Of a DNA stretch of 64,000 nt, positions 1-64,000 are shown piece after piece (positions within the stretch are counted from its first letter, which is position 1; each line of letters opens with the position of its first letter). A program made the translations under genes and the position numbers. This DNA comes from Streptomyces sp. NBC_01451 (lineage in GTDB: Bacteria > Actinomycetota > Actinomycetes > Streptomycetales > Streptomycetaceae), in assembly GCF_036227485.1 (NCBI RefSeq), contig NZ_CP109479.1:4092001-4156000 (forward strand). The letters are read 5' to 3'. Under the pieces are notes generated by a model, which saw nothing but the letters and a program-made list of their open reading frames with translations, ran no database searches and was not told the DNA's origin.

Positions 1-1
1 C

Positions 2-718
2 GCGCTCGGCGAGGAGACGGCGTACGTCGTCGGGCACGACTGGGGCGGGCCCGTGGCCTGGCACACCGCGCTGCTGCGTCCGGACGTCGTGCGCGGGGTG
101 GCGGGACTGAGCGTGCCGCCGCCGTTCCGGGGCGACCACCGCCCGCTGGGCGTGATGGAGGCGATGTTCGGCGGCCGTTTCTACTGGAACTACATCAACC
201 GCCCCGGGCTCGCCGACGCCGAACTGAACCGGGACCCGCGCGCCACCCTCCGCAGGACCCTGTACGCCTTCTCCGGCGACAACCCCGAGTCGGGCACCGG
301 CAGGCAGCCCCTGGTCGAGCCGGGCCAGGGCTGGCTGGACACGATGCCCGACCCGGAGGAACTCCCGGCCTGGCTCACGGAGGCGGACCTCGACTCCCTC
401 ACCGAGAGCTTCGCGGGCAGTTTCACCGGCGCCCTCAACTGGTACCGCAACATCGACCGCAACTGGGAACTGACGACGGCCTGGCACGGGGCCGTGGTCA
501 GCCCGCCCGCGCTGTACGTGTACGGCGACCGGGACCTGGTGCCCGCGTTTCCCGGCACACCTCAACTCATCGAGAAGCTGCCGGAGTTGATGCCCAACCT
601 GCGGCGCGCTCCGGTGGTGCTGAAGGGCTGCGGCCACTGGACGCAGCAGGAGCGGCCCGACGAGGTCAACGCGGCGCTGATCCCGTTCCTCACGGAACTG
701 AGGGACGCCAACAGCTGA
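2..718 (+). CDS. Alpha/beta hydrolase, epoxide hydrolase/dehalogenase-like (5' end outside window)
   Basis: The frame is open from base 2 and runs to a TGA at 716-718, so 238 residues are visible and the N-terminus lies before the window. The visible part begins with the nucleophile elbow VVGHDWGGPVAW. The GHDWGG form, with Asp as nucleophile, is typical of soluble epoxide hydrolases and haloalkane dehalogenases. A cap region (about residues 60-150) contains the NWYRN stretch common in epoxide hydrolases. A late GDRD acid motif and a GCGHWTQQERP catalytic-His segment complete the triad. A GTG at 53 is in frame but would remove the nucleophile, so it is not the real start. The substrate cannot be told from sequence. 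Confidence 0.9.
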   Translation, partial: ALGEETAYVVGHDWGGPVAWHTALLRPDVVRGVAGLSVPPPFRGDHRPLGVMEAMFGGRFYWNYINRPGLADAELNRDPRATLRRTLYAFSGDNPESGTGRQPLVEPGQGWLDTMPDPEELPAWLTEADLDSLTESFAGSFTGALNWYRNIDRNWELTTAWHGAVVSPPALYVYGDRDLVPAFPGTPQLIEKLPELMPNLRRAPVVLKGCGHWTQQERPDEVNAALIPFLTELRDANS

Positions 719-863
719 GCCCTCCCGGCGACTTTGCCATCTCTTTACAACCTGTTCCGCTGCCGACTCGTCTCTCCGCACGATCCGTCACACAGCCCGC
801 CCGGCCCGACCAGGGCCGGGCCCGGGCCCAACTCCGGGCGGACCGACGAAAGAGAGCGATCAA

Positions 864-1268
864 ATGCGCCGTACCGTGCGCCGTACCGTCCTCAGCGCCG
901 TGGCACTCGCGGCCACCGCCGTACTGGCGGGCACCGCTCCCGCGTTCGCCGACGGGACGAGCCCCACCCCGGTCCCGGCCGCCAGCACCGCGCCGACCGA
1001 GGCCACCCCGGTGCCGAGCACCGCACCGAGCCAGGACCCCGCCACCGAGGCCAGCCCGGTGCCCAGCGAGGCACCGACCACCGACCCCAACTCGGCCCCG
1101 TCACAGGTCGCCGAGGTTCCGGACGGCGCGCCCAACACCGGGGTGACGCAGACGTCGACGGACTCCGGAACGCCGGCGACGCTGATCGGCGGGGGCGCCG
1201 CCGCCGCGTTCGCCGTGGCCGGCGCCTCGCTGCTCGTCGTACGCCGTCGGCGGGCGACCGGGGCGTGA
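864..1268 (+). CDS. Small Pro/Ser/Thr-rich secreted surface protein, likely sortase substrate
   Basis: The 134-aa protein has an N-terminal signal peptide (about residues 1-29, ending APAFA-D), then a low-complexity Pro/Thr/Ser/Ala stalk. APNTG follows at residues 89-93, then a hydrophobic helix at about 104-126 and an RRRR tail. APNTG followed by a membrane helix and basic tail is a variant of the cell-wall sorting signal xPxTG. Its stop overlaps the GTG of the sortase gene (GTGA at 1265-1268), so the two are translationally coupled and this is probably the dedicated substrate. A GAAAGAGAG ribosome-binding region precedes the ATG. The stalk is probably exposed or glycosylated (inference). 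Confidence 0.82.
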   Translation: MRRTVRRTVLSAVALAATAVLAGTAPAFADGTSPTPVPAASTAPTEATPVPSTAPSQDPATEASPVPSEAPTTDPNSAPSQVAEVPDGAPNTGVTQTSTDSGTPATLIGGGAAAAFAVAGASLLVVRRRRATGA

Positions 1269-1912
1269 CCGTGCTCTCCCGGCGCGCCTTCGGTACGGGA
1301 GCCACGGCTGCCGCCGCCTCGCTGCTCGTGGGCTGTTCCTCCGGCGGCGAGGGCGTACGGACGACAGGGACCGCGAGCCCCGACGCCTCCTCCCCGCCGC
1401 CGGGATCGGCCGACGGCACGCACACCTCCGTCAAGTCCGCGCGGCCGGTGGGCCGTTCGGCCCCCGTCCGGCTCCGTGTCCCGGCCCTCGGGGTCGACAC
1501 CCCGGTCATGCGGCTGGGACTGGCGTCCGACGGCACGGTGCAGGTCCCGCCGATCACCGACCACGACCAGGCCGGCTGGTACGAGCACTCGCCGACGCCG
1601 GGCCAGACCGGCCCGTCGGTGATCCTCGGCCATGTCACGGTCGGCGAGTACGGGGACGGCGTCTTCCACGACCTCACGCGGCTGCGCCGGGGCGAGAAGA
1701 TCGTCGCGCGTCTGGAGAACGGCACGGAGACGGAGTTCACGGTCACCTCCCTGCGGACGGTGGCCAAGGCCGACTTCCCGACGGACGACGTCTACGGGAA
1801 CGTGGACCGTCCGGAGCTCCGGCTCATCACGTGCGGCGGCCCCCGGGACGAGACCGGCTACCTCGACAACGTGATCGCCTTCGCCGCGCTGACGGCGTCC
1901 ACGAGCCCGTGA
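1265..1912 (+). CDS. Class F/E-like sortase
   Basis: The 215-aa protein has the sortase beta-barrel core at about residues 65-205. The catalytic His is in ILGHV (H123), the Cys in LITCGG (C190), with a following Arg in GGPRDE (R194). It lacks the long insertions of class A enzymes and resembles the short actinobacterial class F group. The N-terminus is unusual: it carries an SRRAF twin-arginine-like motif followed by LLVGC, a lipobox, so the enzyme may be exported folded and lipid-anchored. The GTG at 1265 was chosen because it overlaps the upstream TGA; the frame is open further upstream but that part has no sortase sequence. Predicted role: attach the preceding protein to the cell wall. Confidence 0.85.
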   Translation: MTVLSRRAFGTGATAAAASLLVGCSSGGEGVRTTGTASPDASSPPPGSADGTHTSVKSARPVGRSAPVRLRVPALGVDTPVMRLGLASDGTVQVPPITDHDQAGWYEHSPTPGQTGPSVILGHVTVGEYGDGVFHDLTRLRRGEKIVARLENGTETEFTVTSLRTVAKADFPTDDVYGNVDRPELRLITCGGPRDETGYLDNVIAFAALTASTSP

Positions 1913-1919
1913 ACGCCCC

Positions 1920-2519
1920 GTGAGCACACTGGAACACAAAGGACGGCGGGCCGCCGGAACGTACGCCGTCGGCCCTCCGTCCTCCCCCACGAGTGCCACA
2001 CCGGTGGCGACAGCACCATGGAGAGCGTTGAAACGGTCCCGCGACAAGGCAGCGTCCGAGTTGTTCGCCGCCCTCTACCCGCGCCTGGCCGGCTGGTGCC
2101 GCCGTCTCGTCGACGACGACGAGACGGCCCACGAGATCGCCTCGGAGGCGTTCACCCGCCTGTGGGCCCGCTGGACGTCGGTGGAGGAGCCGCGCGGCTT
2201 CCTCTACGTGACGGCGGCCAACATCGTCCGGGACCACTGGCGCAAAATGGAACGCGAGCGCAGGGCCATGCGGCACGTCACCACGGAGGCGGCGCTGCGC
2301 ACCCACACCGAACCGTCGGACCCGTCCGTACGCCTCCTCGTCCAATCGCTCCCGGAACGACTGCGCGTCCCGATCCTCCTGCACTACTACGCTGACATGC
2401 CCATCCGGGAAGTGTCCGCGCTGACCGGACGCAAGGAAGGAACCATCAAGGCCGACCTCCACGCGGCCCGTGAACAACTCCGCGCCCACCTGAGGAAAAG
2501 CCTTGACCACACGCTTTGA
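1920..2519 (+). CDS. ECF-type RNA polymerase sigma factor
   Basis: This 199-aa sigma-70 family protein has a non-conserved N-terminal 35 residues. Region 2 covers about 44-110 (FAALYPRLAGWCRRLVDDDE, then EAFTRLWARW and the DNA-melting segment FLYVTAANIVRDHWR). Region 4 covers about 140-190 (LPERLRVPILLHYYADMP, IREVSALTGRKEGTIKADLHAAREQLR). The GTG start lies 8 bp after the sortase stop, so it belongs to the same operon. Its 3' end overlaps the next gene by 17 bp. The arrangement suggests that this sigma factor and the downstream membrane protein control, or are co-expressed with, the sortase pair. Confidence 0.9.
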   Translation: MSTLEHKGRRAAGTYAVGPPSSPTSATPVATAPWRALKRSRDKAASELFAALYPRLAGWCRRLVDDDETAHEIASEAFTRLWARWTSVEEPRGFLYVTAANIVRDHWRKMERERRAMRHVTTEAALRTHTEPSDPSVRLLVQSLPERLRVPILLHYYADMPIREVSALTGRKEGTIKADLHAAREQLRAHLRKSLDHTL

Positions 2520-3090
2520 CGAAGACGAAGACGACGACCGGGAATTCGGGCCGCTCGACCCCACCGCACCGGGCCACGACCCCGACGACCCTCTCCTCGT
2601 CCTCCTCGGCCCCGCCCCCGCCTACCTGGGCGCGCCCCCGGGCCGCTACGAGGAGATCCGCCGCACCGCGGCCCGCCGCCGCCGTACCCGCACGGCGGCC
2701 GGAGTGGGCATGGTCTGTGCCGTCGCCGCCCTCATCGCCCTCCCCCTCGACCTGACGACGGCCGAGAGCCCCCGCTCACCGACGGTCCCCCAGGCCCCGC
2801 CCGTCTCCACGAGCCCGTCGACACCCCCCGACGACCACTCGCCCACGCCTGTGCCTGCCACACCGCGGCCGTCCACGAGCGCCTCCACCGACCCCGGCTC
2901 CACCGGCCCGGAACCCACCGAGGAGCCCAGTTCCCCCAGCCAGGCCCCCAGCGAGACGTCCGACGCCCTGACCGACGAGTCGCCGGTGCCCACGCCCGCG
3001 GCCTCGACAGATCCGACCACGGCGGCGAGCACCTCACCGACGAGCGGAACCGGGGAAGCCGCCTCGCCCGGGAGCACGACGGCTCCGTAG
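2503..3090 (+). CDS. Single-pass membrane protein with Ser/Thr/Pro-rich tail (anti-sigma-like position)
   Basis: The 195-aa protein starts at a TTG at 2503 inside the end of the sigma-factor gene; GAGGAAAAG about 6 bases upstream supports that start. Residues 1-20 are very acidic (FDEDEDDDREF). A basic patch of five consecutive arginines lies near residue 60, followed by one transmembrane helix (about 64-84) and a roughly 105-residue extracellular tail made almost entirely of P, S, T, A, E and D. Coupling to the sigma factor and the cytosolic-N, one-TM topology fit an anti-sigma or sensor role, but no zinc-finger anti-sigma motif is present, so function is inferred from position only. Confidence 0.7.
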   Translation: MTTRFDEDEDDDREFGPLDPTAPGHDPDDPLLVLLGPAPAYLGAPPGRYEEIRRTAARRRRTRTAAGVGMVCAVAALIALPLDLTTAESPRSPTVPQAPPVSTSPSTPPDDHSPTPVPATPRPSTSASTDPGSTGPEPTEEPSSPSQAPSETSDALTDESPVPTPAASTDPTTAASTSPTSGTGEAASPGSTTAP

Positions 3091-3303
3091 CCGGCCCCCC
3101 TGCCTGTGGTAGCCGTCCCTGTACCCGTCCCTGGCCCCGTCCCTGGCCCTGCCGCTGGCCCCGTCCCGTACAACTTTTCGTCGGGATCGGTCGTCACATT
3201 GATCGGCACGGTGGCAGATCACCGTCCGCGGTGTTCGGCGACACACGTCGGATTCAAGTGATCAAGTGATCAATTGACCAACCGATCGGGAACGGGGCCC
3301 ACG

Positions 3304-5619
3304 ATGCGGGAAAGACATCAGCGGGGATGGCGAAAGGCCGGTTCAGGGGCTGTTGTGGCCTTGACGGTCCTGGCGGTCGGGGCGGGCCTGATGCCGTCGG
3401 CGGAGGCCGGCAGCGGGCCGGGGGCCGCGGTCGCGGACCGCGCGGGGATGCCGACGGTCACCCTCAAGGGGAAGCTGGGACCTCTGACGAAGCCGTCGGC
3501 GCCGGTCAGCGCCGATGCCGCCGGCGTCCTGTCCTACGGCACCGGGAACAGCCCATCGGCGGCGTACACATGGGAGCGGCCGAACGGTACCTACGTGAAC
3601 GGCCTGCCCAAGCCCGTCATTCTCTCCCCCCCTAATAACTACAACAGCCTGTGGGCCGTCAATGGTCGCTTCGCCCTGGAGCGGGTCGGCACCACCAGCG
3701 CCTACCGGATCCGGAACTACGACACCGGCAAGGTGGTGCAGTTCGACCTGCCGACCGGCGACACCGCCACATCGGTGATCGCCGAGAACCGCCTGCTGAC
3801 GCAGCGCAAGACAGCCGGCAAGTGGACACTGCATCTGCTGGAGATCCCCGCGGCCGGGGGCCGTCCGGTCGACCGGCCGGTGTCAGGTGTCCCGGACAAC
3901 CTGCCGGGAGCCATCACCCACGTCCAGCAGGACGCGCGCGGAGCGGCGATCACCTTCGGAGGCTGGTCCGGCGTCCAGACTCTGCTGGACTTCGCGACCC
4001 GCCGCCTGACCGTGGTGCCCGACAACGCCTCCAGGCTGAATCTGATGTCGCTCAGCGCCACCACGGTTCTGTACGAGGCCACCAATGAGGATTTCAAGTC
4101 CTACCTCGTCGACCGCGACCATCCGGACGGGCCCCGAACCCTGCTCAACGTGGATTCCAGCGTCAACTTGGCGTTGCTGGGCAACTGGGCGGTATACCCC
4201 GATGGCGAAGACAAGCTCGTAGCCCAGCCTGCCGCGGGTGGTGCGGCCCGCACCCTGCTGCCGCAGGCCAGCGGCCAACGCCCTGTCACAGGTGCGGACG
4301 GCGCCCTCTACACCGTGGGCGGCACGGGCCCGGACGACTGGGCGGTTCGGCGCATCACCCTCGGCGCCGACGGGGCCCCGGTCGCCGGCGTACACATACC
4401 GCTGCCCCGGCAGACCACGTACGACGTGGGCGGTGTCGCGGTCGACCAGGGACAACTCCGGGTCGGCACACTGCACCTACCGAGCGACGCCTCCCGCGCG
4501 ACCACCTACCTTTCCGGCTCCTCCCTGTCGCTGACGGCGAGTGGCACGCTCAACGCCACACCCCCGCGGAACGTCGGCGACCTCGGATGGCACCCCCCGG
4601 CGGGCGACGGCTTCCCGTATGACACGCAGTGCACCGGGCAGTGCCTGCGGCTGGTCGGCACCGGGGAGGGCGACGTCGTGCGGTCTTCCCTGAACAGATC
4701 CAACTACGTACCCACGCTGACGGCATCCGGCAGGTACAGCGTCCAGCGCCCCGACCCTTGGTTCCAGTACGTCTACGACGGGACCAAGGCGCTGAGCCAC
4801 ACCGACCATTGGCACGCGGCCTCCCTCTGGGGCAGCCAGCTGTGGAGCGCGGGCACCAGGAGCGGCACCGTCACCGCGGTGTCCCTGCCGTCGATGAAAG
4901 CGCTCGGCTCAGCCGTGTCCGTGGGCGCCCCTTGCGTACCCACGGAGATCCAGGTGGTGGGCCGGTGGATCTACTGGTCCTGCGGTCCCAACAAGAAAGC
5001 CGGTGTCTACGACCGCACCACGAAGCGTGTGATCAAGGTGCCGTCCGGCTACGCGCAACTGGCCGACGGTTACCTCGTCAGCCAGAACGACGCGGCGGCC
5101 AGGCTGAGCATCACCTACTTCCCCGGCGCGGTTCCGGCCGCGCGCGTGGGCACCAGCGACCTGGCTCCACTGAAGAACCAGGTGGGCGAACCCGCCGACC
5201 GGCGTGGGCGGTTCTGGGCGGTGGACCGGTTCGGCGGCCCCCTGGCCTACCTCACCGAGGCGGGGGACGTGACGGTCACATGGCCGCGGGTGACCACCTC
5301 TCCCCTTGCCGTCATCTCGACCGACAGTCCCGCCCGCGTGGATCTGCGCGCGGCCGGCAGCAAGTACACGGGGGTGTGGCACCTGTCGAAGCCGGCGGCG
5401 AGATGGAAGCTGACGATCGTCTCCGCCGCCAGCGGAAAGACCGTCCGTACCCTCACCGGCGGTCCGGCCGCGGGCAGGATCTCCGCGTCGTGGGACGGCA
5501 CCGGCCCAGGCGGCAAGAAGGTCCCCACGGGGACGTACCGCTGGACCCTGACCGCACCGGCGGCCGACCACGTCGGACGGTCCGCGACCGCGAAGGGTTC
5601 GGTCGCGGTGCGGTCGTAG
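3304..5619 (+). CDS. Large secreted protein with C-terminal FlgD-like Ig domain
   Basis: About 771 aa. The signal peptide is residues 1-36 (MRERHQRGWRKAG, then a hydrophobic core ending AEAG). The middle consists of beta-rich repeats reminiscent of a propeller, with recurring blocks such as RLVGTGEGDVV and PSGYAQLADGYLV. The last about 85 residues (from WHLSKPAARWKLTIVSAASG to the end) match the FlgD Ig-like fold, including SWDGTGPGGKKVPTGTYRW. The ATG at 3304 was preferred over an in-frame TTG at 3274 because it directly precedes the basic n-region. Such proteins are common extracellular Streptomyces proteins of unknown function. It is monocistronic and ends in a strong hairpin. Confidence 0.82.
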   Translation: MRERHQRGWRKAGSGAVVALTVLAVGAGLMPSAEAGSGPGAAVADRAGMPTVTLKGKLGPLTKPSAPVSADAAGVLSYGTGNSPSAAYTWERPNGTYVNGLPKPVILSPPNNYNSLWAVNGRFALERVGTTSAYRIRNYDTGKVVQFDLPTGDTATSVIAENRLLTQRKTAGKWTLHLLEIPAAGGRPVDRPVSGVPDNLPGAITHVQQDARGAAITFGGWSGVQTLLDFATRRLTVVPDNASRLNLMSLSATTVLYEATNEDFKSYLVDRDHPDGPRTLLNVDSSVNLALLGNWAVYPDGEDKLVAQPAAGGAARTLLPQASGQRPVTGADGALYTVGGTGPDDWAVRRITLGADGAPVAGVHIPLPRQTTYDVGGVAVDQGQLRVGTLHLPSDASRATTYLSGSSLSLTASGTLNATPPRNVGDLGWHPPAGDGFPYDTQCTGQCLRLVGTGEGDVVRSSLNRSNYVPTLTASGRYSVQRPDPWFQYVYDGTKALSHTDHWHAASLWGSQLWSAGTRSGTVTAVSLPSMKALGSAVSVGAPCVPTEIQVVGRWIYWSCGPNKKAGVYDRTTKRVIKVPSGYAQLADGYLVSQNDAAARLSITYFPGAVPAARVGTSDLAPLKNQVGEPADRRGRFWAVDRFGGPLAYLTEAGDVTVTWPRVTTSPLAVISTDSPARVDLRAAGSKYTGVWHLSKPAARWKLTIVSAASGKTVRTLTGGPAAGRISASWDGTGPGGKKVPTGTYRWTLTAPAADHVGRSATAKGSVAVRS

Positions 5620-5624
5620 GCGTC

Positions 5625-5667
5625 GCGGCGGCCTCCATCCGCCCGGTCGGCCGATGGAGGCCGCCGC
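5625..5667 (+). terminator. Hairpin terminator after the FlgD-domain protein
   Basis: Perfect 14-bp inverted repeat: GCGGCGGCCTCCAT at 5625-5638 pairs with 5654-5667, with a 15-base loop. It begins 6 bases after the TAG of the upstream gene. It has no U-tract, as is usual for GC-rich actinobacterial terminators. Confidence 0.75.
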
Positions 5668-5815
5668 CCCCGCGGGCGCCGACCAGCTCGTCCCAGTGGT
5701 CGGCCGCCCGTCGGCCCGCGACGGCGGGCGGCTCCTGCGAGCCGTCGAACCGGGCTGAGACGCCCTTCTGGCCTTCCGGCACTCCTGGCACTCCTGGCAC
5801 TCCTCGGCCCCGAAA

Positions 5816-6046
5816 TCACTCTCCGCGGTAGAGGCGGAGCAGGTCGATCAGTTGGATCGTGTGGTCGTCCTTCGCGAGGTGACGCAGTTCATCGGTGAAG
5901 CCGGTGCCGCTGAAGCAGTACAGCCGGGTTTCCTCGGTGGCCGCGCCGCTCCTGGTCAGGAGCGTGCGGATGTGCCGGAGACGCTCCAGGTGGCCGACCC
6001 CCATGACGTCGCTCCACTTCGCCTCTCCGACTCCAGGACACCGCCC
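5816..6046 (-). pseudogene. Remnant of an ATP-binding protein (DUF234 C-terminus)
   Basis: On the minus strand this stretch encodes GVGEAKWSDVMGVGHLERLRHIR, then LLTRSGAATEETRLYCFSG, then FTDELRHLAKDDHTIQLIDLLRLYRG and a stop. This is the characteristic C-terminal end of archaeal/bacterial AAA ATPases with a DUF234 nuclease-like domain (the GEAKW motif). Upstream of about 6046 the frame turns into Gly/Pro-rich sequence with no ATPase similarity and runs into the TetR gene. Only about 75 residues of a protein normally near 450 remain, so this is a decayed fragment with no start of its own. Confidence 0.7.
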
Positions 6047-6098
6047 GAAACCCCCGGCGCCGCCATACTCCGCCTCTCCCCCACCGCCTGGCGGAAGT

Positions 6099-6788
6099 TC
6101 ACCGCCGCGCGGTGATCCCGGTGATCCCGGCGAGAATGAGGTCGATCCCCGCCAGGAACTCCTCCCGGTCGTCGTGGTCCCGCAGCTGGTCCGCGACGCT
6201 CCGGGTGAACGCGTACTCGTCGGGGTCGAGGTTCGCCCAGGAAGCCGAGACGGAGCCCAGGAACTCTGCCCGGGTCGTGCCCGGACGGTGGTCACGGGCG
6301 TTGGCCGCGTTCTGGCCGCCCACGCCGAGGATGTAGTTCAGCAGCGCGGACGCGGCCGTGAAGTGGGCGGCTCGGGGCACCCCGAGCGCCTGGACCTGGC
6401 GCCCGAGGTGCTCGAAGATCCGCAGCAGCGGCGACTGCGCCGGGGCGCGGGCGAGTTGCGTGCCGATCCACGGGTGGGCGTCGATCGCGTCGAACACGCC
6501 GACCGCGAGAGCACGGACCGCTTCCTGCGGTGTCGCGCCGGCGGTGGCGGCGGCGGGGGACATGGCACCGGCGACCACGGATTCCGTTGCGGCGCCGAGC
6601 AGTTCATCTTTGCCCGTGACGTGCCAGTAGATCGCACCGGGCCCCGTGGCGAGGCGCCCGGCCAGTGCGCGGAACGTGAGTCCGCCCTCGCCCGACTCGT
6701 CGAGAAGCCCGATCGCCTCCTCGACGATGCGGTCCCGGGAGAGCGGTTCCTCTCGCCGCTCCGGACGGCGCCTCCTGGTTGCAGCCAT
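6099..6788 (-). CDS. TetR/AcrR family repressor of the TetX-like gene
   Basis: The 229-aa protein has an N-terminal TetR helix-turn-helix (about residues 16-62; GLTFRALAGRLATGPGAIYWHVTGKDEL) and a TetR_C-like ligand domain. The ATG at 6788 (MAATRRRRPERR) was chosen; in-frame codons upstream lie inside the operator region. It is divergent from the FAD monooxygenase at 6917, with three copies of a palindromic operator between the two starts, the classical layout of an autoregulated drug- or flavoprotein-repressor pair. The likely inducer is the substrate of the neighbouring monooxygenase (inference). Confidence 0.9.
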   Translation of the reverse strand: MAATRRRRPERREEPLSRDRIVEEAIGLLDESGEGGLTFRALAGRLATGPGAIYWHVTGKDELLGAATESVVAGAMSPAAATAGATPQEAVRALAVGVFDAIDAHPWIGTQLARAPAQSPLLRIFEHLGRQVQALGVPRAAHFTAASALLNYILGVGGQNAANARDHRPGTTRAEFLGSVSASWANLDPDEYAFTRSVADQLRDHDDREEFLAGIDLILAGITGITARR

Positions 6789-6808
6789 ACGGGCATCCTG
6801 ACACACAC

Positions 6809-6825
6809 CTGGAACGCCGTTCCAG
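6809..6825. promoter_or_regulatory. TetR operator copy 1
   Basis: CTGGAACGCCGTTCCAG, a perfect 8+1+8 palindrome, lies 20 bp upstream of the tetR start. It is the first of three related sites in the 128-bp divergent promoter. Confidence 0.85.
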
Positions 6826-6836
6826 CTTGACATCCG

Positions 6837-6851
6837 TGGAACACCGTTCCA
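6837..6851. promoter_or_regulatory. TetR operator copy 2
   Basis: TGGAACACCGTTCCA, the same palindrome with one changed base in the left arm, centred 27 bp from copy 1. Confidence 0.8.
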
Positions 6852-6869
6852 GGCTGGCACTCGAACAAG

Positions 6870-6886
6870 CTGGAACGGCGTTCCAG
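6870..6886. promoter_or_regulatory. TetR operator copy 3
   Basis: CTGGAACGGCGTTCCAG, a perfect 8+1+8 palindrome and the reverse complement of copy 1, centred 34 bp from copy 2 and 30 bp before the monooxygenase start. Occupancy would block the monooxygenase promoter. Confidence 0.85.
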
Positions 6887-6916
6887 AAGTGTTGAGGCAA
6901 ACAAGGAGCCACCACC

Positions 6917-8047
6917 ATGACCACTCACGAAGACGTCACGATCATCGGCGCCGGACTCGGCGGACTGACCCTCGCCCGCGTCCTCCACGTCAACGGCATC
7001 CCGGCGACGGTCTACGAGGCCGAGGCCTCCCCGACCGCCCGCGCCCAGGGCGGGCTGCTCGACATCCACGAGCACGACGGCCAGCTCGCCCTCAGGGCAG
7101 CCGGCCTGTTCGACGAGTTCCGCAGCCTCGTCCTGGAGGGCGGCGAGGCGACGCGGGTCCTCGACCGGGACGGCACCGTCCTGTTCGAGGAGGCCGACGA
7201 CGGTACGGGTGGCCGCCCCGAGGTACCGCGCGGCGAACTGCGGCAGCTGCTGCTCGACTCGCTCCCGCCCGGCACAGTCCGGTGGGGGCACAAGGTCAGC
7301 GGCACCCGCACCCTCGGCGACGGCCGCCACGAGGTGACCTTCGCCGACGGCACCGCCCTCACCACGGGCCTGCTGGTCGGCGCGGACGGCGCCTGGTCCC
7401 GCGTCCGGCCACTGCTCTCCGACGCGGTACCCGCGTACACCGGCATGTCGTACGTCGAGACCTACCTGTTCGACAGCGACACCCGGCACCCGGCCCACGC
7501 GAAAACGGTCGGCGGCGGCGCCCTGTTCGCACTCGCGCCGGGCAAAGGCCTCGGGGCCCACCGGGAACGCGGCGGCACCCTGCACACCTACGTGATGCTC
7601 ACCGAGCCGCAGGACTGGTTCGCGGGCATCGACCTCACCGACTCCACCGCGGCCCTGGCGCGGATCGCGCAGGAGTTTGACGACTGGGCACCAGAACTCA
7701 CCGCGCTGATCACCGACAGCGAGACCGCACCGGTCGTGCGCGCCCTCAACACCCTGCCCCACGCACACCGTTGGGAACGAGTGCCAGGAGTGACCCTGGT
7801 CGGCGACGCCGCCCACCTCTCGATCCCGAACGGTGAGGGCGCCAACCTGGCCATGTACGACGGCGCCGAACTCGCCCAAGCCATCGCCACCCACCCCGAC
7901 GACATCGAGACCGCGCTCACCGAGTACGAACAGTCCCTGTTCCCCCGTAGCGCCGCAGCCGCCGCCGAAGGCGCCCGGATCCACGAGGTCCTCTACGGCG
8001 CCCACTCGCCCCACAGCCTGGTCGACATGTTCAACGGAATCGCGTAG
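6917..8047 (+). CDS. FAD-dependent monooxygenase, TetX-like
   Basis: This 376-aa group A flavoprotein monooxygenase has an FAD-binding GxGxxG motif at residues 11-16 (IIGAGLGGLTLA), a QGGLLDIH stretch characteristic of the TetX/PHBH-like family, the internal DG motif VGADGAWSRVRPLL, and the second FAD motif GDAAHLSIPNGEGANLA near residue 295. Length matches TetX (about 380). Family members hydroxylate tetracyclines or other aromatics with NADPH and O2. An AAGGAG ribosome-binding site lies 8 bases before the ATG. It is regulated by the divergent TetR via the three operators. Whether it confers resistance or acts in metabolism cannot be read from sequence. Confidence 0.9.
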   Translation: MTTHEDVTIIGAGLGGLTLARVLHVNGIPATVYEAEASPTARAQGGLLDIHEHDGQLALRAAGLFDEFRSLVLEGGEATRVLDRDGTVLFEEADDGTGGRPEVPRGELRQLLLDSLPPGTVRWGHKVSGTRTLGDGRHEVTFADGTALTTGLLVGADGAWSRVRPLLSDAVPAYTGMSYVETYLFDSDTRHPAHAKTVGGGALFALAPGKGLGAHRERGGTLHTYVMLTEPQDWFAGIDLTDSTAALARIAQEFDDWAPELTALITDSETAPVVRALNTLPHAHRWERVPGVTLVGDAAHLSIPNGEGANLAMYDGAELAQAIATHPDDIETALTEYEQSLFPRSAAAAAEGARIHEVLYGAHSPHSLVDMFNGIA

Positions 8048-8123
8048 CCCCGACAGCCGCCCGCACGGCGGGAGTTCACCGCCGCCCGGCGAACCGGGCC
8101 GACGCCTTGGCTACGCTGCACGC

Positions 8124-11100
8124 ATGCCCACCGACCTGACCCTCCTCCCGCGTGTCGCCTGGCACGGACAGGAAGTCACCGCGCCCCGCCTGCGCGCCCT
8201 CCTCGCGCTCCTCGCGGGCGACCTGCGCACCGGCTGCGGCACCGAGCGGCTGGTGGCCGGGCTGTGGCCGGAGGAGTTGCCGGAGCGGCCCGGCAAGGCA
8301 CTCCAGGTGCTCGTGTCCCGGGCGCGGACCCAGCTCGGCGCCGATGTTCTCGCGAGCACACCGACCGGGTACCGGCTCGCCCTCGCCGAGGAACAGGTCG
8401 ACAGTTCCGCCCTGTTGCTGCACGCCGCCGCGAGCGCGGACCGGGCCAGGGCCGGGGACCACGCGGGCTCGCTGGCCGCCGCCGAGGCCGGTCTCGCCCT
8501 GTGGGAGGGGCCCGCGTCCGGGGACGGCGACGGCGTTCACGACCCCGTGGCCGCCCTCCGCTCCGAGCGGGCCCCCGTCCAACGCGCCCTCGTCCGCGCT
8601 CGGGCGCTCGCGCTCGCCCGGCTGGGGCGGCACGCGGAGGCCGCCGGGCCGCTGGCCGTGGTGGCGGCGGAGCATCCGCGCGACGAGGAGGTGCTCGCCG
8701 AGCTGCTGCGCGCCGAGGCGGCGTCGGCGGGCCCGTCCGCCGCACTCACCCGGTACGAGGCGTACCGGAGGGAGCTGCGCGACGGGCTCGGCACCGACCC
8801 CGGGGCCCAACTCAGGTCCGTACAGCAGGAGTTGCTGTCCGGCGAGGCACCCGTGGTCAGGCACGGAGTGCCGCACGAGCCGAATCCGCTGCTCGGGCGC
8901 GACGAGGACATCGCCGAGGTCGAGCGGCTGCTGCGGGCCTCCCGCGCCGTCACCGTCGTCGGCCCCGGCGGCCTCGGCAAGACCCGGCTCGCGCACGCCG
9001 CGAGCCGCCGGGCCGAGCAGCGCGTGGTGTATTTCGTGCCGCTCGCCGGTGTCACGGCGGATGCGGACGTCGCCGCCGAGGTGGCCTCCGCGCTCGGTGC
9101 GGGCGAGGGGCGGCCCGGTGCCATGAGCGGCGGCGGCCACACCCCGGGCGACCCGGTGCCGGGCATCCTCGGCGTGCTCGGCGCCGGGCCCGCGCTGCTG
9201 GTCCTGGACAACTGCGAGCAGGTCGTCCGGGGCACCGCCGACCTCGTACGGGCCCTCGTCTCGTCCTCGAAGGACCTGCGGGTCCTCGCCACCAGCCGGG
9301 CCCCGCTGGGCCTCACCTCGGAGGCCGTGTACGCGCTGCCGGAGCTTCGACTCGCCACCTCCGTCGAGCTGTTCACACAGCGGGCCCGGGCCGCCCGGCC
9401 CGGGGTGGAGCTGCCGCCGGACGCGGTGGCCGAGCTGTGCCGCCACCTCGACGGGCTGCCGCTCGCCGTGGAGCTGGCGGCGGCGCGGGTACGGGTGCTG
9501 TCGGTGCCGGAGATCGCCCGCCGCCTCGGCGACCGGTTCGCGCTGCTGCGCGGCGGCGCCCGGGACGTACCGGAGCGCCACCGCACCCTGCACGCGGTCG
9601 TCGACTGGAGCTGGAACCTCCTCGCCGAGGAAGCCAGGGCCGCGCTGCGCCTGCTGTCCGTCTTCCCCGGCGGCTTCGCCGGAGAGGCGGCCGAGCAGGT
9701 CCTCGGCGAGGACGCGCTGTTCCTGCTGGAGCAGCTGGCCGACCAGTCACTGCTCACCGTCGCCGAGACCCCGGCCGGTGTGCGCTTCCGGATGCTGGAG
9801 ACCGTACGGGAGTTCAGCGCGGCCCGGCGGGCCGAGGCGGGCGAGGAAGAGGAGGCCGTCGATCAATTCCTCGCCTGGGCACGGGACTTCGGGGTCGCCC
9901 ACCACGACTGGTACTTCGGCTCGGCGCCGCTGGCCGCCGGGGAGCGGATCAGGGCCGAGCAGGACAACCTCGTACTGGCCCTGCGGCACGCCCTGGCCCG
10001 CGCGGACGGCCCCACCATCGCCGCCCTCACCGCCGTCCTCACCGCCCTGTGGTCCACCGGCTCCAACTACGCCCGCCTCGCCGCCCTCGCCACGGACACC
10101 GGCCCGCCGCTGTCGCACTACCACCCCGAGCCCGAGTACGTCGAAGTCGCCCGCGCCGCTGCCGTGTTGTGCACGGCGAGCCTGTTCATGGGGTACGGCC
10201 CGGTCGCCGTACGCCAGCTCGTCACCCTGCGGCGGCTGCCCCCGGCCCGGCCGGACACGCTGCTGCGGGCCATCGCGGTGGTGCTGAGCGCCATCCCCGA
10301 GATGCTGCCGCCCGACTACGACGTACTGCGGGGTCTCTGCGCCAGCGAGCAGCCGCTGCTCGCCGGCGTCGCCGAGTGCGTCGCCACATACGTCTGGGAG
10401 GCGGAGCACGACATCGACCGCGCGCTGGCCTCGGCCGGCCGGATCGTCTCCGCACTGGCACCGGTCGACAACCCGTTCCTACAGGTGCTGGGGCACGCCC
10501 GGCTGAGCGAGCTGTGCCTGCACATGGAGCAGGGCGAGGCCGCGTACGAGCATCTCAAGGCGGCGCTCGACGCGCTGCCGCGGCTGGGCGACGAGCGCGA
10601 CTCCATCGGCGTGCGCGGGGGCCTCGCCCTCGCCTGTCTGCAACGCGGCGAGCCCGACGAGGCCGAGTACTGGCTGCGGCAGGCGGAGGAGGTCAACGCC
10701 GTGCAGAAGGACGACTACGACAGCGCCGACCTCGGCGCCCGCGCCGAGATCGCGCTCGCCCGCGGACTGACGGAGGTCGGGCTCGGCCTGTGGCGCGGCG
10801 CCGTGGAGGGGGTGGCCAAGGCCGGCTCGGCGTACGGTGACGACCCCTTCCTCGACCGGTGGGTGCTGCAACTCCAGTCGACGGCGGTGACGGCGCACGC
10901 GCACGCCGGCCGCGTCGAACTGGTCGCGGAGCCGGTCGACCGGCTGCGGCAGTCACTGTGGACCCTGCTCTCCGGTCCGGCCCGCTCGCCCATGGAACTC
11001 CCCGTGTTCGGGACGGTGTTGCACGCCCTCGGCATGGCGGGGCTCGCCTCCGGCGACGACACCCCGACCGCCGTACGGATGCTGGCGCTGGCCGAACGGC

Positions 11101-11285
11101 TGCGGGTACTGCGCGACTACCAGCCGACCATGTCGGCGGACCGGGCCCGGCGGGCGATCGGGGCCGCCGGGAACGCGGCCGGGGCGGCGTACGCCGACGC
11201 GGTGTCGGAGTACGCCGCCCTGGGGCGGGACGAGTTGCGGGACGCGGCCCGCGCCGTCACCGCGGTTACTTCGGGTCGCGGTTGA
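8124..11285 (+). CDS. AfsR/SARP-like BTAD-NB-ARC transcriptional regulator
   Basis: 1053 aa. Residues 1-90 hold a short OmpR-like winged-helix region. A bacterial transcriptional activation domain (BTAD) spans about 91-240 (VDSSALLLHAAASADRARAG). An NB-ARC ATPase follows with P-loop GPGGLGKT at 280-287 and Walker B LLVLDNCEQ near 358. The remainder is a long helical TPR-like region. The ATG at 8124 was chosen because it begins the DNA-binding domain; the open frame upstream overlaps the preceding gene. It has the domain order of AfsR-type regulators but a reduced N-terminus, so it is not AfsR itself. Its 3' end overlaps the convergent ABC permease by 20 bp. Confidence 0.87.
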   Translation: MPTDLTLLPRVAWHGQEVTAPRLRALLALLAGDLRTGCGTERLVAGLWPEELPERPGKALQVLVSRARTQLGADVLASTPTGYRLALAEEQVDSSALLLHAAASADRARAGDHAGSLAAAEAGLALWEGPASGDGDGVHDPVAALRSERAPVQRALVRARALALARLGRHAEAAGPLAVVAAEHPRDEEVLAELLRAEAASAGPSAALTRYEAYRRELRDGLGTDPGAQLRSVQQELLSGEAPVVRHGVPHEPNPLLGRDEDIAEVERLLRASRAVTVVGPGGLGKTRLAHAASRRAEQRVVYFVPLAGVTADADVAAEVASALGAGEGRPGAMSGGGHTPGDPVPGILGVLGAGPALLVLDNCEQVVRGTADLVRALVSSSKDLRVLATSRAPLGLTSEAVYALPELRLATSVELFTQRARAARPGVELPPDAVAELCRHLDGLPLAVELAAARVRVLSVPEIARRLGDRFALLRGGARDVPERHRTLHAVVDWSWNLLAEEARAALRLLSVFPGGFAGEAAEQVLGEDALFLLEQLADQSLLTVAETPAGVRFRMLETVREFSAARRAEAGEEEEAVDQFLAWARDFGVAHHDWYFGSAPLAAGERIRAEQDNLVLALRHALARADGPTIAALTAVLTALWSTGSNYARLAALATDTGPPLSHYHPEPEYVEVARAAAVLCTASLFMGYGPVAVRQLVTLRRLPPARPDTLLRAIAVVLSAIPEMLPPDYDVLRGLCASEQPLLAGVAECVATYVWEAEHDIDRALASAGRIVSALAPVDNPFLQVLGHARLSELCLHMEQGEAAYEHLKAALDALPRLGDERDSIGVRGGLALACLQRGEPDEAEYWLRQAEEVNAVQKDDYDSADLGARAEIALARGLTEVGLGLWRGAVEGVAKAGSAYGDDPFLDRWVLQLQSTAVTAHAHAGRVELVAEPVDRLRQSLWTLLSGPARSPMELPVFGTVLHALGMAGLASGDDTPTAVRMLALAERLRVLRDYQPTMSADRARRAIGAAGNAAGAAYADAVSEYAALGRDELRDAARAVTAVTSGRG

Positions 11286-12057
11286 ACGCGGCCGTCGACC
11301 AGCGGTAGCCGAGCACGGTCAGGCCGACGCACCAGGCGACGGCGATCCACCCGTTGTTGCCGATCTCGGTGCCGAGGAGGAGTCCACGGAGGGTCTCGAT
11401 GGCCGGGGTGAACGGCTGGTACTCGGCGATCGGCTGGAACCAGCCCGGCATCGTGTCGGCCGGGATGAAGGCGCTGGAGATGAGCGGGAGAAGGATCAGC
11501 GGCGTCGCCATGTTGCTGGCCGCCTCGGGGCTCGGGCTGGCCATGCCCATCCCGACCGCGATCCAGGTGAGCGCCAGGGAGAACAGGGTGAGCAGACCGA
11601 ACGCCGCCAGCCACTCCAGGGCTGTCGCGTCCGTGGACCGGAACCCGATCGCCACGGCGACGGCACCGACCAGGACCAGGCTGGCGAGCACCTGGAGGAC
11701 GCTGCCCACGACGTGCCCGATGAGCAGTGAGCCACGGTAGATCGCCATCGTGCGGAAGCGGGCGATGAGGCCCTCGGTCATGTCCATGGAGACGGACACC
11801 GCGGCGCCGATCACGGTGCTGCCGACCGTCATCATCAGCAGGCCCGGGACGATGTAGGCGATGTAGTCGGAGCGGTCGGCGCCGCTGCCGCCGATGCCCG
11901 CGCTCATCACGTCGCCGAAGACGTAGACGAAGAGCAGCAGCAGCATGATCGGTGTGAGCAGCAGGTTCAGCGTCATGGACGGGTAGCGGCGCACGTGCAG
12001 CAGGTTGCGGCGCAGCATCGTGGACGAGTCGCGCACGGCGAGGGAGAGGGCGCTCAT
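11266..12057 (-). CDS. ABC-2 type permease (DrrB-like)
   Basis: This 263-aa integral membrane protein has six predicted helices, for example LNLLLTPIMLLLLFVYVFG, YIVPGLLMMTVGSTVIGAA and LGLLTLFSLALTWIAVGMGM-like blocks. An ABC-2 signature loop appears near GLIARFRTMAIYRGSLLIGHV. Its ATG overlaps the TGA of the ATPase gene (ATGA at 12054-12057), so the two subunits are translationally coupled. Family members export hydrophobic drugs such as anthracyclines, and this pair is a candidate self-resistance or efflux system. The C-terminus overlaps the end of the regulator gene on the opposite strand. Confidence 0.9.
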   Translation of the reverse strand: MSALSLAVRDSSTMLRRNLLHVRRYPSMTLNLLLTPIMLLLLFVYVFGDVMSAGIGGSGADRSDYIAYIVPGLLMMTVGSTVIGAAVSVSMDMTEGLIARFRTMAIYRGSLLIGHVVGSVLQVLASLVLVGAVAVAIGFRSTDATALEWLAAFGLLTLFSLALTWIAVGMGMASPSPEAASNMATPLILLPLISSAFIPADTMPGWFQPIAEYQPFTPAIETLRGLLLGTEIGNNGWIAVAWCVGLTVLGYRWSTAAFNRDPK

Positions 12058-13049
12058 CGGACAGACTCCTTGGAGTGGGCGGTGCCGGTGGTGGTGCCGG
12101 TCGTTGTGCCGGTGCCGGGGCCCGTCAGGGCGAAGAACACGTCGTCGAGGTCGGGGGTGTGCACGGTGAGTTCGTCCGCCTCGACGCCGGCCGAGTCCAG
12201 CCAGTCGAGGATGGAGCGCAGTTCGCGCTGGCTGCCGTCGCTGGGGATCTGGAGGGCGAGGGCCTCGTCGTTCCTCGTGACCTCGCGCAGGGCGGCGGCG
12301 GCCGACTGGTAGGCGACCGGGTCGGTGAAGCGGAGCCGGACGTGCCCGCCGGGGACGAGCCGCTTGAGCTCCTCGGCGCTTCCCTCGGCCGCGATCCTGC
12401 CGTCGTTCAACACGGCGATACGGTCGGCGAGTTCGTCGGCCTCCTCCAGGTACTGGGTGGTGAGGAAGACGCTCACCCCGTCGGCGACGAGCCCGCGGAT
12501 GATGCCCCACATGTTGTGCCGGCTGCGCGGGTCGAGGCCGGTGGTCGGCTCGTCGAGGAAGATGATCCGCGGGTCGCCGACCAGCGTCATGGCGAGGTCG
12601 AGGCGGCGCTTCATACCGCCGGAGTAGGTGGAGGCGGGCTTCTTCGCGGCCTCGGTGAGGTCGAAGCGGTCGAGGAGTTCGGCGGCGGTACGGCGGCCCT
12701 CCTGCCGGGACAGGTGGTGCAGGTCGGCCATGAGGAGCATGTTCTCCTCGCCGGTGATCAGGCCGTCGACCGCGGAGAACTGCCCGGTGACGCCGATCGC
12801 GGCGCGCACGGCCTGCGGGTCGGTGGCCAGGTCGTGGCCGCCGACGCTCAGGTCGCCGGCGTCGGCGGTGACGAGGGTGGAGAGGATCTTGACGGCGGTG
12901 GTCTTGCCGGCGCCGTTCGGGCCGAGCAGGGCGAAGACGGTGCCGGTCGGCACCGCCAGGTCGATGCCGTCGAGGACCGTCTTGTCCCCGTAGGCCTTCC
13001 GCAGCCCTTCGGCCGCGATGGCGAGTGAGTGCGATGTCGTCGATGTCAT
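12054..13049 (-). CDS. ABC transporter ATP-binding protein, DrrA family
   Basis: 331 aa. Walker A GPNGAGKTT is near residue 43, the Q-loop region is GVTGQFSAVDGLITGEENM, the signature is STYSGGMKRRLDLAMTLVG, and Walker B is IIFLDEPTTGLDPRSR. The SGGMKRRL signature and the C-terminal DrrA extension (ELTVHTPDLDDVFFALTG) place it in the daunorubicin-resistance-type exporter group. A Thr/Gly-rich linker (TGTTTGTTTGT) near the C-terminus is encoded by a small repeat. It pairs with the downstream permease. Its start faces the minisatellite at 13124-13379, so that array lies in its promoter region. Confidence 0.93.
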   Translation of the reverse strand: MTSTTSHSLAIAAEGLRKAYGDKTVLDGIDLAVPTGTVFALLGPNGAGKTTAVKILSTLVTADAGDLSVGGHDLATDPQAVRAAIGVTGQFSAVDGLITGEENMLLMADLHHLSRQEGRRTAAELLDRFDLTEAAKKPASTYSGGMKRRLDLAMTLVGDPRIIFLDEPTTGLDPRSRHNMWGIIRGLVADGVSVFLTTQYLEEADELADRIAVLNDGRIAAEGSAEELKRLVPGGHVRLRFTDPVAYQSAAAALREVTRNDEALALQIPSDGSQRELRSILDWLDSAGVEADELTVHTPDLDDVFFALTGPGTGTTTGTTTGTAHSKESVR

Positions 13050-13123
13050 GCCGCAGAGACTGCGGCAGGGCGCATTCAGCGCGGTTTCACGACGGTTTCA
13101 GCGCTCTGGAACCGGGCGACGGG

Positions 13124-13379
13124 CAGGGTTGCGACCGGGCGACGGACAGCGGTGCACCCGAGCGGCAGACAGCGGTGCGACCCGGGCGGCAGACAGCGGT
13201 GCGACCCGGTGGCGGACAGCGGTGCACCCGAGCCGCAGACAACGGTGCAACCCGGGCGGCAGACAGCGGTGCACCCGAGCCGCAGACAACGGTGCAACCC
13301 GGGCGGCAGACAGCGGTGCACCCGAGCCGCAGACAACGGTGCAACCCGGTGGCGGACAGCGGTGCCTGCGCGGTCTGCC
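13124..13379. repeat. Tandem 23/24-bp minisatellite, about 9 clear copies plus degenerate ends
   Basis: Units begin CAGCGGTGC or CAACGGTGC and end GGCAGA, GGCGGA or CCGCAGA. Clear units start at 13147, 13170, 13194, 13217, 13240, 13264, 13287, 13311 and 13334; degenerate ones start at 13124 and 13357. Lengths alternate 23 and 24 bp, and the middle of the array is a 47-bp dimer repeated two and a half times. Because a 47-bp period is not a multiple of three, the reading frame shifts along the array, so open frames through it are chance. It occupies most of the gap of about 445 bp between two divergent genes; no other gene was seen there. Confidence 0.92.
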
Positions 13380-13494
13380 CCGGTGGACGCCGACACTGCC
13401 CCGTTTCCTCTGTCCTTTGCCGCCGCCCCTGCCCTAGACACGGAAGGGAGTGGAAGACCGGGGTGGACCCGGGCGATCGAAGGGAAGTCGGCGC

Positions 13495-14907
13495 ATGCGC
13501 GAGGACAGCCGGGACGACAAGGGCACGGAGTCCGGGAAACCCGTCCGCGCCACCGCGCGCCGCACCGACGCGCGGCACACGGCCGCCGTCGCCGAGGCCG
13601 GGACCGCGGCCGCCGGTCTGCGGCACGGCGTGCCCACCGGTCCCGCCGGGCTGCTGGCCCTTCAGCGGTTCGCGGGCAACTCCGCGGTGTCCCGGGCCAT
13701 CACCACACAGCGGCACGCCTCCTGCCAGGGCAAGGACGAGGAGGAGGCGGTGGCGGAGCCCGTGCAGCGCAGCACCGGCGTCCATGACGTCCTGGGTACC
13801 TCGGGGCGCCCGTTGCCCGGGGCGGTGCGGCAGGACATGGAGGCCCGGTTCGGCGGTACCGACTTCGGCGATGTCCGCATCCACGACGACTCGGCGGCCC
13901 GCCGGTCGGCGCAGGAGATCGGCGCGCGCGCCTACACCTCCGGCAGTCACATCGTCATCGGCGACGGCGGCGGCGACCGGCACACCCTCGCCCACGAGCT
14001 CACCCATGTCGTCCAGCAGCGCCAGGGGCCGGTGGCGGGCACCGACCGGGGCGACGGGCTGAACGTCTCCGACCCGTCGGACCGCTTCGAGGTGGCCGCC
14101 GAGGAGAACGCCCGCAGGGTCCTGTCCGGGCCCGCCCCCGAAGCCGGGCAGGTGCAGCGGTCCACGCACCCGGCCGCCGCGACCGGCCACTCCGTGCAGC
14201 GCGCCGGCTCGTCCCGGGGAACGGCCACGGTCGACCGGCCGGCCCGACGGCGGCGGGTGCGGGTCGACGACCTCCTCGACTACTTCGCGTACCCGACCTA
14301 CACCCGCGCCTCCCCCCGCGCGGCCGGCGGGTCGTACTCCAGCGCCACCCTGGGCCCCAACGGGTACTCCAGCAGGGGCACCGACGCCGACAGCAACCTG
14401 CCGTCCGCGATCGGCGCGGCCCGCCGGACCTACGGCATCCGCTTCGTGGCGGGACATCTGCTGAACGCGGATTTCGGCGGCGACGGCCAGGACGCGAAGA
14501 ACCTGACGATCCTCACCCCGCGCGCCAACTCGGCGCACAAGAACTTCGACAACCCGCTCAAGACCGCCCTGACCACCCTGCGCAGCGTGTACGAGGACCT
14601 GTCCCGCCTGTACCTGCCCGTCGACGAACTGCGTTACGGCATCAAGATCGAGGTCAGCACCAGCGGACCCGAGCACGTCTGGGGCGACACCGCTCCCGGC
14701 AACTGCATCTCCGCCTACCTCCACTGCGCGGCCACGATCCGCGGCGAGGCGAGGATCAACGACTGGTACCAGGACTACGTGGACGCGGGAGACTACGACC
14801 ACACGAGGAACGACCTCTGGGCCTCCGCACTGGCCAAGATGGCCGGAGTGCAGACCCTGGTGGCCCAGGCGAACACCTACGACATCATCGACAACGAGCA
14901 GTCCTGA
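13495..14907 (+). CDS. eCIS-core (DUF4157) protein with nuclease-like C-terminal domain
   Basis: 470 aa. Residues 51-69 carry LLALQRFAGNSAVSRAI, the segment that often precedes DUF4157 in actinobacteria. The DUF4157/eCIS-core domain is at about 103-178 (DMEARFGGTDFGDVRIHDD, ARAYTSGSHIVIG, and the zinc-protease-like HELTH at 167-171). VQR motifs recur at about 90, 220 and 234. The C-terminal half (about 255-470) is different and contains FVAGHLLNADFGGDGQDAKN and LTILTPRANSAHKNFDN, resembling the G-H...N...H pattern of toxin nucleases. ATG 13495 is preceded by GAAGGGA. DUF4157 proteins are associated with extracellular contractile injection systems as cargo; no sheath, tube or baseplate gene is in the window. 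Confidence 0.8.
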   Translation: MREDSRDDKGTESGKPVRATARRTDARHTAAVAEAGTAAAGLRHGVPTGPAGLLALQRFAGNSAVSRAITTQRHASCQGKDEEEAVAEPVQRSTGVHDVLGTSGRPLPGAVRQDMEARFGGTDFGDVRIHDDSAARRSAQEIGARAYTSGSHIVIGDGGGDRHTLAHELTHVVQQRQGPVAGTDRGDGLNVSDPSDRFEVAAEENARRVLSGPAPEAGQVQRSTHPAAATGHSVQRAGSSRGTATVDRPARRRRVRVDDLLDYFAYPTYTRASPRAAGGSYSSATLGPNGYSSRGTDADSNLPSAIGAARRTYGIRFVAGHLLNADFGGDGQDAKNLTILTPRANSAHKNFDNPLKTALTTLRSVYEDLSRLYLPVDELRYGIKIEVSTSGPEHVWGDTAPGNCISAYLHCAATIRGEARINDWYQDYVDAGDYDHTRNDLWASALAKMAGVQTLVAQANTYDIIDNEQS

Positions 14908-14985
14908 CAACGCGGTCACCGGCCACCGGCGTGCCACAACGGGGCCCCGGCGGCTGGGACGGCCGCGGCGCCCCCGGGGAACGGC

Positions 14986-17379
14986 TCATCCCGTCCGAGC
15001 CGTCCCCGTCCCCTTCTCCGCGTCCAGCGCGTACACGCACCGGTCCTTGCTGCACGCGTACACCACGCCGTCCCTGACCACCGGGGCGCCGGTGATCTCG
15101 CCGCCGGTCGCCAGTTTCCACCTGAGGCGGCCGTCGTCGGCCTTCAGGGTGTAGAGGAGGTGGTCCGTCGAGCCGAAGTGGATGCGGCCCTCGGCCACCG
15201 CGGGGGCGCCGACGATGTCGCCGCCCGCCTGGAAGCGCCACTTGGGGGTGCCGGTGACCGCGTCGAGCGTGTAGAGGCCCTTGCCGCTGCCCACGTGCAC
15301 GTGCCCGGCCGCCACCAGTACCGGTTCGATCGACGCGCGTGACTCCGTCGCGATCCGCCACCTGTCCCGCCCGTCGGCCGCGTCGAGGGCGTAGACCGTG
15401 CCGAGGTAGTCGGCGAGGTAGATGCCGCCGCCCGTGACGGCGGGGCCGGGCGCGAAGGTGGGCGGCGAGAGGAAGACCGCCGGCGCCTCGAAGTGCCAGC
15501 GGACGTGGCCGCCGGCGACGTCGATCGCCAGGACGCGGGTTCCCGCGCAGACGTACACCTGGCCGTCGGGGCCGGGGGTCAGCCGTACCGGGACTCCGCC
15601 GCAGGACGCGGCGTCGCCGATCGGGTAGGACCAGCGCTCGTCACCCGTACGGGCCTCCAGGGCGCGCAGTCGCGCGTCCTGCCACACGAAGACCGTGCCC
15701 TCGTGGACGTGCGGGCCGGCCTCGGGGGACTCGAAGTCCGTCTGGGCGCCGGCGTGCTCCCACAGTTTCTGGCCGGTCGCCGCGTCCCAGCCCTGGACAC
15801 CGCCGCCGCGCGTACCGGTGACGACCGTGCCCCGGTCGGCCTTGAGGGAGTACACCCAGGCGTCCGTGGACAGGCGCCACAGGTCCATGCCCTCGCGGGC
15901 GTCGAGGGCGAAGAGGGTCGGGCCGTCGGAGGCGTGGATACGGCCGTCCGCGACCGCCATCGACCAGGCGACGTCCCTCGTCTTGAAGCGGCGGCGGCCC
16001 GTCATCACGTCCAGGGCGTGCACCTCGAAGGAGGTGACGTAGACCAGGTCTCCGGCGACGGCCGGTTTGCCCCAGACGTCGTTCGACATACGGAAACGCC
16101 AGGGGCGCCAGCCCGCCGGGGACTCCGGGGGCAGTGGCGGCGCGACCGGCACCGGGTTGGGGTCGGCGCCGTTGACGCCGGGACGCGGACGCGACCAGGA
16201 GGCGACGAGGCCGGCCTCCGGAGGGGGCGCCTGCATGGCGGCGGCTCGGGCGTCGGTGACGCGCGGACCCGGGCCGATGGGCACGGGGGCACCGGCCAGC
16301 CGGACGGGTCCGGTGTCGGGTGCTCCGGACGGCAGGGCGGACGGCATGGGGCCGCGGCCGGGTACGAGCCCTGGTCCCGGGCCGCGTCCGAAGGCCGGCG
16401 CGGGGTCGTGGGTCGGCGGGGGCGGGATGGCGAGCCTGCCCCCGCCGCTCCTGCCGCCGGACGACGGCGGCTTCGGCGCCGGGCGTCCGCCGCGCCGCGC
16501 CTCGATGAGCGTCACCGCGTGCTCGGGCAGCCACGCGGACGCCGTACCGCTGTCGTCGGAGCCGGAACCGTAGAGGTGGGGGGCCAGCTGGGCCTGGAGG
16601 TCGGCGGGGTTGGGGCGGCCGGTCGCCTCCATCTGCATCAGGGACTCGATGAGGGGGCGGAGTTCGTCGGGCAGGCCTTCGAGGTCCGGACCCTCGCGCA
16701 GCAGCATGAACACCGTCTCCACGGGGTTCGCACCGTGGAAGGGGGCGTGGCCGGTGGCCGCGAAGACCAGCATCGAGCCGAGCGAGAACACGTCGCTGGC
16801 GCCGGTGACGCTTCGCGAGTCCTTCGCCTGCTCGGGCGACATGTAGGCGGGCGTACCGACGGCGACGTTCGTCATGGTCAAACGCGTGTTCGAGACACCT
16901 GAGGCGATACCGAAGTCGATGACCCGGGGCCCGTCCTCGACCACCAGCACGTTGGACGGCTTCAGGTCACGGTGGACGAGCCCCGCGCCGTGGATGGACT
17001 GCAGCGCCTCCGCGACCCCCGCCGCGAGCCAGCGCACCGCCTGGGCCGGCATCGGCCCGCACTCGTTCACTATCTCTTCGAGGGAGGGCGCGGGAACGTA
17101 CGCGGTGGCCAGCCACGGTACGGCGGCACGCGGATCGGCGTCGACGACGGCGGCCGTGTAGAAGCCGGAGACGGCCCGCGCCGCCTCCACCTCACGGGTG
17201 AAGCGGACCCGGAACAGCTGGTCCTCGGCGAGCTCGGTCCGGACCGTCTTGATCGCCACGCGCCGCCCGGAGGCCGAGCGCGCGAGATAGACCAGCCCCA
17301 TGCCGCCGGCACCCAGCCGTCCCAGCACCTCGAACGGCCCGATGCGCCGCGGATCGTGCTGTGTCAGCGGATCCACCAC
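14986..17379 (-). CDS. afsK: Serine/threonine protein kinase AfsK (kinase plus PQQ-type propeller)
   Basis: About 797 aa, close to the about 799 of AfsK. The protein kinase domain covers residues about 15-280: glycine loop GRLGAGGMGLVY, Lys44 in VAIKTV, HRDLKPSN at 136-143, DFG at 155-157 and GTPAYMSPEQ. A Pro/Gly-rich linker (about 310-420) has no transmembrane helix. The C-terminal third is a PQQ-like beta-propeller with repeated blades (YVTSFEVHALDVMTGRRRF, VYALDAADGRDRWRIA, LYTLKADDGRLRWKLATGG). AfsK phosphorylates AfsR and controls secondary metabolism and polar growth. GTG 17379 is supported by GGAGG upstream. The identification rests on domain order, length and recalled sequence. Confidence 0.85.
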   Translation of the reverse strand: MVDPLTQHDPRRIGPFEVLGRLGAGGMGLVYLARSASGRRVAIKTVRTELAEDQLFRVRFTREVEAARAVSGFYTAAVVDADPRAAVPWLATAYVPAPSLEEIVNECGPMPAQAVRWLAAGVAEALQSIHGAGLVHRDLKPSNVLVVEDGPRVIDFGIASGVSNTRLTMTNVAVGTPAYMSPEQAKDSRSVTGASDVFSLGSMLVFAATGHAPFHGANPVETVFMLLREGPDLEGLPDELRPLIESLMQMEATGRPNPADLQAQLAPHLYGSGSDDSGTASAWLPEHAVTLIEARRGGRPAPKPPSSGGRSGGGRLAIPPPPTHDPAPAFGRGPGPGLVPGRGPMPSALPSGAPDTGPVRLAGAPVPIGPGPRVTDARAAAMQAPPPEAGLVASWSRPRPGVNGADPNPVPVAPPLPPESPAGWRPWRFRMSNDVWGKPAVAGDLVYVTSFEVHALDVMTGRRRFKTRDVAWSMAVADGRIHASDGPTLFALDAREGMDLWRLSTDAWVYSLKADRGTVVTGTRGGGVQGWDAATGQKLWEHAGAQTDFESPEAGPHVHEGTVFVWQDARLRALEARTGDERWSYPIGDAASCGGVPVRLTPGPDGQVYVCAGTRVLAIDVAGGHVRWHFEAPAVFLSPPTFAPGPAVTGGGIYLADYLGTVYALDAADGRDRWRIATESRASIEPVLVAAGHVHVGSGKGLYTLDAVTGTPKWRFQAGGDIVGAPAVAEGRIHFGSTDHLLYTLKADDGRLRWKLATGGEITGAPVVRDGVVYACSKDRCVYALDAEKGTGTARTG

Positions 17380-17620
17380 TTGCCTGCCACCTCCCCGTAC
17401 GAGCCGCGTCACCTACATATGTACGCGACCTCGTGCAGCGTCTCACCACCGCCACCGCGTTGGCGGCACGCACCCCGATTCTTCCTGGCCGGGACACAGG
17501 TTGCGAACTCGGACACGAAACGGGATGTTCACTGTCAATTCCGCACAAAACCTCTCCTCGCGAGCCCTTCCGCATCGGCCCGGACCCGTTCCGGGGCAGC
17601 TCATGCCCCCTGATGACGGC

Positions 17621-18340
17621 TCATTTTCGGAGGAGTGCGAACGACGCTCCCTGATTGTCCGTGACGACCGCCACATTCCCGTACGAAGTGTCGAAGGGCG
17701 GTGCCTGGACACGACCGCCGAGCCGGTTCACCGTCCCGAGCGCCTCCTCCATGTCCGCCACGGCGAAGTGGACGAGGAAATGAGGGGGCATCTCGGCCGG
17801 GAACACCTCCGAGACGGCGGCCCGGCCGAAGTCGGGGGCCGCTTCGGGTCCGAAGAGGGCGTCGTGGAAGAGGTTGCCGTAGAAGTCGTTGACGACAGCG
17901 GTGTCCCGGGCGTACAGCTCGGCCCAGGCGAAGCTGCCGGGCTCGTGGCGGCGGCCGAAACCGGTGTGCGTACCGGCCTGCCAGAGGCCGAACACGGCAC
18001 CTTCGGGGTCGGCGGCCAGTGCCGTCGTGCCCAGTTCCCCCACCGGAACAGGTGCGGTGATCACCTGTCCGCCGGCCGCGTGGATCCGGGCGACGAGGGC
18101 ATGGACGTGCGGGGTGGCGAAGTACACCGTCCAGACGGTGGGCATCCGGCCGTCGGCCTTGTGGGCGAGAGAGGCGACGGGTTCGCCGTCGCACAGGGCC
18201 TGCACCAGTCCCTCCTTCTCCCGGAAGGTCCACCCGAAGAGCTCACCGTAGAAGCGCTTGCCCGCCTCGACGTCGGGCAGCTGGGCGTCCACCCAGCAGG
18301 GGACGCCCTCTGTGCGGGCGGATGCCCTGTTTTCGGCCAT
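17621..18340 (-). CDS. Two-domain VOC/glyoxalase protein, possible AfsK-binding protein KbpA
   Basis: The 239-aa protein has two vicinal-oxygen-chelate modules: about 12-120 (GVPCWVDAQLPDVEAGKRFYGELFGWTF) and about 135-238 (GSFAWAELYARDTAVVNDFYGNLF, ending NVAVVTDNQGASFALLRK). Such proteins, once annotated as hydroxylases, often lack an obvious enzymatic role. It lies directly upstream of afsK on the same strand with a gap of about 240 bp. From memory, S. coelicolor has an AfsK-inhibiting protein, KbpA, encoded next to afsK with a similar size; that identity is an inference and was not checked. A CCGTTAACTTGACGGTA-like stretch lies just before its ATG. Confidence 0.85.
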   Translation of the reverse strand: MAENRASARTEGVPCWVDAQLPDVEAGKRFYGELFGWTFREKEGLVQALCDGEPVASLAHKADGRMPTVWTVYFATPHVHALVARIHAAGGQVITAPVPVGELGTTALAADPEGAVFGLWQAGTHTGFGRRHEPGSFAWAELYARDTAVVNDFYGNLFHDALFGPEAAPDFGRAAVSEVFPAEMPPHFLVHFAVADMEEALGTVNRLGGRVQAPPFDTSYGNVAVVTDNQGASFALLRK

Positions 18341-18509
18341 ACCGTCAAGTTAACGGTCCTTCACGCATCCCGCAGAGCAGGCGCCGGATCGGGGCGCGGG
18401 ACCGGGCGCAGCCGCCTCTCGCCGCCCTCCGGACGCCCTCCCACCTCCCATGCACCCCATTTGCAGTCGGCCGAATCGCGCTCCGATCACCCCTCGGTAA
18501 GCTGACGGC

Positions 18510-19157
18510 ATGACAGGACAAGTGCGTACCGTCGACGGCCGTGTGGCCGGTCGGCGTGGGCAGGCGACCCGGCAGAAGCTGCTCGACTGCCTCAGCGAGA
18601 TGCTCAGCTCCTCCCCTTACCGGGACGTCAAAGTCATCGATGTCGCCCGGAAGGCGGGGACTTCGCCCGCCACCTTCTACCAGTACTTCCCGGACGTCGA
18701 AGGCGCCGTCCTGGAGATCGCCGAGCAAATGGCCACCGAGGGCGCCGGGTTGACCCAGCTGCTCGCCGGGCGGTCCTGGGTCGGCAAGGCCGGCTGGCAG
18801 ACCGCCCAGGAACTCGTCGACGGGTTCCTGGAGTTCTGGCGGCGCAACGACGCGATCCTCAGGGTCGTCGATCTGGGTGCCGCCGAGGGCGACAAGCGGT
18901 TCTACAAGATCCGCATGAAGATCCTCAACTCCGTGACCAACTCCCTTACGGACACGGTCACAGAGCTCCAGGCCAAGGGCAGGGTCGACAAGGACGTCAG
19001 CCCCGCCGCCATGGCCGGCTCCCTCGTCGCGATGCTCGCGGCGGTGGCCTCGCACCAGAAGGGATTCCAGACCTGGGGTGTGAAACAGGCCGAACTGAAG
19101 CCCAACCTGGCTCAGTTGGTCCATCTGGGCGTGACCGGCAAGAAGCCGACGAAATAG
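18510..19157 (+). CDS. TetR-family regulator
   Basis: 215 aa. The helix-turn-helix is at residues about 15-65 (RGQATRQKLLDCLSEMLSSS, VIDVARKAGTSPATFYQYFPDVEGAVLEIAEQM), followed by a helical effector domain with WQTAQELVDGFLEFWRRND, a form seen in actinobacterial TetR proteins that sense acyl-CoA or lipid ligands. The gene is monocistronic and ends before a perfect hairpin. A CTGACGGCATGACAG stretch overlapping its own start codon (18502-18516) matches 11 of 15 positions of the palindrome found nine times at the acyl-CoA gene promoters, which makes this the best local candidate for the regulator of that set (inference). Confidence 0.88.
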   Translation: MTGQVRTVDGRVAGRRGQATRQKLLDCLSEMLSSSPYRDVKVIDVARKAGTSPATFYQYFPDVEGAVLEIAEQMATEGAGLTQLLAGRSWVGKAGWQTAQELVDGFLEFWRRNDAILRVVDLGAAEGDKRFYKIRMKILNSVTNSLTDTVTELQAKGRVDKDVSPAAMAGSLVAMLAAVASHQKGFQTWGVKQAELKPNLAQLVHLGVTGKKPTK

Positions 19158-19211
19158 CCCCGGCCCACTTATCCAGGTTCCGCGGCCCCTTCAGGCCCAA
19201 GTCCTGTCACG

Positions 19212-19245
19212 CAGGCGGTGGTCCACTCCGGTGGACCACCGCCTG
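19212..19245. terminator. Bidirectional hairpin terminator
   Basis: A 15-bp perfect inverted repeat (CAGGCGGTGGTCCAC / GTGGACCACCGCCTG) with a TCCG loop lies between the convergent TetR gene and the F420-type oxidoreductase gene, so it probably ends both transcripts. Confidence 0.85.
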
Positions 19246-19310
19246 TCGCGCGTCACCGCCCTCGGCCCCGCGTGTTCACAGCCGTCACGCCGTGAGCGCC
19301 CTCAGCGCCG

Positions 19311-19820
19311 TCAGCGTCTTACGATCCGGAAGATCCGTATCTCCCGCTCGACCCGTGCCTGGTACGTCGCGTACGGCGGCCAGAACGTGAGCAGTGCCTT
19401 CCAGGCGGCGTCCCGTTCCTCGCCCGCCAGGAGTCGGGCCCTGACGGGGATGTCCTCCCCTTTCCAGCTGACCTCGGCGTCCGGATGGGCGAGGAGGTTG
19501 GCGGTCCAGGCGGGATGACCGGTACGCCCGAAGTTGGACCCGATGAGCAGCCAGCTGCCGCCGCCCTCCTGTCCCGCGCCCTCCCCCGGTTCCTCCGGCA
19601 TGCAGGCGAGCGGTGTGCGCCGAAGCTGCCCGCTCTTCGCCCCGCGCACGGTGAGCACGACCCCGGGCAGCAGCTGGGCGCTGAGCAGCACCTTGCCCCT
19701 GGTCAGGCGATGGACGACACGGTCGAGCGCGGGCACGACGTGCGGGGCGATCCGCGCGAAGGCCGGCGCCGAGGACACTTTCTGGACCGCTTTCACGACC
19801 CTCGCCGCTGTTACCGGCAT
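19311..19820 (-). CDS. Nitroreductase/deazaflavin (F420)-dependent oxidoreductase, DDN family
   Basis: 169 aa. The split-barrel flavin-binding core includes VLTVRGAKSGQLRRTPLACM, SWLLIGSNFGRTGHPAWTANLLAHPDAEV and the C-terminal WPPYATYQARVEREIRIFRI, all typical of the DDN/PNPOx-like F420-dependent family. A Gly/Glu insertion (EEPGEGAGQEGGG) occurs mid-domain. Its ATG shares one base with the TGA of the acyl-CoA dehydrogenase gene upstream (TGATG), so the two form one operon under the divergent promoter at 21.1 kb carrying palindromes A and B. Probable role: F420- or FMN-linked reduction of a pathway intermediate. Confidence 0.87.
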   Translation of the reverse strand: MPVTAARVVKAVQKVSSAPAFARIAPHVVPALDRVVHRLTRGKVLLSAQLLPGVVLTVRGAKSGQLRRTPLACMPEEPGEGAGQEGGGSWLLIGSNFGRTGHPAWTANLLAHPDAEVSWKGEDIPVRARLLAGEERDAAWKALLTFWPPYATYQARVEREIRIFRIVRR

Positions 19821-21052
19821 CAGACGGCCACCTCTCCCGTGTCGAAGAGCCGCGCGGCCTCGGCTGCGTGCGCCCGGAGCCGGTGCACCGGCCCGAACAG
19901 CAGCTCGTCACCGGCGGCGCGCTTGAAGTACAACTGGGCCTCGTGCTCCCAGGTGAAGCCGATACCGCCGTGCAGCTGGATGCCCTCGGCGGCGGCGGTA
20001 CGGAGGGCGTCGAGGGCCTGGGCGAGGGCGAGCCCGCCGGCCCGCTCCCCCTCGTGGGCGGTCGCGGCAGCCGTGGCGGTCGTGGCACTCGGCTCGGTCG
20101 ACGCGGTTTCCCAGGCCGCGTAGTAGGCGGCCGAACGCGCCGCCTGGACCTGGACGTACACATCGGCGAGCCGGTGCTTCACGGCCTGGAAGGAGCCGAT
20201 GGCCCGCCCGAACTGCTCGCGCCGCTGGGCGTGTTCGACGGTCAGCTCCAGGATCCGGTCGGCGGCCCCGACGGCCTCGGCGGCGAGCACGGTGGCGGTG
20301 ACGTCTCCGGCGCGGGCGAGGCAGGCACCGACGTCGGCCTCCTCGTCGCCCAGCAACTCGGCGGGCACGTCCCGCAGTTCGAGGCGGGCCTGCGGACGGG
20401 TGGCGTCGAGGGAGGTCTGCCGGGTGCGGACGAGACCGGGGGCGTCACCGGGGACCAGGAAGAGAAGGGTGCGCGAGCGGGCGTAGCCGCCGGCGTGGGC
20501 CGCCACGAGGAGAAGTCCGGCGCTGTGTCCGTCGAGGACCTGCCCGACCTGCCCGTACAGCCGCCAGCCGGCCGCCCGTCGGGCCGCCTGCACGCCTCCG
20601 GCCCGGCCTCCCCCGGCCCAGTCCCGGCGGGGTTCACCGGTGAGCGAGAGCACGGTGGCCAGACAGGCGCCGGGGACGGCTAGAGCGGCGGTCAGGGCGC
20701 CGGAGGCGATGCGCGGGAGGAGCTCGGCGCGCTGCGCGTCGGTGCCGAGAGCGGTGACGAGGGGGGCGGCCAGTACGGCGGTCGCGAGCAGCGGGGAGGG
20801 GGCCAGGGACCGCCCCAACTCCTCGGCGGCGAGTACGAGTTCGGTCGTGGTGCCGCCCACGCCGCCGTGCGCCTCGGGGAGGGCGAGACCGGGCAGTCCG
20901 AGGTCGCGGGCGAGGGTCTTCCAGAGGGCGGGGTCGTACCCGGACCGGGTGTCGACGGCGGCCCGCACATCACCGGGCGAGCACCGCTTGTGGAGCAGTT
21001 CGCGGAGCGTACGGCGGATGTGGTCCTGCTCGGGGGTGAAACGAGTGTCCAT
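19820..21052 (-). CDS. Acyl-CoA dehydrogenase family protein (beta-type FadE)
   Basis: 410 aa with N-terminal helical domain (FTPEQDHIRRTLRELLHKR), beta middle domain and C-terminal helices. The C-terminal segment GIQLHGGIGFTWEHEAQLYFKRA is typical of the FadE29/ChsE2-like subunits that pair with a second FadE to form alpha2-beta2 dehydrogenases acting on steroid or other bulky acyl-CoAs. No YEG-type catalytic Glu is present at the usual C-terminal site. The protein contains low-complexity Ala/Gly stretches. It is the first gene of a two-gene operon; its promoter faces the thiolase-fold gene across palindromes A and B. Confidence 0.88.
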   Translation of the reverse strand: MDTRFTPEQDHIRRTLRELLHKRCSPGDVRAAVDTRSGYDPALWKTLARDLGLPGLALPEAHGGVGGTTTELVLAAEELGRSLAPSPLLATAVLAAPLVTALGTDAQRAELLPRIASGALTAALAVPGACLATVLSLTGEPRRDWAGGGRAGGVQAARRAAGWRLYGQVGQVLDGHSAGLLLVAAHAGGYARSRTLLFLVPGDAPGLVRTRQTSLDATRPQARLELRDVPAELLGDEEADVGACLARAGDVTATVLAAEAVGAADRILELTVEHAQRREQFGRAIGSFQAVKHRLADVYVQVQAARSAAYYAAWETASTEPSATTATAAATAHEGERAGGLALAQALDALRTAAAEGIQLHGGIGFTWEHEAQLYFKRAAGDELLFGPVHRLRAHAAEAARLFDTGEVAV

Positions 21053-21095
21053 GACCTGCCCCTCCTGGGCGTCCGCGGCGCCCGCTCAGCGGGAT

Positions 21096-21110
21096 CTGAC
21101 GGTTCGTCAT
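21096..21110. promoter_or_regulatory. Regulon palindrome, site A
   Basis: CTGACGGTTCGTCAT matches the consensus CTGACGGnnCGTCAG at all but the last position. It lies 44 bp upstream of the acyl-CoA dehydrogenase start. Confidence 0.8.
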
Positions 21111-21146
21111 ATTAGGGCGGACGCACCCTGCCGCACAGAGCCCGAG

Positions 21147-21161
21147 CTGATATACCGTCAG
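21147..21161. promoter_or_regulatory. Regulon palindrome, site B
   Basis: CTGATATACCGTCAG, with outer arms conserved, is centred 51 bp from site A and about 64 bp before the thiolase-fold gene start. It is the more degenerate of the pair. Confidence 0.65.
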
Positions 21162-21224
21162 ATTCATGCTGAGTCGACGACGAACGGGCAGGCGGCGAAC
21201 GGGCGGCCGGCGGGAGGCCGGACG

Positions 21225-22394
21225 GTGAGCCGGAAAGTCGCGATCGTCGGGGTCGCCCTCTCGGACTGCGGCCGGGTGGACGACGTGACCCCGTACGCAC
21301 TGCACGCACAGGCCGCCCGGCGGGCGCTGGCGGACTCGGGGCTCGGCCGGGAGGTGGTCGACGGTTTCGCGTCCGCGGGTCTCGGCACGCTGGCCCCCGC
21401 CGAGGTGGCCGAATACCTGGGCCTGCGCCCCACGTGGGTCGACTCCACCTCGGTCGGCGGTTCGACCTGGGAGGTCATGGCGGCGCACGCGGCCGACGCG
21501 ATAGCCGCGGGCCACGCCAACGCCGTACTCCTCGTCTACGGCTCGACAGCGCGCGCGGACGTCAAGGCGGGCCGCCGGACGGGGAACCTCTCCTTCGGCG
21601 CGCGCGGCCCGTTGCAGTTCGAGGTCCCGTACGGCCACACCCTGATCGCGAAGTACGCGATGGCCGCCCGCCGCCACATGCACGAATACGGCACGACGAT
21701 CGAGCAGTTGGCGTCGGTGGCGGTGCAGGCGAGAGCCAACGCGGCACTGAACCCGGAGGCGATGTTCCGGACACCGATCACCGTCGACGAGGTGCTCGAC
21801 GGCCCGATGATCGCGGACCCCTTCACCAAACTGCACTGCTGTCTGCGCTCCGACGGGGGCGCGGCGGTGCTGCTGGTGGCCGAGGAGTACGTGCGGGACT
21901 GCCGTACGCGGCCGGTGTGGATCCTCGGCACGGGTGAGCACGTCTCGCACGTGACCATGTCGGAGTGGGCCGACTTCACGGTGTCCCCGGCGGCGGTGAG
22001 CGGGCGGATCGCCTTCGAGCGGGCGGGAGTTCGGCCGCAGGAGATCGACTTCGCGGAGATCTACGACGCGTTCACCTATATGACGCTGGTGACGCTGGAG
22101 GACCTCGGCTTCTGCGGGAAGGGCGAGGGCGGGGAGTTCGTGGACGCCGCGAAGGGCCGCCTGCGTGTGGAGGGCGGCGAGCTGCCGGTCAACACCGACG
22201 GGGGCGGGCTGTCGGCCCAGCACCCGGGAATGCGGGGGCTGTTCCTGCTGGTGGAGGCGGTCAGGCAGTTGCGCGGGGACGGGGGTGCGCGGCAGGTCCG
22301 TACGGCCTCGGGAGGACCGCCGGAGCTCGGGGTGGCCTCCGGCACCGGGGGCTGGTTCTGCTCGTCCGGGACGGTGGTGCTGGGCCGGGGGTGA
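21225..22394 (+). CDS. Thiolase-fold lipid-transfer protein / Ltp2-like aldolase
   Basis: 389 aa with the two-domain thiolase fold (MSRKVAIVGVALSDCG; NTDGGGLSAQHPGMRG near 323-338). The position of the thiolase nucleophile reads STSVGGSTWEV and has no Cys. EIYDAFTYMTLVTLEDLGFC (Tyr280) matches the YD-F-T motif holding the catalytic Tyr of Ltp2-type retro-aldolases of steroid side-chain degradation (family knowledge). Those enzymes need a DUF35 partner, and one is encoded at 29121-29585. GTG 21225 has GGGAGG upstream; the frame is open further 5' but overlaps palindromes A and B. Predicted role: retro-aldol cleavage of a beta-hydroxyacyl-CoA (inference). Confidence 0.85.
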   Translation: MSRKVAIVGVALSDCGRVDDVTPYALHAQAARRALADSGLGREVVDGFASAGLGTLAPAEVAEYLGLRPTWVDSTSVGGSTWEVMAAHAADAIAAGHANAVLLVYGSTARADVKAGRRTGNLSFGARGPLQFEVPYGHTLIAKYAMAARRHMHEYGTTIEQLASVAVQARANAALNPEAMFRTPITVDEVLDGPMIADPFTKLHCCLRSDGGAAVLLVAEEYVRDCRTRPVWILGTGEHVSHVTMSEWADFTVSPAAVSGRIAFERAGVRPQEIDFAEIYDAFTYMTLVTLEDLGFCGKGEGGEFVDAAKGRLRVEGGELPVNTDGGGLSAQHPGMRGLFLLVEAVRQLRGDGGARQVRTASGGPPELGVASGTGGWFCSSGTVVLGRG

Positions 22395-22422
22395 GCGCTC
22401 GGGCGCCCCTCAGCGGTTCACG

Positions 22423-22944
22423 TCACCCACGCAGTTCGGGGATCTCGTCCGTCGGCAGGACGTCGGCGACGCGCCACAGCCCGATCCAGCTCTTCGGGGC
22501 GACCGACTCGTCGAGCAGTACGGCGTTCACCTCGGGGTCGGGGTCGTCGCAGGCGTCGGCGCAGACGGTGACCTTGAATCCGGTGTCGACCGCCCACCGG
22601 GTGGTGGACAGCACCGTCCCGGACGTGGCGACGCCCGCGACGACGAGCCGGCCGACACCGGCGGCCTCCAGCAGCTCGCGGAGGTCCGTGGTGGCGAAGG
22701 CACTGAAGCTGGTCTTGGTCAGCACGGTCTCGCCCTCGGCGGGAGCCAGGAGCGGGTGGATCTGTTCGCGCATGCCCTGCGGGACGACGTGGAAGACGGG
22801 CAGCCCGGCCGTACGGGCTGCCGTGAGCGCGTGCGCGGCCCGCTCGGCGACCGAGGGGTCGTGGCTGAAGTTGTCGACGATGTAGGTGACGTAGTCGAGG
22901 GCGAGAAACGCGGTGCGGGTGGCGGGGGCGTCGGGGGTGGCCAC
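22423..22944 (-). CDS. Isochorismatase-like (cysteine hydrolase fold) protein lacking the catalytic Cys
   Basis: 173 aa. It contains ALDYVTYIVDNF (first Asp), LTKTSFSAFATTDLRELL (Lys) and VVAGVATSGTVLSTTRWAVD, where the family normally has a Cys in the GVATxxCV block. Here that place is Thr/Val, so if it is active the chemistry must differ from that of nicotinamidase-like cysteine hydrolases; Cys-free isochorismatase-fold proteins do exist. It is divergent from a TetR gene at 23078 that probably controls it. A 29-bp gap separates its end from the converging thiolase-fold gene. Confidence 0.87.
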   Translation of the reverse strand: MATPDAPATRTAFLALDYVTYIVDNFSHDPSVAERAAHALTAARTAGLPVFHVVPQGMREQIHPLLAPAEGETVLTKTSFSAFATTDLRELLEAAGVGRLVVAGVATSGTVLSTTRWAVDTGFKVTVCADACDDPDPEVNAVLLDESVAPKSWIGLWRVADVLPTDEIPELRG

Positions 22945-23003
22945 AGGGTTCTCCTCTGAGGGCGCGGGCAGGGCAGACCGGGGCGCGGCGCTAGAATCGG
23001 AGA

Positions 23004-23048
23004 GTGCGCCCCGGTTGATCCCACCGTACCGGAGACAGCGCCCCGTTT
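23004..23048. promoter_or_regulatory. Direct repeat in the isochorismatase/TetR divergent promoter
   Basis: GTGCGCCCCGGTT at 23004-23016 and CAGCGCCCCGTTT at 23036-23048 share a GCGCCCCG core spaced 32 bp apart, three helical turns. CCGGT/ACCGG arms lie between them. This is a candidate binding region for the divergent TetR protein. Confidence 0.4.
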
Positions 23049-23077
23049 ATATGGTTCACGACGAGGGAGACCCGGAG

Positions 23078-23650
23078 ATGGCCACGGAGAACCGGCCCCT
23101 GCGCGCCGACGCCCGCCGCAACCGGGACCGGCTGCTGACGGTGGCGCGGGAGGCGTTCGCCGCCGAGGGACTTTCGGTGTCGCTGGACGAGATCGCGCGC
23201 CGGGCGGGCGTGGGGCCGGGCACGCTGTACCGGCACTTCCCCACGAAGGAGGGCCTGTTCGAGGCGGTGGTCCACGAGCGCCTCGACCCGCTCCTCGCCG
23301 AGGCTCACGCCCTGCGCGACGCGGACGACCCGGGCGCGGCCCTGTTCACGGTGCTCGACCGGCTGGTGACGGACGCGGTGACGAAGGCCGACCTGATCGA
23401 CGCGATCGCCCACGCGGGCCCCGAGGTCCGGGCCACGGTCGACGCGACCTCCGCCGACCTCCACCGCGTGATCGGCCGGCTGCTGACCCGCGCCCAGTCC
23501 GCCGGCACGGTCCGCGCCGACATCGGCATCGCGGACCTGATGGCGATCCTGTCGGGCCTCCTGCTGGCCCTGCGCCACCGGGCGAACGCGGGCGCGAACC
23601 CGCGCCTGGCACTGGCAGTGCTGTGCGACGGACTACGGGCGAGGAGTTGA
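23078..23650 (+). CDS. TetR-family repressor of the divergent isochorismatase-like gene
   Basis: 190 aa. The helix-turn-helix is at residues about 10-55 (DRLLTVAREAFAAEGLSVSLDEIARRAGVGPGTLYRHFPTKEGL), followed by a short C-terminal domain of the SCO1712/TetR_C_33-like type (LIDAIAHAGPEVRATVD, LMAILSGLLLALRHRA). ATG 23078 is preceded by GGGAGA; an earlier in-frame ATG at 23051 is possible. The divergent layout with the isochorismatase-like gene suggests local repression. It does not carry the nine-site palindrome in its promoter, so it is less likely to control the acyl-CoA set. Confidence 0.88.
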   Translation: MATENRPLRADARRNRDRLLTVAREAFAAEGLSVSLDEIARRAGVGPGTLYRHFPTKEGLFEAVVHERLDPLLAEAHALRDADDPGAALFTVLDRLVTDAVTKADLIDAIAHAGPEVRATVDATSADLHRVIGRLLTRAQSAGTVRADIGIADLMAILSGLLLALRHRANAGANPRLALAVLCDGLRARS

Positions 23651-23770
23651 GCGCCCCAAAGGGGCACGGGGCGGTGTCGATCTGCGGCTCCGCCGCGATG
23701 GGGGTCCCCCCGCTCGAGCGAAGCCGAGAGTGGGGGAGCGACCGGCCACAGCGGGCCCGCAGCAAACCGA
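23651..23770. repeat. Dispersed Streptomyces intergenic repeat with hairpins
   Basis: Just after the TetR stop is GCCCC-AAA-GGGGC, then a larger palindromic block (CCCCCCGCTCGAGCGAAG with GAGAGTGGGGGAG). This CTCGAGCGAAGCCGAGAG-type sequence is one of the short repeats scattered through Streptomyces intergenic regions (recalled). It probably also ends transcription of the TetR gene. Confidence 0.7.
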
Positions 23771-23796
23771 CAACCTGTCGCCGCCCGCCGGCGGAG

Positions 23797-24207
23797 CTAC
23801 CCGCAGGCCCCGCACAGCCCCCGGTAGGTGACCTCCACCTGGGACACCGTGAAGCCGAAGCGCTCCTCCGCGGGGAGGTCCGCCAGGGGGTCGCCGGTGG
23901 GGTGGACGTCCCGGATCGTGCCGCAGTTGGAGCAGATCAGGTGGTGGTGGGGGTGGTGCGCGTTCGGGTCGTAGCGCTTGGCGCGGCCGTCCGTGGCGAC
24001 TTCTATGACCTCCCCGAGCGAGACCAGCTCGCCCAGGGTGTTGTAGACGGTCGCACGGGAGATCTCCGGCAGCCGCTGGGCCGCGCGGGCGTGCACTTCG
24101 TCGGCCGTGTAATGGACATGTTCGCCGTCGAGGACCTCCGCAACGACACGCCGCTGGGAAGTCATCCGCCAGCCGCGTCCACGCAGTCGCTCCAGCAGGT
24201 CGCTCAT
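23797..24207 (-). CDS. Fur-family peroxide/metal-responsive repressor
   Basis: 136 aa. The winged helix is at about residues 8-85 (RMTSQRRVVAEVLD, ISRATVYNTLGELVSLGEV), then the metal-binding HPHHHLICSNCG region and the C-terminal GLCGACG, giving the two CxxC pairs of a structural zinc site. ATG 24207 is supported by an AGGTG sequence 8 bases upstream; an in-frame GTG lies at 24216. It is divergent from katG. Streptomyces CatR and FurA proteins of this family repress catalase or catalase-peroxidase genes and are released by oxidation, so this one most likely represses katG and itself. Confidence 0.9.
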   Translation of the reverse strand: MSDLLERLRGRGWRMTSQRRVVAEVLDGEHVHYTADEVHARAAQRLPEISRATVYNTLGELVSLGEVIEVATDGRAKRYDPNAHHPHHHLICSNCGTIRDVHPTGDPLADLPAEERFGFTVSQVEVTYRGLCGACG

Positions 24208-24294
24208 ATCGTTCACCTATTCAGGTTCGATGGAATACACGGATTTTACCAGTGGACGTCCGGGTTCCGATAGGATATGGATTTGTCACACTTC

Positions 24295-24322
24295 TTGACT
24301 TGGACCTTGTCCATTGTAGGAT
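24295..24322 (+). promoter_or_regulatory. katG promoter with operator inside the spacer
   Basis: TTGACT (24295-24300) and TAGGAT (24317-24322) are separated by 16 bp. The spacer contains the perfect inverted repeat TGGAC-CTT-GTCCA (24301-24313), well placed for a Fur-type repressor to occlude RNA polymerase. Confidence 0.6.
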
Positions 24323-24489
24323 CGCTTACGGCGATGGCCAAGGGATCCGAGGGACAGGAAGAGACTCCAGTGCGGCACCAGTGCAGCAGGAGACAGAAGC
24401 GGCGAGACGGCGTGTGTGACCTCCCCCACGCGCCCGACCGTCCCCCCACCCCTCACCACCCCTCCAGTTCCTGAGAACGCAGTTCGTGA

Positions 24490-26760
<2,271 letters not shown>

Positions 26761-26793
26761 TCCGCGTCCGATCCGCAGGTTCGTCGCACGACG

Positions 26794-26833
26794 ACGTCCA
26801 GGCCGGCCCGTACGGGTCGGCCTGGACGTTTTC
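26794..26833 (+). terminator. Rho-independent terminator of katG
   Basis: ACGTCCAGGCCG (26794 on) pairs with CGGCCTGGACGT (ending 26829), with an inner GCCC/GGGT extension and a TAC loop, and is followed by TTTT. Confidence 0.9.
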
Positions 26834-26849
26834 GTCGATACTCGTCCCC

Positions 26850-27554
26850 ATGCGTCCTCCAGTACGGTCCTCAGCGCGCCCGGAACCGGATCTTCCCGAC
26901 CTCCACGCCCTGCTCAGAACCCTGCGGGTGTGGTCCCCCGAGGTCACCAGGCTCCCGGCCTTCGACCCGGACACGGCCCCCGCCGATCCGCTCCCCCTCT
27001 TCACCACCTGGTTCGCGGAGGCGGTGGCCGCCGGGCAGCCCGAGCCCCACACCATGTCCCTGGCCACGTCGGACACCGACGGCCTGCCCGACGTACGCAC
27101 CGTCATGCTGCACGGCGCGGACAGCGACGGCTGGTCCTTCGCCTCGCACTCCGGAAGCGGCAAGGGCCGCCAGCTGGCGGCGCGCCCCTACGCCGCGCTC
27201 CACTTCTACTGGCCCGCGCTGGGCCGCCAGATCCGGCTCCGGGGCCCTGTCGCGTCCGCCCCCTCCCCCGAGGCCCAGGCCGACCTGCACGCCCGCTCGA
27301 CGGGAGCACTGGCCGCCGCGCTGACCGGCCGCCAGAGTGAAGTACTGGCCTCGGTGGCCGAGTTGGAGCGCACCTCCCAGGAGGCCTGGGAACGGGCCCA
27401 ACGCGAACCGGACGCCCCCGCCCCGACCTGGACCCTGTACCGACTCCACCCGGACGAGGCCGAGTTCTTCCAGGGCAACGCCCAACGCCGCCACGTACGC
27501 CTCAAGTACCGCCGCACGGAAACGGGTTGGCTCAGGCAGCTGCTGTGGCCGTAG
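26850..27554 (+). CDS. Pyridoxamine 5'-phosphate oxidase (PdxH)-like protein
   Basis: 234 aa with the FMN-binding split barrel: TMSLATSDTDGLPDVRTVMLHGAD, FASHSGSGKGRQLAARPYAALHFYWPALGRQIRLRG, and the C-terminal dimerisation domain TLYRLHPDEAEFFQGNAQRR. The FMN and PLP residues typical of PdxH (R-T-V, S-x-K-G) are visible. The C-terminus ends LLWP instead of the usual RLAP, so it may be a paralogue rather than the housekeeping enzyme. ATG 26850 lies just after the katG terminator. The 3' end overlaps the convergent acetyltransferase by 23 bp. Confidence 0.82.
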   Translation: MRPPVRSSARPEPDLPDLHALLRTLRVWSPEVTRLPAFDPDTAPADPLPLFTTWFAEAVAAGQPEPHTMSLATSDTDGLPDVRTVMLHGADSDGWSFASHSGSGKGRQLAARPYAALHFYWPALGRQIRLRGPVASAPSPEAQADLHARSTGALAAALTGRQSEVLASVAELERTSQEAWERAQREPDAPAPTWTLYRLHPDEAEFFQGNAQRRHVRLKYRRTETGWLRQLLWP

Positions 27555-28455
27555 GAGTCACGTCGAACCGGTACGCCGTGAAATCCCGTACCGGCCGATA
27601 ACCGAGTCGCTGGTAGAGGGCGTTGCTGGTCGGGTTCGCCGGATCGGTGAAGAGCAGCACCTCCGCCGCGCCCGCCGCACAAGCGGCCCGGCTCACCGCC
27701 ACGGTCACGGCTCCGGCGTACCCCCGACCGCGCAGGTGGAGCGGGGTGTAGACGTCCGCGAGCCGGACCGCGCCGACCAGCTGCGGGGCGGCACAGGCCA
27801 TGGACACGGGGGTGCCGTCGGGACTCTCCCAGAGGGTGATGCCGCCGTACGCGATGCGTTCGTCGGCCCAGCGGAGGCCTTCCTCCTCCGGGGGTGCGGG
27901 CATACCGACCTCCTCGGTGAACTCCCCGTACCAGCAAGCCAGTTGCTTCCGGTCGGCGGCGACCGCGACCCTGGCACGGCCGGGAGGGGCCGACTCGGGC
28001 GGGGTGAGGGCGGCGAGGCGGTACAGCCGCTGGCGGTTGTGCGGCGTGCCGGTGATCCCCGTACGGCGCCGCCAGGCCTCGGCAAAGGCGGCGGCTGTCT
28101 CGTGGACGGCACTGAAACCGGGCAGGGGCTCGTCGAGGCTCCCGAGGAAGGCCGCCAGATCCTCGGCCTCCGCCACGGTCAGGGGTGTGACGCTCAGCCT
28201 GGAGGGGAGCGGCATACGAAGGAAGGCAGCCGTCACCGCGCCCGCGCGCTCCAGGACGCCGAAGACCGGCTGCCTGGGCCCGGGCACCTGCGGTCCGTGC
28301 CTGCGCAGCTCGACGATCTTCCTCAACTGGTTGATGTGCAGGGCTGGTTGGGAGTGCAGGAAGCCACGGGCGCGGTGGAGCAACTCGTCGAGGTCAGCGA
28401 TGAGACGCCACTGTCCGGAGTGCTTGTCCTCAGGGTCGGAACTTGTGGAAGGCAT
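27532..28455 (-). CDS. GNAT-family N-acetyltransferase
   Basis: 307 aa. The acetyl-CoA binding core lies in the C-terminal half (GAVRLADVYTPLHLRGRGYAGAVTVAVSRAACAAGAAEVLLFTDPANPTSNALYQRLGYRPV). LRGRGYAG is the pyrophosphate-binding motif A and NALYQRLGY motif B. The N-terminal half is helical and resembles the double-GNAT-like Streptomyces proteins annotated only by this domain. It lies 3 bp downstream of the second acetyltransferase, so both probably share one mRNA reaching back to the DUF35 gene. Substrate unknown. Confidence 0.88.
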   Translation of the reverse strand: MPSTSSDPEDKHSGQWRLIADLDELLHRARGFLHSQPALHINQLRKIVELRRHGPQVPGPRQPVFGVLERAGAVTAAFLRMPLPSRLSVTPLTVAEAEDLAAFLGSLDEPLPGFSAVHETAAAFAEAWRRRTGITGTPHNRQRLYRLAALTPPESAPPGRARVAVAADRKQLACWYGEFTEEVGMPAPPEEEGLRWADERIAYGGITLWESPDGTPVSMACAAPQLVGAVRLADVYTPLHLRGRGYAGAVTVAVSRAACAAGAAEVLLFTDPANPTSNALYQRLGYRPVRDFTAYRFDVTPTATAAA

Positions 28456-28458
28456 ACC

Positions 28459-29121
28459 TCATGCTCCCGCGCCCTCCCCCGCCCCCTCGTCGGACTCCGG
28501 CTTCGGCTCCGGTCCCGGCTCGGGATCGGGGTCCTGGGCGATCCGTCCGTGCAGGTGCACGTCCCGGAAGACGTCCTGGCGTTGTTCCTCGAACATGGCG
28601 CCTCTCAGGGTTCCCTCGTACCGGAAGCCGCAGCGTTCGGCGACGCGGCAGGAGGCGTCGTGGCCGATGGCGTGGCCGAGTTGCAGACGGTTCAGGCCGA
28701 GGACGTCGAAGGCCCAGCGGGTGCCGAGGGCGAGGGCGCGGGTGGCGACGCGCCTGCCGCGGGCCTCGGGGAGGACCCAGTAGCCGATGTGGGCGTCGCG
28801 CATGAAGGGGTCTATGCCGTTGACGCCCAGGTGACCGAGTATCGCGCCGGTGACGACGTCCGTGACGCAGAAGGACACCCGGGTACCGTCCGCCGCGGTG
28901 CCGGAGCGGGTGCCGAGGGAGTCGCGGGCGCTGTCGAGGTCGGTGACCGGCTTCATCGGGGTGTTCCAGCGCCGGAAGTCCGGGTCGGTCAGGCCGCGCA
29001 GCCACGCGTCGACGTCGGTGTCCGAGTCCGCGCGCCACTGCCGCAACCGGAGTCCGTCGCCGAGCAGCTCGGGAAACTCGGGGACGGGGTGGGTGAGGGA
29101 CCGCTCATGGATATGGGCCAT
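28459..29121 (-). CDS. RimJ/RimL-type GNAT acetyltransferase
   Basis: This 220-aa RimJ-like GNAT domain has GDGLRLRQWRADSDTDV, IGYWVLPEARGRRVATRALALGTRWAF (acetyl-CoA loop) and HDASCRVAERCGFRYEGTLR. The C-terminal 20 residues are a Pro/Glu/Asp-rich tail (DPDPEPGPEPKPES). Its ATG shares one base with the stop of the DUF35 gene, implying translational coupling. Members acetylate protein N-termini or small amines. Its link to the acyl-CoA regulon may be only positional. Confidence 0.88.
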   Translation of the reverse strand: MAHIHERSLTHPVPEFPELLGDGLRLRQWRADSDTDVDAWLRGLTDPDFRRWNTPMKPVTDLDSARDSLGTRSGTAADGTRVSFCVTDVVTGAILGHLGVNGIDPFMRDAHIGYWVLPEARGRRVATRALALGTRWAFDVLGLNRLQLGHAIGHDASCRVAERCGFRYEGTLRGAMFEEQRQDVFRDVHLHGRIAQDPDPEPGPEPKPESDEGAGEGAGA

Positions 29122-29585
29122 CAGCCCATTGAAGCCCGTACGGCTGTACGACTCCCACCCCTGGGGCGGAAGACGGGCACACCCTCCCGAAAAGCCACCT
29201 CCAGCCCCATCCCGACCCCCAGCTCCCCCTCCGCACCGTCCACCACCTCGGTCATCATCCGGGGCCCCTCGTCGAGGTCGACGACGGCGGCCACGTACGG
29301 CGTGCGCTCCCCGAAGGGCGGCAGGTCGTTACGGTGCACGACGGACCAGGTGTAGAGCGTGGCCAGCCCGCTCGCGGTCTCCCACGTCACGTCCTCGCTC
29401 CAGCAGTACGGGCAGAACTCCCGGGGATAGTGATGAGCCCGCCCGCAGCCCCCGCAACGCCGTACGAGCAGCCGCCCCTCGGCCGCCGCGTCCCAGTAGG
29501 GCCGTGTGAAGGCATCGACCTCGGGGATGTCGAACCGGCCTCTGTCCGCGCCCACGCCCGTGCCCGTACTCACGCCCATGCCCAC
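29121..29585 (-). CDS. OB-fold zinc-ribbon DUF35 protein, likely partner of the thiolase-fold aldolase
   Basis: 154 aa. The N-terminal helix (DVDAFTRPYWDAAAEGRLLV-like) is followed by a rubredoxin-like zinc ribbon with Cys44, Cys47, Cys58 and Cys61 (CGGCG...CPYC) and an OB fold (ASGLATLYTWSVVHRNDLPPF, YVAAVVDLDEGPRMMTEVVD). In steroid-degrading actinobacteria a DUF35 protein or domain (ChsH2) is required for Ltp2 aldolase activity, so this is probably the partner of the product of 21225-22394. It is the first gene of a three-gene operon with palindrome C upstream. Confidence 0.88.
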   Translation of the reverse strand: MGMGVSTGTGVGADRGRFDIPEVDAFTRPYWDAAAEGRLLVRRCGGCGRAHHYPREFCPYCWSEDVTWETASGLATLYTWSVVHRNDLPPFGERTPYVAAVVDLDEGPRMMTEVVDGAEGELGVGMGLEVAFREGVPVFRPRGGSRTAVRASMG

Positions 29586-29608
29586 GGCCCCCTGCCGATC
29601 GCTGTCAC

Positions 29609-29623
29609 CTGACGGTGCGTCAG
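29609..29623. promoter_or_regulatory. Regulon palindrome, site C
   Basis: CTGACGGTGCGTCAG is a full match with perfect TGACG/CGTCA arms, 24 bp before the DUF35 start and in the divergent promoter with the FAD monooxygenase. Confidence 0.85.
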
Positions 29624-29767
29624 TTCAGTATGGCCTCACCGAGCCCCCACAACCAGGCCTCCCGCGTCACCGGCCCCACCCTCCTCCCCCACCGCCGTGA
29701 TCAATCCGCAACCGATTCCGGTCTTGCCCGAGACCCAACAAGTGAGCAGGTGCATACGCTCAGGCAC

Positions 29768-30943
29768 ATGGCCGACTCACCGACTTCGTCACCGTCAACG
29801 ACCGACCCCGTGTACGTCATCGGCGGCGGACCCGGTGGTCTCGCCGTCGCGTACGCGCTGCGGGCCCAGGGCGTGCGGGCCGTCGTGCTGGAGCGGGGCG
29901 ATCGGGTCGGGTCGTCCTGGCGGCGGCACTACGACCGGCTGCACCTGCACACCACCCGGCGGCTGTCCTCGCTGCCGGGGCTGGCGATGCCGCGCTCGTT
30001 CGGGCGGTGGGTGGCCCGGGACGACGTGGTCCGGTACCTGGAGAAGTACGCCGAGTACCACGAGCTGGAGGTCGTCACCGGCGTCGAGGTGTCCCGGGTC
30101 GAGCGGACCGCCGACGGCACCGGCTGGCTGCTGCACGCCACCGGCGGGCGCGAGCTGACCGGCAGCGCCGTCGTCGTCGCCACCGGGACCAACCACACAC
30201 CCCGGATCCCCGAGTGGTCCGGGCGCGACGCCTACCGCGGCGAGCTGCTGCACGCCGCCCAGTACCGCAACCCCGAGCCCTACGCCGGCCGTGACGTCCT
30301 CGTCGTCGGGATCGGCAACACCGGCGCCGAGATCGCCGTCGACCTGGTGGAGGGCGGGGCCTCACGGGTACGGCTGTCGGTGCGCACCGCCCCGCACATC
30401 GTGCGGCGGTCCACGGCCGGCTGGGCGGCCCAGTTCACGGGCATCCTCGTACGACGGCTGCCGGTGCGCCTCGTCGACCGGCTCGCCGGGCCGATGGCCA
30501 AGGTGAGCGTGCCCGACCTGTCGGCGCACGGGCTGCCCCGCCCCGACACCGGGCTGTACTCGCGCGTCACCGCCGGCTCGATCCCCGTCCAGGACGTCGG
30601 CCTCATCGACGCCGTCCGCAAGGGACGGGTCGAGATCGTGGCCGCCGTCGAGGGCTTCGAGGACGGCAAGGTCGTCCTCGCCGACGGCGGGCGCCTCGAA
30701 CCGGACGCCGTCATCGCCGCCACCGGATACCTCCGGGGCCTGGAAGGCCTCGTCGGCCACCTCGACGTACTCGACGCCCGCGGCAAGCCGGTCGTCCACG
30801 GGGCCCGTTCCCCGAAAAACGCGCCAGGGCTCTTCTTTCAGGGCTACACCAACCCCATCAGCGGCATGTTCCGGGAAATGGCGATCGACGCGGTACGCAT
30901 CGCGAAGGCGGTCGCACGACAGCAGTCCGCCGCCGCGAAGTAG
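29768..30943 (+). CDS. Flavin-containing monooxygenase (FMO/YUCCA-like)
   Basis: 391 aa. The N-terminal FAD motif GGGPGGLAVAYAL is followed by the NADPH motif VVGIGNTGAEIAVDLVEGG and the ATGTNHTPRIPEW and ATGY stretches of class B flavoprotein monooxygenases. Compare VYVIGGGPGG...GSSWRRHYDRLHLHTTRR, typical of the YUCCA-like group. ATG 29768 begins the conserved sequence. Class B enzymes do Baeyer-Villiger or heteroatom oxidation and use their own NADPH, so it does not need the flavin reductase at 34396. It belongs to the site C divergon. Likely role: oxygenation of a ring or ketone intermediate (inference). Confidence 0.9.
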   Translation: MADSPTSSPSTTDPVYVIGGGPGGLAVAYALRAQGVRAVVLERGDRVGSSWRRHYDRLHLHTTRRLSSLPGLAMPRSFGRWVARDDVVRYLEKYAEYHELEVVTGVEVSRVERTADGTGWLLHATGGRELTGSAVVVATGTNHTPRIPEWSGRDAYRGELLHAAQYRNPEPYAGRDVLVVGIGNTGAEIAVDLVEGGASRVRLSVRTAPHIVRRSTAGWAAQFTGILVRRLPVRLVDRLAGPMAKVSVPDLSAHGLPRPDTGLYSRVTAGSIPVQDVGLIDAVRKGRVEIVAAVEGFEDGKVVLADGGRLEPDAVIAATGYLRGLEGLVGHLDVLDARGKPVVHGARSPKNAPGLFFQGYTNPISGMFREMAIDAVRIAKAVARQQSAAAK

Positions 30944-31110
30944 GCGGACCTCGCACGGCCCGCACCTCCGACGCCCCTGCGACGGGTCCCCGGTGGGTCC
31001 CCGGTGCGCCTCCGGTAGGCCTTTGCCGCCTCTCCGCCGCCTACGGATTGACCACCGGCTCGGTCGAGCCGATCGCGGTCGCCGCAAAGAAGTTCCCCGC
31101 ACGCCCGTTC

Positions 31111-31125
31111 CTGACGGAGTGTCAG
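31111..31125. promoter_or_regulatory. Regulon palindrome, site D
   Basis: CTGACGGAGTGTCAG, one arm mismatch, 58 bp before the acyl-CoA synthetase start. Confidence 0.75.
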
Positions 31126-31134
31126 TTCAGTAAC

Positions 31135-31149
31135 CTGACACTGCGTCAG
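31135..31149. promoter_or_regulatory. Regulon palindrome, site E
   Basis: CTGACACTGCGTCAG, one arm mismatch, centred 24 bp downstream of site D. The tandem pair suggests cooperative binding. Confidence 0.78.
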
Positions 31150-31182
31150 TTAATTGGCTGTCACACAGGAGCGGGCGGACCG

Positions 31183-33456
31183 ATGCTTGGATCAACCCAC
31201 GGCACCCTCACCACCGACTCCCGCCGGGCCCGGGTCATCGCCTGCGGCGAGCAGCCCTCGCCGGTCGTGCACGGCAGGCCCGCCGATGTCGACGACCTCG
31301 ACGTCAGCGGCCGACCACTGTACGCCGGCGTGCCCGATCTCGACCGCTTCTTCCGGCCCGAGTCCCTGGCGGTGGTCGGTGCCTCGGACGCCGAGGGGCG
31401 GCCGAACACCGGTATCACCCGGCAGTTGCTGGCGTGGGCCGAGCGGGTCGGTGCCCGGCTGCACCCGGTGCACCCGACCCGCGAGGCCGTCTTCGGCATA
31501 CCCTGCTTCCCCTCCGTCGCCGACCTGCCCGAGCAGATCGATCTCGCCGTGCTCCTGGTCGCCGACCCCCTTCCCGTGATCGAGCAACTCGCCGAGGCCA
31601 AGGTGAAGTTCGCCGTCGCCTTCGCCTCCGGGTTCGCGGAGACGGGTGAGGCGGGCGCGGAGGCACAGGCCCGCCTGTCCGCCGCCGTGCGCCGCTCCGG
31701 CATCCGTCTCCTCGGCCCGAACACCAACCTCAACGCCTTCGAGAACTTCCGCGAGGACCTCGACGGCCCCGCGATCGCCCTGATCACCCAGTCCGGCCAC
31801 CAGGGCCGGCCGGTCTTCGCCCTCCAGGAACTCGGCATCCGTCTCTCCCACTGGGCTCCCACCGGCAACGAGGCCGATCTGGAGACCGCCGACTTCATCT
31901 CCTACTTCTCCGAGCGGCCCGAGGTGGGCGCCATCGCCTGCTACGTCGAGGGCCTGAAGGACGGCCGCTCCTTTCTCCTCGCCGCCGACCGGGCCGCCCG
32001 GCGCGGAGTACCCGTCGTCGCGGTCAAGGTGGGCCGCACCGAGACCGGCGCCCGCACCGCCGCCTCCCACACCGGCAAACTGACCGGCGCCGACAGGGTG
32101 GTGGACGCGGCGATGCGGCAGTACGGGGTGATCCGCGTCGACGGACTCGACCAACTCCAGGACACCTCGGCCCTGTTGGCCCGCGCCCGCCGACCGCTCG
32201 CCGACGGGGTCGCCGTCTATTCGATCTCGGGCGGCACGGGCGCGCACTTCGCGGACCTGGCCACCGAGGCCGGGCTGAACCTGCCTCAGCTGTCCGCCGC
32301 CAAGCAGGCCGAACTGCACGAGTGGATACCCGGCTACCTGAACGTGGCCAACCCGATCGACAGCGGGGGCCATCCCGTCGGCGACTGGCGCGGTCGGAAG
32401 ATCATCGACGCGATCCTCGCCGACCCCGCGGTGGGCGTCCTGGTCTGCCCCATCACCGGTCCCTTCCCCCCGATGAGCGACAAGCTCGCGCAGGACCTCG
32501 TGGACGCGGCCGAGCAGACGGACAAGCTGGTGTGCGTGATCTGGGGCTCGCCGGTCGGCACGGAGGCGGCCTACCGCGAGACCCTGCTCGGCTCCTCCCG
32601 GGTGGCGACCTTCCGCACGTTCGCGAACTGCGTGACGGCTGTGCGCGCCCACCTCGACCACGCCCGGTTCACCGCCTCCTACCGCTCCCCCTTCGACGAG
32701 GCCCCGCGCACCCCGTCGCCCAGTTTCCGCAAGGCGCGGGCGCTGATGCGGCCGGGCGAGGCGCTGAGCGAGCACGCCGCCAAGCTGCTGCTGCGCGCGT
32801 ACGGGATCCGCGTGCCGCGCGAGCAGTTGGTGACCAGCGCGGCGGCGGCCGTCCGGGCGGCGGGGCTGGTGGGTTACCCGGTGGTGATGAAGGCGTCGGG
32901 CGGCCAGATCGCGCACAAGACGGAACTCGGGCTGGTGAAGATCGGGCTGACCTCGGCCAGCCAGGTCCGGGACGCCTATCGCGAGCTGACCGACATCGCC
33001 CGCTACGAGGGCGTCGACCTGGACGGCGTACTCGTGTGCCAGATGGTCGAGCGGGGCGTCGAGATGGTCGTCGGCGTCACGCACGACGACCTGTTCGGCC
33101 CGACGGTGACGGTGGGGCTCGGGGGCGTGCTCGTGGAGGTGCTCCAGGACACCGCCGTACGCGTGCCGCCCTTCGGTGAGGTGCAGGCGCGGGACATGCT
33201 GACGGAGTTGCGCGGGCGTGCCCTGCTCGACGGGGTCCGGGGGCGCCCCCCGGCCGACCTGGACGCGCTCGTCGAGGTCGTCCTGCGGGTGCAGCGCATG
33301 GCGCTGGAACTCGGGGACGAGCTGGCGGAGCTCGACATCAACCCGCTGATGGTGCTGCCCAGGGGCCAGGGAGCGGTGGCGCTGGACGCGCTGGCGGTGT
33401 GCGGGCCGGGCCCGGACGGCCCGCACGGCCAGGTCCTGAGCCAGCCGCCGCTCTAG
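31183..33456 (+). CDS. ADP-forming acyl-CoA synthetase (acetate--CoA ligase family)
   Basis: 757 aa with fused CoA-binding, succinyl-CoA-synthetase-like and ATP-grasp domains. The N-terminal CoA-binding part is SLAVVGASDAEGRPNTGI (about 61-78). The candidate phosphorylated histidine is His296 in SHTGKLTG. The C-terminal ATP-grasp is YPVVMKASGGQIAHKTELGLVKIGL and ELDINPLMVLPRG. It activates a carboxylate using ATP with release of ADP and phosphate. ATG 31183 with AGGAG about 11 bases upstream was preferred over earlier in-frame codons that lie in the operator region. It starts an operon with the enoyl-CoA hydratase, under palindromes D and E. Confidence 0.92.
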   Translation: MLGSTHGTLTTDSRRARVIACGEQPSPVVHGRPADVDDLDVSGRPLYAGVPDLDRFFRPESLAVVGASDAEGRPNTGITRQLLAWAERVGARLHPVHPTREAVFGIPCFPSVADLPEQIDLAVLLVADPLPVIEQLAEAKVKFAVAFASGFAETGEAGAEAQARLSAAVRRSGIRLLGPNTNLNAFENFREDLDGPAIALITQSGHQGRPVFALQELGIRLSHWAPTGNEADLETADFISYFSERPEVGAIACYVEGLKDGRSFLLAADRAARRGVPVVAVKVGRTETGARTAASHTGKLTGADRVVDAAMRQYGVIRVDGLDQLQDTSALLARARRPLADGVAVYSISGGTGAHFADLATEAGLNLPQLSAAKQAELHEWIPGYLNVANPIDSGGHPVGDWRGRKIIDAILADPAVGVLVCPITGPFPPMSDKLAQDLVDAAEQTDKLVCVIWGSPVGTEAAYRETLLGSSRVATFRTFANCVTAVRAHLDHARFTASYRSPFDEAPRTPSPSFRKARALMRPGEALSEHAAKLLLRAYGIRVPREQLVTSAAAAVRAAGLVGYPVVMKASGGQIAHKTELGLVKIGLTSASQVRDAYRELTDIARYEGVDLDGVLVCQMVERGVEMVVGVTHDDLFGPTVTVGLGGVLVEVLQDTAVRVPPFGEVQARDMLTELRGRALLDGVRGRPPADLDALVEVVLRVQRMALELGDELAELDINPLMVLPRGQGAVALDALAVCGPGPDGPHGQVLSQPPL

Positions 33457-33520
33457 CCGCAGCACCGGCCACAGCACTCGCCACAGCACCGGCCGCCGTA
33501 GGAAACGGAGCAGCACCCCC

Positions 33521-34354
33521 ATGACTTCCTCCCCCGAAGAACCCGGTACGCCCGAAAAATCCGTTGAGTCATTGGTACTGCACGCCACTGACAATCACGT
33601 CTCGTGGATCACCCTCAACCGCCCCGAATCCCTCAACGCCATCACACCTGACCAGCGAGAACGCCTCATCCAGCTTTTCTCGGACGCCTCCGCCGACCCC
33701 GCAGTACGAGCCGTCGTCCTCACCGGCACGGGCCGGGGCTTCTGCACGGGTGCGGATCTGCGAGGAGGCGGGCAGGGCGCCGGAGAGCGGGTCGCCGGTG
33801 ACGTGGCCCGTGTCATCCGGCTCGGCGCCCAGCGCCTGATCTCCGCCGTCCTCGACTGCGAGAAGCCGGTCATCGCCGCCGTGAACGGTACGGCGGCCGG
33901 CCTCGGCGCCCATCTGGCCCTCGCCTGCGACCTGGTACTGGCCGCCGAACAGGCCCGGTTCATCGAGGTGTTCGTGCGCCGGGGGCTGGTCCCCGACGGC
34001 GGCGGCGCGTACCTCCTCCCCCGCCTGATCGGCCCCCAGCGCGCGAAGGAGCTGATGTTCTTCGGCGACGCGCTGACCGCCCCGGACGCCGAACGCCTGG
34101 GCCTGGTAAACCGGGTCGTCCCGGCCGAGGACCTCCACAAGACGGCCCGCGAATGGGCGGAGCGCCTCGCCACCGGCCCGACCCGCGCCCTCGCCCTCAC
34201 CAAGCAGCTCGTCAACGCCTCCCTCGACTCCGACCGCGCGACCGCCTTCGCCGCCGAGGCCACCGCCCAGGAGATCAACATGACGACGGCGGACGCGAGG
34301 GAAGGGGTCGCGAGCTTCGTGGAACGGCGGAGTCCGCGCTACGGCGGGAGCTGA
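33521..34354 (+). CDS. Enoyl-CoA hydratase/isomerase
   Basis: This 277-aa crotonase-fold protein includes WITLNRPESLNAITPDQRERL, the oxyanion-hole segment GRGFCTGADLRGGG, and AAVNGTAAGLGAHLALACDLVLA, where the first catalytic Glu of canonical hydratases is replaced by His (GAHLAL). The second site reads VPDGGGAYLLPRLIG, an Asp. This PaaG-like pattern fits isomerase or non-canonical hydratase activity. It lies 64 bp after the synthetase, in the same direction and probably the same transcript. Confidence 0.9.
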   Translation: MTSSPEEPGTPEKSVESLVLHATDNHVSWITLNRPESLNAITPDQRERLIQLFSDASADPAVRAVVLTGTGRGFCTGADLRGGGQGAGERVAGDVARVIRLGAQRLISAVLDCEKPVIAAVNGTAAGLGAHLALACDLVLAAEQARFIEVFVRRGLVPDGGGAYLLPRLIGPQRAKELMFFGDALTAPDAERLGLVNRVVPAEDLHKTAREWAERLATGPTRALALTKQLVNASLDSDRATAFAAEATAQEINMTTADAREGVASFVERRSPRYGGS

Positions 34355-34375
34355 CAGCCTTGCGGGGCTTCACTT

Positions 34376-34390
34376 CTGACGCTCCGTCAG
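34376..34390. promoter_or_regulatory. Regulon palindrome, site F
   Basis: CTGACGCTCCGTCAG has perfect arms and ends 5 bp before the chosen ATG of the flavin reductase gene. That implies either a leaderless or very short leader, or a later start codon. Confidence 0.82.
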
Positions 34391-34395
34391 TTCCA

Positions 34396-35058
34396 ATGGA
34401 ACCTATGTTGGGACAAGCGGGAATGGCGGCGGCTGCCGTCCGGTATCTCAGGTCTGCCGGGGCACCGACGGTGGCGCCCACGGTCGCGGGGCCCGTCGAG
34501 GCGCTGCCCCGGCCGGACTTACGGGCCGTCGGCGAGGACGAGCGGGCACCGGTCGCCCCGGCCGAATTCCGGCGCGTACTGGGGAACTTCGCGACCGGTG
34601 TCACCGTCGTCACCGCACCGGCAGCCGAAGGCGAGACCTCGCCCGCCGGCTTCGCCTGCCAGTCCTTCGCCGCTCTCTCCCTCGACCCGCCCCTGGTGGT
34701 CTTCATGGTCGGGCGTACGTCGAGGACGTGGCCGCTCATCGCCCGCGCGGGCGTCTTCTGCGTCAACGTACTGGGCGACGGGCAGGGCGAGTTGTGCCGC
34801 GGGTTCGCGCGGAGCGGCGCCGACAAGTTCGCGGGCGTCGCGTACGACGCGGCGCCGGTCTCGGGCTCCCCGCGCCTCACGGGCGCCGCCGCCTGGATCG
34901 ACTGCACGATCCACGCCGTACACACGGGAGGCGACCACCTGATCGTCGTAGGCCGGGTGGAGGCGCTGGGGGCGGGGGACGACGAAGGCACTCCGCTGCT
35001 GTTCCACCGTGGGCGGTTCACCCGGCCCGTCGGCGAGCGGGACGTCCCCGGTCCATGA
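34396..35058 (+). CDS. Flavin reductase (HsaB-like, FMN-binding split barrel)
   Basis: 220 aa. The flavin reductase domain starts near residue 50 (FRRVLGNFATGVTVVTAPAAEG), followed by SPAGFACQSFAALSLDPPLVVFMVGRTSRTWPLIARAGVFCVNVLGDGQ and the C-terminal HLIVVGRVEALG. Family members supply reduced FMN or FAD to a separate two-component monooxygenase such as HsaA, which itself has an acyl-CoA-dehydrogenase fold, so one of the FadE-like proteins here could be its partner (inference). The start is ambiguous: in-frame ATGs at 34396, 34405 and 34423. Palindrome F lies immediately upstream. Confidence 0.88.
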   Translation: MEPMLGQAGMAAAAVRYLRSAGAPTVAPTVAGPVEALPRPDLRAVGEDERAPVAPAEFRRVLGNFATGVTVVTAPAAEGETSPAGFACQSFAALSLDPPLVVFMVGRTSRTWPLIARAGVFCVNVLGDGQGELCRGFARSGADKFAGVAYDAAPVSGSPRLTGAAAWIDCTIHAVHTGGDHLIVVGRVEALGAGDDEGTPLLFHRGRFTRPVGERDVPGP

Positions 35059-35135
35059 CCCGGGGATGACACCGCCGGGCGCGATCCGGTGGAAAACCGG
35101 TCGCTGTGGACCAGGGCACCTGGAACCATTTCGTC

Positions 35136-35888
35136 ATGAACACGGATCCCGTCGACCAAGCGCGGCGTCTCGCCCATGACCGTTTCCCCGATGCGCTCGC
35201 CGTGCTCCTCGCCGGGTCGACGGCGGCCGGACGGGCCACCGCCGGCAGTGACTTGGACATCGCGGTTCTGATCGAGGACGGTGGCGAGACCCACCGGGAG
35301 ACGATTCGGTTCGAGGGACGTGTCGTGGAGCTCTTCGTCCACACCCGTGCCGGTCTCGTGGAGCTCTTCGCGGTGGACGTCGCCGCACGCCGTGCCGTCC
35401 TCCTGAGCATGTACGCCGCCGGGATCGTCCTGGTCGATACGGACGGCGAGGCCGGGCGGGCCCGCGCCCTGGCCGAGGCGAACCTGCGGAAGGGCCCGCC
35501 GGCGCTGGAACCGGAGACGGTCGAGACGCGGAGGTACGGGCTGACGGACGCACTGGACGATCTCACCGACGCCGCCGACCGAATCGAGCGTCTGGCAGTG
35601 GCCGGGGTCGTGCTCGACGCAGCCGCCGACCTGCTCTGCGACCACCACCACGCCTGGATCGGCCGCGGGAAGTGGCTGCCGCGACGCCTGCTGGAGGCGG
35701 ACGCGGAGCGGGGGGCCGCCCTGCTGGAAGGCCACCTGCACCTGTGCGAGTCGGGAGACCCCGTCCGTATGATCGACGCGGCATCGGAGATCCTCGACCT
35801 GGTCGGCGGGCCTCTTCGGGAGGGCTATCGCCGCACCTGGCCCGGCGTCGTCGAGCCGGCTGCCGCTGCCGCCGCCCCCGGGCGTTGA
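35136..35888 (+). CDS. Nucleotidyltransferase-domain protein
   Basis: 250 aa. The N-terminal nucleotidyltransferase motif is LLAGSTAAGRATAGSDLDIAVL, with the GS and D-x-D metal-binding residues, and a third acidic residue in VVELFVHTR. The C-terminal helical domain (ALDDLTDAADRIERLAVAGVVLDAAADLLC, then HHAWIGRGKWLPRRL) resembles KNTase-C/HEPN-like helices of aminoglycoside nucleotidyltransferases. It may modify an antibiotic or a tRNA-like target, but no substrate can be assigned. An in-frame GTG at 35106 is the alternative start. It is outside the palindrome regulon. Confidence 0.82.
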   Translation: MNTDPVDQARRLAHDRFPDALAVLLAGSTAAGRATAGSDLDIAVLIEDGGETHRETIRFEGRVVELFVHTRAGLVELFAVDVAARRAVLLSMYAAGIVLVDTDGEAGRARALAEANLRKGPPALEPETVETRRYGLTDALDDLTDAADRIERLAVAGVVLDAAADLLCDHHHAWIGRGKWLPRRLLEADAERGAALLEGHLHLCESGDPVRMIDAASEILDLVGGPLREGYRRTWPGVVEPAAAAAAPGR

Positions 35889-35998
35889 CGGAGGCCGAGT
35901 CCCACCTGCCGCGCGGTCCCGGCTCACGGGGACGTGCGAAGATCTACGGGCCCTGCCGGGCCCCACCCCTGCCGCAGTAACGATTCCCCGGAGAGCCC

Positions 35999-36793
35999 AT
36001 GCGCCGCGCCCACCTCCTCTTCACCGCCGCTCTCGTGCTCTGCACTGCCTGTTCCGGCGGTCCGGACAGTGACTCGGGGAAGAGTGCGGAGGAAGCGGTG
36101 GATCACGGGGCGGCCGTGCGCTCCGCGATCGCGAGGACGAGCGCGGACAGTGCCCGCGTGGACGAGAAGATCGAGCTGCGGTCCGCCGACAGCCCCACGA
36201 CGTACGTGTTCGCGATCGCCGGTGCCTTCGACCTCGGGGGCGACAGGGGCCGGCTCACGGTGGAGCTTCAGGACAGCGGCATGGACCCTGTCGAGGAGGT
36301 CTTCGTCGACGACACCGTCTATGTGCGGGGCTCGCGGACCGTGGACGAGGGCGAGTGGGCCTCGGCCGTCCGGAGCGAGGCCCTGACCCGCTATTTCCTG
36401 CGGGCGCCACTGAACGACCCCGAGCACCTGCTCCGCCAGACGAAGGCGATGCGGCAGGTGACGAACGAGGGCGAGGAACAGGTGAACGGCGCCCCCGCGG
36501 TGCACTACCGGGGCACGATCGACCACGCCACCGCGACGCTCCGGATGACGGCGGAGACGAAGCAGGGGCTGGACGCGATGCGCGAGAAACTGGGCGACGA
36601 CGTGCCCGTCTTCGCGGATGTGTGGGTCGACGGGAAAGGGCGCGCCGTCCAGGCACGGCTGTCCTACTACGGCGGCATGAAGGCCACGACGACGATGACG
36701 CTGTCGGACTTCGGGACGCCGGTGAAGGCCGAGGCTCCGCCGGCCGAGCAGGTCGTCCCGGTGACGGCGGGCGAGGACGTCCTGCTGGCCTGA
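35999..36793 (+). CDS. Lipoprotein of the LppX/LprAFG-like or DUF1396 type
   Basis: 264 aa. The signal peptide ends in a lipobox (FTAALVLCTAC-S, lipidated Cys at about residue 18), then an acidic linker. The mature domain holds FAIAGAFDLGGDRGRLTVELQ and VDDTVYVRGSRTVDEGEWAS, with a C-terminal VDGKGRAVQARLSYYGGM and STVTMTLSDFG-like strand. This pattern matches membrane-anchored Streptomyces lipoproteins with an LppX-like half-barrel that may bind lipids. ATG 35999 is preceded by CCGGAG. It is monocistronic. Confidence 0.82.
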   Translation: MRRAHLLFTAALVLCTACSGGPDSDSGKSAEEAVDHGAAVRSAIARTSADSARVDEKIELRSADSPTTYVFAIAGAFDLGGDRGRLTVELQDSGMDPVEEVFVDDTVYVRGSRTVDEGEWASAVRSEALTRYFLRAPLNDPEHLLRQTKAMRQVTNEGEEQVNGAPAVHYRGTIDHATATLRMTAETKQGLDAMREKLGDDVPVFADVWVDGKGRAVQARLSYYGGMKATTTMTLSDFGTPVKAEAPPAEQVVPVTAGEDVLLA

Positions 36794-36824
36794 GCGGGGA
36801 CGGCCCCGGCGGTCGTCAGCTCCC

Positions 36825-38219
36825 TCAGGCCGGGGCTGCCACCACCCGGGCCGGACCGCGCCGCCGTATCACCAGCGCCATCAGCGCCGCAGCCGCGCAC
36901 AGGGCCCCCGACGCGTACCAGACCACGTCGTACGCCCCGAAGACGTCCCGGGCCAGGCCGCCCAGGAACGCCACGAGGGCCGCGCCGACCTGGTGGGAGG
37001 CGAGGACCCAGCCGAAGACGATCGCGCTGTCGTCGCCGTAGTGCTCGCGGCACAGGGCGACGGTGGGCGGGACCGTGGCGACCCAGTCGAGGCCGTAGAA
37101 GACGATGAAGAAGATCATCGGTGGGTGGACGGTGGGCGCGAGCAGCATCGGGAGGAAGAGGAGCGAGACGCCGCGCAGCGCGTAGTAGACGGCCAACAGC
37201 CTGCGCGGGTCGTAGCGGTCGGTGAACCAGCCGGAGGCGATCGTGCCGACCACGTCGAAGACCCCGATGACGGCGAGCAGTGAGGCGGCGGCCGTGATGG
37301 GCATGCCGTGGTCGTGGGCGGCGGGCACGAAGTGGGTCTGGATCAGGCCGTTGGTGGAGGCCCCGCAGATCGCGAAGGTGCCGGCGAGGAGCCAGAACGG
37401 GCCGGTGCGAACCGCCGACAGCAGCACCTTGACCGTCCGTCGCGCGGCGCCCTGCACGGGGGGCGGTTTCGGTACGAACTCCTGCGCGCCGTAAGGCTTC
37501 AGGCCCACGTCCGCCGGGTGGTCGCGCAGCAGCAGCCAGACGAAGGGGATGACCGTCAGGGCCGCCAGGGACACCGTCACCGCCGCCGGGCGCCAGTCGT
37601 GCGTCTCGATGATCCACGACAGCAGGGGCAGGAAGATCAGCTGGCCGGAGGCCGAGGCGGCGGTCAGGATGCCCGTCACCAGGCCCCGCCGCTCGGTGAA
37701 CCAGCGGTTGGTGACCGTCGCCGCGAAGGCGAGCGCCATCGAACCGGTGCCCAGGCCGACCAACAGGCCCCAGCACAGCATCAGTTGCCAGGCCGCCGTC
37801 ATCCACACGGTCAGGCCGGAGCCGAGCGCGATGACCGCGAGGGCGACCGCGACGACCCGCCGGATGCCGAAGCGGTCCATCAGGGCGGCGGCGAAGGGCG
37901 CCGTGAGCCCGTACAGCGCGAGGTTGATGGAGACGGCGGCGCCGATCGTGCCCCGCGACCAGTCGAATTCGTCGTGGAGCGGGTCAATGAGCAGCCCGGG
38001 CAGGGAGCGGAAGGCGGCGGCGCCGATGATCGTCACGAACGCGACGGCGGCGACGAACCAGGCCCGGTGGACGCGGAGGCGCGAGGCCCGGCCGGGCTTC
38101 CGGAGGCGGCCGGGGGCATCAGCGGCGTCGGCGGCACCGATGGCCGCATCGGTGGCGTCGGCAGCGCCTGTGGCGGCATCGGCTGCGGCATCGGGTGTCT
38201 GTCTGGAGGTCGTCGTCAC
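36825..38219 (-). CDS. Major facilitator superfamily transporter (OFA/monocarboxylate-like)
   Basis: 464 aa with 12 predicted helices, beginning AWFVAAVAFVTIIGAAAFRSLPGLL after a 50-residue Ala/Asp-rich cytosolic extension encoded by a small repeat (AADAATGAADATDAAIGAADAADA). The inter-helix motif DRFGIRRVVA (loop 2-3) and a long central cytoplasmic loop are present. It fits the oxalate:formate/monocarboxylate antiporter group. The GTG at 38219 was taken as start. It is divergent from the GlxA-type regulator at 38291, which probably controls it. Confidence 0.88.
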   Translation of the reverse strand: MTTTSRQTPDAAADAATGAADATDAAIGAADAADAPGRLRKPGRASRLRVHRAWFVAAVAFVTIIGAAAFRSLPGLLIDPLHDEFDWSRGTIGAAVSINLALYGLTAPFAAALMDRFGIRRVVAVALAVIALGSGLTVWMTAAWQLMLCWGLLVGLGTGSMALAFAATVTNRWFTERRGLVTGILTAASASGQLIFLPLLSWIIETHDWRPAAVTVSLAALTVIPFVWLLLRDHPADVGLKPYGAQEFVPKPPPVQGAARRTVKVLLSAVRTGPFWLLAGTFAICGASTNGLIQTHFVPAAHDHGMPITAAASLLAVIGVFDVVGTIASGWFTDRYDPRRLLAVYYALRGVSLLFLPMLLAPTVHPPMIFFIVFYGLDWVATVPPTVALCREHYGDDSAIVFGWVLASHQVGAALVAFLGGLARDVFGAYDVVWYASGALCAAAALMALVIRRRGPARVVAAPA

Positions 38220-38290
38220 GCTGTCAAGCTTCCGAGCTGCGAACTCTCCGAGCGAGTGGCCGGAAGGACAGCATTCGCTAGGATCGGGCC

Positions 38291-39358
38291 ATGCCCCTGT
38301 CGCAGCGAGACACAGACACCCGGGAAGACCCGGGCTTCCGCCCCCACCGCGTCGTCGTCCTCGCCCTCGACGGGGTGCTTCCCTTCGAGCTGGGCATCCC
38401 GCACCGCATCTTCGGCCGCCCCAGGGACGCCCGGCGCCGACGCCTGTACGAGGTCGTGACCTGCTCGGTCCGCCCGCCGGGCCCGGTCGAGACCGACGCC
38501 GACTTCGCCATCCAGGTCGCCCACGGCCCGGAGGCCCTGGCCACCGCCGACACGGTGATCGTCCCGGCGTCCTACGAACTCGGCCCGGTCTTCGAGGAGG
38601 GCGTGCTGACCGACGAGCTGACCGCCGCCCTCGCCCACGTCCGGCCCGGTACCCGGCTCGCCTCCATCTGCACCGGCGTGTACGTGCTCGCCGCGGCCGG
38701 CCTGCTGGACGGGCGCCCGGCCACCACGCACTGGGCCGACGCCGAGCACTTCCAGCGGCTCTTCCCGAAGATCCGGGTCGACGCCGACGTCCTGTACATC
38801 GACGACGGCGACGTGCTGACCTCGGCCGGCGTCGCGGCCGGGGTCGACCTGTGCCTGCACATGGTGCGCCGCGACCACGGCACCGCCGTCGCCAACGAGG
38901 TGGCCCGTCGTACGGTCGTACCGCCCCACCGCGACGGCGGGCAGGCGCAGTACATCCAACGCCCGGTACCTGAACCCCAGTTGGCGACCACGACCACCGC
39001 CCGCGCCTGGGCGCTCGGCCGCCTCCACGAACCGCTCCAGCTGCGCGACATGGCCGAGCAGGAGTCGATGTCGGTACGTACGTTCACGCGCCGGTTCCGC
39101 GAGGAGGTCGGCGTCAGCCCCGGCCAGTGGCTCACCCGGCAGCGCGTGGAGCGGGCCCGGCACCTCCTGGAGTCCACCGACCTGTCCGTCGACCAGGTGG
39201 CCGGCGACGCGGGCTTCGGCACGGCCCAGTCGATGCGGCAGCACCTACAGGCGACCCTCGGTGTCACCCCCACCTCGTATCGCCGCACCTTCCGGGCCGG
39301 GGGCGCCGGGGGTGCCGGGACGGCGGGGAGCGACCGTACCGCCGACCGAACCGGCTGA
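38291..39358 (+). CDS. GlxA-family transcriptional regulator (DJ-1/PfpI plus AraC)
   Basis: 355 aa. The DJ-1/PfpI amidase-like domain covers about 18-190 (VVVLALDGVLPFELGIPHRIFG, RLASICTGVYVLAAAGLLDGRPATTHW with the elbow Cys). The AraC double helix-turn-helix is at about 235-335 (MSVRTFTRRFREEVGVSPGQWLTRQRVERARHLLESTDLSVDQVAGDAGFGTAQSMRQHLQATLGVTPTSYRR). The final 20 residues are Gly/Ala/Thr-rich. It is divergent from the MFS transporter, its probable target. Its 3' end overlaps the converging second MFS gene by 114 bp. Confidence 0.9.
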   Translation: MPLSQRDTDTREDPGFRPHRVVVLALDGVLPFELGIPHRIFGRPRDARRRRLYEVVTCSVRPPGPVETDADFAIQVAHGPEALATADTVIVPASYELGPVFEEGVLTDELTAALAHVRPGTRLASICTGVYVLAAAGLLDGRPATTHWADAEHFQRLFPKIRVDADVLYIDDGDVLTSAGVAAGVDLCLHMVRRDHGTAVANEVARRTVVPPHRDGGQAQYIQRPVPEPQLATTTTARAWALGRLHEPLQLRDMAEQESMSVRTFTRRFREEVGVSPGQWLTRQRVERARHLLESTDLSVDQVAGDAGFGTAQSMRQHLQATLGVTPTSYRRTFRAGGAGGAGTAGSDRTADRTG

Positions 39359-40675
39359 ACCGGCTGAACCGGCTGAGCGACCGGAACCAGCCGTGCCCGC
39401 CACACCCTCCATACCTGCCGCACCAGTCGCACCAGTCGCACCAGTCGCACCAGTCGCACCAGTCGTAACGACCGTGTCGGCGCCCCGCGTCGTACGCCCC
39501 GCGCGGCGGACCTCGCCCCACCAGCCGACCGCCGTGAGCGCCAGGGTCAGGCCCACACCGGCCAGGATGGCGTTGGACGGTGCCGTCACGTGCAGCAGGG
39601 CGCCGGCGAGCGACCCGGTGGCGGCGTAACCCGCGCCGGCGGCGGCGTACATGACGGAGTAGCCCGCGGCCAGGATGCTCGGTGGGAGGGCGTCGCGCAG
39701 GGCCAGGTTGCGGTTGAGGAGCCCGCCCGACTGGAGCATGCCGCCCACCACCAGGGCCGCCGCGATCCCGGCCGTGTCGGGGATCAGCGCGACCAGCGTC
39801 ACGCATGCCGACATCCCGCAGATCAGCACGGCACCGCGGGTGCGCGGCAGCCCCGGCCAGTCGCGCAGTCCATAGAGGAGCGCGCCGAGCCCGCCGCCCA
39901 CGGCCAGTCCCGTCAGCAGCGGGCCGGACCAGCCGACACGGATGCCGCGCTGTTCGAGGAGGGCCGGGAGGACCAGTTCGGCCAGACCGAGCAGCGCGAG
40001 ACCCGCCGCACCCGTGACGAACACCGGCCAGGCACCGGCCAGCACCCGGATCGGCGACCGGCCCGCCCGCTGCTCCCCGCCCTTCGTGGTGTCCGGGTCG
40101 TCGGCCTTCCAGCCGGCCGGGAGCAGCCACAGGCCCGCGACCGCCGAGGCCATCAGGGCCGCCGCGAGCAGCAGCGGGACGTACGGCGCGACGCCGAGGG
40201 CCAGGCCGGTGACGGCGGCGGGCGAGACGGCCCAGATGCCGGACACGAGTATGGACTCGGTGGACAGTGCCTGCGTCACGGCGCGTTCCGGGACCAGGTC
40301 GGTGAGCAGCGCGCGCAGGCTGCCGGCCGACGCTGCCGGGGCGGCCCCGGCCAGGAACGCGAACGCGGCGAGGACCACGAAATGCGCCTCGGGAAGCGCC
40401 CCGAGGCCCACGAATCCGGCGCATCCGGCCGCGAGGCCCGTGGCCAGCTGGGGGCGGGCGTGTTCGGGACGCAGCCGCATGCCGAGGACCGGGGCGCCGA
40501 TGATCTCGCCGATCACATAGACCGCGGCGAGGACCGCGCCCAGCGCATAGCCTCCGGGGCGTTCGCGCACCAGGAACACCAGGGCCAGCGGTGTCATGGC
40601 CACGGGCATGCGGGCGCCCACGGAGGTACAGGCCCAGATGAGGACCTGCTTCGAGGCGACGTCGCGATAGCTCAT
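39245..40675 (-). CDS. MFS transporter with collagen-like Gly-X-Y tail
   Basis: 476 aa. Residues 1-395 form a 12-helix major facilitator (VLIWACTSVGARMPVAMTPLALVFLVRERPGGYALG; LAGAAPAASAGSLRALLTDLVPERAVTQALSTESILVSG). The last about 75 residues are low complexity in Gly-X-Y triplets (GATGATGATGATGAAG, GSAGSAGSV, GTPGAPGPEG), encoded partly by five copies of a 9-bp unit. This tail overlaps the regulator gene on the opposite strand. Function of the transporter core is unknown, probably drug or metabolite efflux. It starts at an ATG 66 bp after the Zn-ADH side gap begins. Confidence 0.82.
   Translation of the reverse strand: MSYRDVASKQVLIWACTSVGARMPVAMTPLALVFLVRERPGGYALGAVLAAVYVIGEIIGAPVLGMRLRPEHARPQLATGLAAGCAGFVGLGALPEAHFVVLAAFAFLAGAAPAASAGSLRALLTDLVPERAVTQALSTESILVSGIWAVSPAAVTGLALGVAPYVPLLLAAALMASAVAGLWLLPAGWKADDPDTTKGGEQRAGRSPIRVLAGAWPVFVTGAAGLALLGLAELVLPALLEQRGIRVGWSGPLLTGLAVGGGLGALLYGLRDWPGLPRTRGAVLICGMSACVTLVALIPDTAGIAAALVVGGMLQSGGLLNRNLALRDALPPSILAAGYSVMYAAAGAGYAATGSLAGALLHVTAPSNAILAGVGLTLALTAVGWWGEVRRAGRTTRGADTVVTTGATGATGATGATGAAGMEGVAGTAGSGRSAGSAGSAGSVGGTVAPRRPGTPGAPGPEGAAIRGGGDTEGRL
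39419..39467. repeat. Five tandem 9-bp units (GCACCAGTC) in the MFS tail
   Basis: The unit GCACCAGTC repeats five times without interruption; on the minus strand it encodes Ala-Thr-Gly triplets. A related CCGGCTGAA unit repeats three times just upstream at about 39350-39380. Both can expand or contract in frame, changing the tail length. Confidence 0.85.
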
Positions 40676-40866
40676 GGGCCGAAGGTAGAGGTCGGCACCG
40701 ACAATGCCCCAGGTGTTTTCCGGCGCCTGTGGACAACTCCTGGCATGCGCACACTCAAAGCGCCCGAACCGGAGCCTCTTCCCTCAAGCCCATGGCCTTC
40801 CCGCAGGCCATGGCCTTTCCCTGAGCCAGTGCCTCTTCCCGAGCCGGGAGGCCGGCACCCCTCGGA

Positions 40867-41916
40867 TCAGAAGGTCAGCACCCCCCGGGCCACCCGCCCC
40901 GCCTCCGCGTCCCCGACCGCCTTCTCGAAGTCCTCGACGGGGTACGTCTCCGTCACCAACTCGTCGAGCAGCAGCCGCCCTTCGCGGTACAGGTCGGCGT
41001 AGAGCGGGATGTCCCGCTGGGGGCGGGAGGAGCCGTAGCGGCAGCCGAGGATCGACTTGTCCAGGAACATCGACGAGACGACGAAGGACGCCTCGGCCGT
41101 GGCCGAGGGGACGCCGAGCAGGACCGCCTGGCCGTGCCGGTCGAGCAGGTCGACGGCCTGCCGGATGAGTTCGACCCGGCCGACGCACTCGAAGACATGG
41201 TCCGCGCCCGTCGGCAGCACGTCCCGTACGCCCTCCGTCGAGGTCAGGAAGTGGGTCGCGCCGAACCGCCGGGCCATCGCCTCCTTCGCCGGGTTGGCGT
41301 CCACGGCGACGATCCGCGAGGCGCCCGCGATCCGCGCGCCCTGGAGGACGTTCAGCCCGACCCCGCCCGTGCCGATCACCACGACGCTGTCCCCGCGGTC
41401 CACCCGGGCCCGGTTGAGCACGGCACCCACGCCGGTCAGCACCCCGCACCCGATGAGCGCGGCCGACGGCATCGGGATGTCCTTCGGGATGCGTACCGCC
41501 TGCACGGCCTTCACCACCGTGCGTTCCGCGAAGGCGGAGTTGGACGCGAACTGGAACACCGGCCGGCCGCCCCGCGTGAAGGGCCGCCCCGGCCGCCCGA
41601 TCGACTGCCGGCACATGGTCGGCCGCCCCCGGTCGCACTCCGCGCACGCCCCGCAGTTCGCGAGCGTCGACAGGGCCACATGGTCCCCGGGCGCGACATG
41701 CGTGACACCGGCCCCGACGGCCTCCACCACGCCCGCGCCCTCATGGCCGAGCACGACGGGGACGGGGAAGGGGATGGTCCCGTCCACCACCGACAGGTCG
41801 CTGTGGCACAGGCCCGCCGCCGAGATCGCGACCAGCACCTCTCCGGCTCCCGGCTCCCTCACCTCCAGGTCGTCGACGACCTGGATCTGCTTACCGTCGA
41901 ACAGCACACCGCGCAT
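40867..41916 (-). CDS. Zinc-dependent alcohol dehydrogenase (MDR, class III-like)
   Basis: 349 aa. The catalytic zinc ligands are visible in GLCHSDLSVVDG (Cys38) and GHEGAGVVEAVG (His-Glu). The structural zinc CxxCxxC-type run is NCGACAECDRGRPTMC. The Rossmann motif is VVVIGTGGVGLNVLQGARIAGASRIVAVDANP. This pattern fits AdhD/mycothiol-dependent-type NAD dehydrogenases. Its ATG shares one base with the stop of the acyl-CoA dehydrogenase gene. It is the last gene of the SDR-FadE-ADH operon controlled from palindrome G. Predicted role: oxidise a pathway alcohol or aldehyde. Confidence 0.92.
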   Translation of the reverse strand: MRGVLFDGKQIQVVDDLEVREPGAGEVLVAISAAGLCHSDLSVVDGTIPFPVPVVLGHEGAGVVEAVGAGVTHVAPGDHVALSTLANCGACAECDRGRPTMCRQSIGRPGRPFTRGGRPVFQFASNSAFAERTVVKAVQAVRIPKDIPMPSAALIGCGVLTGVGAVLNRARVDRGDSVVVIGTGGVGLNVLQGARIAGASRIVAVDANPAKEAMARRFGATHFLTSTEGVRDVLPTGADHVFECVGRVELIRQAVDLLDRHGQAVLLGVPSATAEASFVVSSMFLDKSILGCRYGSSRPQRDIPLYADLYREGRLLLDELVTETYPVEDFEKAVGDAEAGRVARGVLTF

Positions 41917-43067
41917 CAGACGACTCCCTTGGGCTCCCTGGGCAGACCGAGCACGCGCTCGGCGATGATCGTGCGCTGGATCTGGTCGGAGCCGCCGTAG
42001 ATCGTGTCGGCCCGGGAGAACATGAACAGGTGCTGCGCGGCGTCGAGTTCGTACGGCGCGGCGGCCGACCACTCCACCGGGCCGACCCCGGCCGCCGCGC
42101 CCCGCACGAGCATCGCCAGCTCTCCCAGCCGCTGGTGCCACCCGCCCCACAGCAGTTTCGCCACGCTTGGCGCCCCGGCGTCCCCCGAACTGCCCAGTGT
42201 GCGCAGGGCGTTCCAGCGCATCACCCGCAACTCGGCCCACTGCCGCACGAGTCGCTCCCGTACGACGGGATCGGCCACCGCACCGCTGTCGACGGCCGCC
42301 CGCACCACTCGCTCCAACTCCCGGGCGAACCCGATCTGTTGGGCGAGTGTGGAAACCCCCCGCTCGAACCCGAGCAGGCTCATCGCGACGCCCCAGCCGG
42401 CGCCCTCGGCCCCGACGAGGTGCTCCGCGCGTGCGTGTGCCCCGTCGAAGAAGACCTCGTTGAATTCGCTGGTCCCGGTCAGCTGCCGGATCGGCCGGAC
42501 CTCGATCCGCCCCGGCTGGTCCATCGGAACGAGCAGAAAACTGAGCCCGTGATGACGGACGGACCCCGCTTCCGTCCGGGCGAGCACGAAGCACCAGTCC
42601 GCCTCGTGGGCGAGGGACGTCCAGATCTTCTGCCCGGTGATCCGGTACGTCCCGTCGGCGGCCCGCTCGGCCTTCGTGCTCACCCCTGCCAGGTCCGAGC
42701 CCGCGCCGGGCTCGCTGTATCCCTGGCACCAGAGTTCCTCGCCCGCCGCGACCGGCGGCAGGAACCGGGCCCGCTGTTCATCGGTACCGTGCGCGAGAAG
42801 CGTCGGGGCGAGAAGATTCTCCCCGATGTGCCCGGACCGCGCAGGCGCCCCCGACCGGGCGTACTCCTCGGCCCAGACGACCTGTTGGGTAAGACTGGCG
42901 GCCCGGTTCCCGAACCCGGTCTCCCCCCAGGAAAGCCCGATCCACCCGGCCTTCCCGAGAATCCGCTCCCATCCGCGCCGATCAAGATCCCCATCGACAT
43001 GCGCACCAAGCCAGGCCCGAACTTCCGCCCGAAACTCCTCATCCCCGACGCCGAATCCAAACTCCAC
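41916..43067 (-). CDS. Acyl-CoA dehydrogenase (alpha-type FadE)
   Basis: 383 aa. It has the flavin-binding segment LWCQGYSEPGAGSDLAGVSTKAERAADGTYRITGQKIWTS and the C-terminal TIYGGSDQIQRTIIAERVLGLPREP. The usual catalytic YEG reads YGG, so any base must come from elsewhere, as in FadE28-like subunits of heterotetrameric dehydrogenases. It probably pairs with a beta-type subunit such as 19820-21052 or 46572-47477. It lies 106 bp downstream of the SDR gene in the same operon, with a dispersed repeat in the gap. Confidence 0.9.
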   Translation of the reverse strand: MEFGFGVGDEEFRAEVRAWLGAHVDGDLDRRGWERILGKAGWIGLSWGETGFGNRAASLTQQVVWAEEYARSGAPARSGHIGENLLAPTLLAHGTDEQRARFLPPVAAGEELWCQGYSEPGAGSDLAGVSTKAERAADGTYRITGQKIWTSLAHEADWCFVLARTEAGSVRHHGLSFLLVPMDQPGRIEVRPIRQLTGTSEFNEVFFDGAHARAEHLVGAEGAGWGVAMSLLGFERGVSTLAQQIGFARELERVVRAAVDSGAVADPVVRERLVRQWAELRVMRWNALRTLGSSGDAGAPSVAKLLWGGWHQRLGELAMLVRGAAAGVGPVEWSAAAPYELDAAQHLFMFSRADTIYGGSDQIQRTIIAERVLGLPREPKGVV

Positions 43068-43173
43068 AGGGCTCTCCTCTCAACACAGGACGCGACCGAC
43101 GCCCTAGGGGCGCGGGGAACTGCGCGATCAACCACAACGAACCCGCACCCGCCAGCCAACCCGCACTCCCGAG
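43068..43173. repeat. Dispersed Streptomyces intergenic repeat between SDR and FadE genes
   Basis: The stretch CCCTAGGGGCGCGGGGAACT with following GCGCGATCAACC around 43102-43135 is another of the short repeats scattered between Streptomyces genes (recalled). It has a small hairpin (CCCTAGGG) and may act as a partial terminator inside the operon. Confidence 0.6.
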
Positions 43174-44094
43174 TTACTGGGCGTTCGGCCGCGCCCCACC
43201 CCGCGCCGCCTCCTCCATCCGCTCCAACTGCAAAAGCATCGGCATCGGGTCCACCCCCACCGACCCCGGCAGGAACTCCGCGATCGTCTCCGGTGTCCAC
43301 CCGCCGGAGGCAGACGCATACGCCGCCCGCAACTCCCTCGGCTGCGCCCACACCGCGATCTTCGGCCCCGCGACCGTGTACACCTGCCCGGTGATCCGCT
43401 GCTCCTTCGCCCGGTCGGACAGCAGGTACACGACCAGGGCCGCCACGTCCTCCGGTTCGCCGATCTCCGCCAGTTCCATGGGCACGTTCGCCGACATCCG
43501 CGTACGCGCGACCGGCGCCACCGCGTTGGCGGTCACCCCGTACTTGTGGAGGCCCAGCGCGGCACTCCGTACGAGCGAGATGATCCCGCCCTTCGCCGCG
43601 CTGTAGTTGGCCTGCGACACCGACCCCTGGTGGTTTCCGCTGGTGAAGCCGATCAGCGTCCCGGCCCGCTGCTTCCGCATCACCGCCGAAGCCGCCCGGA
43701 ACACGGTGAACGTGCCCTTCAGATGAGTGGCGACGACCGGGTCCCACTCCTCCTCGGACATGTTGAACAGCATCCGCTCGCGCAGGATCCCGGCGACGCA
43801 CACGACACCGTCCAGGCGCCCGTACGAGGACAGCGCCACGTCCACGACCCGCTGGCCGCCGGCCATGGTGGACACGTCGTCGGCCACCGCGACCGCGTCG
43901 CCGCCCGCCGCCTCGATCTCCTTGACGATGCCGTCGGCGATCTCGCTCGTCGGCGAGCCGCCGTCGATGGAGACCCCGTAGTCGTTGACGACGACGCGCG
44001 CTCCCTCGGCTGCCGCGCCCAGTGCCACCGCCCGGCCGATCCCCCGGCCGGCACCCGTCACGGCGACCACCTTGCCTGCCAAGAAGTTCCCCAT
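43174..44094 (-). CDS. Short-chain dehydrogenase/reductase, likely 3-hydroxyacyl-CoA dehydrogenase
   Basis: 306 aa with NAD-binding TGAGRGIGRA (about 14-23), NDYGV, and the catalytic YSAAKGG (Tyr/Lys). The SIDGGSPTSEIADGIVKEIEAAGGDAVAVADDVS region and the about 50-residue C-terminal extension (AAYASASGGWTPETIAEFLPG) resemble the dehydrogenase unit of multifunctional beta-oxidation proteins (MFE-2/ChsB1-like). It is first in its operon, with palindrome G between it and the divergent cyclase gene. Likely role: NAD-dependent oxidation of a beta-hydroxyacyl-CoA. Confidence 0.92.
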   Translation of the reverse strand: MGNFLAGKVVAVTGAGRGIGRAVALGAAAEGARVVVNDYGVSIDGGSPTSEIADGIVKEIEAAGGDAVAVADDVSTMAGGQRVVDVALSSYGRLDGVVCVAGILRERMLFNMSEEEWDPVVATHLKGTFTVFRAASAVMRKQRAGTLIGFTSGNHQGSVSQANYSAAKGGIISLVRSAALGLHKYGVTANAVAPVARTRMSANVPMELAEIGEPEDVAALVVYLLSDRAKEQRITGQVYTVAGPKIAVWAQPRELRAAYASASGGWTPETIAEFLPGSVGVDPMPMLLQLERMEEAARGGARPNAQ

Positions 44095-44116
44095 GTCCGG
44101 CCCCTTCCCGCGGTTT

Positions 44117-44131
44117 CTGACGGACCGTTAG
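44117..44131. promoter_or_regulatory. Regulon palindrome, site G
   Basis: CTGACGGACCGTTAG, one arm mismatch, 23 bp before the SDR start and 70 bp before the cyclase start. Confidence 0.78.
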
Positions 44132-44200
44132 ATTTTATGACCCGTCGGATATCCGGAGGCAAGCCCCGGGAGCGACCGGACTCCAGGAAGGACCGGACTC

Positions 44201-45136
44201 ATGTCATTGCCGGCCGAGTTCCACGCCATCGCCAAACGCGTGAACAACTGGGGGCGTTGGGGGGCGGACGACGAGATCGGCACCCTCAACCTCATCACCG
44301 ACGCCGTCGTGCGCGAGGCCGCCGCGACCGTCCGCACCGGGCACCGCGTCCCCCTCGCCCTCCCGCTGGAGCAGGACGGCGTCCAGACGGGAGCGATTCC
44401 GGGCCGGGTGAACCCCGTGCACTCCATGGTCCAGATCAACCAGGAACTGTTCGGACCGCCGGGCGGCGGAACCGTCGCGACCAGCGACGACATCGTGACC
44501 ATGGGACTCCAGTGCGCGACCCACTGGGACGCCCTCGCTCACGCCTCCCACTCCGGGAAGCTCTACAACGGGCGTCCGGCGGACACGATCACGGCCCACG
44601 GCGGCGCCGAGTTCACCGGCATCGACAAGGCCCGGCACATCGTCTCGCGCGGGGTGCTGCTGGACGTGGCCCGCGCGCGGGGCGTCGACCGGCTCGACGG
44701 GGGGCACGCGGTGACCCCGGAGGACCTGGACGCGGCGGAGGAACTGGCGGGCACACGCGTGCGTGCCGGTGACATCGTGCTCGTACGGACCGGGCAGATC
44801 CAGGTGTACCTGGCGGGCGACAAGCACGGGTACATGTATCCCTCGCCCGGGCTGTCGGTCCGTACGCCGGAGTGGTTCCACGCGCGGGATGTGGCGGCCG
44901 TCGCGAACGACACGCTCACCTTTGAGATATTTCCACCTGAATCGAATGATCTATGGATGCCCGTACACGCGCTCGACCTGGTGGAGATGGGGATGCCGCA
45001 GGGCCAGAACTGGAATCTCGAAAAGTTGTCCACAGCCTGTGGACAAGAGGGCCGGTACGAGTTCCTGCTGTCGGCGACGCCGGAGCCGTTCACGGGGGCC
45101 ACGGGTGGTCCCGTGGCCCCCGTGGCGATCCTCTGA
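44201..45136 (+). CDS. Cyclase-family protein (kynurenine-formamidase-like metal hydrolase)
   Basis: 311 aa. The metal-binding HWDALAH motif (GLQCATHWDALAHASHSG) and the LVRTGQIQVYL and DLVEMGMPQGQNWNLEKLS segments match the cyclase/KynB-like family that hydrolyses cyclic or formylated substrates. The N-terminus WGRWGADDEIGTLNLIT is the standard family start. The ATG has AGGAAGGA upstream. It is divergent from the SDR operon and shares palindrome G. Probable role: ring or lactone hydrolysis in the pathway (inference). Confidence 0.9.
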   Translation: MSLPAEFHAIAKRVNNWGRWGADDEIGTLNLITDAVVREAAATVRTGHRVPLALPLEQDGVQTGAIPGRVNPVHSMVQINQELFGPPGGGTVATSDDIVTMGLQCATHWDALAHASHSGKLYNGRPADTITAHGGAEFTGIDKARHIVSRGVLLDVARARGVDRLDGGHAVTPEDLDAAEELAGTRVRAGDIVLVRTGQIQVYLAGDKHGYMYPSPGLSVRTPEWFHARDVAAVANDTLTFEIFPPESNDLWMPVHALDLVEMGMPQGQNWNLEKLSTACGQEGRYEFLLSATPEPFTGATGGPVAPVAIL

Positions 45137-45517
45137 CCCCTGCCGGCCGGCGGCGCGCCATTGCCCACCCCAAGTACGGCATCGCGCGCCGCCACCCGCC
45201 TTCGGCGTTCCCGCCCCGCCCCCCTGTGGCCCCGAGGGGGCTGACGCCGAATCACGATCCGCACTCGCCGAGGGCCCCCGTCACCGAACCCTCGCCGTCC
45301 CCTCACGGCGGATCGCGCTGCACACAAGCGTGTTCACGCGGTCACGTCACGTCAACAGCTGTTCGAGGATTTATCGCTTACGCCCTTTTTGTGACAACCG
45401 CGCACAGGGGCACACCCCGGCGCACCGCCCCGCGTCCGACCCATGAACCCGGACATTTCTGCCACCGTGCCCCGCCGAGCGCCGCACCGGAATCCGCGCG
45501 CCGGCAGGGTGTCCCGG
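45137..45517. other. 381-bp gap without a recognised gene
   Basis: Between the converging cyclase and ATPase genes. No coding signal was seen on either strand. It contains AACAGCTGTT (45354-45363), a short palindrome in AT-richer sequence, but no strong hairpin terminator was found. Confidence 0.6.
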
Positions 45518-46057
45518 TCAGACGGCCCCGTACGCCGCCATGCCCCCGTACGCGGAGGCGGTACCGGCACCGGCCCCCGTGGCGGTGGCGGAACCGCCGC
45601 TGCCGCACCGCGCGGGAGCCGGACAGCGGTCCAGTTCGCACCAGATGCGCTTGCCAACGCCTTCGACGCTCCACCCCCACCGGTCGGCGAGCCCGTCGAC
45701 CAGCTCCAGTCCGCGCCCGTTGGTCTCGTCGCCCTCGGCGTGCCGGGGTACGGGGGGACAGGCGCTCAGATCGACGACCTCAAGCCGCACGGTCCCGCCG
45801 GCCACGCCCTCGGCGCCGGACCGCGACCCGCACTCACCCTCGCCCGGACCCTCGAACGACAGCCGCAGCACCGCCGGACACCCGGTGTGCACCACCGCGT
45901 TGGTGACGAGTTCCGAGACGAGGAGGATCAGCGTCTCGGCCAACGGCTCGTCGTCCGAGACCCCGGACCCGGCAAGGCGCGACCGCGCCCATCTGCGGGC
46001 CCGCCCCACCTCCGCGGGGTCGGGCCGGATCTCCAGCTGCACTTGAAGCACCTGCAC
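45518..46057 (-). CDS. Anti-sigma-factor type ATP-binding protein (HATPase, RsbW-like)
   Basis: 179 aa. The GHKL ATPase N-box is LILLVSELVTNAVVHTGCP (about 43-61), the later G-box VRLEVVDLSACPPVPRH and the lid region ETNGRGLELVDGLADRWGW. A Gly/Ser/Ala tail follows (GGSATATGAGAGTASAYGG). Streptomyces has dozens of such stand-alone regulators that bind sigma factors or anti-sigma antagonists; the partner is not adjacent here. Inverted repeats in its upstream region (46171-46198) may be regulatory. Confidence 0.9.
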   Translation of the reverse strand: MQVLQVQLEIRPDPAEVGRARRWARSRLAGSGVSDDEPLAETLILLVSELVTNAVVHTGCPAVLRLSFEGPGEGECGSRSGAEGVAGGTVRLEVVDLSACPPVPRHAEGDETNGRGLELVDGLADRWGWSVEGVGKRIWCELDRCPAPARCGSGGSATATGAGAGTASAYGGMAAYGAV

Positions 46058-46571
46058 CGCTCACACCATCCGAACCGGCGGACACATCGCCTCGCGCCGC
46101 ACAAGGGCCACGATCGTAGCCATTTTCTGCATGCCCAGAACAACGGTTGGGCCCACGGCCAGATCGGGGATCACGGAACGTGATTCCCTTACGGGAAAGC
46201 ATGGTTGACGTACAGTCACGCCAACAAGCGCTTCGGGCATATTCCAACGCGAAGGAGTACGCCTGCGGCATACTGTGCGACGCTCGCCGCGGGGAGTCGA
46301 ACAGGCGGGTACGGAACTCCGACCCGCCCCACGAGCGGCGCGCACTGCCGAATCCGGGGCCGCCTCAGGGGCAACACCGGGATGGCTCGACCTCGGAACC
46401 ACTCGCATGCCACAGAAGGTACCGGAGCGAACACACGACTCCGGGCCGTGACGAGTCGCTCGTAGGACACAACCCGGTATCGACGCTCGGTGATCCCACA
46501 ACGCCTGGGTCACATTTCGATCGCGCCACGATCCGCGACATCGATTCGGCCGGTCCCGGCCCGCCTCCCGG
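46058..46571. other. 514-bp gap with inverted repeats, no recognised gene
   Basis: Upstream of the anti-sigma-type ATPase gene and downstream of the acyl-CoA dehydrogenase end. Short open frames exist on both strands, but none has a family pattern or a convincing start. The region is AT-richer than its surroundings and holds two adjoining inverted repeats at 46171-46198. Confidence 0.6.
46171..46198. promoter_or_regulatory. Two abutting inverted repeats upstream of the HATPase gene
   Basis: ATCACG-GAA-CGTGAT (46171-46185, perfect) is immediately followed by TTCCC-TTAC-GGGAA (46185-46198, perfect). Together they look like a composite operator for a development-type regulator. Confidence 0.5.
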
Positions 46572-47477
46572 TCACCGCGCCTCGGCCAGTAACGCGGCGG
46601 CGAGCACCTCCTCACATTCCGTCACCGAGCCGGGCCGCCGGGCCCGTACCCACGCCCGCTTCAGATACAGATGGACGTCCGACTCCCAGGTGAAGCCCAT
46701 CCCGCCGTGCACCTGGAGGCAGTCACGGGCGCCACGCACGGCCGCCTCGTCGGCGAGCAGCCGGGCCGCCGCGATGTCCGCCGGATCTACGGTGACGGCA
46801 GCCGCGTACACCGCCGCCCGCGCCACCTCGACCCGGACCAGGATCCCGGCGCACAGATGCTGCACCGCCTGGAAGGCCCCGATCGGCCGTCCGAACTGCT
46901 CGCGGGTCCGGGCGTGTTGCGCGGCCAGCTCACACACCCGGGCGGCGGTGCCGAGCTGCTCGGCGGCGGTGAGGAGAGACGTCAGGAGTACGTCCGTACG
47001 GTCGCCGGAGACCGGGGCGGTGACCCGGTGCAGGGGCGTGAGCGGATCCGCCGACCGTATCGGCACCGCTCCCGCGGCATCCCCTCGTACGGCGTCGGCC
47101 GCCTCCAGCCACTCCACCACCCCGCCGCCGTCGACGGCGGTCACCACCGTCCCGCCCTCGGCCGCCCCCGGCACCTCCCCCGCCGCGAGGTGCGTGGCGA
47201 TCAGCGGCCCGGGCAGCAGTGCGCGCCCCGCCTCCTCGAACACCAACACCGCCTCGGGCAGGCCGAGTCCGACCCCGCCCGCCGTCTCCGGCAGCCGCAG
47301 CGAGAAGAACCCGGCGCTCCCCAGCTCCCGCCACAGCCTCCGGTCCAGCTCGGGTACCTCGCCCGCCTCATCGGCCCCCACGGCCGCCCGCAGCCGCTCG
47401 CGCCCGAACCGCGCCGCCAGCAGCTCTCGTACGCCCGTCCGCAACGCCCGCTGATCCTCGGTGAGTTGGAAGCGCAT
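46572..47477 (-). CDS. Short acyl-CoA dehydrogenase subunit (beta-type FadE)
   Basis: 301 aa, about 80 shorter than a normal acyl-CoA dehydrogenase, with a weak middle domain. N-terminal MRFQLTEDQRALRTGVRELLAARFG and C-terminal RDCLQVHGGMGFTWESDVHLYLKRAW match ChsE2/FadE29-like subunits, which are catalytically incomplete alone. It is the third gene of the amidohydrolase-FadE-FadE operon, 9 bp after the alpha-type subunit, so the two most likely form one alpha2-beta2 dehydrogenase. Confidence 0.88.
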   Translation of the reverse strand: MRFQLTEDQRALRTGVRELLAARFGRERLRAAVGADEAGEVPELDRRLWRELGSAGFFSLRLPETAGGVGLGLPEAVLVFEEAGRALLPGPLIATHLAAGEVPGAAEGGTVVTAVDGGGVVEWLEAADAVRGDAAGAVPIRSADPLTPLHRVTAPVSGDRTDVLLTSLLTAAEQLGTAARVCELAAQHARTREQFGRPIGAFQAVQHLCAGILVRVEVARAAVYAAAVTVDPADIAAARLLADEAAVRGARDCLQVHGGMGFTWESDVHLYLKRAWVRARRPGSVTECEEVLAAALLAEAR

Positions 47478-47486
47478 GTGCGAAGG

Positions 47487-48620
47487 TCACCGTCCTTTCG
47501 GCAGTCCGAGAACGCGTTCGGCCACGATGCTGTGCTGGATCTGCGAGGTGCCGGCGGCGATGGTGTACGACAGCGAGGACAACCGGTCGAGCACCCAGGG
47601 CTGTTCGAGATCCAGCGCCGCGCCGCCGTCCCCGAGGACCTCGGCAGCCGCCTCGTACAGCTCCTGCCGGGCGTGCGAGTACCGCAGCTTGAAGACCGAC
47701 CCGCCGACCCCGGGCACGCCCTCGCTCGCCTCGCTCACGTTCCACTGGGTCAGCCGCCACAGCGCCCGGAACTCGGCGTTGAGCCGCCCGAGCCGCCGCC
47801 GCAGTACGGGGTCGTCCCAGCGACCGTTCTCCCGTGCGGCCAGGGCGAGTTCGCCGAGCACCCGGCGGCAGGCGACCACCTCCCCGACGAACGCCGTACC
47901 GCGTTCGAAGGACAGCGTCACCATCGTCACGCGCCAGCCGTCGTTCTCCTCGCCGACCCGGTTGGCGACGGGCACGCGGACCTCGTCGAGGAAGACCTCG
48001 GCGAACTCGTTCGACCCGGCGAGGGTGCGCAGCGGCCGTACGGTGATGCCCGGCGCGTCCATGGGCATGGCCAGCCAGGTGATCCCGCGGTGCCTGGGCG
48101 CGTCCGGGTCGGTCCGCACCAACAGCTCGCACCAGTCGGCGACTTCGGCGTGCGAGGTCCAGATCTTGGAGCCGCTCACCACGTATGCGTCGCCGTCACG
48201 CCGTGCGCGGGTGCGCAGTGCCGCGAGGTCCGAACCGGCGTCCGGCTCGCTGAACCCCTGGCACCAGACCTCCTCGCCGCGCAGCACCGGCGGCAGCCAG
48301 CGCGCCTTCTGCTCCTCGGTCCCCTCGGCGGCGACGGTCGGCCCGGCGTGCAGCAGCCCGACGAAGTTGGCGCCCACATAGGGCGCGCCGGCCTTCTCGG
48401 TCTCCTCCAGGAAGATCATCCGTACGGCGGGGTCGGCGCCCCAGTGGACCTCGCCGTACCCGGCGTCGTACAGCGTCCGCTGCCAGCCGAGGTCGTACGC
48501 GCGCCGTCCGGGCCAGTCGTCGGGCGACGGCTTGGCGGGCAGCGAGGGAAGGACCTTCCCCAGCCACTCCCTCAACCGTGCTCGGAACTCCGCCTCTTGG
48601 GGGGTGTCGGAGAGGTCCAC
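47487..48620 (-). CDS. Acyl-CoA dehydrogenase (alpha-type FadE)
   Basis: 377 aa. FAD-site segment EEVWCQGFSEPDAGSDLAALRTRARRDGDAYVVSGSKIWTS and the end SYTIAAGTSQIQHSIVAERVLGLPKGR, with no YEG Glu. GTG 48620 overlaps the amidohydrolase stop by one base (TAGTG), so the longer open frame upstream belongs to the opposite-phase amidohydrolase. It pairs with the adjacent beta-type subunit. Expected reaction: FAD-dependent alpha,beta-dehydrogenation of a bulky or branched acyl-CoA (family knowledge, substrate inferred). Confidence 0.9.
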   Translation of the reverse strand: MDLSDTPQEAEFRARLREWLGKVLPSLPAKPSPDDWPGRRAYDLGWQRTLYDAGYGEVHWGADPAVRMIFLEETEKAGAPYVGANFVGLLHAGPTVAAEGTEEQKARWLPPVLRGEEVWCQGFSEPDAGSDLAALRTRARRDGDAYVVSGSKIWTSHAEVADWCELLVRTDPDAPRHRGITWLAMPMDAPGITVRPLRTLAGSNEFAEVFLDEVRVPVANRVGEENDGWRVTMVTLSFERGTAFVGEVVACRRVLGELALAARENGRWDDPVLRRRLGRLNAEFRALWRLTQWNVSEASEGVPGVGGSVFKLRYSHARQELYEAAAEVLGDGGAALDLEQPWVLDRLSSLSYTIAAGTSQIQHSIVAERVLGLPKGR

Positions 48621-49813
48621 TACTTGTCCAGGTCGAGGCCGAGCATGCGGATGGCGTTGCCGCGCATCAGCTTGTGGACGGTCTCGTCGTCGAGGCCCTT
48701 CACATGGTCGAGGGCGACCTCCTTGGTGTGCGGGAAGGTCGAGTCGACGTGCGGGTAGTCGGTCTCGAAGGTGGCGTTGTCCCGGCCGACGACGTCGATC
48801 GAGGCGACGCCGTGCTTGTCGCGGAAGAAGCAGCAGAAGATCTGCCGGTAGTAGTAGGTGGAGGGGGGTTCGGGGATCAGATCCCTGACCCCGCCCCACG
48901 CGCGGTGCTCCTCCCACACGTCGTCGGCGCGCTCAAGGGCGTACGGGATCCAGCCCATCTGCCCTTCGCTGTAGGCGAGTTTGAGCGCCGGGAACTTCAC
49001 CAGGACGCCGCTGAACAGGAAGTCCATCATCGACGCCATCGCGTTGTTGAAGCTCAGCGCGGCCTGGACGGCGGGCGGCGCGTCCGGGGAGGCGGCGGGC
49101 ATCTGGCTGCTGCTGCCGATGTGCATGTTGACGACCGTCCCGGTCTCCTCGCACACCGCGAAGAACGGATCCCAGTAGCCGGAGTGGATCGACGGCAGCC
49201 CGAGGTGCGTCGGGATCTCCGAGAACGTCACCGCCCGTACCCCGCGTGCCGCGTTGCGCCGGATCTCCGCGACCGCCAGCTCGATGTCCCACAGTGGGAT
49301 CAGGCACAGCGGGATCAGCCGGCCGCCGCTGTCGCCGCACCACTCCTCCACCATCCAGTCGTTGTAGGCGCGCACGCAGGCGAGGGCGACCTCCTTGTCG
49401 TGGGCCTCGGCGAAGGTCTGCCCGCAGAACCGCGGGAAGGTGGGGAAGCAGAGGGAGCCCTCGACGTGGTTGAGGTCCATGTCCGCGAGCCTGGCCTTCG
49501 GGTCCCAGCAGCCGCGCCGCATCTGCTCGCGCGTGATGCCGTCGAGGGTCATCTCGTCCCGGGAGAACCCGACGGCCGCGATGATCCGCTTGTACGGGAA
49601 CTGCAGGTCCTCGTACTGCCACCAGTCGGTGACCGGGCCGTCGGGGTCGGTCGTGATCCGGTATTTGCCGCCCACGTAGGCGAGTTCGCCGATGCCGGCG
49701 GTGAAGGGCTTCGGCCCCCTGTCCCGGTACTTGGCCGGCAGCCAGGTCTCGAAGAGGTGCGCGGGTTCGATCACGTGGTCGTCGACGCTGATGATGCGGG
49801 GCAGTTCGGTCAT
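48620..49813 (-). CDS. Amidohydrolase-family metalloenzyme (Amidohydro_2)
   Basis: 397 aa. It begins IISVDDHVIEPAHLFETWLP (the DxH metal-binding strand) and has the typical LADMDLNHVEGSLCFPTFPRFCGQTF and FETDYPHVDSTFPHT segments of the amidohydrolase-2 group, which includes decarboxylases and ring hydrolases such as ACMSD-like enzymes. It is first gene of a three-gene operon whose promoter holds palindrome H and faces the acyl-CoA ligase. It could open a ring or hydrolyse a lactone in the pathway. Confidence 0.92.
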   Translation of the reverse strand: MTELPRIISVDDHVIEPAHLFETWLPAKYRDRGPKPFTAGIGELAYVGGKYRITTDPDGPVTDWWQYEDLQFPYKRIIAAVGFSRDEMTLDGITREQMRRGCWDPKARLADMDLNHVEGSLCFPTFPRFCGQTFAEAHDKEVALACVRAYNDWMVEEWCGDSGGRLIPLCLIPLWDIELAVAEIRRNAARGVRAVTFSEIPTHLGLPSIHSGYWDPFFAVCEETGTVVNMHIGSSSQMPAASPDAPPAVQAALSFNNAMASMMDFLFSGVLVKFPALKLAYSEGQMGWIPYALERADDVWEEHRAWGGVRDLIPEPPSTYYYRQIFCCFFRDKHGVASIDVVGRDNATFETDYPHVDSTFPHTKEVALDHVKGLDDETVHKLMRGNAIRMLGLDLDK

Positions 49814-49848
49814 GGGTCCCCTCCGCCTGGCCAGCCGGTGATGATTAT

Positions 49849-49863
49849 CTGACGGTCCGTCAG
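49849..49863. promoter_or_regulatory. Regulon palindrome, site H
   Basis: CTGACGGTCCGTCAG, the best match to the consensus with perfect arms, 36 bp before the amidohydrolase start. Confidence 0.87.
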
Positions 49864-49936
49864 TTCTGCACCTCTAGAAGGTTAGTCCCGCACCTATGGA
49901 CCGACAAGGCGTGAAGCCCTACGCTCCCCGCACGAT

Positions 49937-49951
49937 CTGATGGACCGTCAG
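49937..49951. promoter_or_regulatory. Regulon palindrome, site I
   Basis: CTGATGGACCGTCAG, one arm mismatch, ends 15 bp before the acyl-CoA ligase start. With site H it frames the divergent promoter. Confidence 0.8.
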
Positions 49952-49965
49952 CTACAGGGGGCCAC

Positions 49966-51522
49966 GTGAACGTCGTCGACACCGCACACGCCCTGGGTTC
50001 GGCCCGTACCCTCTGGGAACTGGTGGCCCGGCGCGCCGAACTCACCCCCGACCGGCCCGTCCTCCTCCAGGACGACCGCTCCCTCACCTTCGGCGAACTC
50101 CGCACCCGCTCCGAACGGGTGGCCGCGGGCCTCTACGACATGGGCGTACGCCCCGGCACGGTCGTCGCCTGGCAGTTGCCCACCCGTATCGAGACCGCCC
50201 TGCTCTCCTTCGCGCTGGCCCGCCTGGGCGCCGTGCAGTCGCCGGTCATCCCCTTCTACCGGGACCGCGAAGTCGGCTTCGCGCTACGGGAGTCGAAGGC
50301 GGAGTTCTTCGCCGTACCGGGCGTGTGGCGCGGCTTCGACCACACGGAGATGGCACGGCGGCTCGGCGCGAAGGGCGTCTTCCCGGCGTACGACAGCGCC
50401 GAACTCCCGGACGGGGACCCGTCCTTACTGCCGCCCCCGCCCGCCGACGGCACCTCCGTCCGCTGGATCTACTGGACCTCGGGCACGACCTCCGACCCCA
50501 AGGGCGTGCTCCACACGGACCGTTCGCTCATCGCGGGCGGCTCGTGCCTCGCGCACGCCCTGCGGCTCACCGGGTCCGACGTGGGCTCGATGGCCTTTCC
50601 GTACGCCCATATCGCCGGCCCCGACTACACGGTGATGCTCCTGCTGTACGGCTTCCCGGCGGTGATGTTCGAGCAGTTCGCACTGCCGGACGCCCTGGAG
50701 GGGTACCGCAAGCACGGGGTGACCGTGGCCGGCGGCTCCACGGCCTTCTACTCCATGTTCCTCGCCGAGCAGCGCAAGCAGCCGGGCGTTCCGGTGATCC
50801 CGTCCCTGCGACTGCTGGCGGGCGGCGGGGCCCCGAAGCCGCCGGAGGTCTACCACTCCGTCGTACGCGAGATGGGGGTGCAGCTCACGCACGGGTACGG
50901 CATGACCGAGGTGCCGATGATCACCATGGGCGCGCCGGACGACACGGTCGAGAACCTCGCGACGACGGAGGGGCGTCCGCCGGAGGGGATGGAGATCCGG
51001 GTGGTGGACGGCGAGGTGCGGCTGCGGGGCGAGGCCGTGTGCCAGGGCTATCTGGACCCCGCGCAGACCGCCGAGGCGTTCGACGAGGACGGTTTCCTGC
51101 GCACCGGTGACCTGGGATTCCTCACCGCGAGCGGGCACCTGGTGCTCACCGGGCGGCTCAAGGACGTCATCATCCGCAAGGGCGAGAACATCTCGGCGAA
51201 GGAGATCGAGGACCTGCTGCACACGCACCCGGGGGTGGGCGATGTGGCGGTCGTGGGGCTGCCGGACGCGGAGCGCGGGGAGTTGGTCTGCGCGGTGGTG
51301 GAACAGGCGGCGGGAGCCGATGGGTTGACCCTCGCCGCGCTGACCTCGTACCTGCGGTCGGAAGGGCTGTCCGTGCACAAGCTGCCGGAGCGGCTGGAGG
51401 TGGTGGACGCCCTTCCGCGCAACGACGCCCTGCGGAAGGTGCTCAAGTACAAGCTGCGCGAGCGCTACGCGGAGCCCTCGCCGGAGTCGGCGCCCTCGTC
51501 CGAGTCGGAGACGTCGAAGTAG
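49966..51522 (+). CDS. AMP-dependent acyl-CoA synthetase/ligase (FadD-like)
   Basis: 518 aa. ANL-family motifs in order: WIYWTSGTTSDPKGVLHTDRS (phosphate loop), GGGAPKPPEV, LTHGYGMTEVPM, FLRTGDLGFL, GRLKDVIIRKGENISAKEIEDL, and a C-terminal NDALRKVLKYKLRE with the catalytic Lys. It converts a carboxylic acid to its acyl-CoA via an acyl-AMP and so probably opens the pathway. GTG 49966 fits a spacing of about 15 bp from site I. Its 3' end overlaps the opposite-strand EF-hand gene by 58 bp. Confidence 0.93.
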   Translation: MNVVDTAHALGSARTLWELVARRAELTPDRPVLLQDDRSLTFGELRTRSERVAAGLYDMGVRPGTVVAWQLPTRIETALLSFALARLGAVQSPVIPFYRDREVGFALRESKAEFFAVPGVWRGFDHTEMARRLGAKGVFPAYDSAELPDGDPSLLPPPPADGTSVRWIYWTSGTTSDPKGVLHTDRSLIAGGSCLAHALRLTGSDVGSMAFPYAHIAGPDYTVMLLLYGFPAVMFEQFALPDALEGYRKHGVTVAGGSTAFYSMFLAEQRKQPGVPVIPSLRLLAGGGAPKPPEVYHSVVREMGVQLTHGYGMTEVPMITMGAPDDTVENLATTEGRPPEGMEIRVVDGEVRLRGEAVCQGYLDPAQTAEAFDEDGFLRTGDLGFLTASGHLVLTGRLKDVIIRKGENISAKEIEDLLHTHPGVGDVAVVGLPDAERGELVCAVVEQAAGADGLTLAALTSYLRSEGLSVHKLPERLEVVDALPRNDALRKVLKYKLRERYAEPSPESAPSSESETSK

Positions 51523-52013
51523 CGGGCGAACGCGTCGACGATCTCCGTCTCGCCGACCCGGCCGTCGGCGTCGGTGTCGAGCGTCGCGGCGGCCGTGGCG
51601 GCGACGTCCGCGGGCGCGCCGAGGGCCTTGAGGACGCGCTCGGTGTCCCCGAGGGTCGCCGTGCCGTCACCGTCCGGGTCCGCGACGGCCAGGGCGGCGC
51701 GCAGGAAGGGGCGGGCGATCTCGGCGAACCGGCCGGGGTTGTCGTGAAGCCGCTTCACGGCACCGTTCACGAACTCGTCGCGGGTGATCCGCTGGTCGCC
51801 GTCCCGGTCCGCTATCCCCGCCATGCCCTGCCAGAAGGCCTCGGCACCGCTGTAGAGGGCCTGGCCCTTGTCGGACCGGGCGGGCGTCTCGAACTCGGCG
51901 AGCAGCGCCTTGGCCGCCACGCTGAAGTCCACCCGGTCGATGTAGCCGTTGCCGTCCTGGTCGAAGGTGGTGAACCGGGCGGCGATCTTCCGTTCGTACT
52001 CGGAACTGACCAT
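51465..52013 (-). CDS. EF-hand calcium-binding protein (calerythrin-like)
   Basis: 182 aa with four EF-hand loops: DQDGNGYIDRVDF (about 19-31), DRDGDQRITRDEF (about 69-81), DPDGDGTATLGDT and DTDADGRVGETEI. Loops 1, 2 and 4 keep the six calcium-ligand positions; loop 3 has lost the final Glu. Spacing fits a sarcoplasmic-type or calerythrin fold. Cytosolic calcium buffer or sensor. It ends in an acidic tail that overlaps the acyl-CoA ligase gene. It has its own start and is not part of the palindrome regulon. Confidence 0.92.
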   Translation of the reverse strand: MVSSEYERKIAARFTTFDQDGNGYIDRVDFSVAAKALLAEFETPARSDKGQALYSGAEAFWQGMAGIADRDGDQRITRDEFVNGAVKRLHDNPGRFAEIARPFLRAALAVADPDGDGTATLGDTERVLKALGAPADVAATAAATLDTDADGRVGETEIVDAFARYFDVSDSDEGADSGEGSA

Positions 52014-52284
52014 GTGTGTCGGGCCTGCCTTACGTCTGCGTCCTACGCCTGCGTCTTACACGCTTTACGTTGCGCTTGTCTCTGCGTCTCACCTCGGCGC
52101 GTCCTGCCTCTACGCGCGTCTCACCTCTGCGGCGACGTCCTTCCCGCACGGAGCGTACGACGCGTGGGTGATCGCCGGGCCAGGAAAGCGACGCCTGTGG
52201 CAAGAACGGGGGAATTCCGCGACAAGGGCGTCACTCACGCGGCCGTCACGCGCGCGTGGGGCCGCTCACGCGCACGGCGGGCCT

Positions 52285-52686
52285 TCACACGCGCGTGAAG
52301 GCCGCCTGGAGCGGGGCCGCCGTCTCGTCGGCGGCCGTGGGGATGTCCGCGTAGACGTCGAAGAGGCGGCGGACCCCCAGGGCGCCGAGGACCCGGTTGA
52401 CGTGGTGGGCGTGGGCGCTCTCCGCGTCCCCCTGCGCGGGCAGGATCAGACGCAGGTGGCCCTGGCAGGAGCGCATCAGGCGGCGGGTGGCGATGAGGAC
52501 GCCGACGCCGCTGGAGTCGCAGAAGACGACCTCTGAGAGGTCGAGGACGACACGGTGACGGCCCTCGGCCACCGCGTCGTGCACCCGCTGTCGCAACTCC
52601 GGCGAGGTGACCAGGTCCATCTCGCCGGACACCCGGAGCACGGTCCAGCCGCCTCGCTCGCCGTCGGTCACCTTGAACGCCACCAT
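52285..52686 (-). CDS. STAS-domain anti-sigma factor antagonist
   Basis: 133 aa. STAS domain residues about 4-110: GGWTVLRVSGEMDLVTSPELRQRVHDAVAEGRHRVVLDLSEVVFCDSSGVGVLIATRR. The phosphorylatable Ser lies in CDSSGVGVL, as in SpoIIAA/RsbV. The start MVAFKVTD was chosen; the frame is open upstream but without STAS sequence. It probably titrates an HATPase-type anti-sigma factor, for example one like that at 45518-46057. A gap of about 425 bp separates it from the divergent sigma-factor gene. Confidence 0.93.
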   Translation of the reverse strand: MVAFKVTDGERGGWTVLRVSGEMDLVTSPELRQRVHDAVAEGRHRVVLDLSEVVFCDSSGVGVLIATRRLMRSCQGHLRLILPAQGDAESAHAHHVNRVLGALGVRRLFDVYADIPTAADETAAPLQAAFTRV

Positions 52687-53111
52687 GAGGCCCCTCGTCC
52701 GACTTGTCCGCCAGAAACGGAAGCTCGACCTACGCTTCCTGCCGACGCGGCTGCCCAGCAGCCATGTCATCAAACACCGCACATCTACTCGGCCCGGACC
52801 GCAAGAGACTTGCAAGCGGTTTGCAGGGCACCTGTTTCGGTCACTCGCGATCTCATCCGATCGAAAACAGCACAGATTGCGTCACGTTCGGTCGATCTCC
52901 GTCTGTTCTCTACCATCGGAGGCCCTTCGGAGGGCGCACAATGCCGCAAAGCGGAGTGGGCCGTCAGAGGGGCCGACTACATTCGAGGAGAAGGTGGACA
53001 ACCGCCGGACCTGGACAGAAACACGGCACGAGCCCGAGCGGCACACGAGCCCGAGCGGCACAACTGAGACGACCGAGAAGACCGAGACGTACCGGGGGGT
53101 GAGAGGGCAGC
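52687..53111. other. 425-bp divergent promoter region, no gene recognised
   Basis: Between the STAS gene and the ECF sigma gene. It is AT-richer in the first 250 bp (AAACAGCACAGATTGCGTCA area), with no coding pattern. It contains two adjacent 17-bp direct repeats at 53027-53060. The sigma-gene ribosome-binding site GGGGGGTGAGAGGG is just before 53112. Confidence 0.6.
53027..53060. repeat. Two abutting 17-bp direct repeats
   Basis: CACGAGCCCGAGCGGCA occurs twice back to back (53027-53043, 53044-53060), about 50 bp before the ECF sigma-factor start. Confidence 0.85.
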
Positions 53112-53741
53112 ATGCCGAAGAGGGACACACAGCCCCGCTGGGACCGCAAGATGCAGCAGCGGCTCGCGCGCGGGGAGGCAGCCGCGCTCGGTGAGCTGTA
53201 CGACCGGTTCGCCTCCCTCGTGCACGGCCTCGCCCACCGTGTCCTCGGCGACGAACAGGACGCCGACCGCATCACCCGCGAGGTCTTCACCCACGTCTGG
53301 CAGCACCCCGACGCCTACGACCCCAAACAGGGCCCCCTGCGCTCCTGGGTGGCCACCCTGGCCCACCGCCTCGCGGTACAGCGCCTGCGCCAGACGGAGA
53401 CAGCCGCCCTGGCCCACAACGACACCGCAGAGGCCACCGAGACCACGGCCACCACGGCGACCACCGGTTCGACGGGCTCCCTGGAGGAAATGGAGCGCAG
53501 GGTCCGCCGCGCCTCCGTCGCCGCCCGCGCCGACTACATCGTCACGTCGATGCCGGCCCCGCTGCGCGCCGCCCTGGAGCTGGCCTACTTCCAGCGGCGC
53601 GACTACCGCCAGACCGCCGTCGACCTGGGCGTCACGGAGGCCGAGGCCCGCCGCCGCCTCCGCCTCGGCCTCCAACTCCTGTCCACGGCCCACGACACCG
53701 GCACACCAGGGGCACCCCCCGAACACGGGGGTGCGGTGTGA
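53112..53741 (+). CDS. ECF sigma factor
   Basis: 209 aa. Sigma region 2 at about 20-90 (LYDRFASLVHGLAHRVLGDEQDADRITREVFTHVWQHPDAYDPKQGPLRSWVATLAHRLAVQ) and region 4 at about 145-195 (APLRAALELAYFQRRDYRQTAVDLGVTEAEARRRLRLGLQLL). The linker is Thr/Ala-rich (TEATETTATTATTGSTGS). Its TGA overlaps the GTG of the downstream anti-sigma gene (GTGA at 53738-53741), so production of the two is coupled. ATG 53112 has GAGGG upstream. Confidence 0.93.
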   Translation: MPKRDTQPRWDRKMQQRLARGEAAALGELYDRFASLVHGLAHRVLGDEQDADRITREVFTHVWQHPDAYDPKQGPLRSWVATLAHRLAVQRLRQTETAALAHNDTAEATETTATTATTGSTGSLEEMERRVRRASVAARADYIVTSMPAPLRAALELAYFQRRDYRQTAVDLGVTEAEARRRLRLGLQLLSTAHDTGTPGAPPEHGGAV

Positions 53742-55150
53742 GCGGCGCGGGTCACGAGGACGGGGACTGGGAGAAGTACGAGGGGTACGGTCCCGAAGGC
53801 CCCGGGAACGGCGACGACAACGACGCCGTTGCCGGCTCCGGTGCCGGTGAAGGCGGCAGCGACGGCAAGGGACCGGAACCCGGCACCGGCGACGGCAGCG
53901 CCGCCCGCTCGCCCCGCATACCGATGCCGCGTTCCTCGGTCGAGGACACCGGACTTCCCCTGCCTGACGCGACAGACCTGCCCGTCGTACCACTGGTCCT
54001 GGAACACGACGTGCTGAGGTCGCTGCTGGGGGCGTGGGCGCTGGCCGCCTGTGCGCCGGAGGAGACGCTGGCCGTCGAGGAGCACCTCGGGGAGTGCGGT
54101 GCCTGCGCGGACGAGGCGCGGCGCCTGCGAGAGGCGGTCGAGCTGCTGCAACGCCCGGAGCCCCTCGACCTGGACCCGACCCTGCGCACCCGCGTCCTGG
54201 AGGGCTGCCTCGACCGGCGCCCGCCGCGCATCCCGGTACCGGAGTGGGCGACCGCGTACGACGCGGAGACCGCCCGCCTCGACGCCCTGCTCCAGGACTT
54301 CGGCGACGCCGAGTGGCACGCGCCCGTGCGGCTGCGCTGGTTCGAGGGCGACGAGCAGACGAGCCGCCGTACGACGGTCGCCGGTGTCATCGCCCACCTG
54401 CTGAGCGTGGACGGCCTGGTCGCCGTCGCGCTGGGCCTCGACGACCCGCTGACCGGCGAGCAGCCGACACCGGTCGCGCCGACCCCGGCGTCCCGCACGG
54501 AGGCGTACTGGCGCGCCTCGTACTTCCCGCCCACCCGTTCCGTACGGATGCCGTGGCGGGAGCAGAGCCACAACATCGTCCGGACGGTGTCGTTCGCGGT
54601 CGCGGGCACCTCCCGCGCGAGCGAGGCCGAGCGTGGCGGAGGCTCGGGCAGGCTGCCGGTGTCGTACGGCGACTTCGAACTGCCGCTGCGCGACGCGATG
54701 CTGGACCGGGCCTTCGAGTGCTGGGTGCACGCGGGCGACATCGCGGACGCGGTCGACTACCCCTACGAGCCCCCGGCCCCGCGCCACCTCCACGGCATGA
54801 TCGACCTCGCGGCCCGCATGCTCCCGGAAGCGCTGGCCGCCCGCCGCCAGGCAGGCCTGGCCGCACCGAACCGGACGACCCGTCATCTGGTCCCGGCCGG
54901 CGAACCCGGCCGCAGCCTGCGCCTGGAGATCGAGGGCTCCGGCGGCGGCGAATGGCTGATCCCCCTGGACTCACCGGCCGCCCTCGCCTCGTCCGCCCAC
55001 GAGGTCGCCCATGTGGCCCTGGACGGCGTGGAGTTCTGCCAACTGGCGGCGGGCCATGTGTCCCCGGAGGAAGCGGCGGCCGGACAGGACGGCGACAGGG
55101 AGGCGATCAGGGACGTGCTGTTCGCGGCGGCGTCACTGAGCCGGATGTAG
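53738..55150 (+). CDS. Zinc-finger anti-sigma factor fused to a maleylpyruvate-isomerase-like domain
   Basis: 470 aa. An acidic, Gly-rich 70-residue extension is followed by an anti-sigma zinc finger near 95-125 (LAACAPEETLAVEEHLGECGACADEARRLREAVELL, with HLGEC-GAC ligands). A long DinB/MDMPI-type domain spans about 160-320 (TARLDALLQDFGDAEWHAPVRLRWFEGDEQ; GVIAHLLSVDGLVAVALGL; AFECWVHAGDIADAVDYP). There is no transmembrane helix, so the protein is cytosolic and may sense a thiol or metal. It most likely sequesters the ECF sigma factor encoded just upstream. Confidence 0.88.
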   Translation: MSGAGHEDGDWEKYEGYGPEGPGNGDDNDAVAGSGAGEGGSDGKGPEPGTGDGSAARSPRIPMPRSSVEDTGLPLPDATDLPVVPLVLEHDVLRSLLGAWALAACAPEETLAVEEHLGECGACADEARRLREAVELLQRPEPLDLDPTLRTRVLEGCLDRRPPRIPVPEWATAYDAETARLDALLQDFGDAEWHAPVRLRWFEGDEQTSRRTTVAGVIAHLLSVDGLVAVALGLDDPLTGEQPTPVAPTPASRTEAYWRASYFPPTRSVRMPWREQSHNIVRTVSFAVAGTSRASEAERGGGSGRLPVSYGDFELPLRDAMLDRAFECWVHAGDIADAVDYPYEPPAPRHLHGMIDLAARMLPEALAARRQAGLAAPNRTTRHLVPAGEPGRSLRLEIEGSGGGEWLIPLDSPAALASSAHEVAHVALDGVEFCQLAAGHVSPEEAAAGQDGDREAIRDVLFAAASLSRM

Positions 55151-55158
55151 ACAGGCCT

Positions 55159-55524
55159 TCAGCTGGACGTCGCCCCGGCGAGGTTCTGGTGGTGGTCGCA
55201 GAGGGCCACGATCGAACGGGCGAGCCGCTTGACGCGCTCGAACTCGCCGGTCAGTCCAGCGCGTTCGATCTCGTCGAGCCGACGGCGGGCCTCGCCGACA
55301 CCGGCAAGCGCCGCGTTCGCCGGCACGTCCTCATCAGGAAAGCGTCCGGCGAGCTGTTCGACGCGTGGGATCAGGCGCCACAGATCGCGGTGGAAGGCGT
55401 GTCCGAAGTACTGCACGGTCTCGTAGCGCGGCAACGGCGATTCGTCGACAAACCGGACCGCCACGTCGCGCATCGCCATGATCTGCCCGGCATCCAGGAT
55501 CTCGACCTGCCGCTTCACTGTCAT
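55159..55524 (-). CDS. DUF6415-type protein
   Basis: 121 aa, basic and helical. Motifs seen: MTVKRQVEILDAGQIMAMRDVAVRFVDESPLPRYETVQYFGHAFHRDLWRLIPRVEQLAGRFPDEDVPANAALAGVGEARRRLDEIERAGL. This matches the Streptomyces DUF6415 family (recalled), often encoded beside a small companion protein. Its ATG overlaps the stop of the preceding 69-aa gene (ATGA at 55521-55524). No function is known for the family. Confidence 0.75.
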   Translation of the reverse strand: MTVKRQVEILDAGQIMAMRDVAVRFVDESPLPRYETVQYFGHAFHRDLWRLIPRVEQLAGRFPDEDVPANAALAGVGEARRRLDEIERAGLTGEFERVKRLARSIVALCDHHQNLAGATSS

Positions 55525-55730
55525 ACCGCCGTGCCTCCTCGTCGGAGCGAGTGCGCCAGCCGCAGGGCCACGTCCGCGCGTACGCGCCCGAGCTCCACGA
55601 GACCGAGGGCGGGCGAGGCCGCGTCGACGGCGAGCGACGGGAGCACGATGCCGACCTGGTTGAGTGCCGCCCTCAGGGACTCCGCGGCTGTGAAGGGATC
55701 GATGTCTTGCGAGCCGAGTGCTTTCACCAT
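55521..55730 (-). CDS. Small companion protein of the DUF6415 gene
   Basis: 69 aa: MVKALGSQDIDPFTAAESLRAALNQVGIVLPSLAVDAASPALGLVELGRVRADVALRLAHSLRRG and a short end. One helix-rich domain with Ala/Leu repeats. It is coupled to the DUF6415 gene by ATGA. Similar two-gene units occur widely in Streptomyces accessory regions (recalled). The frame is open upstream, but the ATG at 55730 gives the conserved length. Confidence 0.7.
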   Translation of the reverse strand: MVKALGSQDIDPFTAAESLRAALNQVGIVLPSLAVDAASPALGLVELGRVRADVALRLAHSLRRGGTAV

Positions 55731-55902
55731 GAACAGGACGGTAAAGGGAAGAAGTTGGCTGGCTCCATGCAGTTTTCTTGAGTTTTCTCGTGGCACTCTT
55801 GATTTGCTTCTCTTTTCTTCCATGCCACACCTCACTCTGTGGAGAGGACCTTCAGACCCGGCCATGCTGACTGGATCAACGGCGCTCGAAGGGACCGCAC
55901 CC

Positions 55903-56655
55903 ATGGCTCGACAGCTGCGCTTCACCGGCACCGACAGCAAGATCGACGGCTGCCCCGCTCTGCACGAGGACGTCGCAACGGGAGAGGTCATCGTTCAGGG
56001 CACACCCCTGACCGCCCCCGAGGACATCGCGCAACTACGCCACTTCAGCGAGGCCGAGGCCGCGGTCGTCGTGCCACGCGAACTGCTCGTGAACTGGGCT
56101 CCGAAGGAGAAGACGCTCGTGCCGGAGATCGTCAGCCGGGACCAGTTCCGTCGTCTCTTCGAGACGTTCGAGCACACCGCGTGGCGTCTGGAGACACGGC
56201 GCGGATATGCGTCCGACCGCGAAGACCCCGACTACCGGACCTTCGTGGAGACGGGCAGTGCGCCCTGCGACTTCAGCGAGCCGTGGTTCAGGAACATCCG
56301 CGAGCAGACTGACGTGGGCAAGAGGGTCGGCCGAGTCCGCGTCGCTGACAGCCCGCCCACAGAAGAGCAGTTGTTCCTGCTCGACTACTCAAGGCACAAC
56401 TCGGCAGTCGGTGAGGACATCCGCTACCTCTGGCGCGAAGAAGCCGAGCGATCCGACCTGCCCGCAGAGGACTTCTGGCTCTTCGACTCCCGGATCGTTG
56501 CTCGGCTGATCTTCGACGACGCGGACAACTTTCTGAACGTCGAGCTGATCACGGAGCCCGCCGAGGTCGTGCGGTACTCGATGATTCGCGATGCGGCGAT
56601 GCATCACGCCGTCCCCTATCAGCACTTCGCAGCACAGGTGAACGGGAGCAACTAG
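55903..56655 (+). CDS. DUF6879 protein with N-terminal regulator-partner extension
   Basis: 250 aa. Residues 1-75 (MARQLRFTGTDSKIDGCPALHEDVATGEVIVQGTPLTAPEDIAQLRHFSEAEAAVVVPRELLVNWAP) resemble a small stand-alone Streptomyces regulator-linked protein; the rest (FRRLFETFEHTAWRLETRRGYASDREDPDYRTFVETG and GEDIRYLWREEAERSDLPAEDFWLFDSRIVARLIFDD) is DUF6879. The start has GAAGGGA about 9 bases upstream. It lies 12 bp before the XRE gene and probably forms an XRE/DUF6879 pair, in which the DUF6879 protein modulates the regulator. Confidence 0.8.
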   Translation: MARQLRFTGTDSKIDGCPALHEDVATGEVIVQGTPLTAPEDIAQLRHFSEAEAAVVVPRELLVNWAPKEKTLVPEIVSRDQFRRLFETFEHTAWRLETRRGYASDREDPDYRTFVETGSAPCDFSEPWFRNIREQTDVGKRVGRVRVADSPPTEEQLFLLDYSRHNSAVGEDIRYLWREEAERSDLPAEDFWLFDSRIVARLIFDDADNFLNVELITEPAEVVRYSMIRDAAMHHAVPYQHFAAQVNGSN

Positions 56656-56667
56656 CGTGCGTGGCCG

Positions 56668-57519
56668 GTGAGTACTGACTATCAGCAAGCGCGGGAAGCC
56701 CTGGGAGGGCGGCTGCGCGAACTGCGCTTCTCGTGCCCTGAGGGTCGGCTCACCGGCCAGCAACTGGCCCAGCGGCTGGGCTGGCCGAACTCCAAGGTCA
56801 GCAAGTTGGAGAACGGCAGACAGACCGCCACCCCGGAAGACCTCCGCGCCTGGGCTCACGCCACGGGCCAACCCGAGGTGTATCCCGAACTCACCGGCCG
56901 GCTCTCGGGCTTCGAGTCCACGATCAGATCGTGGCGCCGGGCTCTCGCAAGCGGCTTCAAACCCATGCACGAGAACCTGAGCAGGGAGATCGAACGCACC
57001 AAGGATCTGTGGGTGTGGGAGGAGTCGGTCGTCGCCGGGATGGTGCAGACACCCGAGTACGCGCGCCACGTGATCACGAGGTATTCGCAACTCCTCGCTG
57101 CGACCGGCGACGTCGAGGAATCGGTCCGGGCGCGGATGAAGCGCCAGGAGTGGCTGTACCGGTCCGATCGCAGGCTTCACGTGCTCATGTGGGAGGCCTC
57201 GCTGCGCTCGCTGATCTGTCCACCGTCGGTGCTCGCCGCCCAACTCGACCGGCTGACCGGCCTGATCGGGATGGACACGGTCGACCTGGGAATCATCCCG
57301 TTCACCGCCTCGGTGAAGATCGTCCCGGCCAACGGCTTCTGGATTCTCGACGACCGTCTCGTCGTCGCCGAGGACTGGCACGCCGAGATATGGCTCGACG
57401 ACGCCGACAACGTCGCCCTCTACACCAAGGTCTGGCGGACCCTGCGCGAGTCAGCGGTGTACGGCGCCGACGCCCACAACGTCATCAACAGCGCCCGCCG
57501 GGCACTGAACCCGTACTGA
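56668..57519 (+). CDS. XRE-family regulator with DUF5753/Scr1-type domain
   Basis: 283 aa. The helix-turn-helix is at about 15-60 (LGGRLRELRFSCPEGRLTGQQLAQRLGWPNSKVSKLENGRQTATPEDLRAW), followed by the DUF5753 domain (YARHVITRYSQLLAATGDVEESVRARMKRQEWLY; LDRLTGLIGMDTVDLGIIPFTASVKIVPANGFWILDDRLVVAEDWHAEIWL). This is the typical architecture of Streptomyces regulators of the Scr1/WhiJ type. The GTG at 56668 follows the DUF6879 gene. It ends in a strong terminator. Confidence 0.92.
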   Translation: MSTDYQQAREALGGRLRELRFSCPEGRLTGQQLAQRLGWPNSKVSKLENGRQTATPEDLRAWAHATGQPEVYPELTGRLSGFESTIRSWRRALASGFKPMHENLSREIERTKDLWVWEESVVAGMVQTPEYARHVITRYSQLLAATGDVEESVRARMKRQEWLYRSDRRLHVLMWEASLRSLICPPSVLAAQLDRLTGLIGMDTVDLGIIPFTASVKIVPANGFWILDDRLVVAEDWHAEIWLDDADNVALYTKVWRTLRESAVYGADAHNVINSARRALNPY

Positions 57520-57553
57520 CTTCACCAGGCGCCCAGACTGCAGGCACGCGAAC

Positions 57554-57589
57554 GGCCCCCTCTGCGGCGTGAGGAACGCAGAGGGGGCC
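57554..57589. terminator. Perfect hairpin terminator
   Basis: GGCCCCCTCTGCG (57554-57566) pairs perfectly with 57577-57589 around a 10-base loop. It lies between the converging XRE gene and the small-ORF operon, so it can serve both. Confidence 0.88.
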
Positions 57590-57628
57590 GGAACGGACTT
57601 CAGTCTTGGAGTCGGGCTTGGTCCAGCG

Positions 57629-57760
57629 CTATCGGATGATCTCCAGGACATCGAGGACGAGCAGGACCGCAGACCCGGACATGGCCATGAGGGCGAGCGC
57701 CCGCCCATAGGACTTCAGCCGCATCTGCCACCAACTCCCTGCCCCGCAGGGGGCGTTCAT
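57629..57760 (-). CDS. 43-aa membrane protein, last gene of a small-ORF operon
   Basis: MNAPCGAGSWWQMRLKSYGRALALMAMSGSAVLLVLDVLEIIR: a basic N-terminus, then one hydrophobic helix (about 20-40). Its ATG overlaps the stop of the next upstream gene (57757-57760). Very small single-helix proteins like this occur in Streptomyces plasmid and integrative-element operons; no function can be given. Confidence 0.65.
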   Translation of the reverse strand: MNAPCGAGSWWQMRLKSYGRALALMAMSGSAVLLVLDVLEIIR

Positions 57761-57948
57761 ACGCGCACTCCCGTCGCCAGAACCGGCATCGGACGGTGGC
57801 ACAGGCAGGTGCACACCAGGTAGCGCAGCCCGGGAACACCGCTCTCCCGAGGCTCGGCGTCCCGGCACAGCTCGTGGGTGCCGATGGTGCAGCGCCCGGA
57901 CACGTACGGAGACTCCGGCCCAGGGGACCACTCCTGGGCAGCGCTCAT
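57757..57948 (-). CDS. 63-aa Cys-rich small protein
   Basis: MSAAQEWSPGPESPYVSGRCTIGTHELCRDAEPRESGVPGLRYLVCTCLCHRPMPVLATGV. Cys/His-rich (C-T-I-G-T-H-E-L-C, then CTCLCH) and possibly zinc-binding. It overlaps its neighbours on both sides by ATGA-type junctions, so it is translated as part of the same chain. Confidence 0.65.
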   Translation of the reverse strand: MSAAQEWSPGPESPYVSGRCTIGTHELCRDAEPRESGVPGLRYLVCTCLCHRPMPVLATGVRV

Positions 57949-58142
57949 TCGGGCACGCCGTTCTCGGCGTTCGACTCGAACCGGAGGGGGCGGACGTCCC
58001 ACATGCCGCCCCGCGCGTCCCGGTGATATCCCCTGTGCCCCTCGTCCCGTACGCAGGCCCCGGCGTCGCTCAGGATCGAGGCCCGGTAGAACATCGAGGC
58101 GCGGACCTTCCCACACCTGGCAGCGGCCGTAGCGCCGGTCAT
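57945..58142 (-). CDS. 65-aa small protein
   Basis: MTGATAAARCGKVRASMFYRASILSDAGACVRDEGHRGYHRDARGGMWDVRPLRFESNAENG with a short end. It contains HRGYHRD and a C-x-C pair and is probably cytosolic. It starts inside the end of the upstream 158-aa gene (ATGA at 58139-58142). No family recognised. Confidence 0.6.
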   Translation of the reverse strand: MTGATAAARCGKVRASMFYRASILSDAGACVRDEGHRGYHRDARGGMWDVRPLRFESNAENGVPE

Positions 58143-58615
58143 CGGGCCCTCACCCCGTCCAGCACGGAGTGAATGTCACGGGTGTCGAAGCTGATACGGA
58201 AGTCGGCGGCCAATACCGCGACGGCACGGCGCCGCAACCGCACGGCTCGTTCGCGTGCCGTCCAGTGAGGCCGCACGCTCGCTGCACAGGCCACTGCAGC
58301 CACTTCGGAGGGCCGGACGTCGAGGTGGTCGGGCAGGTACGGCCGCGACAGGGCCGACGATGCTCCGTCAAGGGGCGCGCGGTCGGTGCTGTACGGGGAA
58401 CGCGGGATGCCCAGATGCGCCGCGAGGTGGGATCGTTCCCTCACGTTCCGGCTGGTCATGACGGATCGGCCTGGTTCCGGCGCCGACTTGCGCCGCCTAC
58501 CGGTGGCAGGCAGGGCCAAACACAGAATCAGCAGCGCAATTGGGCACAAGGCCCGGTGTAGTGCGGTCGCGATACGGTTACGCACGTCGTCAACCTCCAG
58601 AGGGTTGCTGGCCAT
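58139..58615 (-). CDS. 158-aa protein with one transmembrane helix, first gene of the small-ORF operon
   Basis: MASNPLEVDDVRNRIATALHRALCPIALLILCLALPATGRRRKSAPEPG...: a short cytosolic N-terminus, one hydrophobic helix (about 21-36), then a basic C-terminal domain (VRLRRRAVAVLAADFRISFDTRDIHSVLDGVRAR). It resembles small membrane proteins of actinobacterial mobile elements. It is preceded by GGGGGC and faces the divergent GntR gene across two palindromes. The start was chosen at the ATG after GGGGG; earlier in-frame codons exist. Confidence 0.65.
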   Translation of the reverse strand: MASNPLEVDDVRNRIATALHRALCPIALLILCLALPATGRRRKSAPEPGRSVMTSRNVRERSHLAAHLGIPRSPYSTDRAPLDGASSALSRPYLPDHLDVRPSEVAAVACAASVRPHWTARERAVRLRRRAVAVLAADFRISFDTRDIHSVLDGVRAR

Positions 58616-58676
58616 GCCCCCGGACCGGTCGCACGGTCGCGGGGGTCTTGTCTTTCTGTGACGCAGTCCACCATAG

Positions 58677-58759
58677 CCGCTTTCGAAAGCGGTCGGCAGT
58701 AGACGGCAGTGGTTGACCGTTGTCGAAGATGCACGCAAGTTGCCGAACGCTTACGTTCG
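58677..58759. promoter_or_regulatory. Two palindromes in the small-ORF/GntR divergent promoter
   Basis: CCGCTTTCGAAAGCGG (58677-58692, perfect 8+8) and CGAACG-CTTA-CGTTCG (58744-58759, perfect 6+4+6). The second lies directly before the GntR start and is a good candidate for GntR autoregulation and repression of the small-ORF operon. Confidence 0.6.
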
Positions 58760-58764
58760 ATTCC

Positions 58765-59037
58765 GTGGAAGAGAAGATCAACCCCGCCGCTGCGACTTAC
58801 CACTACGAGCAGCTCGCGAAGATCATCGAGAACAAGATCCGTACCGGAAGCCTGGCGGCAGGATCACGCCTACCCGGTGAACTGATCCTTTCTCAGGAGT
58901 ACGGCGTTGGCTCCAACACCGTGCGCCGCGCGCTGGACATCCTGAGGGAACGCGGATTGATCATCACAGTCAGAGCCCGTGGATCCTTCGTGATTGAAGA
59001 GCTGCCGCATGACGAGACAGACCAGGGCGGGAGGTAA
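58765..59037 (+). CDS. Short GntR-family DNA-binding protein
   Basis: 90 aa, with only the winged helix (INPAAATYHYEQLAKIIENKIRTGSLAAGSRLPGELILSQEYGVGSNTVRRALDILRERGLIITVRARGSFVIEEL) and no effector domain. Such stand-alone GntR proteins (KorSA-like) regulate transfer or accessory genes of actinobacterial integrative elements. GTG 58765 begins the conserved part with no clear ribosome-binding site, so translation may be leaderless; ATG 58720 is an alternative. It is divergent from the four-gene small-ORF operon. Confidence 0.82.
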   Translation: MEEKINPAAATYHYEQLAKIIENKIRTGSLAAGSRLPGELILSQEYGVGSNTVRRALDILRERGLIITVRARGSFVIEELPHDETDQGGR

Positions 59038-59205
59038 CGGATGAGGATCGATCCCGGCAGCCACTGAGGCAGGAGTGGCAGACCGTCCTGGTGGACGGCA
59101 GCGCCGCGGCGAGGTTCTCGTAGGGCGGCAAAGACGACCAGGGGATGCCGGTCCCGACGACCTGGGGGCACGTGCGCCGTCCGGGTCCTGCGCGACACTG
59201 GTCCG

Positions 59206-59916
59206 GTGATTGTCGAACGCGCGTATGCCCACCTCTCCTCGTACGACGAGAACGCCTGGCCCTGGTCCGTGCCCTGCGTACGGCAGTTGCTCGACGAAGG
59301 GCTGCGCTTCACCGCGCCGGTGACGTTTCTGGTCGGTGAGAACGGGTCGGGGAAGTCGACCCTGGTCGAAGCACTGGCTGAGGGGTTCGGTCTGGACTCC
59401 TACGGCGGCTCACACGACTGGCGTTACGCGTCCCCGCGCGGCAAGTCGGCGCTCGGCGAACGGATGAGGTTCGACGCGGCCTCGCGCGGGCGCCGTATGG
59501 CCACCAGTTGGTCGGCCCGCAAGGGCTTCTTCCTGCGGGCCGAGACCGCGATGGACGCCCTGAGGAGGGAGGGGTTCTCGCCGGACTCGGTCAGCCACGG
59601 CGAGGGCTTTCTCGCGGCGTTCCGCGGGAAGTTCCTGCACACCGGGCTCTACGTTCTCGACGAGCCGGAGGCCGCGCTCTCCTTCTCCTCGTGCCTCGAA
59701 CTGATCGGCCACATCGACCGGTTGGCCAAGGAAGGCGGCCAGGTCATCTGTGCCACGCACTCACCCCTGCTGACCGCCCTGCCGGGCGCGGACATCATCG
59801 AGGTCGGTGAGCACGGTATGCGGAGGGTCGCCTGGCAGGAGCTCGGAGTCGTGGATCACTGGCGGCGCTATCTCGCCGACCCGCACGCCTATCTGCGGCA
59901 CATCGTCGAACCATAA
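59206..59916 (+). CDS. AAA/ABC-type ATPase (stand-alone)
   Basis: 236 aa. Walker A GENGSGKST at 44-52, an ABC-like signature SHGEGFLAAF (about 130), Walker B YVLDEPEAALSFSSCL and the H-loop ICATHSPLLTALPGA. It has no membrane or nuclease domain, unlike OLD or RecF proteins, so it is a minimal AAA_21/AAA_23-type NTPase. Many Streptomyces genomes carry such orphans; partner unknown. GTG 59206 was taken as start. A 168-bp gap to the GntR gene contains nothing recognisable. Confidence 0.85.
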   Translation: MIVERAYAHLSSYDENAWPWSVPCVRQLLDEGLRFTAPVTFLVGENGSGKSTLVEALAEGFGLDSYGGSHDWRYASPRGKSALGERMRFDAASRGRRMATSWSARKGFFLRAETAMDALRREGFSPDSVSHGEGFLAAFRGKFLHTGLYVLDEPEAALSFSSCLELIGHIDRLAKEGGQVICATHSPLLTALPGADIIEVGEHGMRRVAWQELGVVDHWRRYLADPHAYLRHIVEP

Positions 59917-59938
59917 GGGCGTGCCGACCGGGCCGTGG

Positions 59939-60250
59939 TCAGAACATCGTGTTGTCGTTCTCGGAGGTGGGCGGGATCACCTGGAGGACGTCCCAGTGTT
60001 CGACGATCCTGCCGTCCGCGTCGAAGCGGAAAATGTCGATGTCGGCGTACTCCGGGGCGCAGCCCGGCCCTCACCGCCGCCGGGTCGTCGCCCAGCAGAC
60101 CGAGCACCTCGCGGACCAGGTCGGCGGACCGCACGTCCGGGTCATGAGCGGTGTCGGACCGGAACGGCTCGTCCAGGGCGATGGCGGCCCTGTAGGCGGC
60201 GAGCGGGAGCGGAGTCGGGCTCGGGGTCGGGGTCGGGGTCGGGGTCGGGC
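59939..60250 (-). pseudogene. Frameshifted/deleted SnoaL-like (NTF2-fold) gene
   Basis: On the minus strand the end of the stretch reads [27 protein letters not shown] then [10 protein letters not shown] and a stop, the typical end of nuclear-transport-factor-2-like proteins. The sequence just before it is in a different frame and encodes ALDEPFRSDTAHDPDVRSADLVREVLGLLGDD, not the conserved core of the family. The central domain is therefore missing and the remains are out of frame. Confidence 0.68.
60214..60249 (+). repeat. G-rich hexamer repeat with G-quadruplex potential
   Basis: Five GGGGTC-type units (TCGGGG repeated) on the plus strand give at least four consecutive G4 runs separated by TC. 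On the minus strand it encodes PTPTPTPT in the pseudogene. Confidence 0.8.
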
Positions 60251-60374
60251 ACACGGTGGTCCTCCGGACAGTGGGCAGGCGGCGGTCGGCGGCGGGGTGG
60301 GGCTGCCGAACGGGACGCCGCCGTGCCCTCACCCGCAGGCGGTGGGGGGGGGCACGGTGGTGGGTGACGACCAG

Positions 60375-60698
60375 TCAGGCGGGTTCGAGGACTCCGGCGT
60401 GGAGTTCGGCGGCGCGCCCGTCGCCCGTCTCATAGGTCCAGAAGGCGTGGACCGTAAGGGCGTTGAGGTTCATGAGGTGGGTGATCGTCATGCCGGACTC
60501 CTCGACCCAGCCGAGCATGAACAGGCCGGGGGCCACCTCGGCGGTGTGGAGTATGACGGTCTCCTCGGCGCCCTTGGCCGGGCCCTCCAGGGTCTCGTAG
60601 TGGAGGGTGGTGCCGTCGGCCGTGCAGGTGTTGCGGAAGACGACCCCGTTGTCGACACGGAAGACGAAGGTCCTCCCGGCGTAGGTGGGCCCACTCAT
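60375..60698 (-). CDS. MoaF-like small protein
   Basis: 107 aa: MSGPTYAGRTFVFRVDNGVVFRNTCTADGTTLHYETLEGPAKGAEETVILHTAEVAPGLFMLGWVEESGMTITHLMNLNALTVHAFWTYET. The beta-barrel pattern with GRTF, FMLGWVEE and THLMNLNALTVHAFWTYE matches MoaF/MoaF-C-like proteins, lipocalin-like folds of mostly unknown activity. It lies 32 bp downstream of the tandem SnoaL gene on the same strand and is probably in one operon with it. Confidence 0.78.
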   Translation of the reverse strand: MSGPTYAGRTFVFRVDNGVVFRNTCTADGTTLHYETLEGPAKGAEETVILHTAEVAPGLFMLGWVEESGMTITHLMNLNALTVHAFWTYETGDGRAAELHAGVLEPA

Positions 60699-60730
60699 CG
60701 CGTCTCTCTTCTCGCTGACGGTCGGCGGCT

Positions 60731-61492
60731 TCAGAACAGGCCGTTGCCGTGGGGCAGTTCGGCGGGGATCGGGGCGATGACGTCCCAGTGCTCGACGATC
60801 CTGCCGCCCTGGACGCGGAAGAGGTCGTAGTACGCGACGGGCACGCCGAACTCGCCCTCCGACTGGAGCAGGACGAACTCGCCCTCGGCGACGACCTTGT
60901 GGACGGTCTTGTAGACGAGGTTCCTGCCCTGCTCGCCCCACTTCGCGGCGGCGGCGCCGAAGCCGTCGAGGCCGTCGGCGGCCTCCGGGTTGTGCTGGTG
61001 GTACGTCTCGGTGGAGATGTAGTCGGTGAGCACCGAGTAGTCGGCGCCGACCAGGACCTTCTGCGCGAACTCGGCGACCAGGGCCCGGTTCGCCCCGGTC
61101 TCCTCGGGCGCGGTGACCTCGGTGGGGCCGTCGGTCTGCGAGCGCCCGGAGACGGTGTCCCCGACCAGCGGGGTCAGGGCGTCCCAGTGCTCGGCGAGCT
61201 TGCCGTCGGCGTCGACGCGGAAGACGTCGAAGGCGACCAGCGGGTCGGGCCCGAAGCCGTGGTACGTGCCGTGCAGGGCGACCAGGTCGCCGTCGGCGAT
61301 CACCCGGGCACCTTCGTAGCTGAAGCCCTCCGGCAGACCGGCGACCAGTCGGCGCAGCGCCTCGGGCCCGTCGGCGGCCAGGCTGCTGTGCTGGGTGTAG
61401 TCGGCGGCGACCCAGCGGTCCACCGCACTCGGGTCCCGCCGGCCGAAGAGTTCTCCGGCGGCGGTCAGGACCGTGTTCTTGGGGTCACTCAT
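60731..61492 (-). CDS. Tandem SnoaL-like (NTF2-fold) protein
   Basis: 253 aa with two copies of the NTF2 fold: the first covers residues about 5-118 (FGRRDPSAVDRWVAADYTQHSSLAADGPEALRRLVAG...AFDVFRVDADGKLAEHWDAL), the second about 140-250 (FAQKVLVGADYSVLTDYISTETYHQHNPEAADGLDGF...[23 protein letters not shown]). Both end in the DxFRV...EHWD strand. Such proteins act as polyketide-type cyclases, small hydrolases or stress proteins. It is divergent from the AraC regulator at 61727, which probably controls this two-gene operon. Confidence 0.88.
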   Translation of the reverse strand: MSDPKNTVLTAAGELFGRRDPSAVDRWVAADYTQHSSLAADGPEALRRLVAGLPEGFSYEGARVIADGDLVALHGTYHGFGPDPLVAFDVFRVDADGKLAEHWDALTPLVGDTVSGRSQTDGPTEVTAPEETGANRALVAEFAQKVLVGADYSVLTDYISTETYHQHNPEAADGLDGFGAAAAKWGEQGRNLVYKTVHKVVAEGEFVLLQSEGEFGVPVAYYDLFRVQGGRIVEHWDVIAPIPAELPHGNGLF

Positions 61493-61587
61493 GGTGGTTC
61501 TCCTTGCGTGGGCAGGTCACAGGTGGAGGGTTGCGGAACGGTCGGGGTCAGCCGCCCGGCACACGCTTCCCGTTGCTCGCCGCATGC

Positions 61588-61640
61588 CGCTTACCGGTTG
61601 CCGGTTGCCGGTTGCCGCTTACTGGTTGTTGCTTGCTGCT
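61588..61640. repeat. Short CCGGTTG heptamer repeat in the divergent promoter
   Basis: CCGGTTG repeats three times with degenerate copies (CCGCTTA, CTGGTTG, TTGCTTG) around it, in the 234-bp gap between the SnoaL operon and the AraC gene. Confidence 0.65.
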
Positions 61641-61726
61641 TTCCGACATTCTCGGAAGCCGGGCGGGCTGACATCTCCAAGCTAGTGAGGCTGTACAGGG
61701 ACAATCGGATACGCTGACGACCAGTG

Positions 61727-62683
61727 ATGGTTAAAAACCGACATGATCTCGATCGCGGAATCCCTGAGATCTCCTTCGCGGCGCCCGCCGGCACCCCCGC
61801 CGGCGTCGAAGTGCTGCCCCTCACCGACCTGCGTCACCGCGTACCGGGCGAGCGGCTCACAGCCCCCCAGCGCCCGGACTTCCACCACCTGATCACCCTC
61901 ACCGGCGGAACCCTGCGGCACACGGTCGACTTCACCGCCTACGCCCTCGAACCCGGCTCATGGCTGTGGGTTCGCCCCGGCCAGGTCCAGCAGTGGGGCG
62001 ACCTCACCCACGCCGACGGGACCCTGATCCTGTTCCGCCAGGACTTCCTCGACCCGGCCACCACTGCCGGCGCCCGCACAGAGGACCCGCACGCGCCGAT
62101 CCTGCGCCGGCCCCTGCCCGAGGACGCCCAGGCCCTGCGACTGGCCGCCGACCATCTCGCCGCCGAGTTCCAGGCACTCGGGCAGCTGCCCCTGGAGATC
62201 CACACCGCGGCCCTGCGTCATGTGCTGGCCGTCCTCGTCCTGCGGCTGGCACACCTCACCGCGCCCGTCGGCAGCCCGGCCCCTGACCCGGACGCCACCT
62301 ACCTGCGCTTCCGTGACGCGGTGGAAAGGGACTTCGCCCGCACCCGCCGGGTCGAGGACTACGCCGAGGCACTCGGCTACTCGGCCCGCACCCTCTCCCG
62401 CGCCACCCTCGCCTCAGCGGGCCTCGGCGCCAAGGAGTTCATCGACCGCCGCGTCGTCCTCGAAGCCAAGCGCCTCCTGGCCCACAGCGACCGGACGGCC
62501 GCCCGAATCGCCGTCGGCCTCGGCTTCTCCAGCGCCACCCACTTCAGCAAGTACTTCCACCAGCGCACCGGCCGGACGCCGATCGCCTTCCGCGACACGG
62601 TCCGCGGACATGCCCCGAGCACTTCGAGCGCCCAGGCCGGTCCGGGCACTCCGAGCACCCGGAAGGGCTGTTCGCCTGCCTAG
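61727..62683 (+). CDS. AraC-family transcriptional regulator
   Basis: 318 aa. The N-terminal cupin-like sensing domain is GVEVLPLTDLRHRVPGERLTAPQRPDFHHLITLTGGTLRHTVDF. The AraC double helix-turn-helix at about 195-290 is YLRFRDAVERDFARTRRVEDYAEALGYSARTLSRATLASAGLGAKEFIDRRVVLEAKRLLAHSDRTAARIAVGLGFSSATHFSKYFHQRTGRTPIAFR. The last 25 residues are Ser/Thr-rich. ATG 61727 follows a GTG at 61724. It converges on purU with a 4-bp overlap of the stops. Probable target: the divergent SnoaL/MoaF-like operon. Confidence 0.9.
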   Translation: MVKNRHDLDRGIPEISFAAPAGTPAGVEVLPLTDLRHRVPGERLTAPQRPDFHHLITLTGGTLRHTVDFTAYALEPGSWLWVRPGQVQQWGDLTHADGTLILFRQDFLDPATTAGARTEDPHAPILRRPLPEDAQALRLAADHLAAEFQALGQLPLEIHTAALRHVLAVLVLRLAHLTAPVGSPAPDPDATYLRFRDAVERDFARTRRVEDYAEALGYSARTLSRATLASAGLGAKEFIDRRVVLEAKRLLAHSDRTAARIAVGLGFSSATHFSKYFHQRTGRTPIAFRDTVRGHAPSTSSAQAGPGTPSTRKGCSPA

Positions 62684-63585
62684 GCGAACACCACCGTCCG
62701 CCGACCGTTCAGCAGGATCCGCCGCTCCGCATGCCACTTCACGGCCCGCGCCAGCGCCTGGCACTCCACATCGCGGCCGATGGCCACCAGCTGGTCCGGG
62801 GTCACGTCGTGGGCGACCCGCTCGACCTCCTGCTCGATGATCGGGCCCTCGTCGAGGTCCGCCGTGACGTAGTGCGCCGTCGCGCCGATCAGCTTCACGC
62901 CCCGCGCGTGGGCCTGGTGGTACGGCTTCGCGCCCTTGAAGCTCGGGAGGAAGGAGTGGTGGATGTTGATGATCCGGCCGCTCAGGTTCTTGCACAGGTC
63001 GTCCGAGAGGACCTGCATGTAGCGGGCCAGGACGACCAACTCCACGTTCTCCGCGCGCACCAGCTCCAGCAGCCGCGCCTCCGCCTGCGCCTTCGTGTCC
63101 TTCGTCACCGGGATGTGGACGAAGGGGACGTCGTACGAGGCGACCAGCTCGGCGAAGTCGGTGTGGTTGGAGACGACCGCCGCGACGTCGACCGGCAGCG
63201 CGCCGATGCGGGTGCGGAAGAGGAGGTCGTTGAGACAGTGGCCGAACTTGCTGACCATCAGGACGACCCGCATGCGGTCCTCGGCCCGGTGGATCTGCCA
63301 CTCCATGTGGAAGGCGTCACCGATCGCCGCGAAGCTCGCCCGGAGCTTCTCCACCGTCACCGGCGTCTCACCCGAGAAGTGGACGCGCATGAAGAACAGT
63401 CCCGTGTCCCGGTCGCCGAACTGCTGGCTGTCCTCGATGTTGCAGCCGGTCATGAAGAGGTAGCTCGACACGGCGTGCACGATGCCCTGCTTGTCGGGGC
63501 AGGAGAGCGTGAGGACGTACTGCTCGGAGGACTTCTCGGCGGGCTTCCCGGCGGGGGCAGCGGCTGCGCTGGACTGCTCGTTCAT
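62680..63585 (-). CDS. purU: Formyltetrahydrofolate deformylase PurU
   Basis: 301 aa. An N-terminal ACT domain (about 23-95: YVLTLSCPDKQGIVHAVSSYLFMTGCNIEDSQQFGDRDTGLFFMRVHF) is fused to a formyltransferase catalytic domain with INIHHSFLPSFKGAKPYHQA and AHYVTADLDEGPIIEQE, containing the catalytic Asn-His-Asp triad. It hydrolyses 10-formyl-THF to THF and formate, balancing one-carbon pools. The ATG at 63585 (MNEQSSAAAAPAG) was chosen over an in-frame codon further upstream. It is convergent with the AraC gene. Confidence 0.95.
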   Translation of the reverse strand: MNEQSSAAAAPAGKPAEKSSEQYVLTLSCPDKQGIVHAVSSYLFMTGCNIEDSQQFGDRDTGLFFMRVHFSGETPVTVEKLRASFAAIGDAFHMEWQIHRAEDRMRVVLMVSKFGHCLNDLLFRTRIGALPVDVAAVVSNHTDFAELVASYDVPFVHIPVTKDTKAQAEARLLELVRAENVELVVLARYMQVLSDDLCKNLSGRIINIHHSFLPSFKGAKPYHQAHARGVKLIGATAHYVTADLDEGPIIEQEVERVAHDVTPDQLVAIGRDVECQALARAVKWHAERRILLNGRRTVVFA

Positions 63586-63698
63586 GCGGGACAGGGTCCC
63601 ATATCCGCCTGGAACGGCCGACTCCCGTCCGCCACCCGGAACGCACCGGAGCACCCGCGTCCGCGACCGGTCACCACGCGGACCGTCCGCAGCCGGCC

Positions 63699-64000
63699 GC
63701 TACGCCGACCGCGTCAGTATCCGCAGTACCTCCAGCGTGCGCGGCGGGACGTCCGGCTCCTCGCCGTCGCTCACCGCGAGGCGCACGTGGGCGTCCCGGG
63801 CCGCCCGGACCGCCTCCGGCCACCCGGCGTGGTCCAGGTAGGCCGAGACGGGTGCGTCCGGGCCGACCTGGTGCATGATCCGCAGGACGCGGAGTACGGC
63901 GGTGTCGACGAGGGCGGCCTCCTGGGAGTCCCGGAAGATCGTGCCGACGTACTTCTCGGCGGACCAGCTGTCCAGCCAGGTGTCCTCGACGAGGCGGTAC
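63699..64000 (-). CDS. C-terminal part of an unrecognised conserved actinobacterial protein (truncated at window edge)
   Basis: The minus strand is open from the window end to TAG at 63699-63701, giving 99 residues: YRLVEDTWLDSWSAEKYVGTIFRDSQEAALVDTAVLRVLRIMHQVGPDAPVSAYLDHAGWPEAVRAARDAHVRLAV and a Pro/Glu-rich end. It is helical with regular spacing, but no motif places it in a known family. It is transcribed toward purU with a gap of about 113 bp; neighbourhood alone suggests no role. Confidence 0.7.

Follow-up and report, generated by a model that had tools for sequence, protein, structure and literature searches.

The DNA analysed here, a stretch of 64,000 nucleotides from Streptomyces sp. 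NBC_01451 (hereafter, the window), carries a short inverted repeat at nine places, which raises the question of whether these copies are the operators of one regulon and, if so, which protein reads them. The sequence-only reading from which we started had described them as copies of one 15-bp palindrome. The inverted repeat is present at all nine coordinates, but the identical literal CTGACGGnnCGTCAG is not common to all of them, since three sites (29609, 34376 and 49849) carry the exact CTGACGNNNCGTCAG, five (21096, 31111, 31135, 44117 and 49937) depart from it by one mismatch and one (21147) by two. The operator consensus is AnCTGACGGnCCGTCAGnT. The sites, none of which is assigned to a strand, are the following:

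21096..21110, operator, divergent FadE-F420 reductase / thiolase promoter, 28.7 bits, found at the same promoter in relatives
21147..21161, second operator of that promoter, 24.2 bits, CTGATGTACCGTCAG here in many relatives
29609..29623, operator, DUF35 / FAD monooxygenase promoter, exact, 27.0 bits
31111..31125, operator 1, acyl-CoA synthetase promoter, 24.2 bits
31135..31149, operator 2, acyl-CoA synthetase promoter, 25.1 bits, 24 bp from operator 1
34376..34390, operator, flavin reductase promoter, exact, 26.8 bits
44117..44131, operator, SDR-FadE-ADH / cyclase divergent promoter, 21.0 bits
49849..49863, operator, amidohydrolase-FadE-FadE promoter, exact, 29.8 bits
49937..49951, operator, acyl-CoA ligase promoter, 25.8 bits

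As had been proposed, each copy lies upstream of an acyl-CoA-type operon (9/9 in catabolic promoters), and the unrelated interspersed genes of the window lack sites with at most one mismatch. The genes concerned, together with the gene end at the left border, are listed below with the basis of each assignment:

1..718, +, alpha/beta hydrolase-like gene end, named by eye
19311..19820, -, F420H2 quinone reductase-like protein (Pfam)
19820..21052, -, acyl-CoA dehydrogenase (Pfam)
21225..22394, +, thiolase-fold protein, SCP2/lipid-transfer type (Pfam)
29121..29585, -, DUF35 protein, ChsH2-type zinc ribbon and OB fold (Pfam)
29615..30943, +, FMO-like flavin monooxygenase (Pfam), start uncertain
31183..33456, +, ADP-forming-type acyl-CoA synthetase (NCBIfam, under cut-offs)
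33521..34354, +, enoyl-CoA hydratase family (NCBIfam, under cut-offs)
34471..35058, +, flavin reductase domain protein (Pfam)
40867..41916, -, zinc alcohol dehydrogenase (NCBIfam, under cut-offs)
41916..43067, -, acyl-CoA dehydrogenase (NCBIfam, under cut-offs)
43174..44094, -, SDR (NCBIfam, under cut-offs)
44201..45136, +, putative cyclase (Pfam PF04199)
46572..47477 and 47487..48620, -, acyl-CoA dehydrogenases (NCBIfam, under cut-offs)
48620..49813, -, amidohydrolase (Pfam)
49966..51522, +, acyl-CoA ligase (NCBIfam, under cut-offs)

Specifically, the 19311..21052 unit scored 200 bits with the NCBIfam IpdE2 model, under the cut-off of 450, and the product of 21225..22394 matched a solved thiolase (4u4e, E 1.3e-96) as well as a lipid-transfer protein (6ok1, E 2.6e-42). 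The FMO-like open reading frame starts within its operator, and the alternative called start is 29810.

In the window alone, the excess given by plain pattern counting is modest (12 core matches with at most one mismatch, against a mean of 4.2 and a maximum of 10 in 100 shuffles), and it is at larger scale that it becomes decisive. Genome-wide, the core TGACGNNNCGTCA has 72 matches against 4 for the reversed pattern, and allowing one mismatch gives 153 against 29. We examined the neighbourhoods of all 72 core sites and of some others, and scanned the 160 kb cluster region and 0.78 Mb outside it with a scoring matrix trained on other species only, taking at least 18.0 bits as a strong site. In the 160 kb, 18 strong sites appeared in 12 promoter regions, all outside called genes and ahead of catabolic-type genes, while Markov null sequences gave 7 matches of at least 16 bits in 30 x 160 kb. 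The pattern with at most one mismatch also had 18 matches in this region, one of which (4157768) lies within a gene. Shuffles, reversed-pattern counts, the matrix scan and the Markov nulls thus rule out chance or composition as the origin of the motif.

These data support the proposal of one acyl-CoA catabolic regulon, since 18/18 strong sites in the 160 kb stand at catabolic-type promoters. The genome scan on which that proposal was to be judged is less uniform for the bare core: 29 of its 72 matches fall within genes called by our own script, so a search with the pattern alone also picks up background. The sequence-only reading was also right to see one dispersed set, but its extent of 29 kb was too narrow, the window holding about half of a larger set. 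Nine further sites lie to the left (4037757, 4070669, 4070729, 4071605, 4075230, 4075272, 4081084, 4089181 and 4089208); the last two are the operators of a line of thiolase, DUF35-like and crotonase-like genes to which the 1..718 gene belongs. In addition, remote sites were found ahead of choA (cholesterol oxidase, two sites), fadA5, LLM, DUF35 and other genes.

The regulator had been left unnamed. Two features of the window bear on its identity:

18510..19157, +, TetR-family regulator (TetR_N and TetR_C_38; Pfam), 215 aa
18502..18516, no strand assigned, weak operator-like CTGACGGCATGACAG over the TetR start codon, 2 mismatches, 11.9 bits

The encoded protein is most likely the one that binds the operator. 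It matches TetR_C_38 (PF19352) with E 3.3e-74 and 247.8 bits, above the gathering score of 23.9, and the TetR_N helix-turn-helix (PF00440) with E 4.8e-06 and 26.7 bits, above the cut-off of 24. Its structure model is all-helical (pLDDT 91.8), and in the recognition-helix region, A49-F60, each position is invariant or nearly so among 52 aligned sequences. The weak site directly follows a -10-like TAAGCT, in a leaderless layout, and the box TAAGCTGACnnCATGAC is found at the TetR start in 110/110 Streptomyces loci, although this conservation may reflect the start codon. Two other TetR genes were considered as owners and rejected, namely the neighbour of the isochorismatase-like gene (window 23078-23650) and the gene at 6099-6788, because neither has a site with two or fewer mismatches before it.

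The regulator and the sites are conserved together in Streptomyces. The TetR_C_38 gene occurs in 101/101 sampled Streptomyces, and around it sites were found in 68/68 named loci, these being the loci of at least 12 kb among 80 (the 12 shorter ones were dropped). They hold 272 sites with at most one mismatch, 268 of them outside genes, against 2 for the reversed control. Of 455 flanks, 155 show a TAnnnT box that always overlaps the operator at the same offset, and this box-operator layout recurs at the start of the TetR gene itself in 110/110 loci. Four genomes (G010, G043, G037 and G328) keep the TetR gene and, over the 20-40 kb read, have lost the catabolic genes except the FMO-like one; in all four the TetR locus has no site with at most one mismatch. 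As TetR_C_38 is retained where the regulon of the locus is gone, the protein may have another role too.

Outside Streptomyces, the upstream region of the TetR gene was read in 17 of 23 TetR-bearing genomes (all except G121, G151, G166, G181, G214 and G224). Orthologues in Frankia relatives and allied genomes are about 50% identical, and a site of at least 16 bits stands no more than 350 bp ahead of the TetR gene in 12/12 genomes read, out of 14 (Pseudofrankia, Parafrankia and families f12 and f14); the best reversed control reached 7.0. No such upstream site was found in the five more distant TetR relatives read (G112, G134, G130, G327 and G275). In G135 and G111 the TetR_C_38 gene sits, with operators, within an ipdAB/echA20-like cluster. 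G135 and G203 together have 27 of 28 distinct exact sites outside genes, and 27 of 39 downstream genes have a homologue in the examined protein set of the Streptomyces genome; 21 of these 27 match the predicted regulon first, which makes up 52 of the 330 proteins of a set enriched for regulon regions. Some sites in these two genomes precede genes without evident catabolic role. In family f13, exact matches exceed 100 per genome, which has a different cause, and fewer than 5 exact sites were counted in 8 of the 18 class-sample genomes that carry the TetR and belong to neither Streptomyces nor f13.

The sequence-only reading had not recognised the motif as the KstR or KstR2 operator, and scans for both operator types exclude either identity. 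KstR of mycobacteria and their relatives is a TetR repressor of lipid and cholesterol genes with the operator TnnAACnnGTTnnA, and its regulon resembles the present set in that a short palindrome is scattered over many promoters, in part over the -10 box, and is found at the repressor's own promoter as well (PMC1995591). The operator differs, however: TnnAACnnGTTnnA has a single match in the 160-kb cluster region, within a gene and not at the target promoters. In addition, the KstR model NF033703 was not among the 4 weak NCBIfam matches of the window TetR, and a separate KstR-like TetR (7.0117 Mb; 154.6 bits against the KstR cut-off of 280, its called start being maybe too late) is present in this Streptomyces, with KstR-type sites at 3 promoters near it. 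The KstR2 motif is AnCAAGnnCTTGnT, and no operator of that type was found in the regions scanned. The KstR2 regulon contains ipdAB, ipdC and echA20 (PMC5380842), and a cluster of this type houses the TetR_C_38 protein in G135 and G111, whereas the ipd-type cluster of this Streptomyces (8.785-8.794 Mb) has no such operator. EthR is the nearest solved fold to the window TetR (TM-score 0.88 by target length) but shares only 18% identity with it. EthR controls an FMO-type monooxygenase gene, and its operator and regulon size differ from those of the present set; an FMO-like gene does lie near the window TetR, as in the target type of EthR. Finally, the Lcin1 motif at the bile-acid genes of Nocardioides simplex is likewise a palindrome at steroid genes, there footprinted, but its sequence, TCCCGGT[C/G]ACCGGGA, is unrelated (PMC7593942).

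What can be read from the DNA itself is a set of operators that is conserved, is linked to the TetR and stands at acyl-CoA and sterol genes. This suggests, with a probability of about 0.8, that the repeats are the operators of a weakly autoregulated TetR_C_38 repressor governing a sterol-type acyl-CoA regulon distinct from those of KstR and KstR2. Binding, repression rather than activation, ligand and substrate are what we infer from this arrangement. A TetR dimer would bind each palindrome, often overlapping or abutting the -10 box, and would keep RNA polymerase from the cluster promoters (4.04-4.14 Mb) as well as from those of remote genes, choA and fadA5 among them; it would control its own gene weakly. 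Its release might then come from a CoA thioester or an acid formed as an intermediate in the breakdown of sterol-type compounds (or of related polycyclics or terpenoids).

The strongest competitor, which we hold to be a tentative but serious possibility, keeps the operator and the TetR but has the regulon serve terpenoid, branched or cyclic acids, with choA and fadA5 as side members. The sterol link rests on few remote genes, and the substrate of the large cluster could be a different one: inspection showed no diagnostic sterol-ring gene there, the FadE, SDR and ligase proteins that it encodes stay under the NCBIfam cut-offs of named enzymes, and the ipd-type cluster of the genome stands outside the operator set. 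In a 2016 survey, moreover, the cholesterol pathway was found in 1 of over 50 Streptomyces (PMC4810484). Against this, the operators of the remote genes are kept. The choA product matches a solved cholesterol oxidase with E 2e-233, and at least one site is present in 29/29 readable choA loci among the best 30 (own locus included, at least about 73% identity, one too short); the fadA5 product matches FadA5 with E 4e-148, and the site is kept in 28/28 readable loci of the best 30 (two too short). The reversed control gave 0 in both cases. Two promoters, at 7024541/7024606 and 7009667/7009765, are shared with KstR-type sites, 65 and 98 bp from the new operator, and the regulator's position within the ipdAB/echA20-like cluster of G135 and G111 also speaks for sterols.

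A different owner of the palindrome, such as the KstR-like TetR at 7.0117 Mb, which would make TetR_C_38 a bystander, is unlikely. The KstR-like protein is encoded no more than about 13 kb from three remote sites, and TetR_C_38 is retained in species whose locus has no sites; however, the KstR-type TnnAACnnGTTnnA sites are separate ones in the same neighbourhood, and the palindrome accompanies TetR_C_38 both in the 68 Streptomyces loci and upstream of the gene in the 12 genomes read from Frankia relatives and allied groups. That the repeat acts as an RNA hairpin or a terminator is very improbable, and we reject this for Streptomyces, for although the inverted repeat has a short loop and 9 of 30 inspected copies in G112 (family f13) lie between convergent genes, the Streptomyces copies often lie over a -10-like box and between divergent genes, their outer A/T and inner G/C positions are conserved, and all strong cluster sites precede gene starts.

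Turning back to the TetR_C_38 repressor, neither the motif nor the regulator was named in the open-licence literature searched (titles and abstract openings listed), and searches there for a Streptomyces cholesterol-oxidase regulator or an acyl-CoA/steroid TetR regulon gave no match to the motif. At slightly less than even odds, TetR_C_38 with AnCTGACGGnCCGTCAGnT could be a third actinobacterial sterol regulator, which would run, in much of the genus Streptomyces, an acyl-CoA regulon of the sterol side-chain type that includes cholesterol oxidase. In some relatives of Frankia and some allied families it would have taken over the ring C/D (ipd) genes that are under KstR2 in other organisms. Should the ligand prove to be a sterol catabolite, the sensor-operator pair could possibly yield a biosensor. 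In conclusion, our data provide a likely operator and a putative function for a TetR found in every Streptomyces sampled, and predict which scattered acyl-CoA genes act together, including those for cholesterol oxidase and FadA5. They also pose a testable question, namely whether Streptomyces may have a sterol side-chain route missed by surveys with mycobacterial reference genes.

The sequence-only reading had claimed nine copies of one 15-bp palindrome between positions 21096 and 49951 and had assigned them to a single acyl-CoA catabolic regulon. All nine palindromes are present there; the 15-mer CTGACGNNNCGTCAG is, however, exact in only three of them, carrying one mismatch in five and two in the copy at 21147. 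The proposed extent of the cluster proved too narrow. The window spans contig positions 4092001–4156000 of a single 10.27-Mb contig. In the 160-kb region around it, 17 of the 18 matches with at most one mismatch are intergenic and lie 5' of catabolic-type genes, the sole intragenic match being that at contig position 4157768, and nine of these 17 sites map to the left of the window, so that about half of the cluster had been seen. Genes were called with our own codon-usage script and their edges are therefore approximate; some gene names were assigned by eye. The candidate regulator is encoded in the window as follows:

18450–18516: promoter and start region of the TetR gene, almost invariant across Streptomyces loci
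18510–19157 (+): the window TetR, with the domains TetR_N and TetR_C_38

The operator consensus, AnCTGACGGnCCGTCAGnT, was built from 427 distinct oriented 35-mers with at most one mismatch, sites between divergent genes being counted in both orientations. A scoring matrix was trained on 113 unique sites from named relatives, all near TetR, and then applied to the genome under study. With this matrix from other species, the position-matrix check that had been proposed gave a supportive result in the 160 kb: 18 sites of at least 18.0 bits were found in 12 intergenic regions, all 18 preceding catabolic-type genes and some lying 30–70 kb away from TetR. The next-best scores were 12.9 bits (within a gene), 11.9 (TetR start) and 10.0 (within a gene), and Markov nulls (30 x 160 kb) yielded seven matches of at least 16 bits in total. 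In addition, 155 of 455 oriented flanks carry a TAnnnT box that overlaps the operator at its left edge; other frequent offsets are +23 (90) and +6 (70). The same box–operator layout, TAAGCTGACnnCATGAC, is found at the start of TetR itself in 110/110 Streptomyces loci, where it looks like that of a leaderless mRNA.

Over the whole genome, the 13-bp core of the operator occurs 72 times versus four for the reversed pattern; 29 of the 72 matches fall inside called genes, and thus the pattern has background. There are 21 exact 15-mers; by reading of the gene calls, 14 of them precede genes of catabolic or redox type, six are intragenic and one is without assignment. The sites at contig positions 5055026 and 9969854 are nearly identical in sequence, as are those at 422488 and 903507; both pairs are possibly duplicated DNA, not independent operators.

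The closest named relatives of the window TetR are from Streptomyces, and the protein was found in 101/101 Streptomyces (the own genome and 100 further sampled ones) and in 45 of the 246 genomes in the class sample, 22 of the 45 being Streptomyces. Sites surround TetR in 68/68 named loci with a minimum length of 12 kb, with 272 sites versus two in the control and 268 of the 272 outside genes; in the relatives G036 and G092, 80 kb contains 13 and 15 sites, respectively, most of them at corresponding promoters. TetR and its start box persist in four Streptomyces genomes (G010, G043, G037 and G328), with a gene for an FMO-like flavoprotein close by; the remaining catabolic genes are absent from the 20–40 kb around TetR, and no site with at most one mismatch was found in that interval. 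In the class sample, with Streptomyces and family f13 excluded, at least five exact sites occur in 10 of 18 TetR-bearing genomes versus 2 of 201 without TetR (G244 and G246). In conclusion, comparison of these sequences identifies the palindrome set as one real, predicted regulon, whose regulator is most likely the window TetR.

Family f13 (G112, G134, G151, G166 and G181) breaks this pattern, with 109–218 exact CTGACGNNNCGTCAG per genome versus 0–1 reversed controls. Among 30 of the 135 exact sites of G112 that were inspected, 13 are intragenic and nine lie between convergent genes (several exact copies of the latter kind hold both stop codons in the repeat). Because of their number, and because the G112 copies are often intragenic or between convergent genes, the f13 copies are something else, perhaps a terminator or repeat element.

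Orthologues sharing about 50% identity with the window TetR were found in families f12, f14 and f18, the f18 genomes concerned being Pseudofrankia and Parafrankia, and some f14 genomes being named Mycobacteriales bacterium or Frankiaceae bacterium. In 12/12 orthologue loci read (G205, G226, G195, G292, G336, G154, G203, G135, G113, G167, G234 and G111), the 350 bp preceding the TetR gene contain a site of at least 16 bits; for five more distant TetR relatives, the best upstream score was 10.5 bits. In G135 and G111, the neighbourhood of the TetR gene encodes an IpdA-type CoA transferase (E 3e-93 to 6co6, the alpha subunit of a CoA transferase, taken to be IpdA), together with a crotonase of EchA20-like type and IpdE2-like dehydrogenases. 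The IpdE2 matches score below the NCBIfam cut-off, and IpdB, IpdC and EchA20 were named by inspection of the sequences. In G135 and G203 together, 27 of 28 distinct exact sites are intergenic and most, not all, precede catabolic-type genes. For 27 of the 39 downstream genes, a homologue exists in an examined set of 330 own-genome proteins that is enriched for regulon regions, and for 21 of these 27 the best homologue belongs to the predicted regulon (52 proteins).

The TetR model (pLDDT 91.8) has EthR as its closest solved fold (TM 0.88 normalised by target length, at 18% identity); acyl-CoA-bound FadR and DesT structures are also fold matches, ranked below EthR. The modelled fold would be compatible with a long hydrophobic molecule as a putative ligand. 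TetR catabolic regulons are a known kind; this operator, regulator and gene set are named nowhere in the titles and abstract openings listed by the searches of the open-licence literature.

A link to sterols is suggested by two remote loci. The cholesterol oxidase gene choA, 3.2 Mb away (product E 2e-233 to a solved cholesterol oxidase), is preceded by two sites 30 bp apart, and the FadA5 gene (E 4e-148) by one. Among the best 30 loci of each, own included, an upstream site of at least 14 bits was found in 29/29 readable choA loci and 28/28 readable fadA5 loci (reversed control 0/29 and 0/28). A choA relative (E 1e-120 or better) is present in 68/101 genomes and FadA5 in 79/101; the median number of exact sites is 14 with FadA5 and 6.5 without (Mann-Whitney p 4e-7, a test that ignores relatedness). 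The own ipd-type cluster (8785636–8794182; CYP-like, SDR, two FadE-like, EchA20-like, IpdC-like and IpdB-like genes, and an IpdA homologue 59% identical to that of G135) is, however, without the CTGACG operator and without KstR/KstR2-type sites. In a 2016 survey (PMC4810484), the cholesterol pathway is assigned to one of more than 50 Streptomyces; together with the operator-less cluster, this weighs against a simple sterol reading. KstR-type palindromes, TnnAACnnGTTnnA, map to contig positions 7009667, 7012686 and 7024606, near a KstR-like TetR (7.0117 Mb), and at two promoters they lie 65 and 98 bp from the CTGACG operator. Since both kinds of site share these two promoters, their arrangement suggests dual control.
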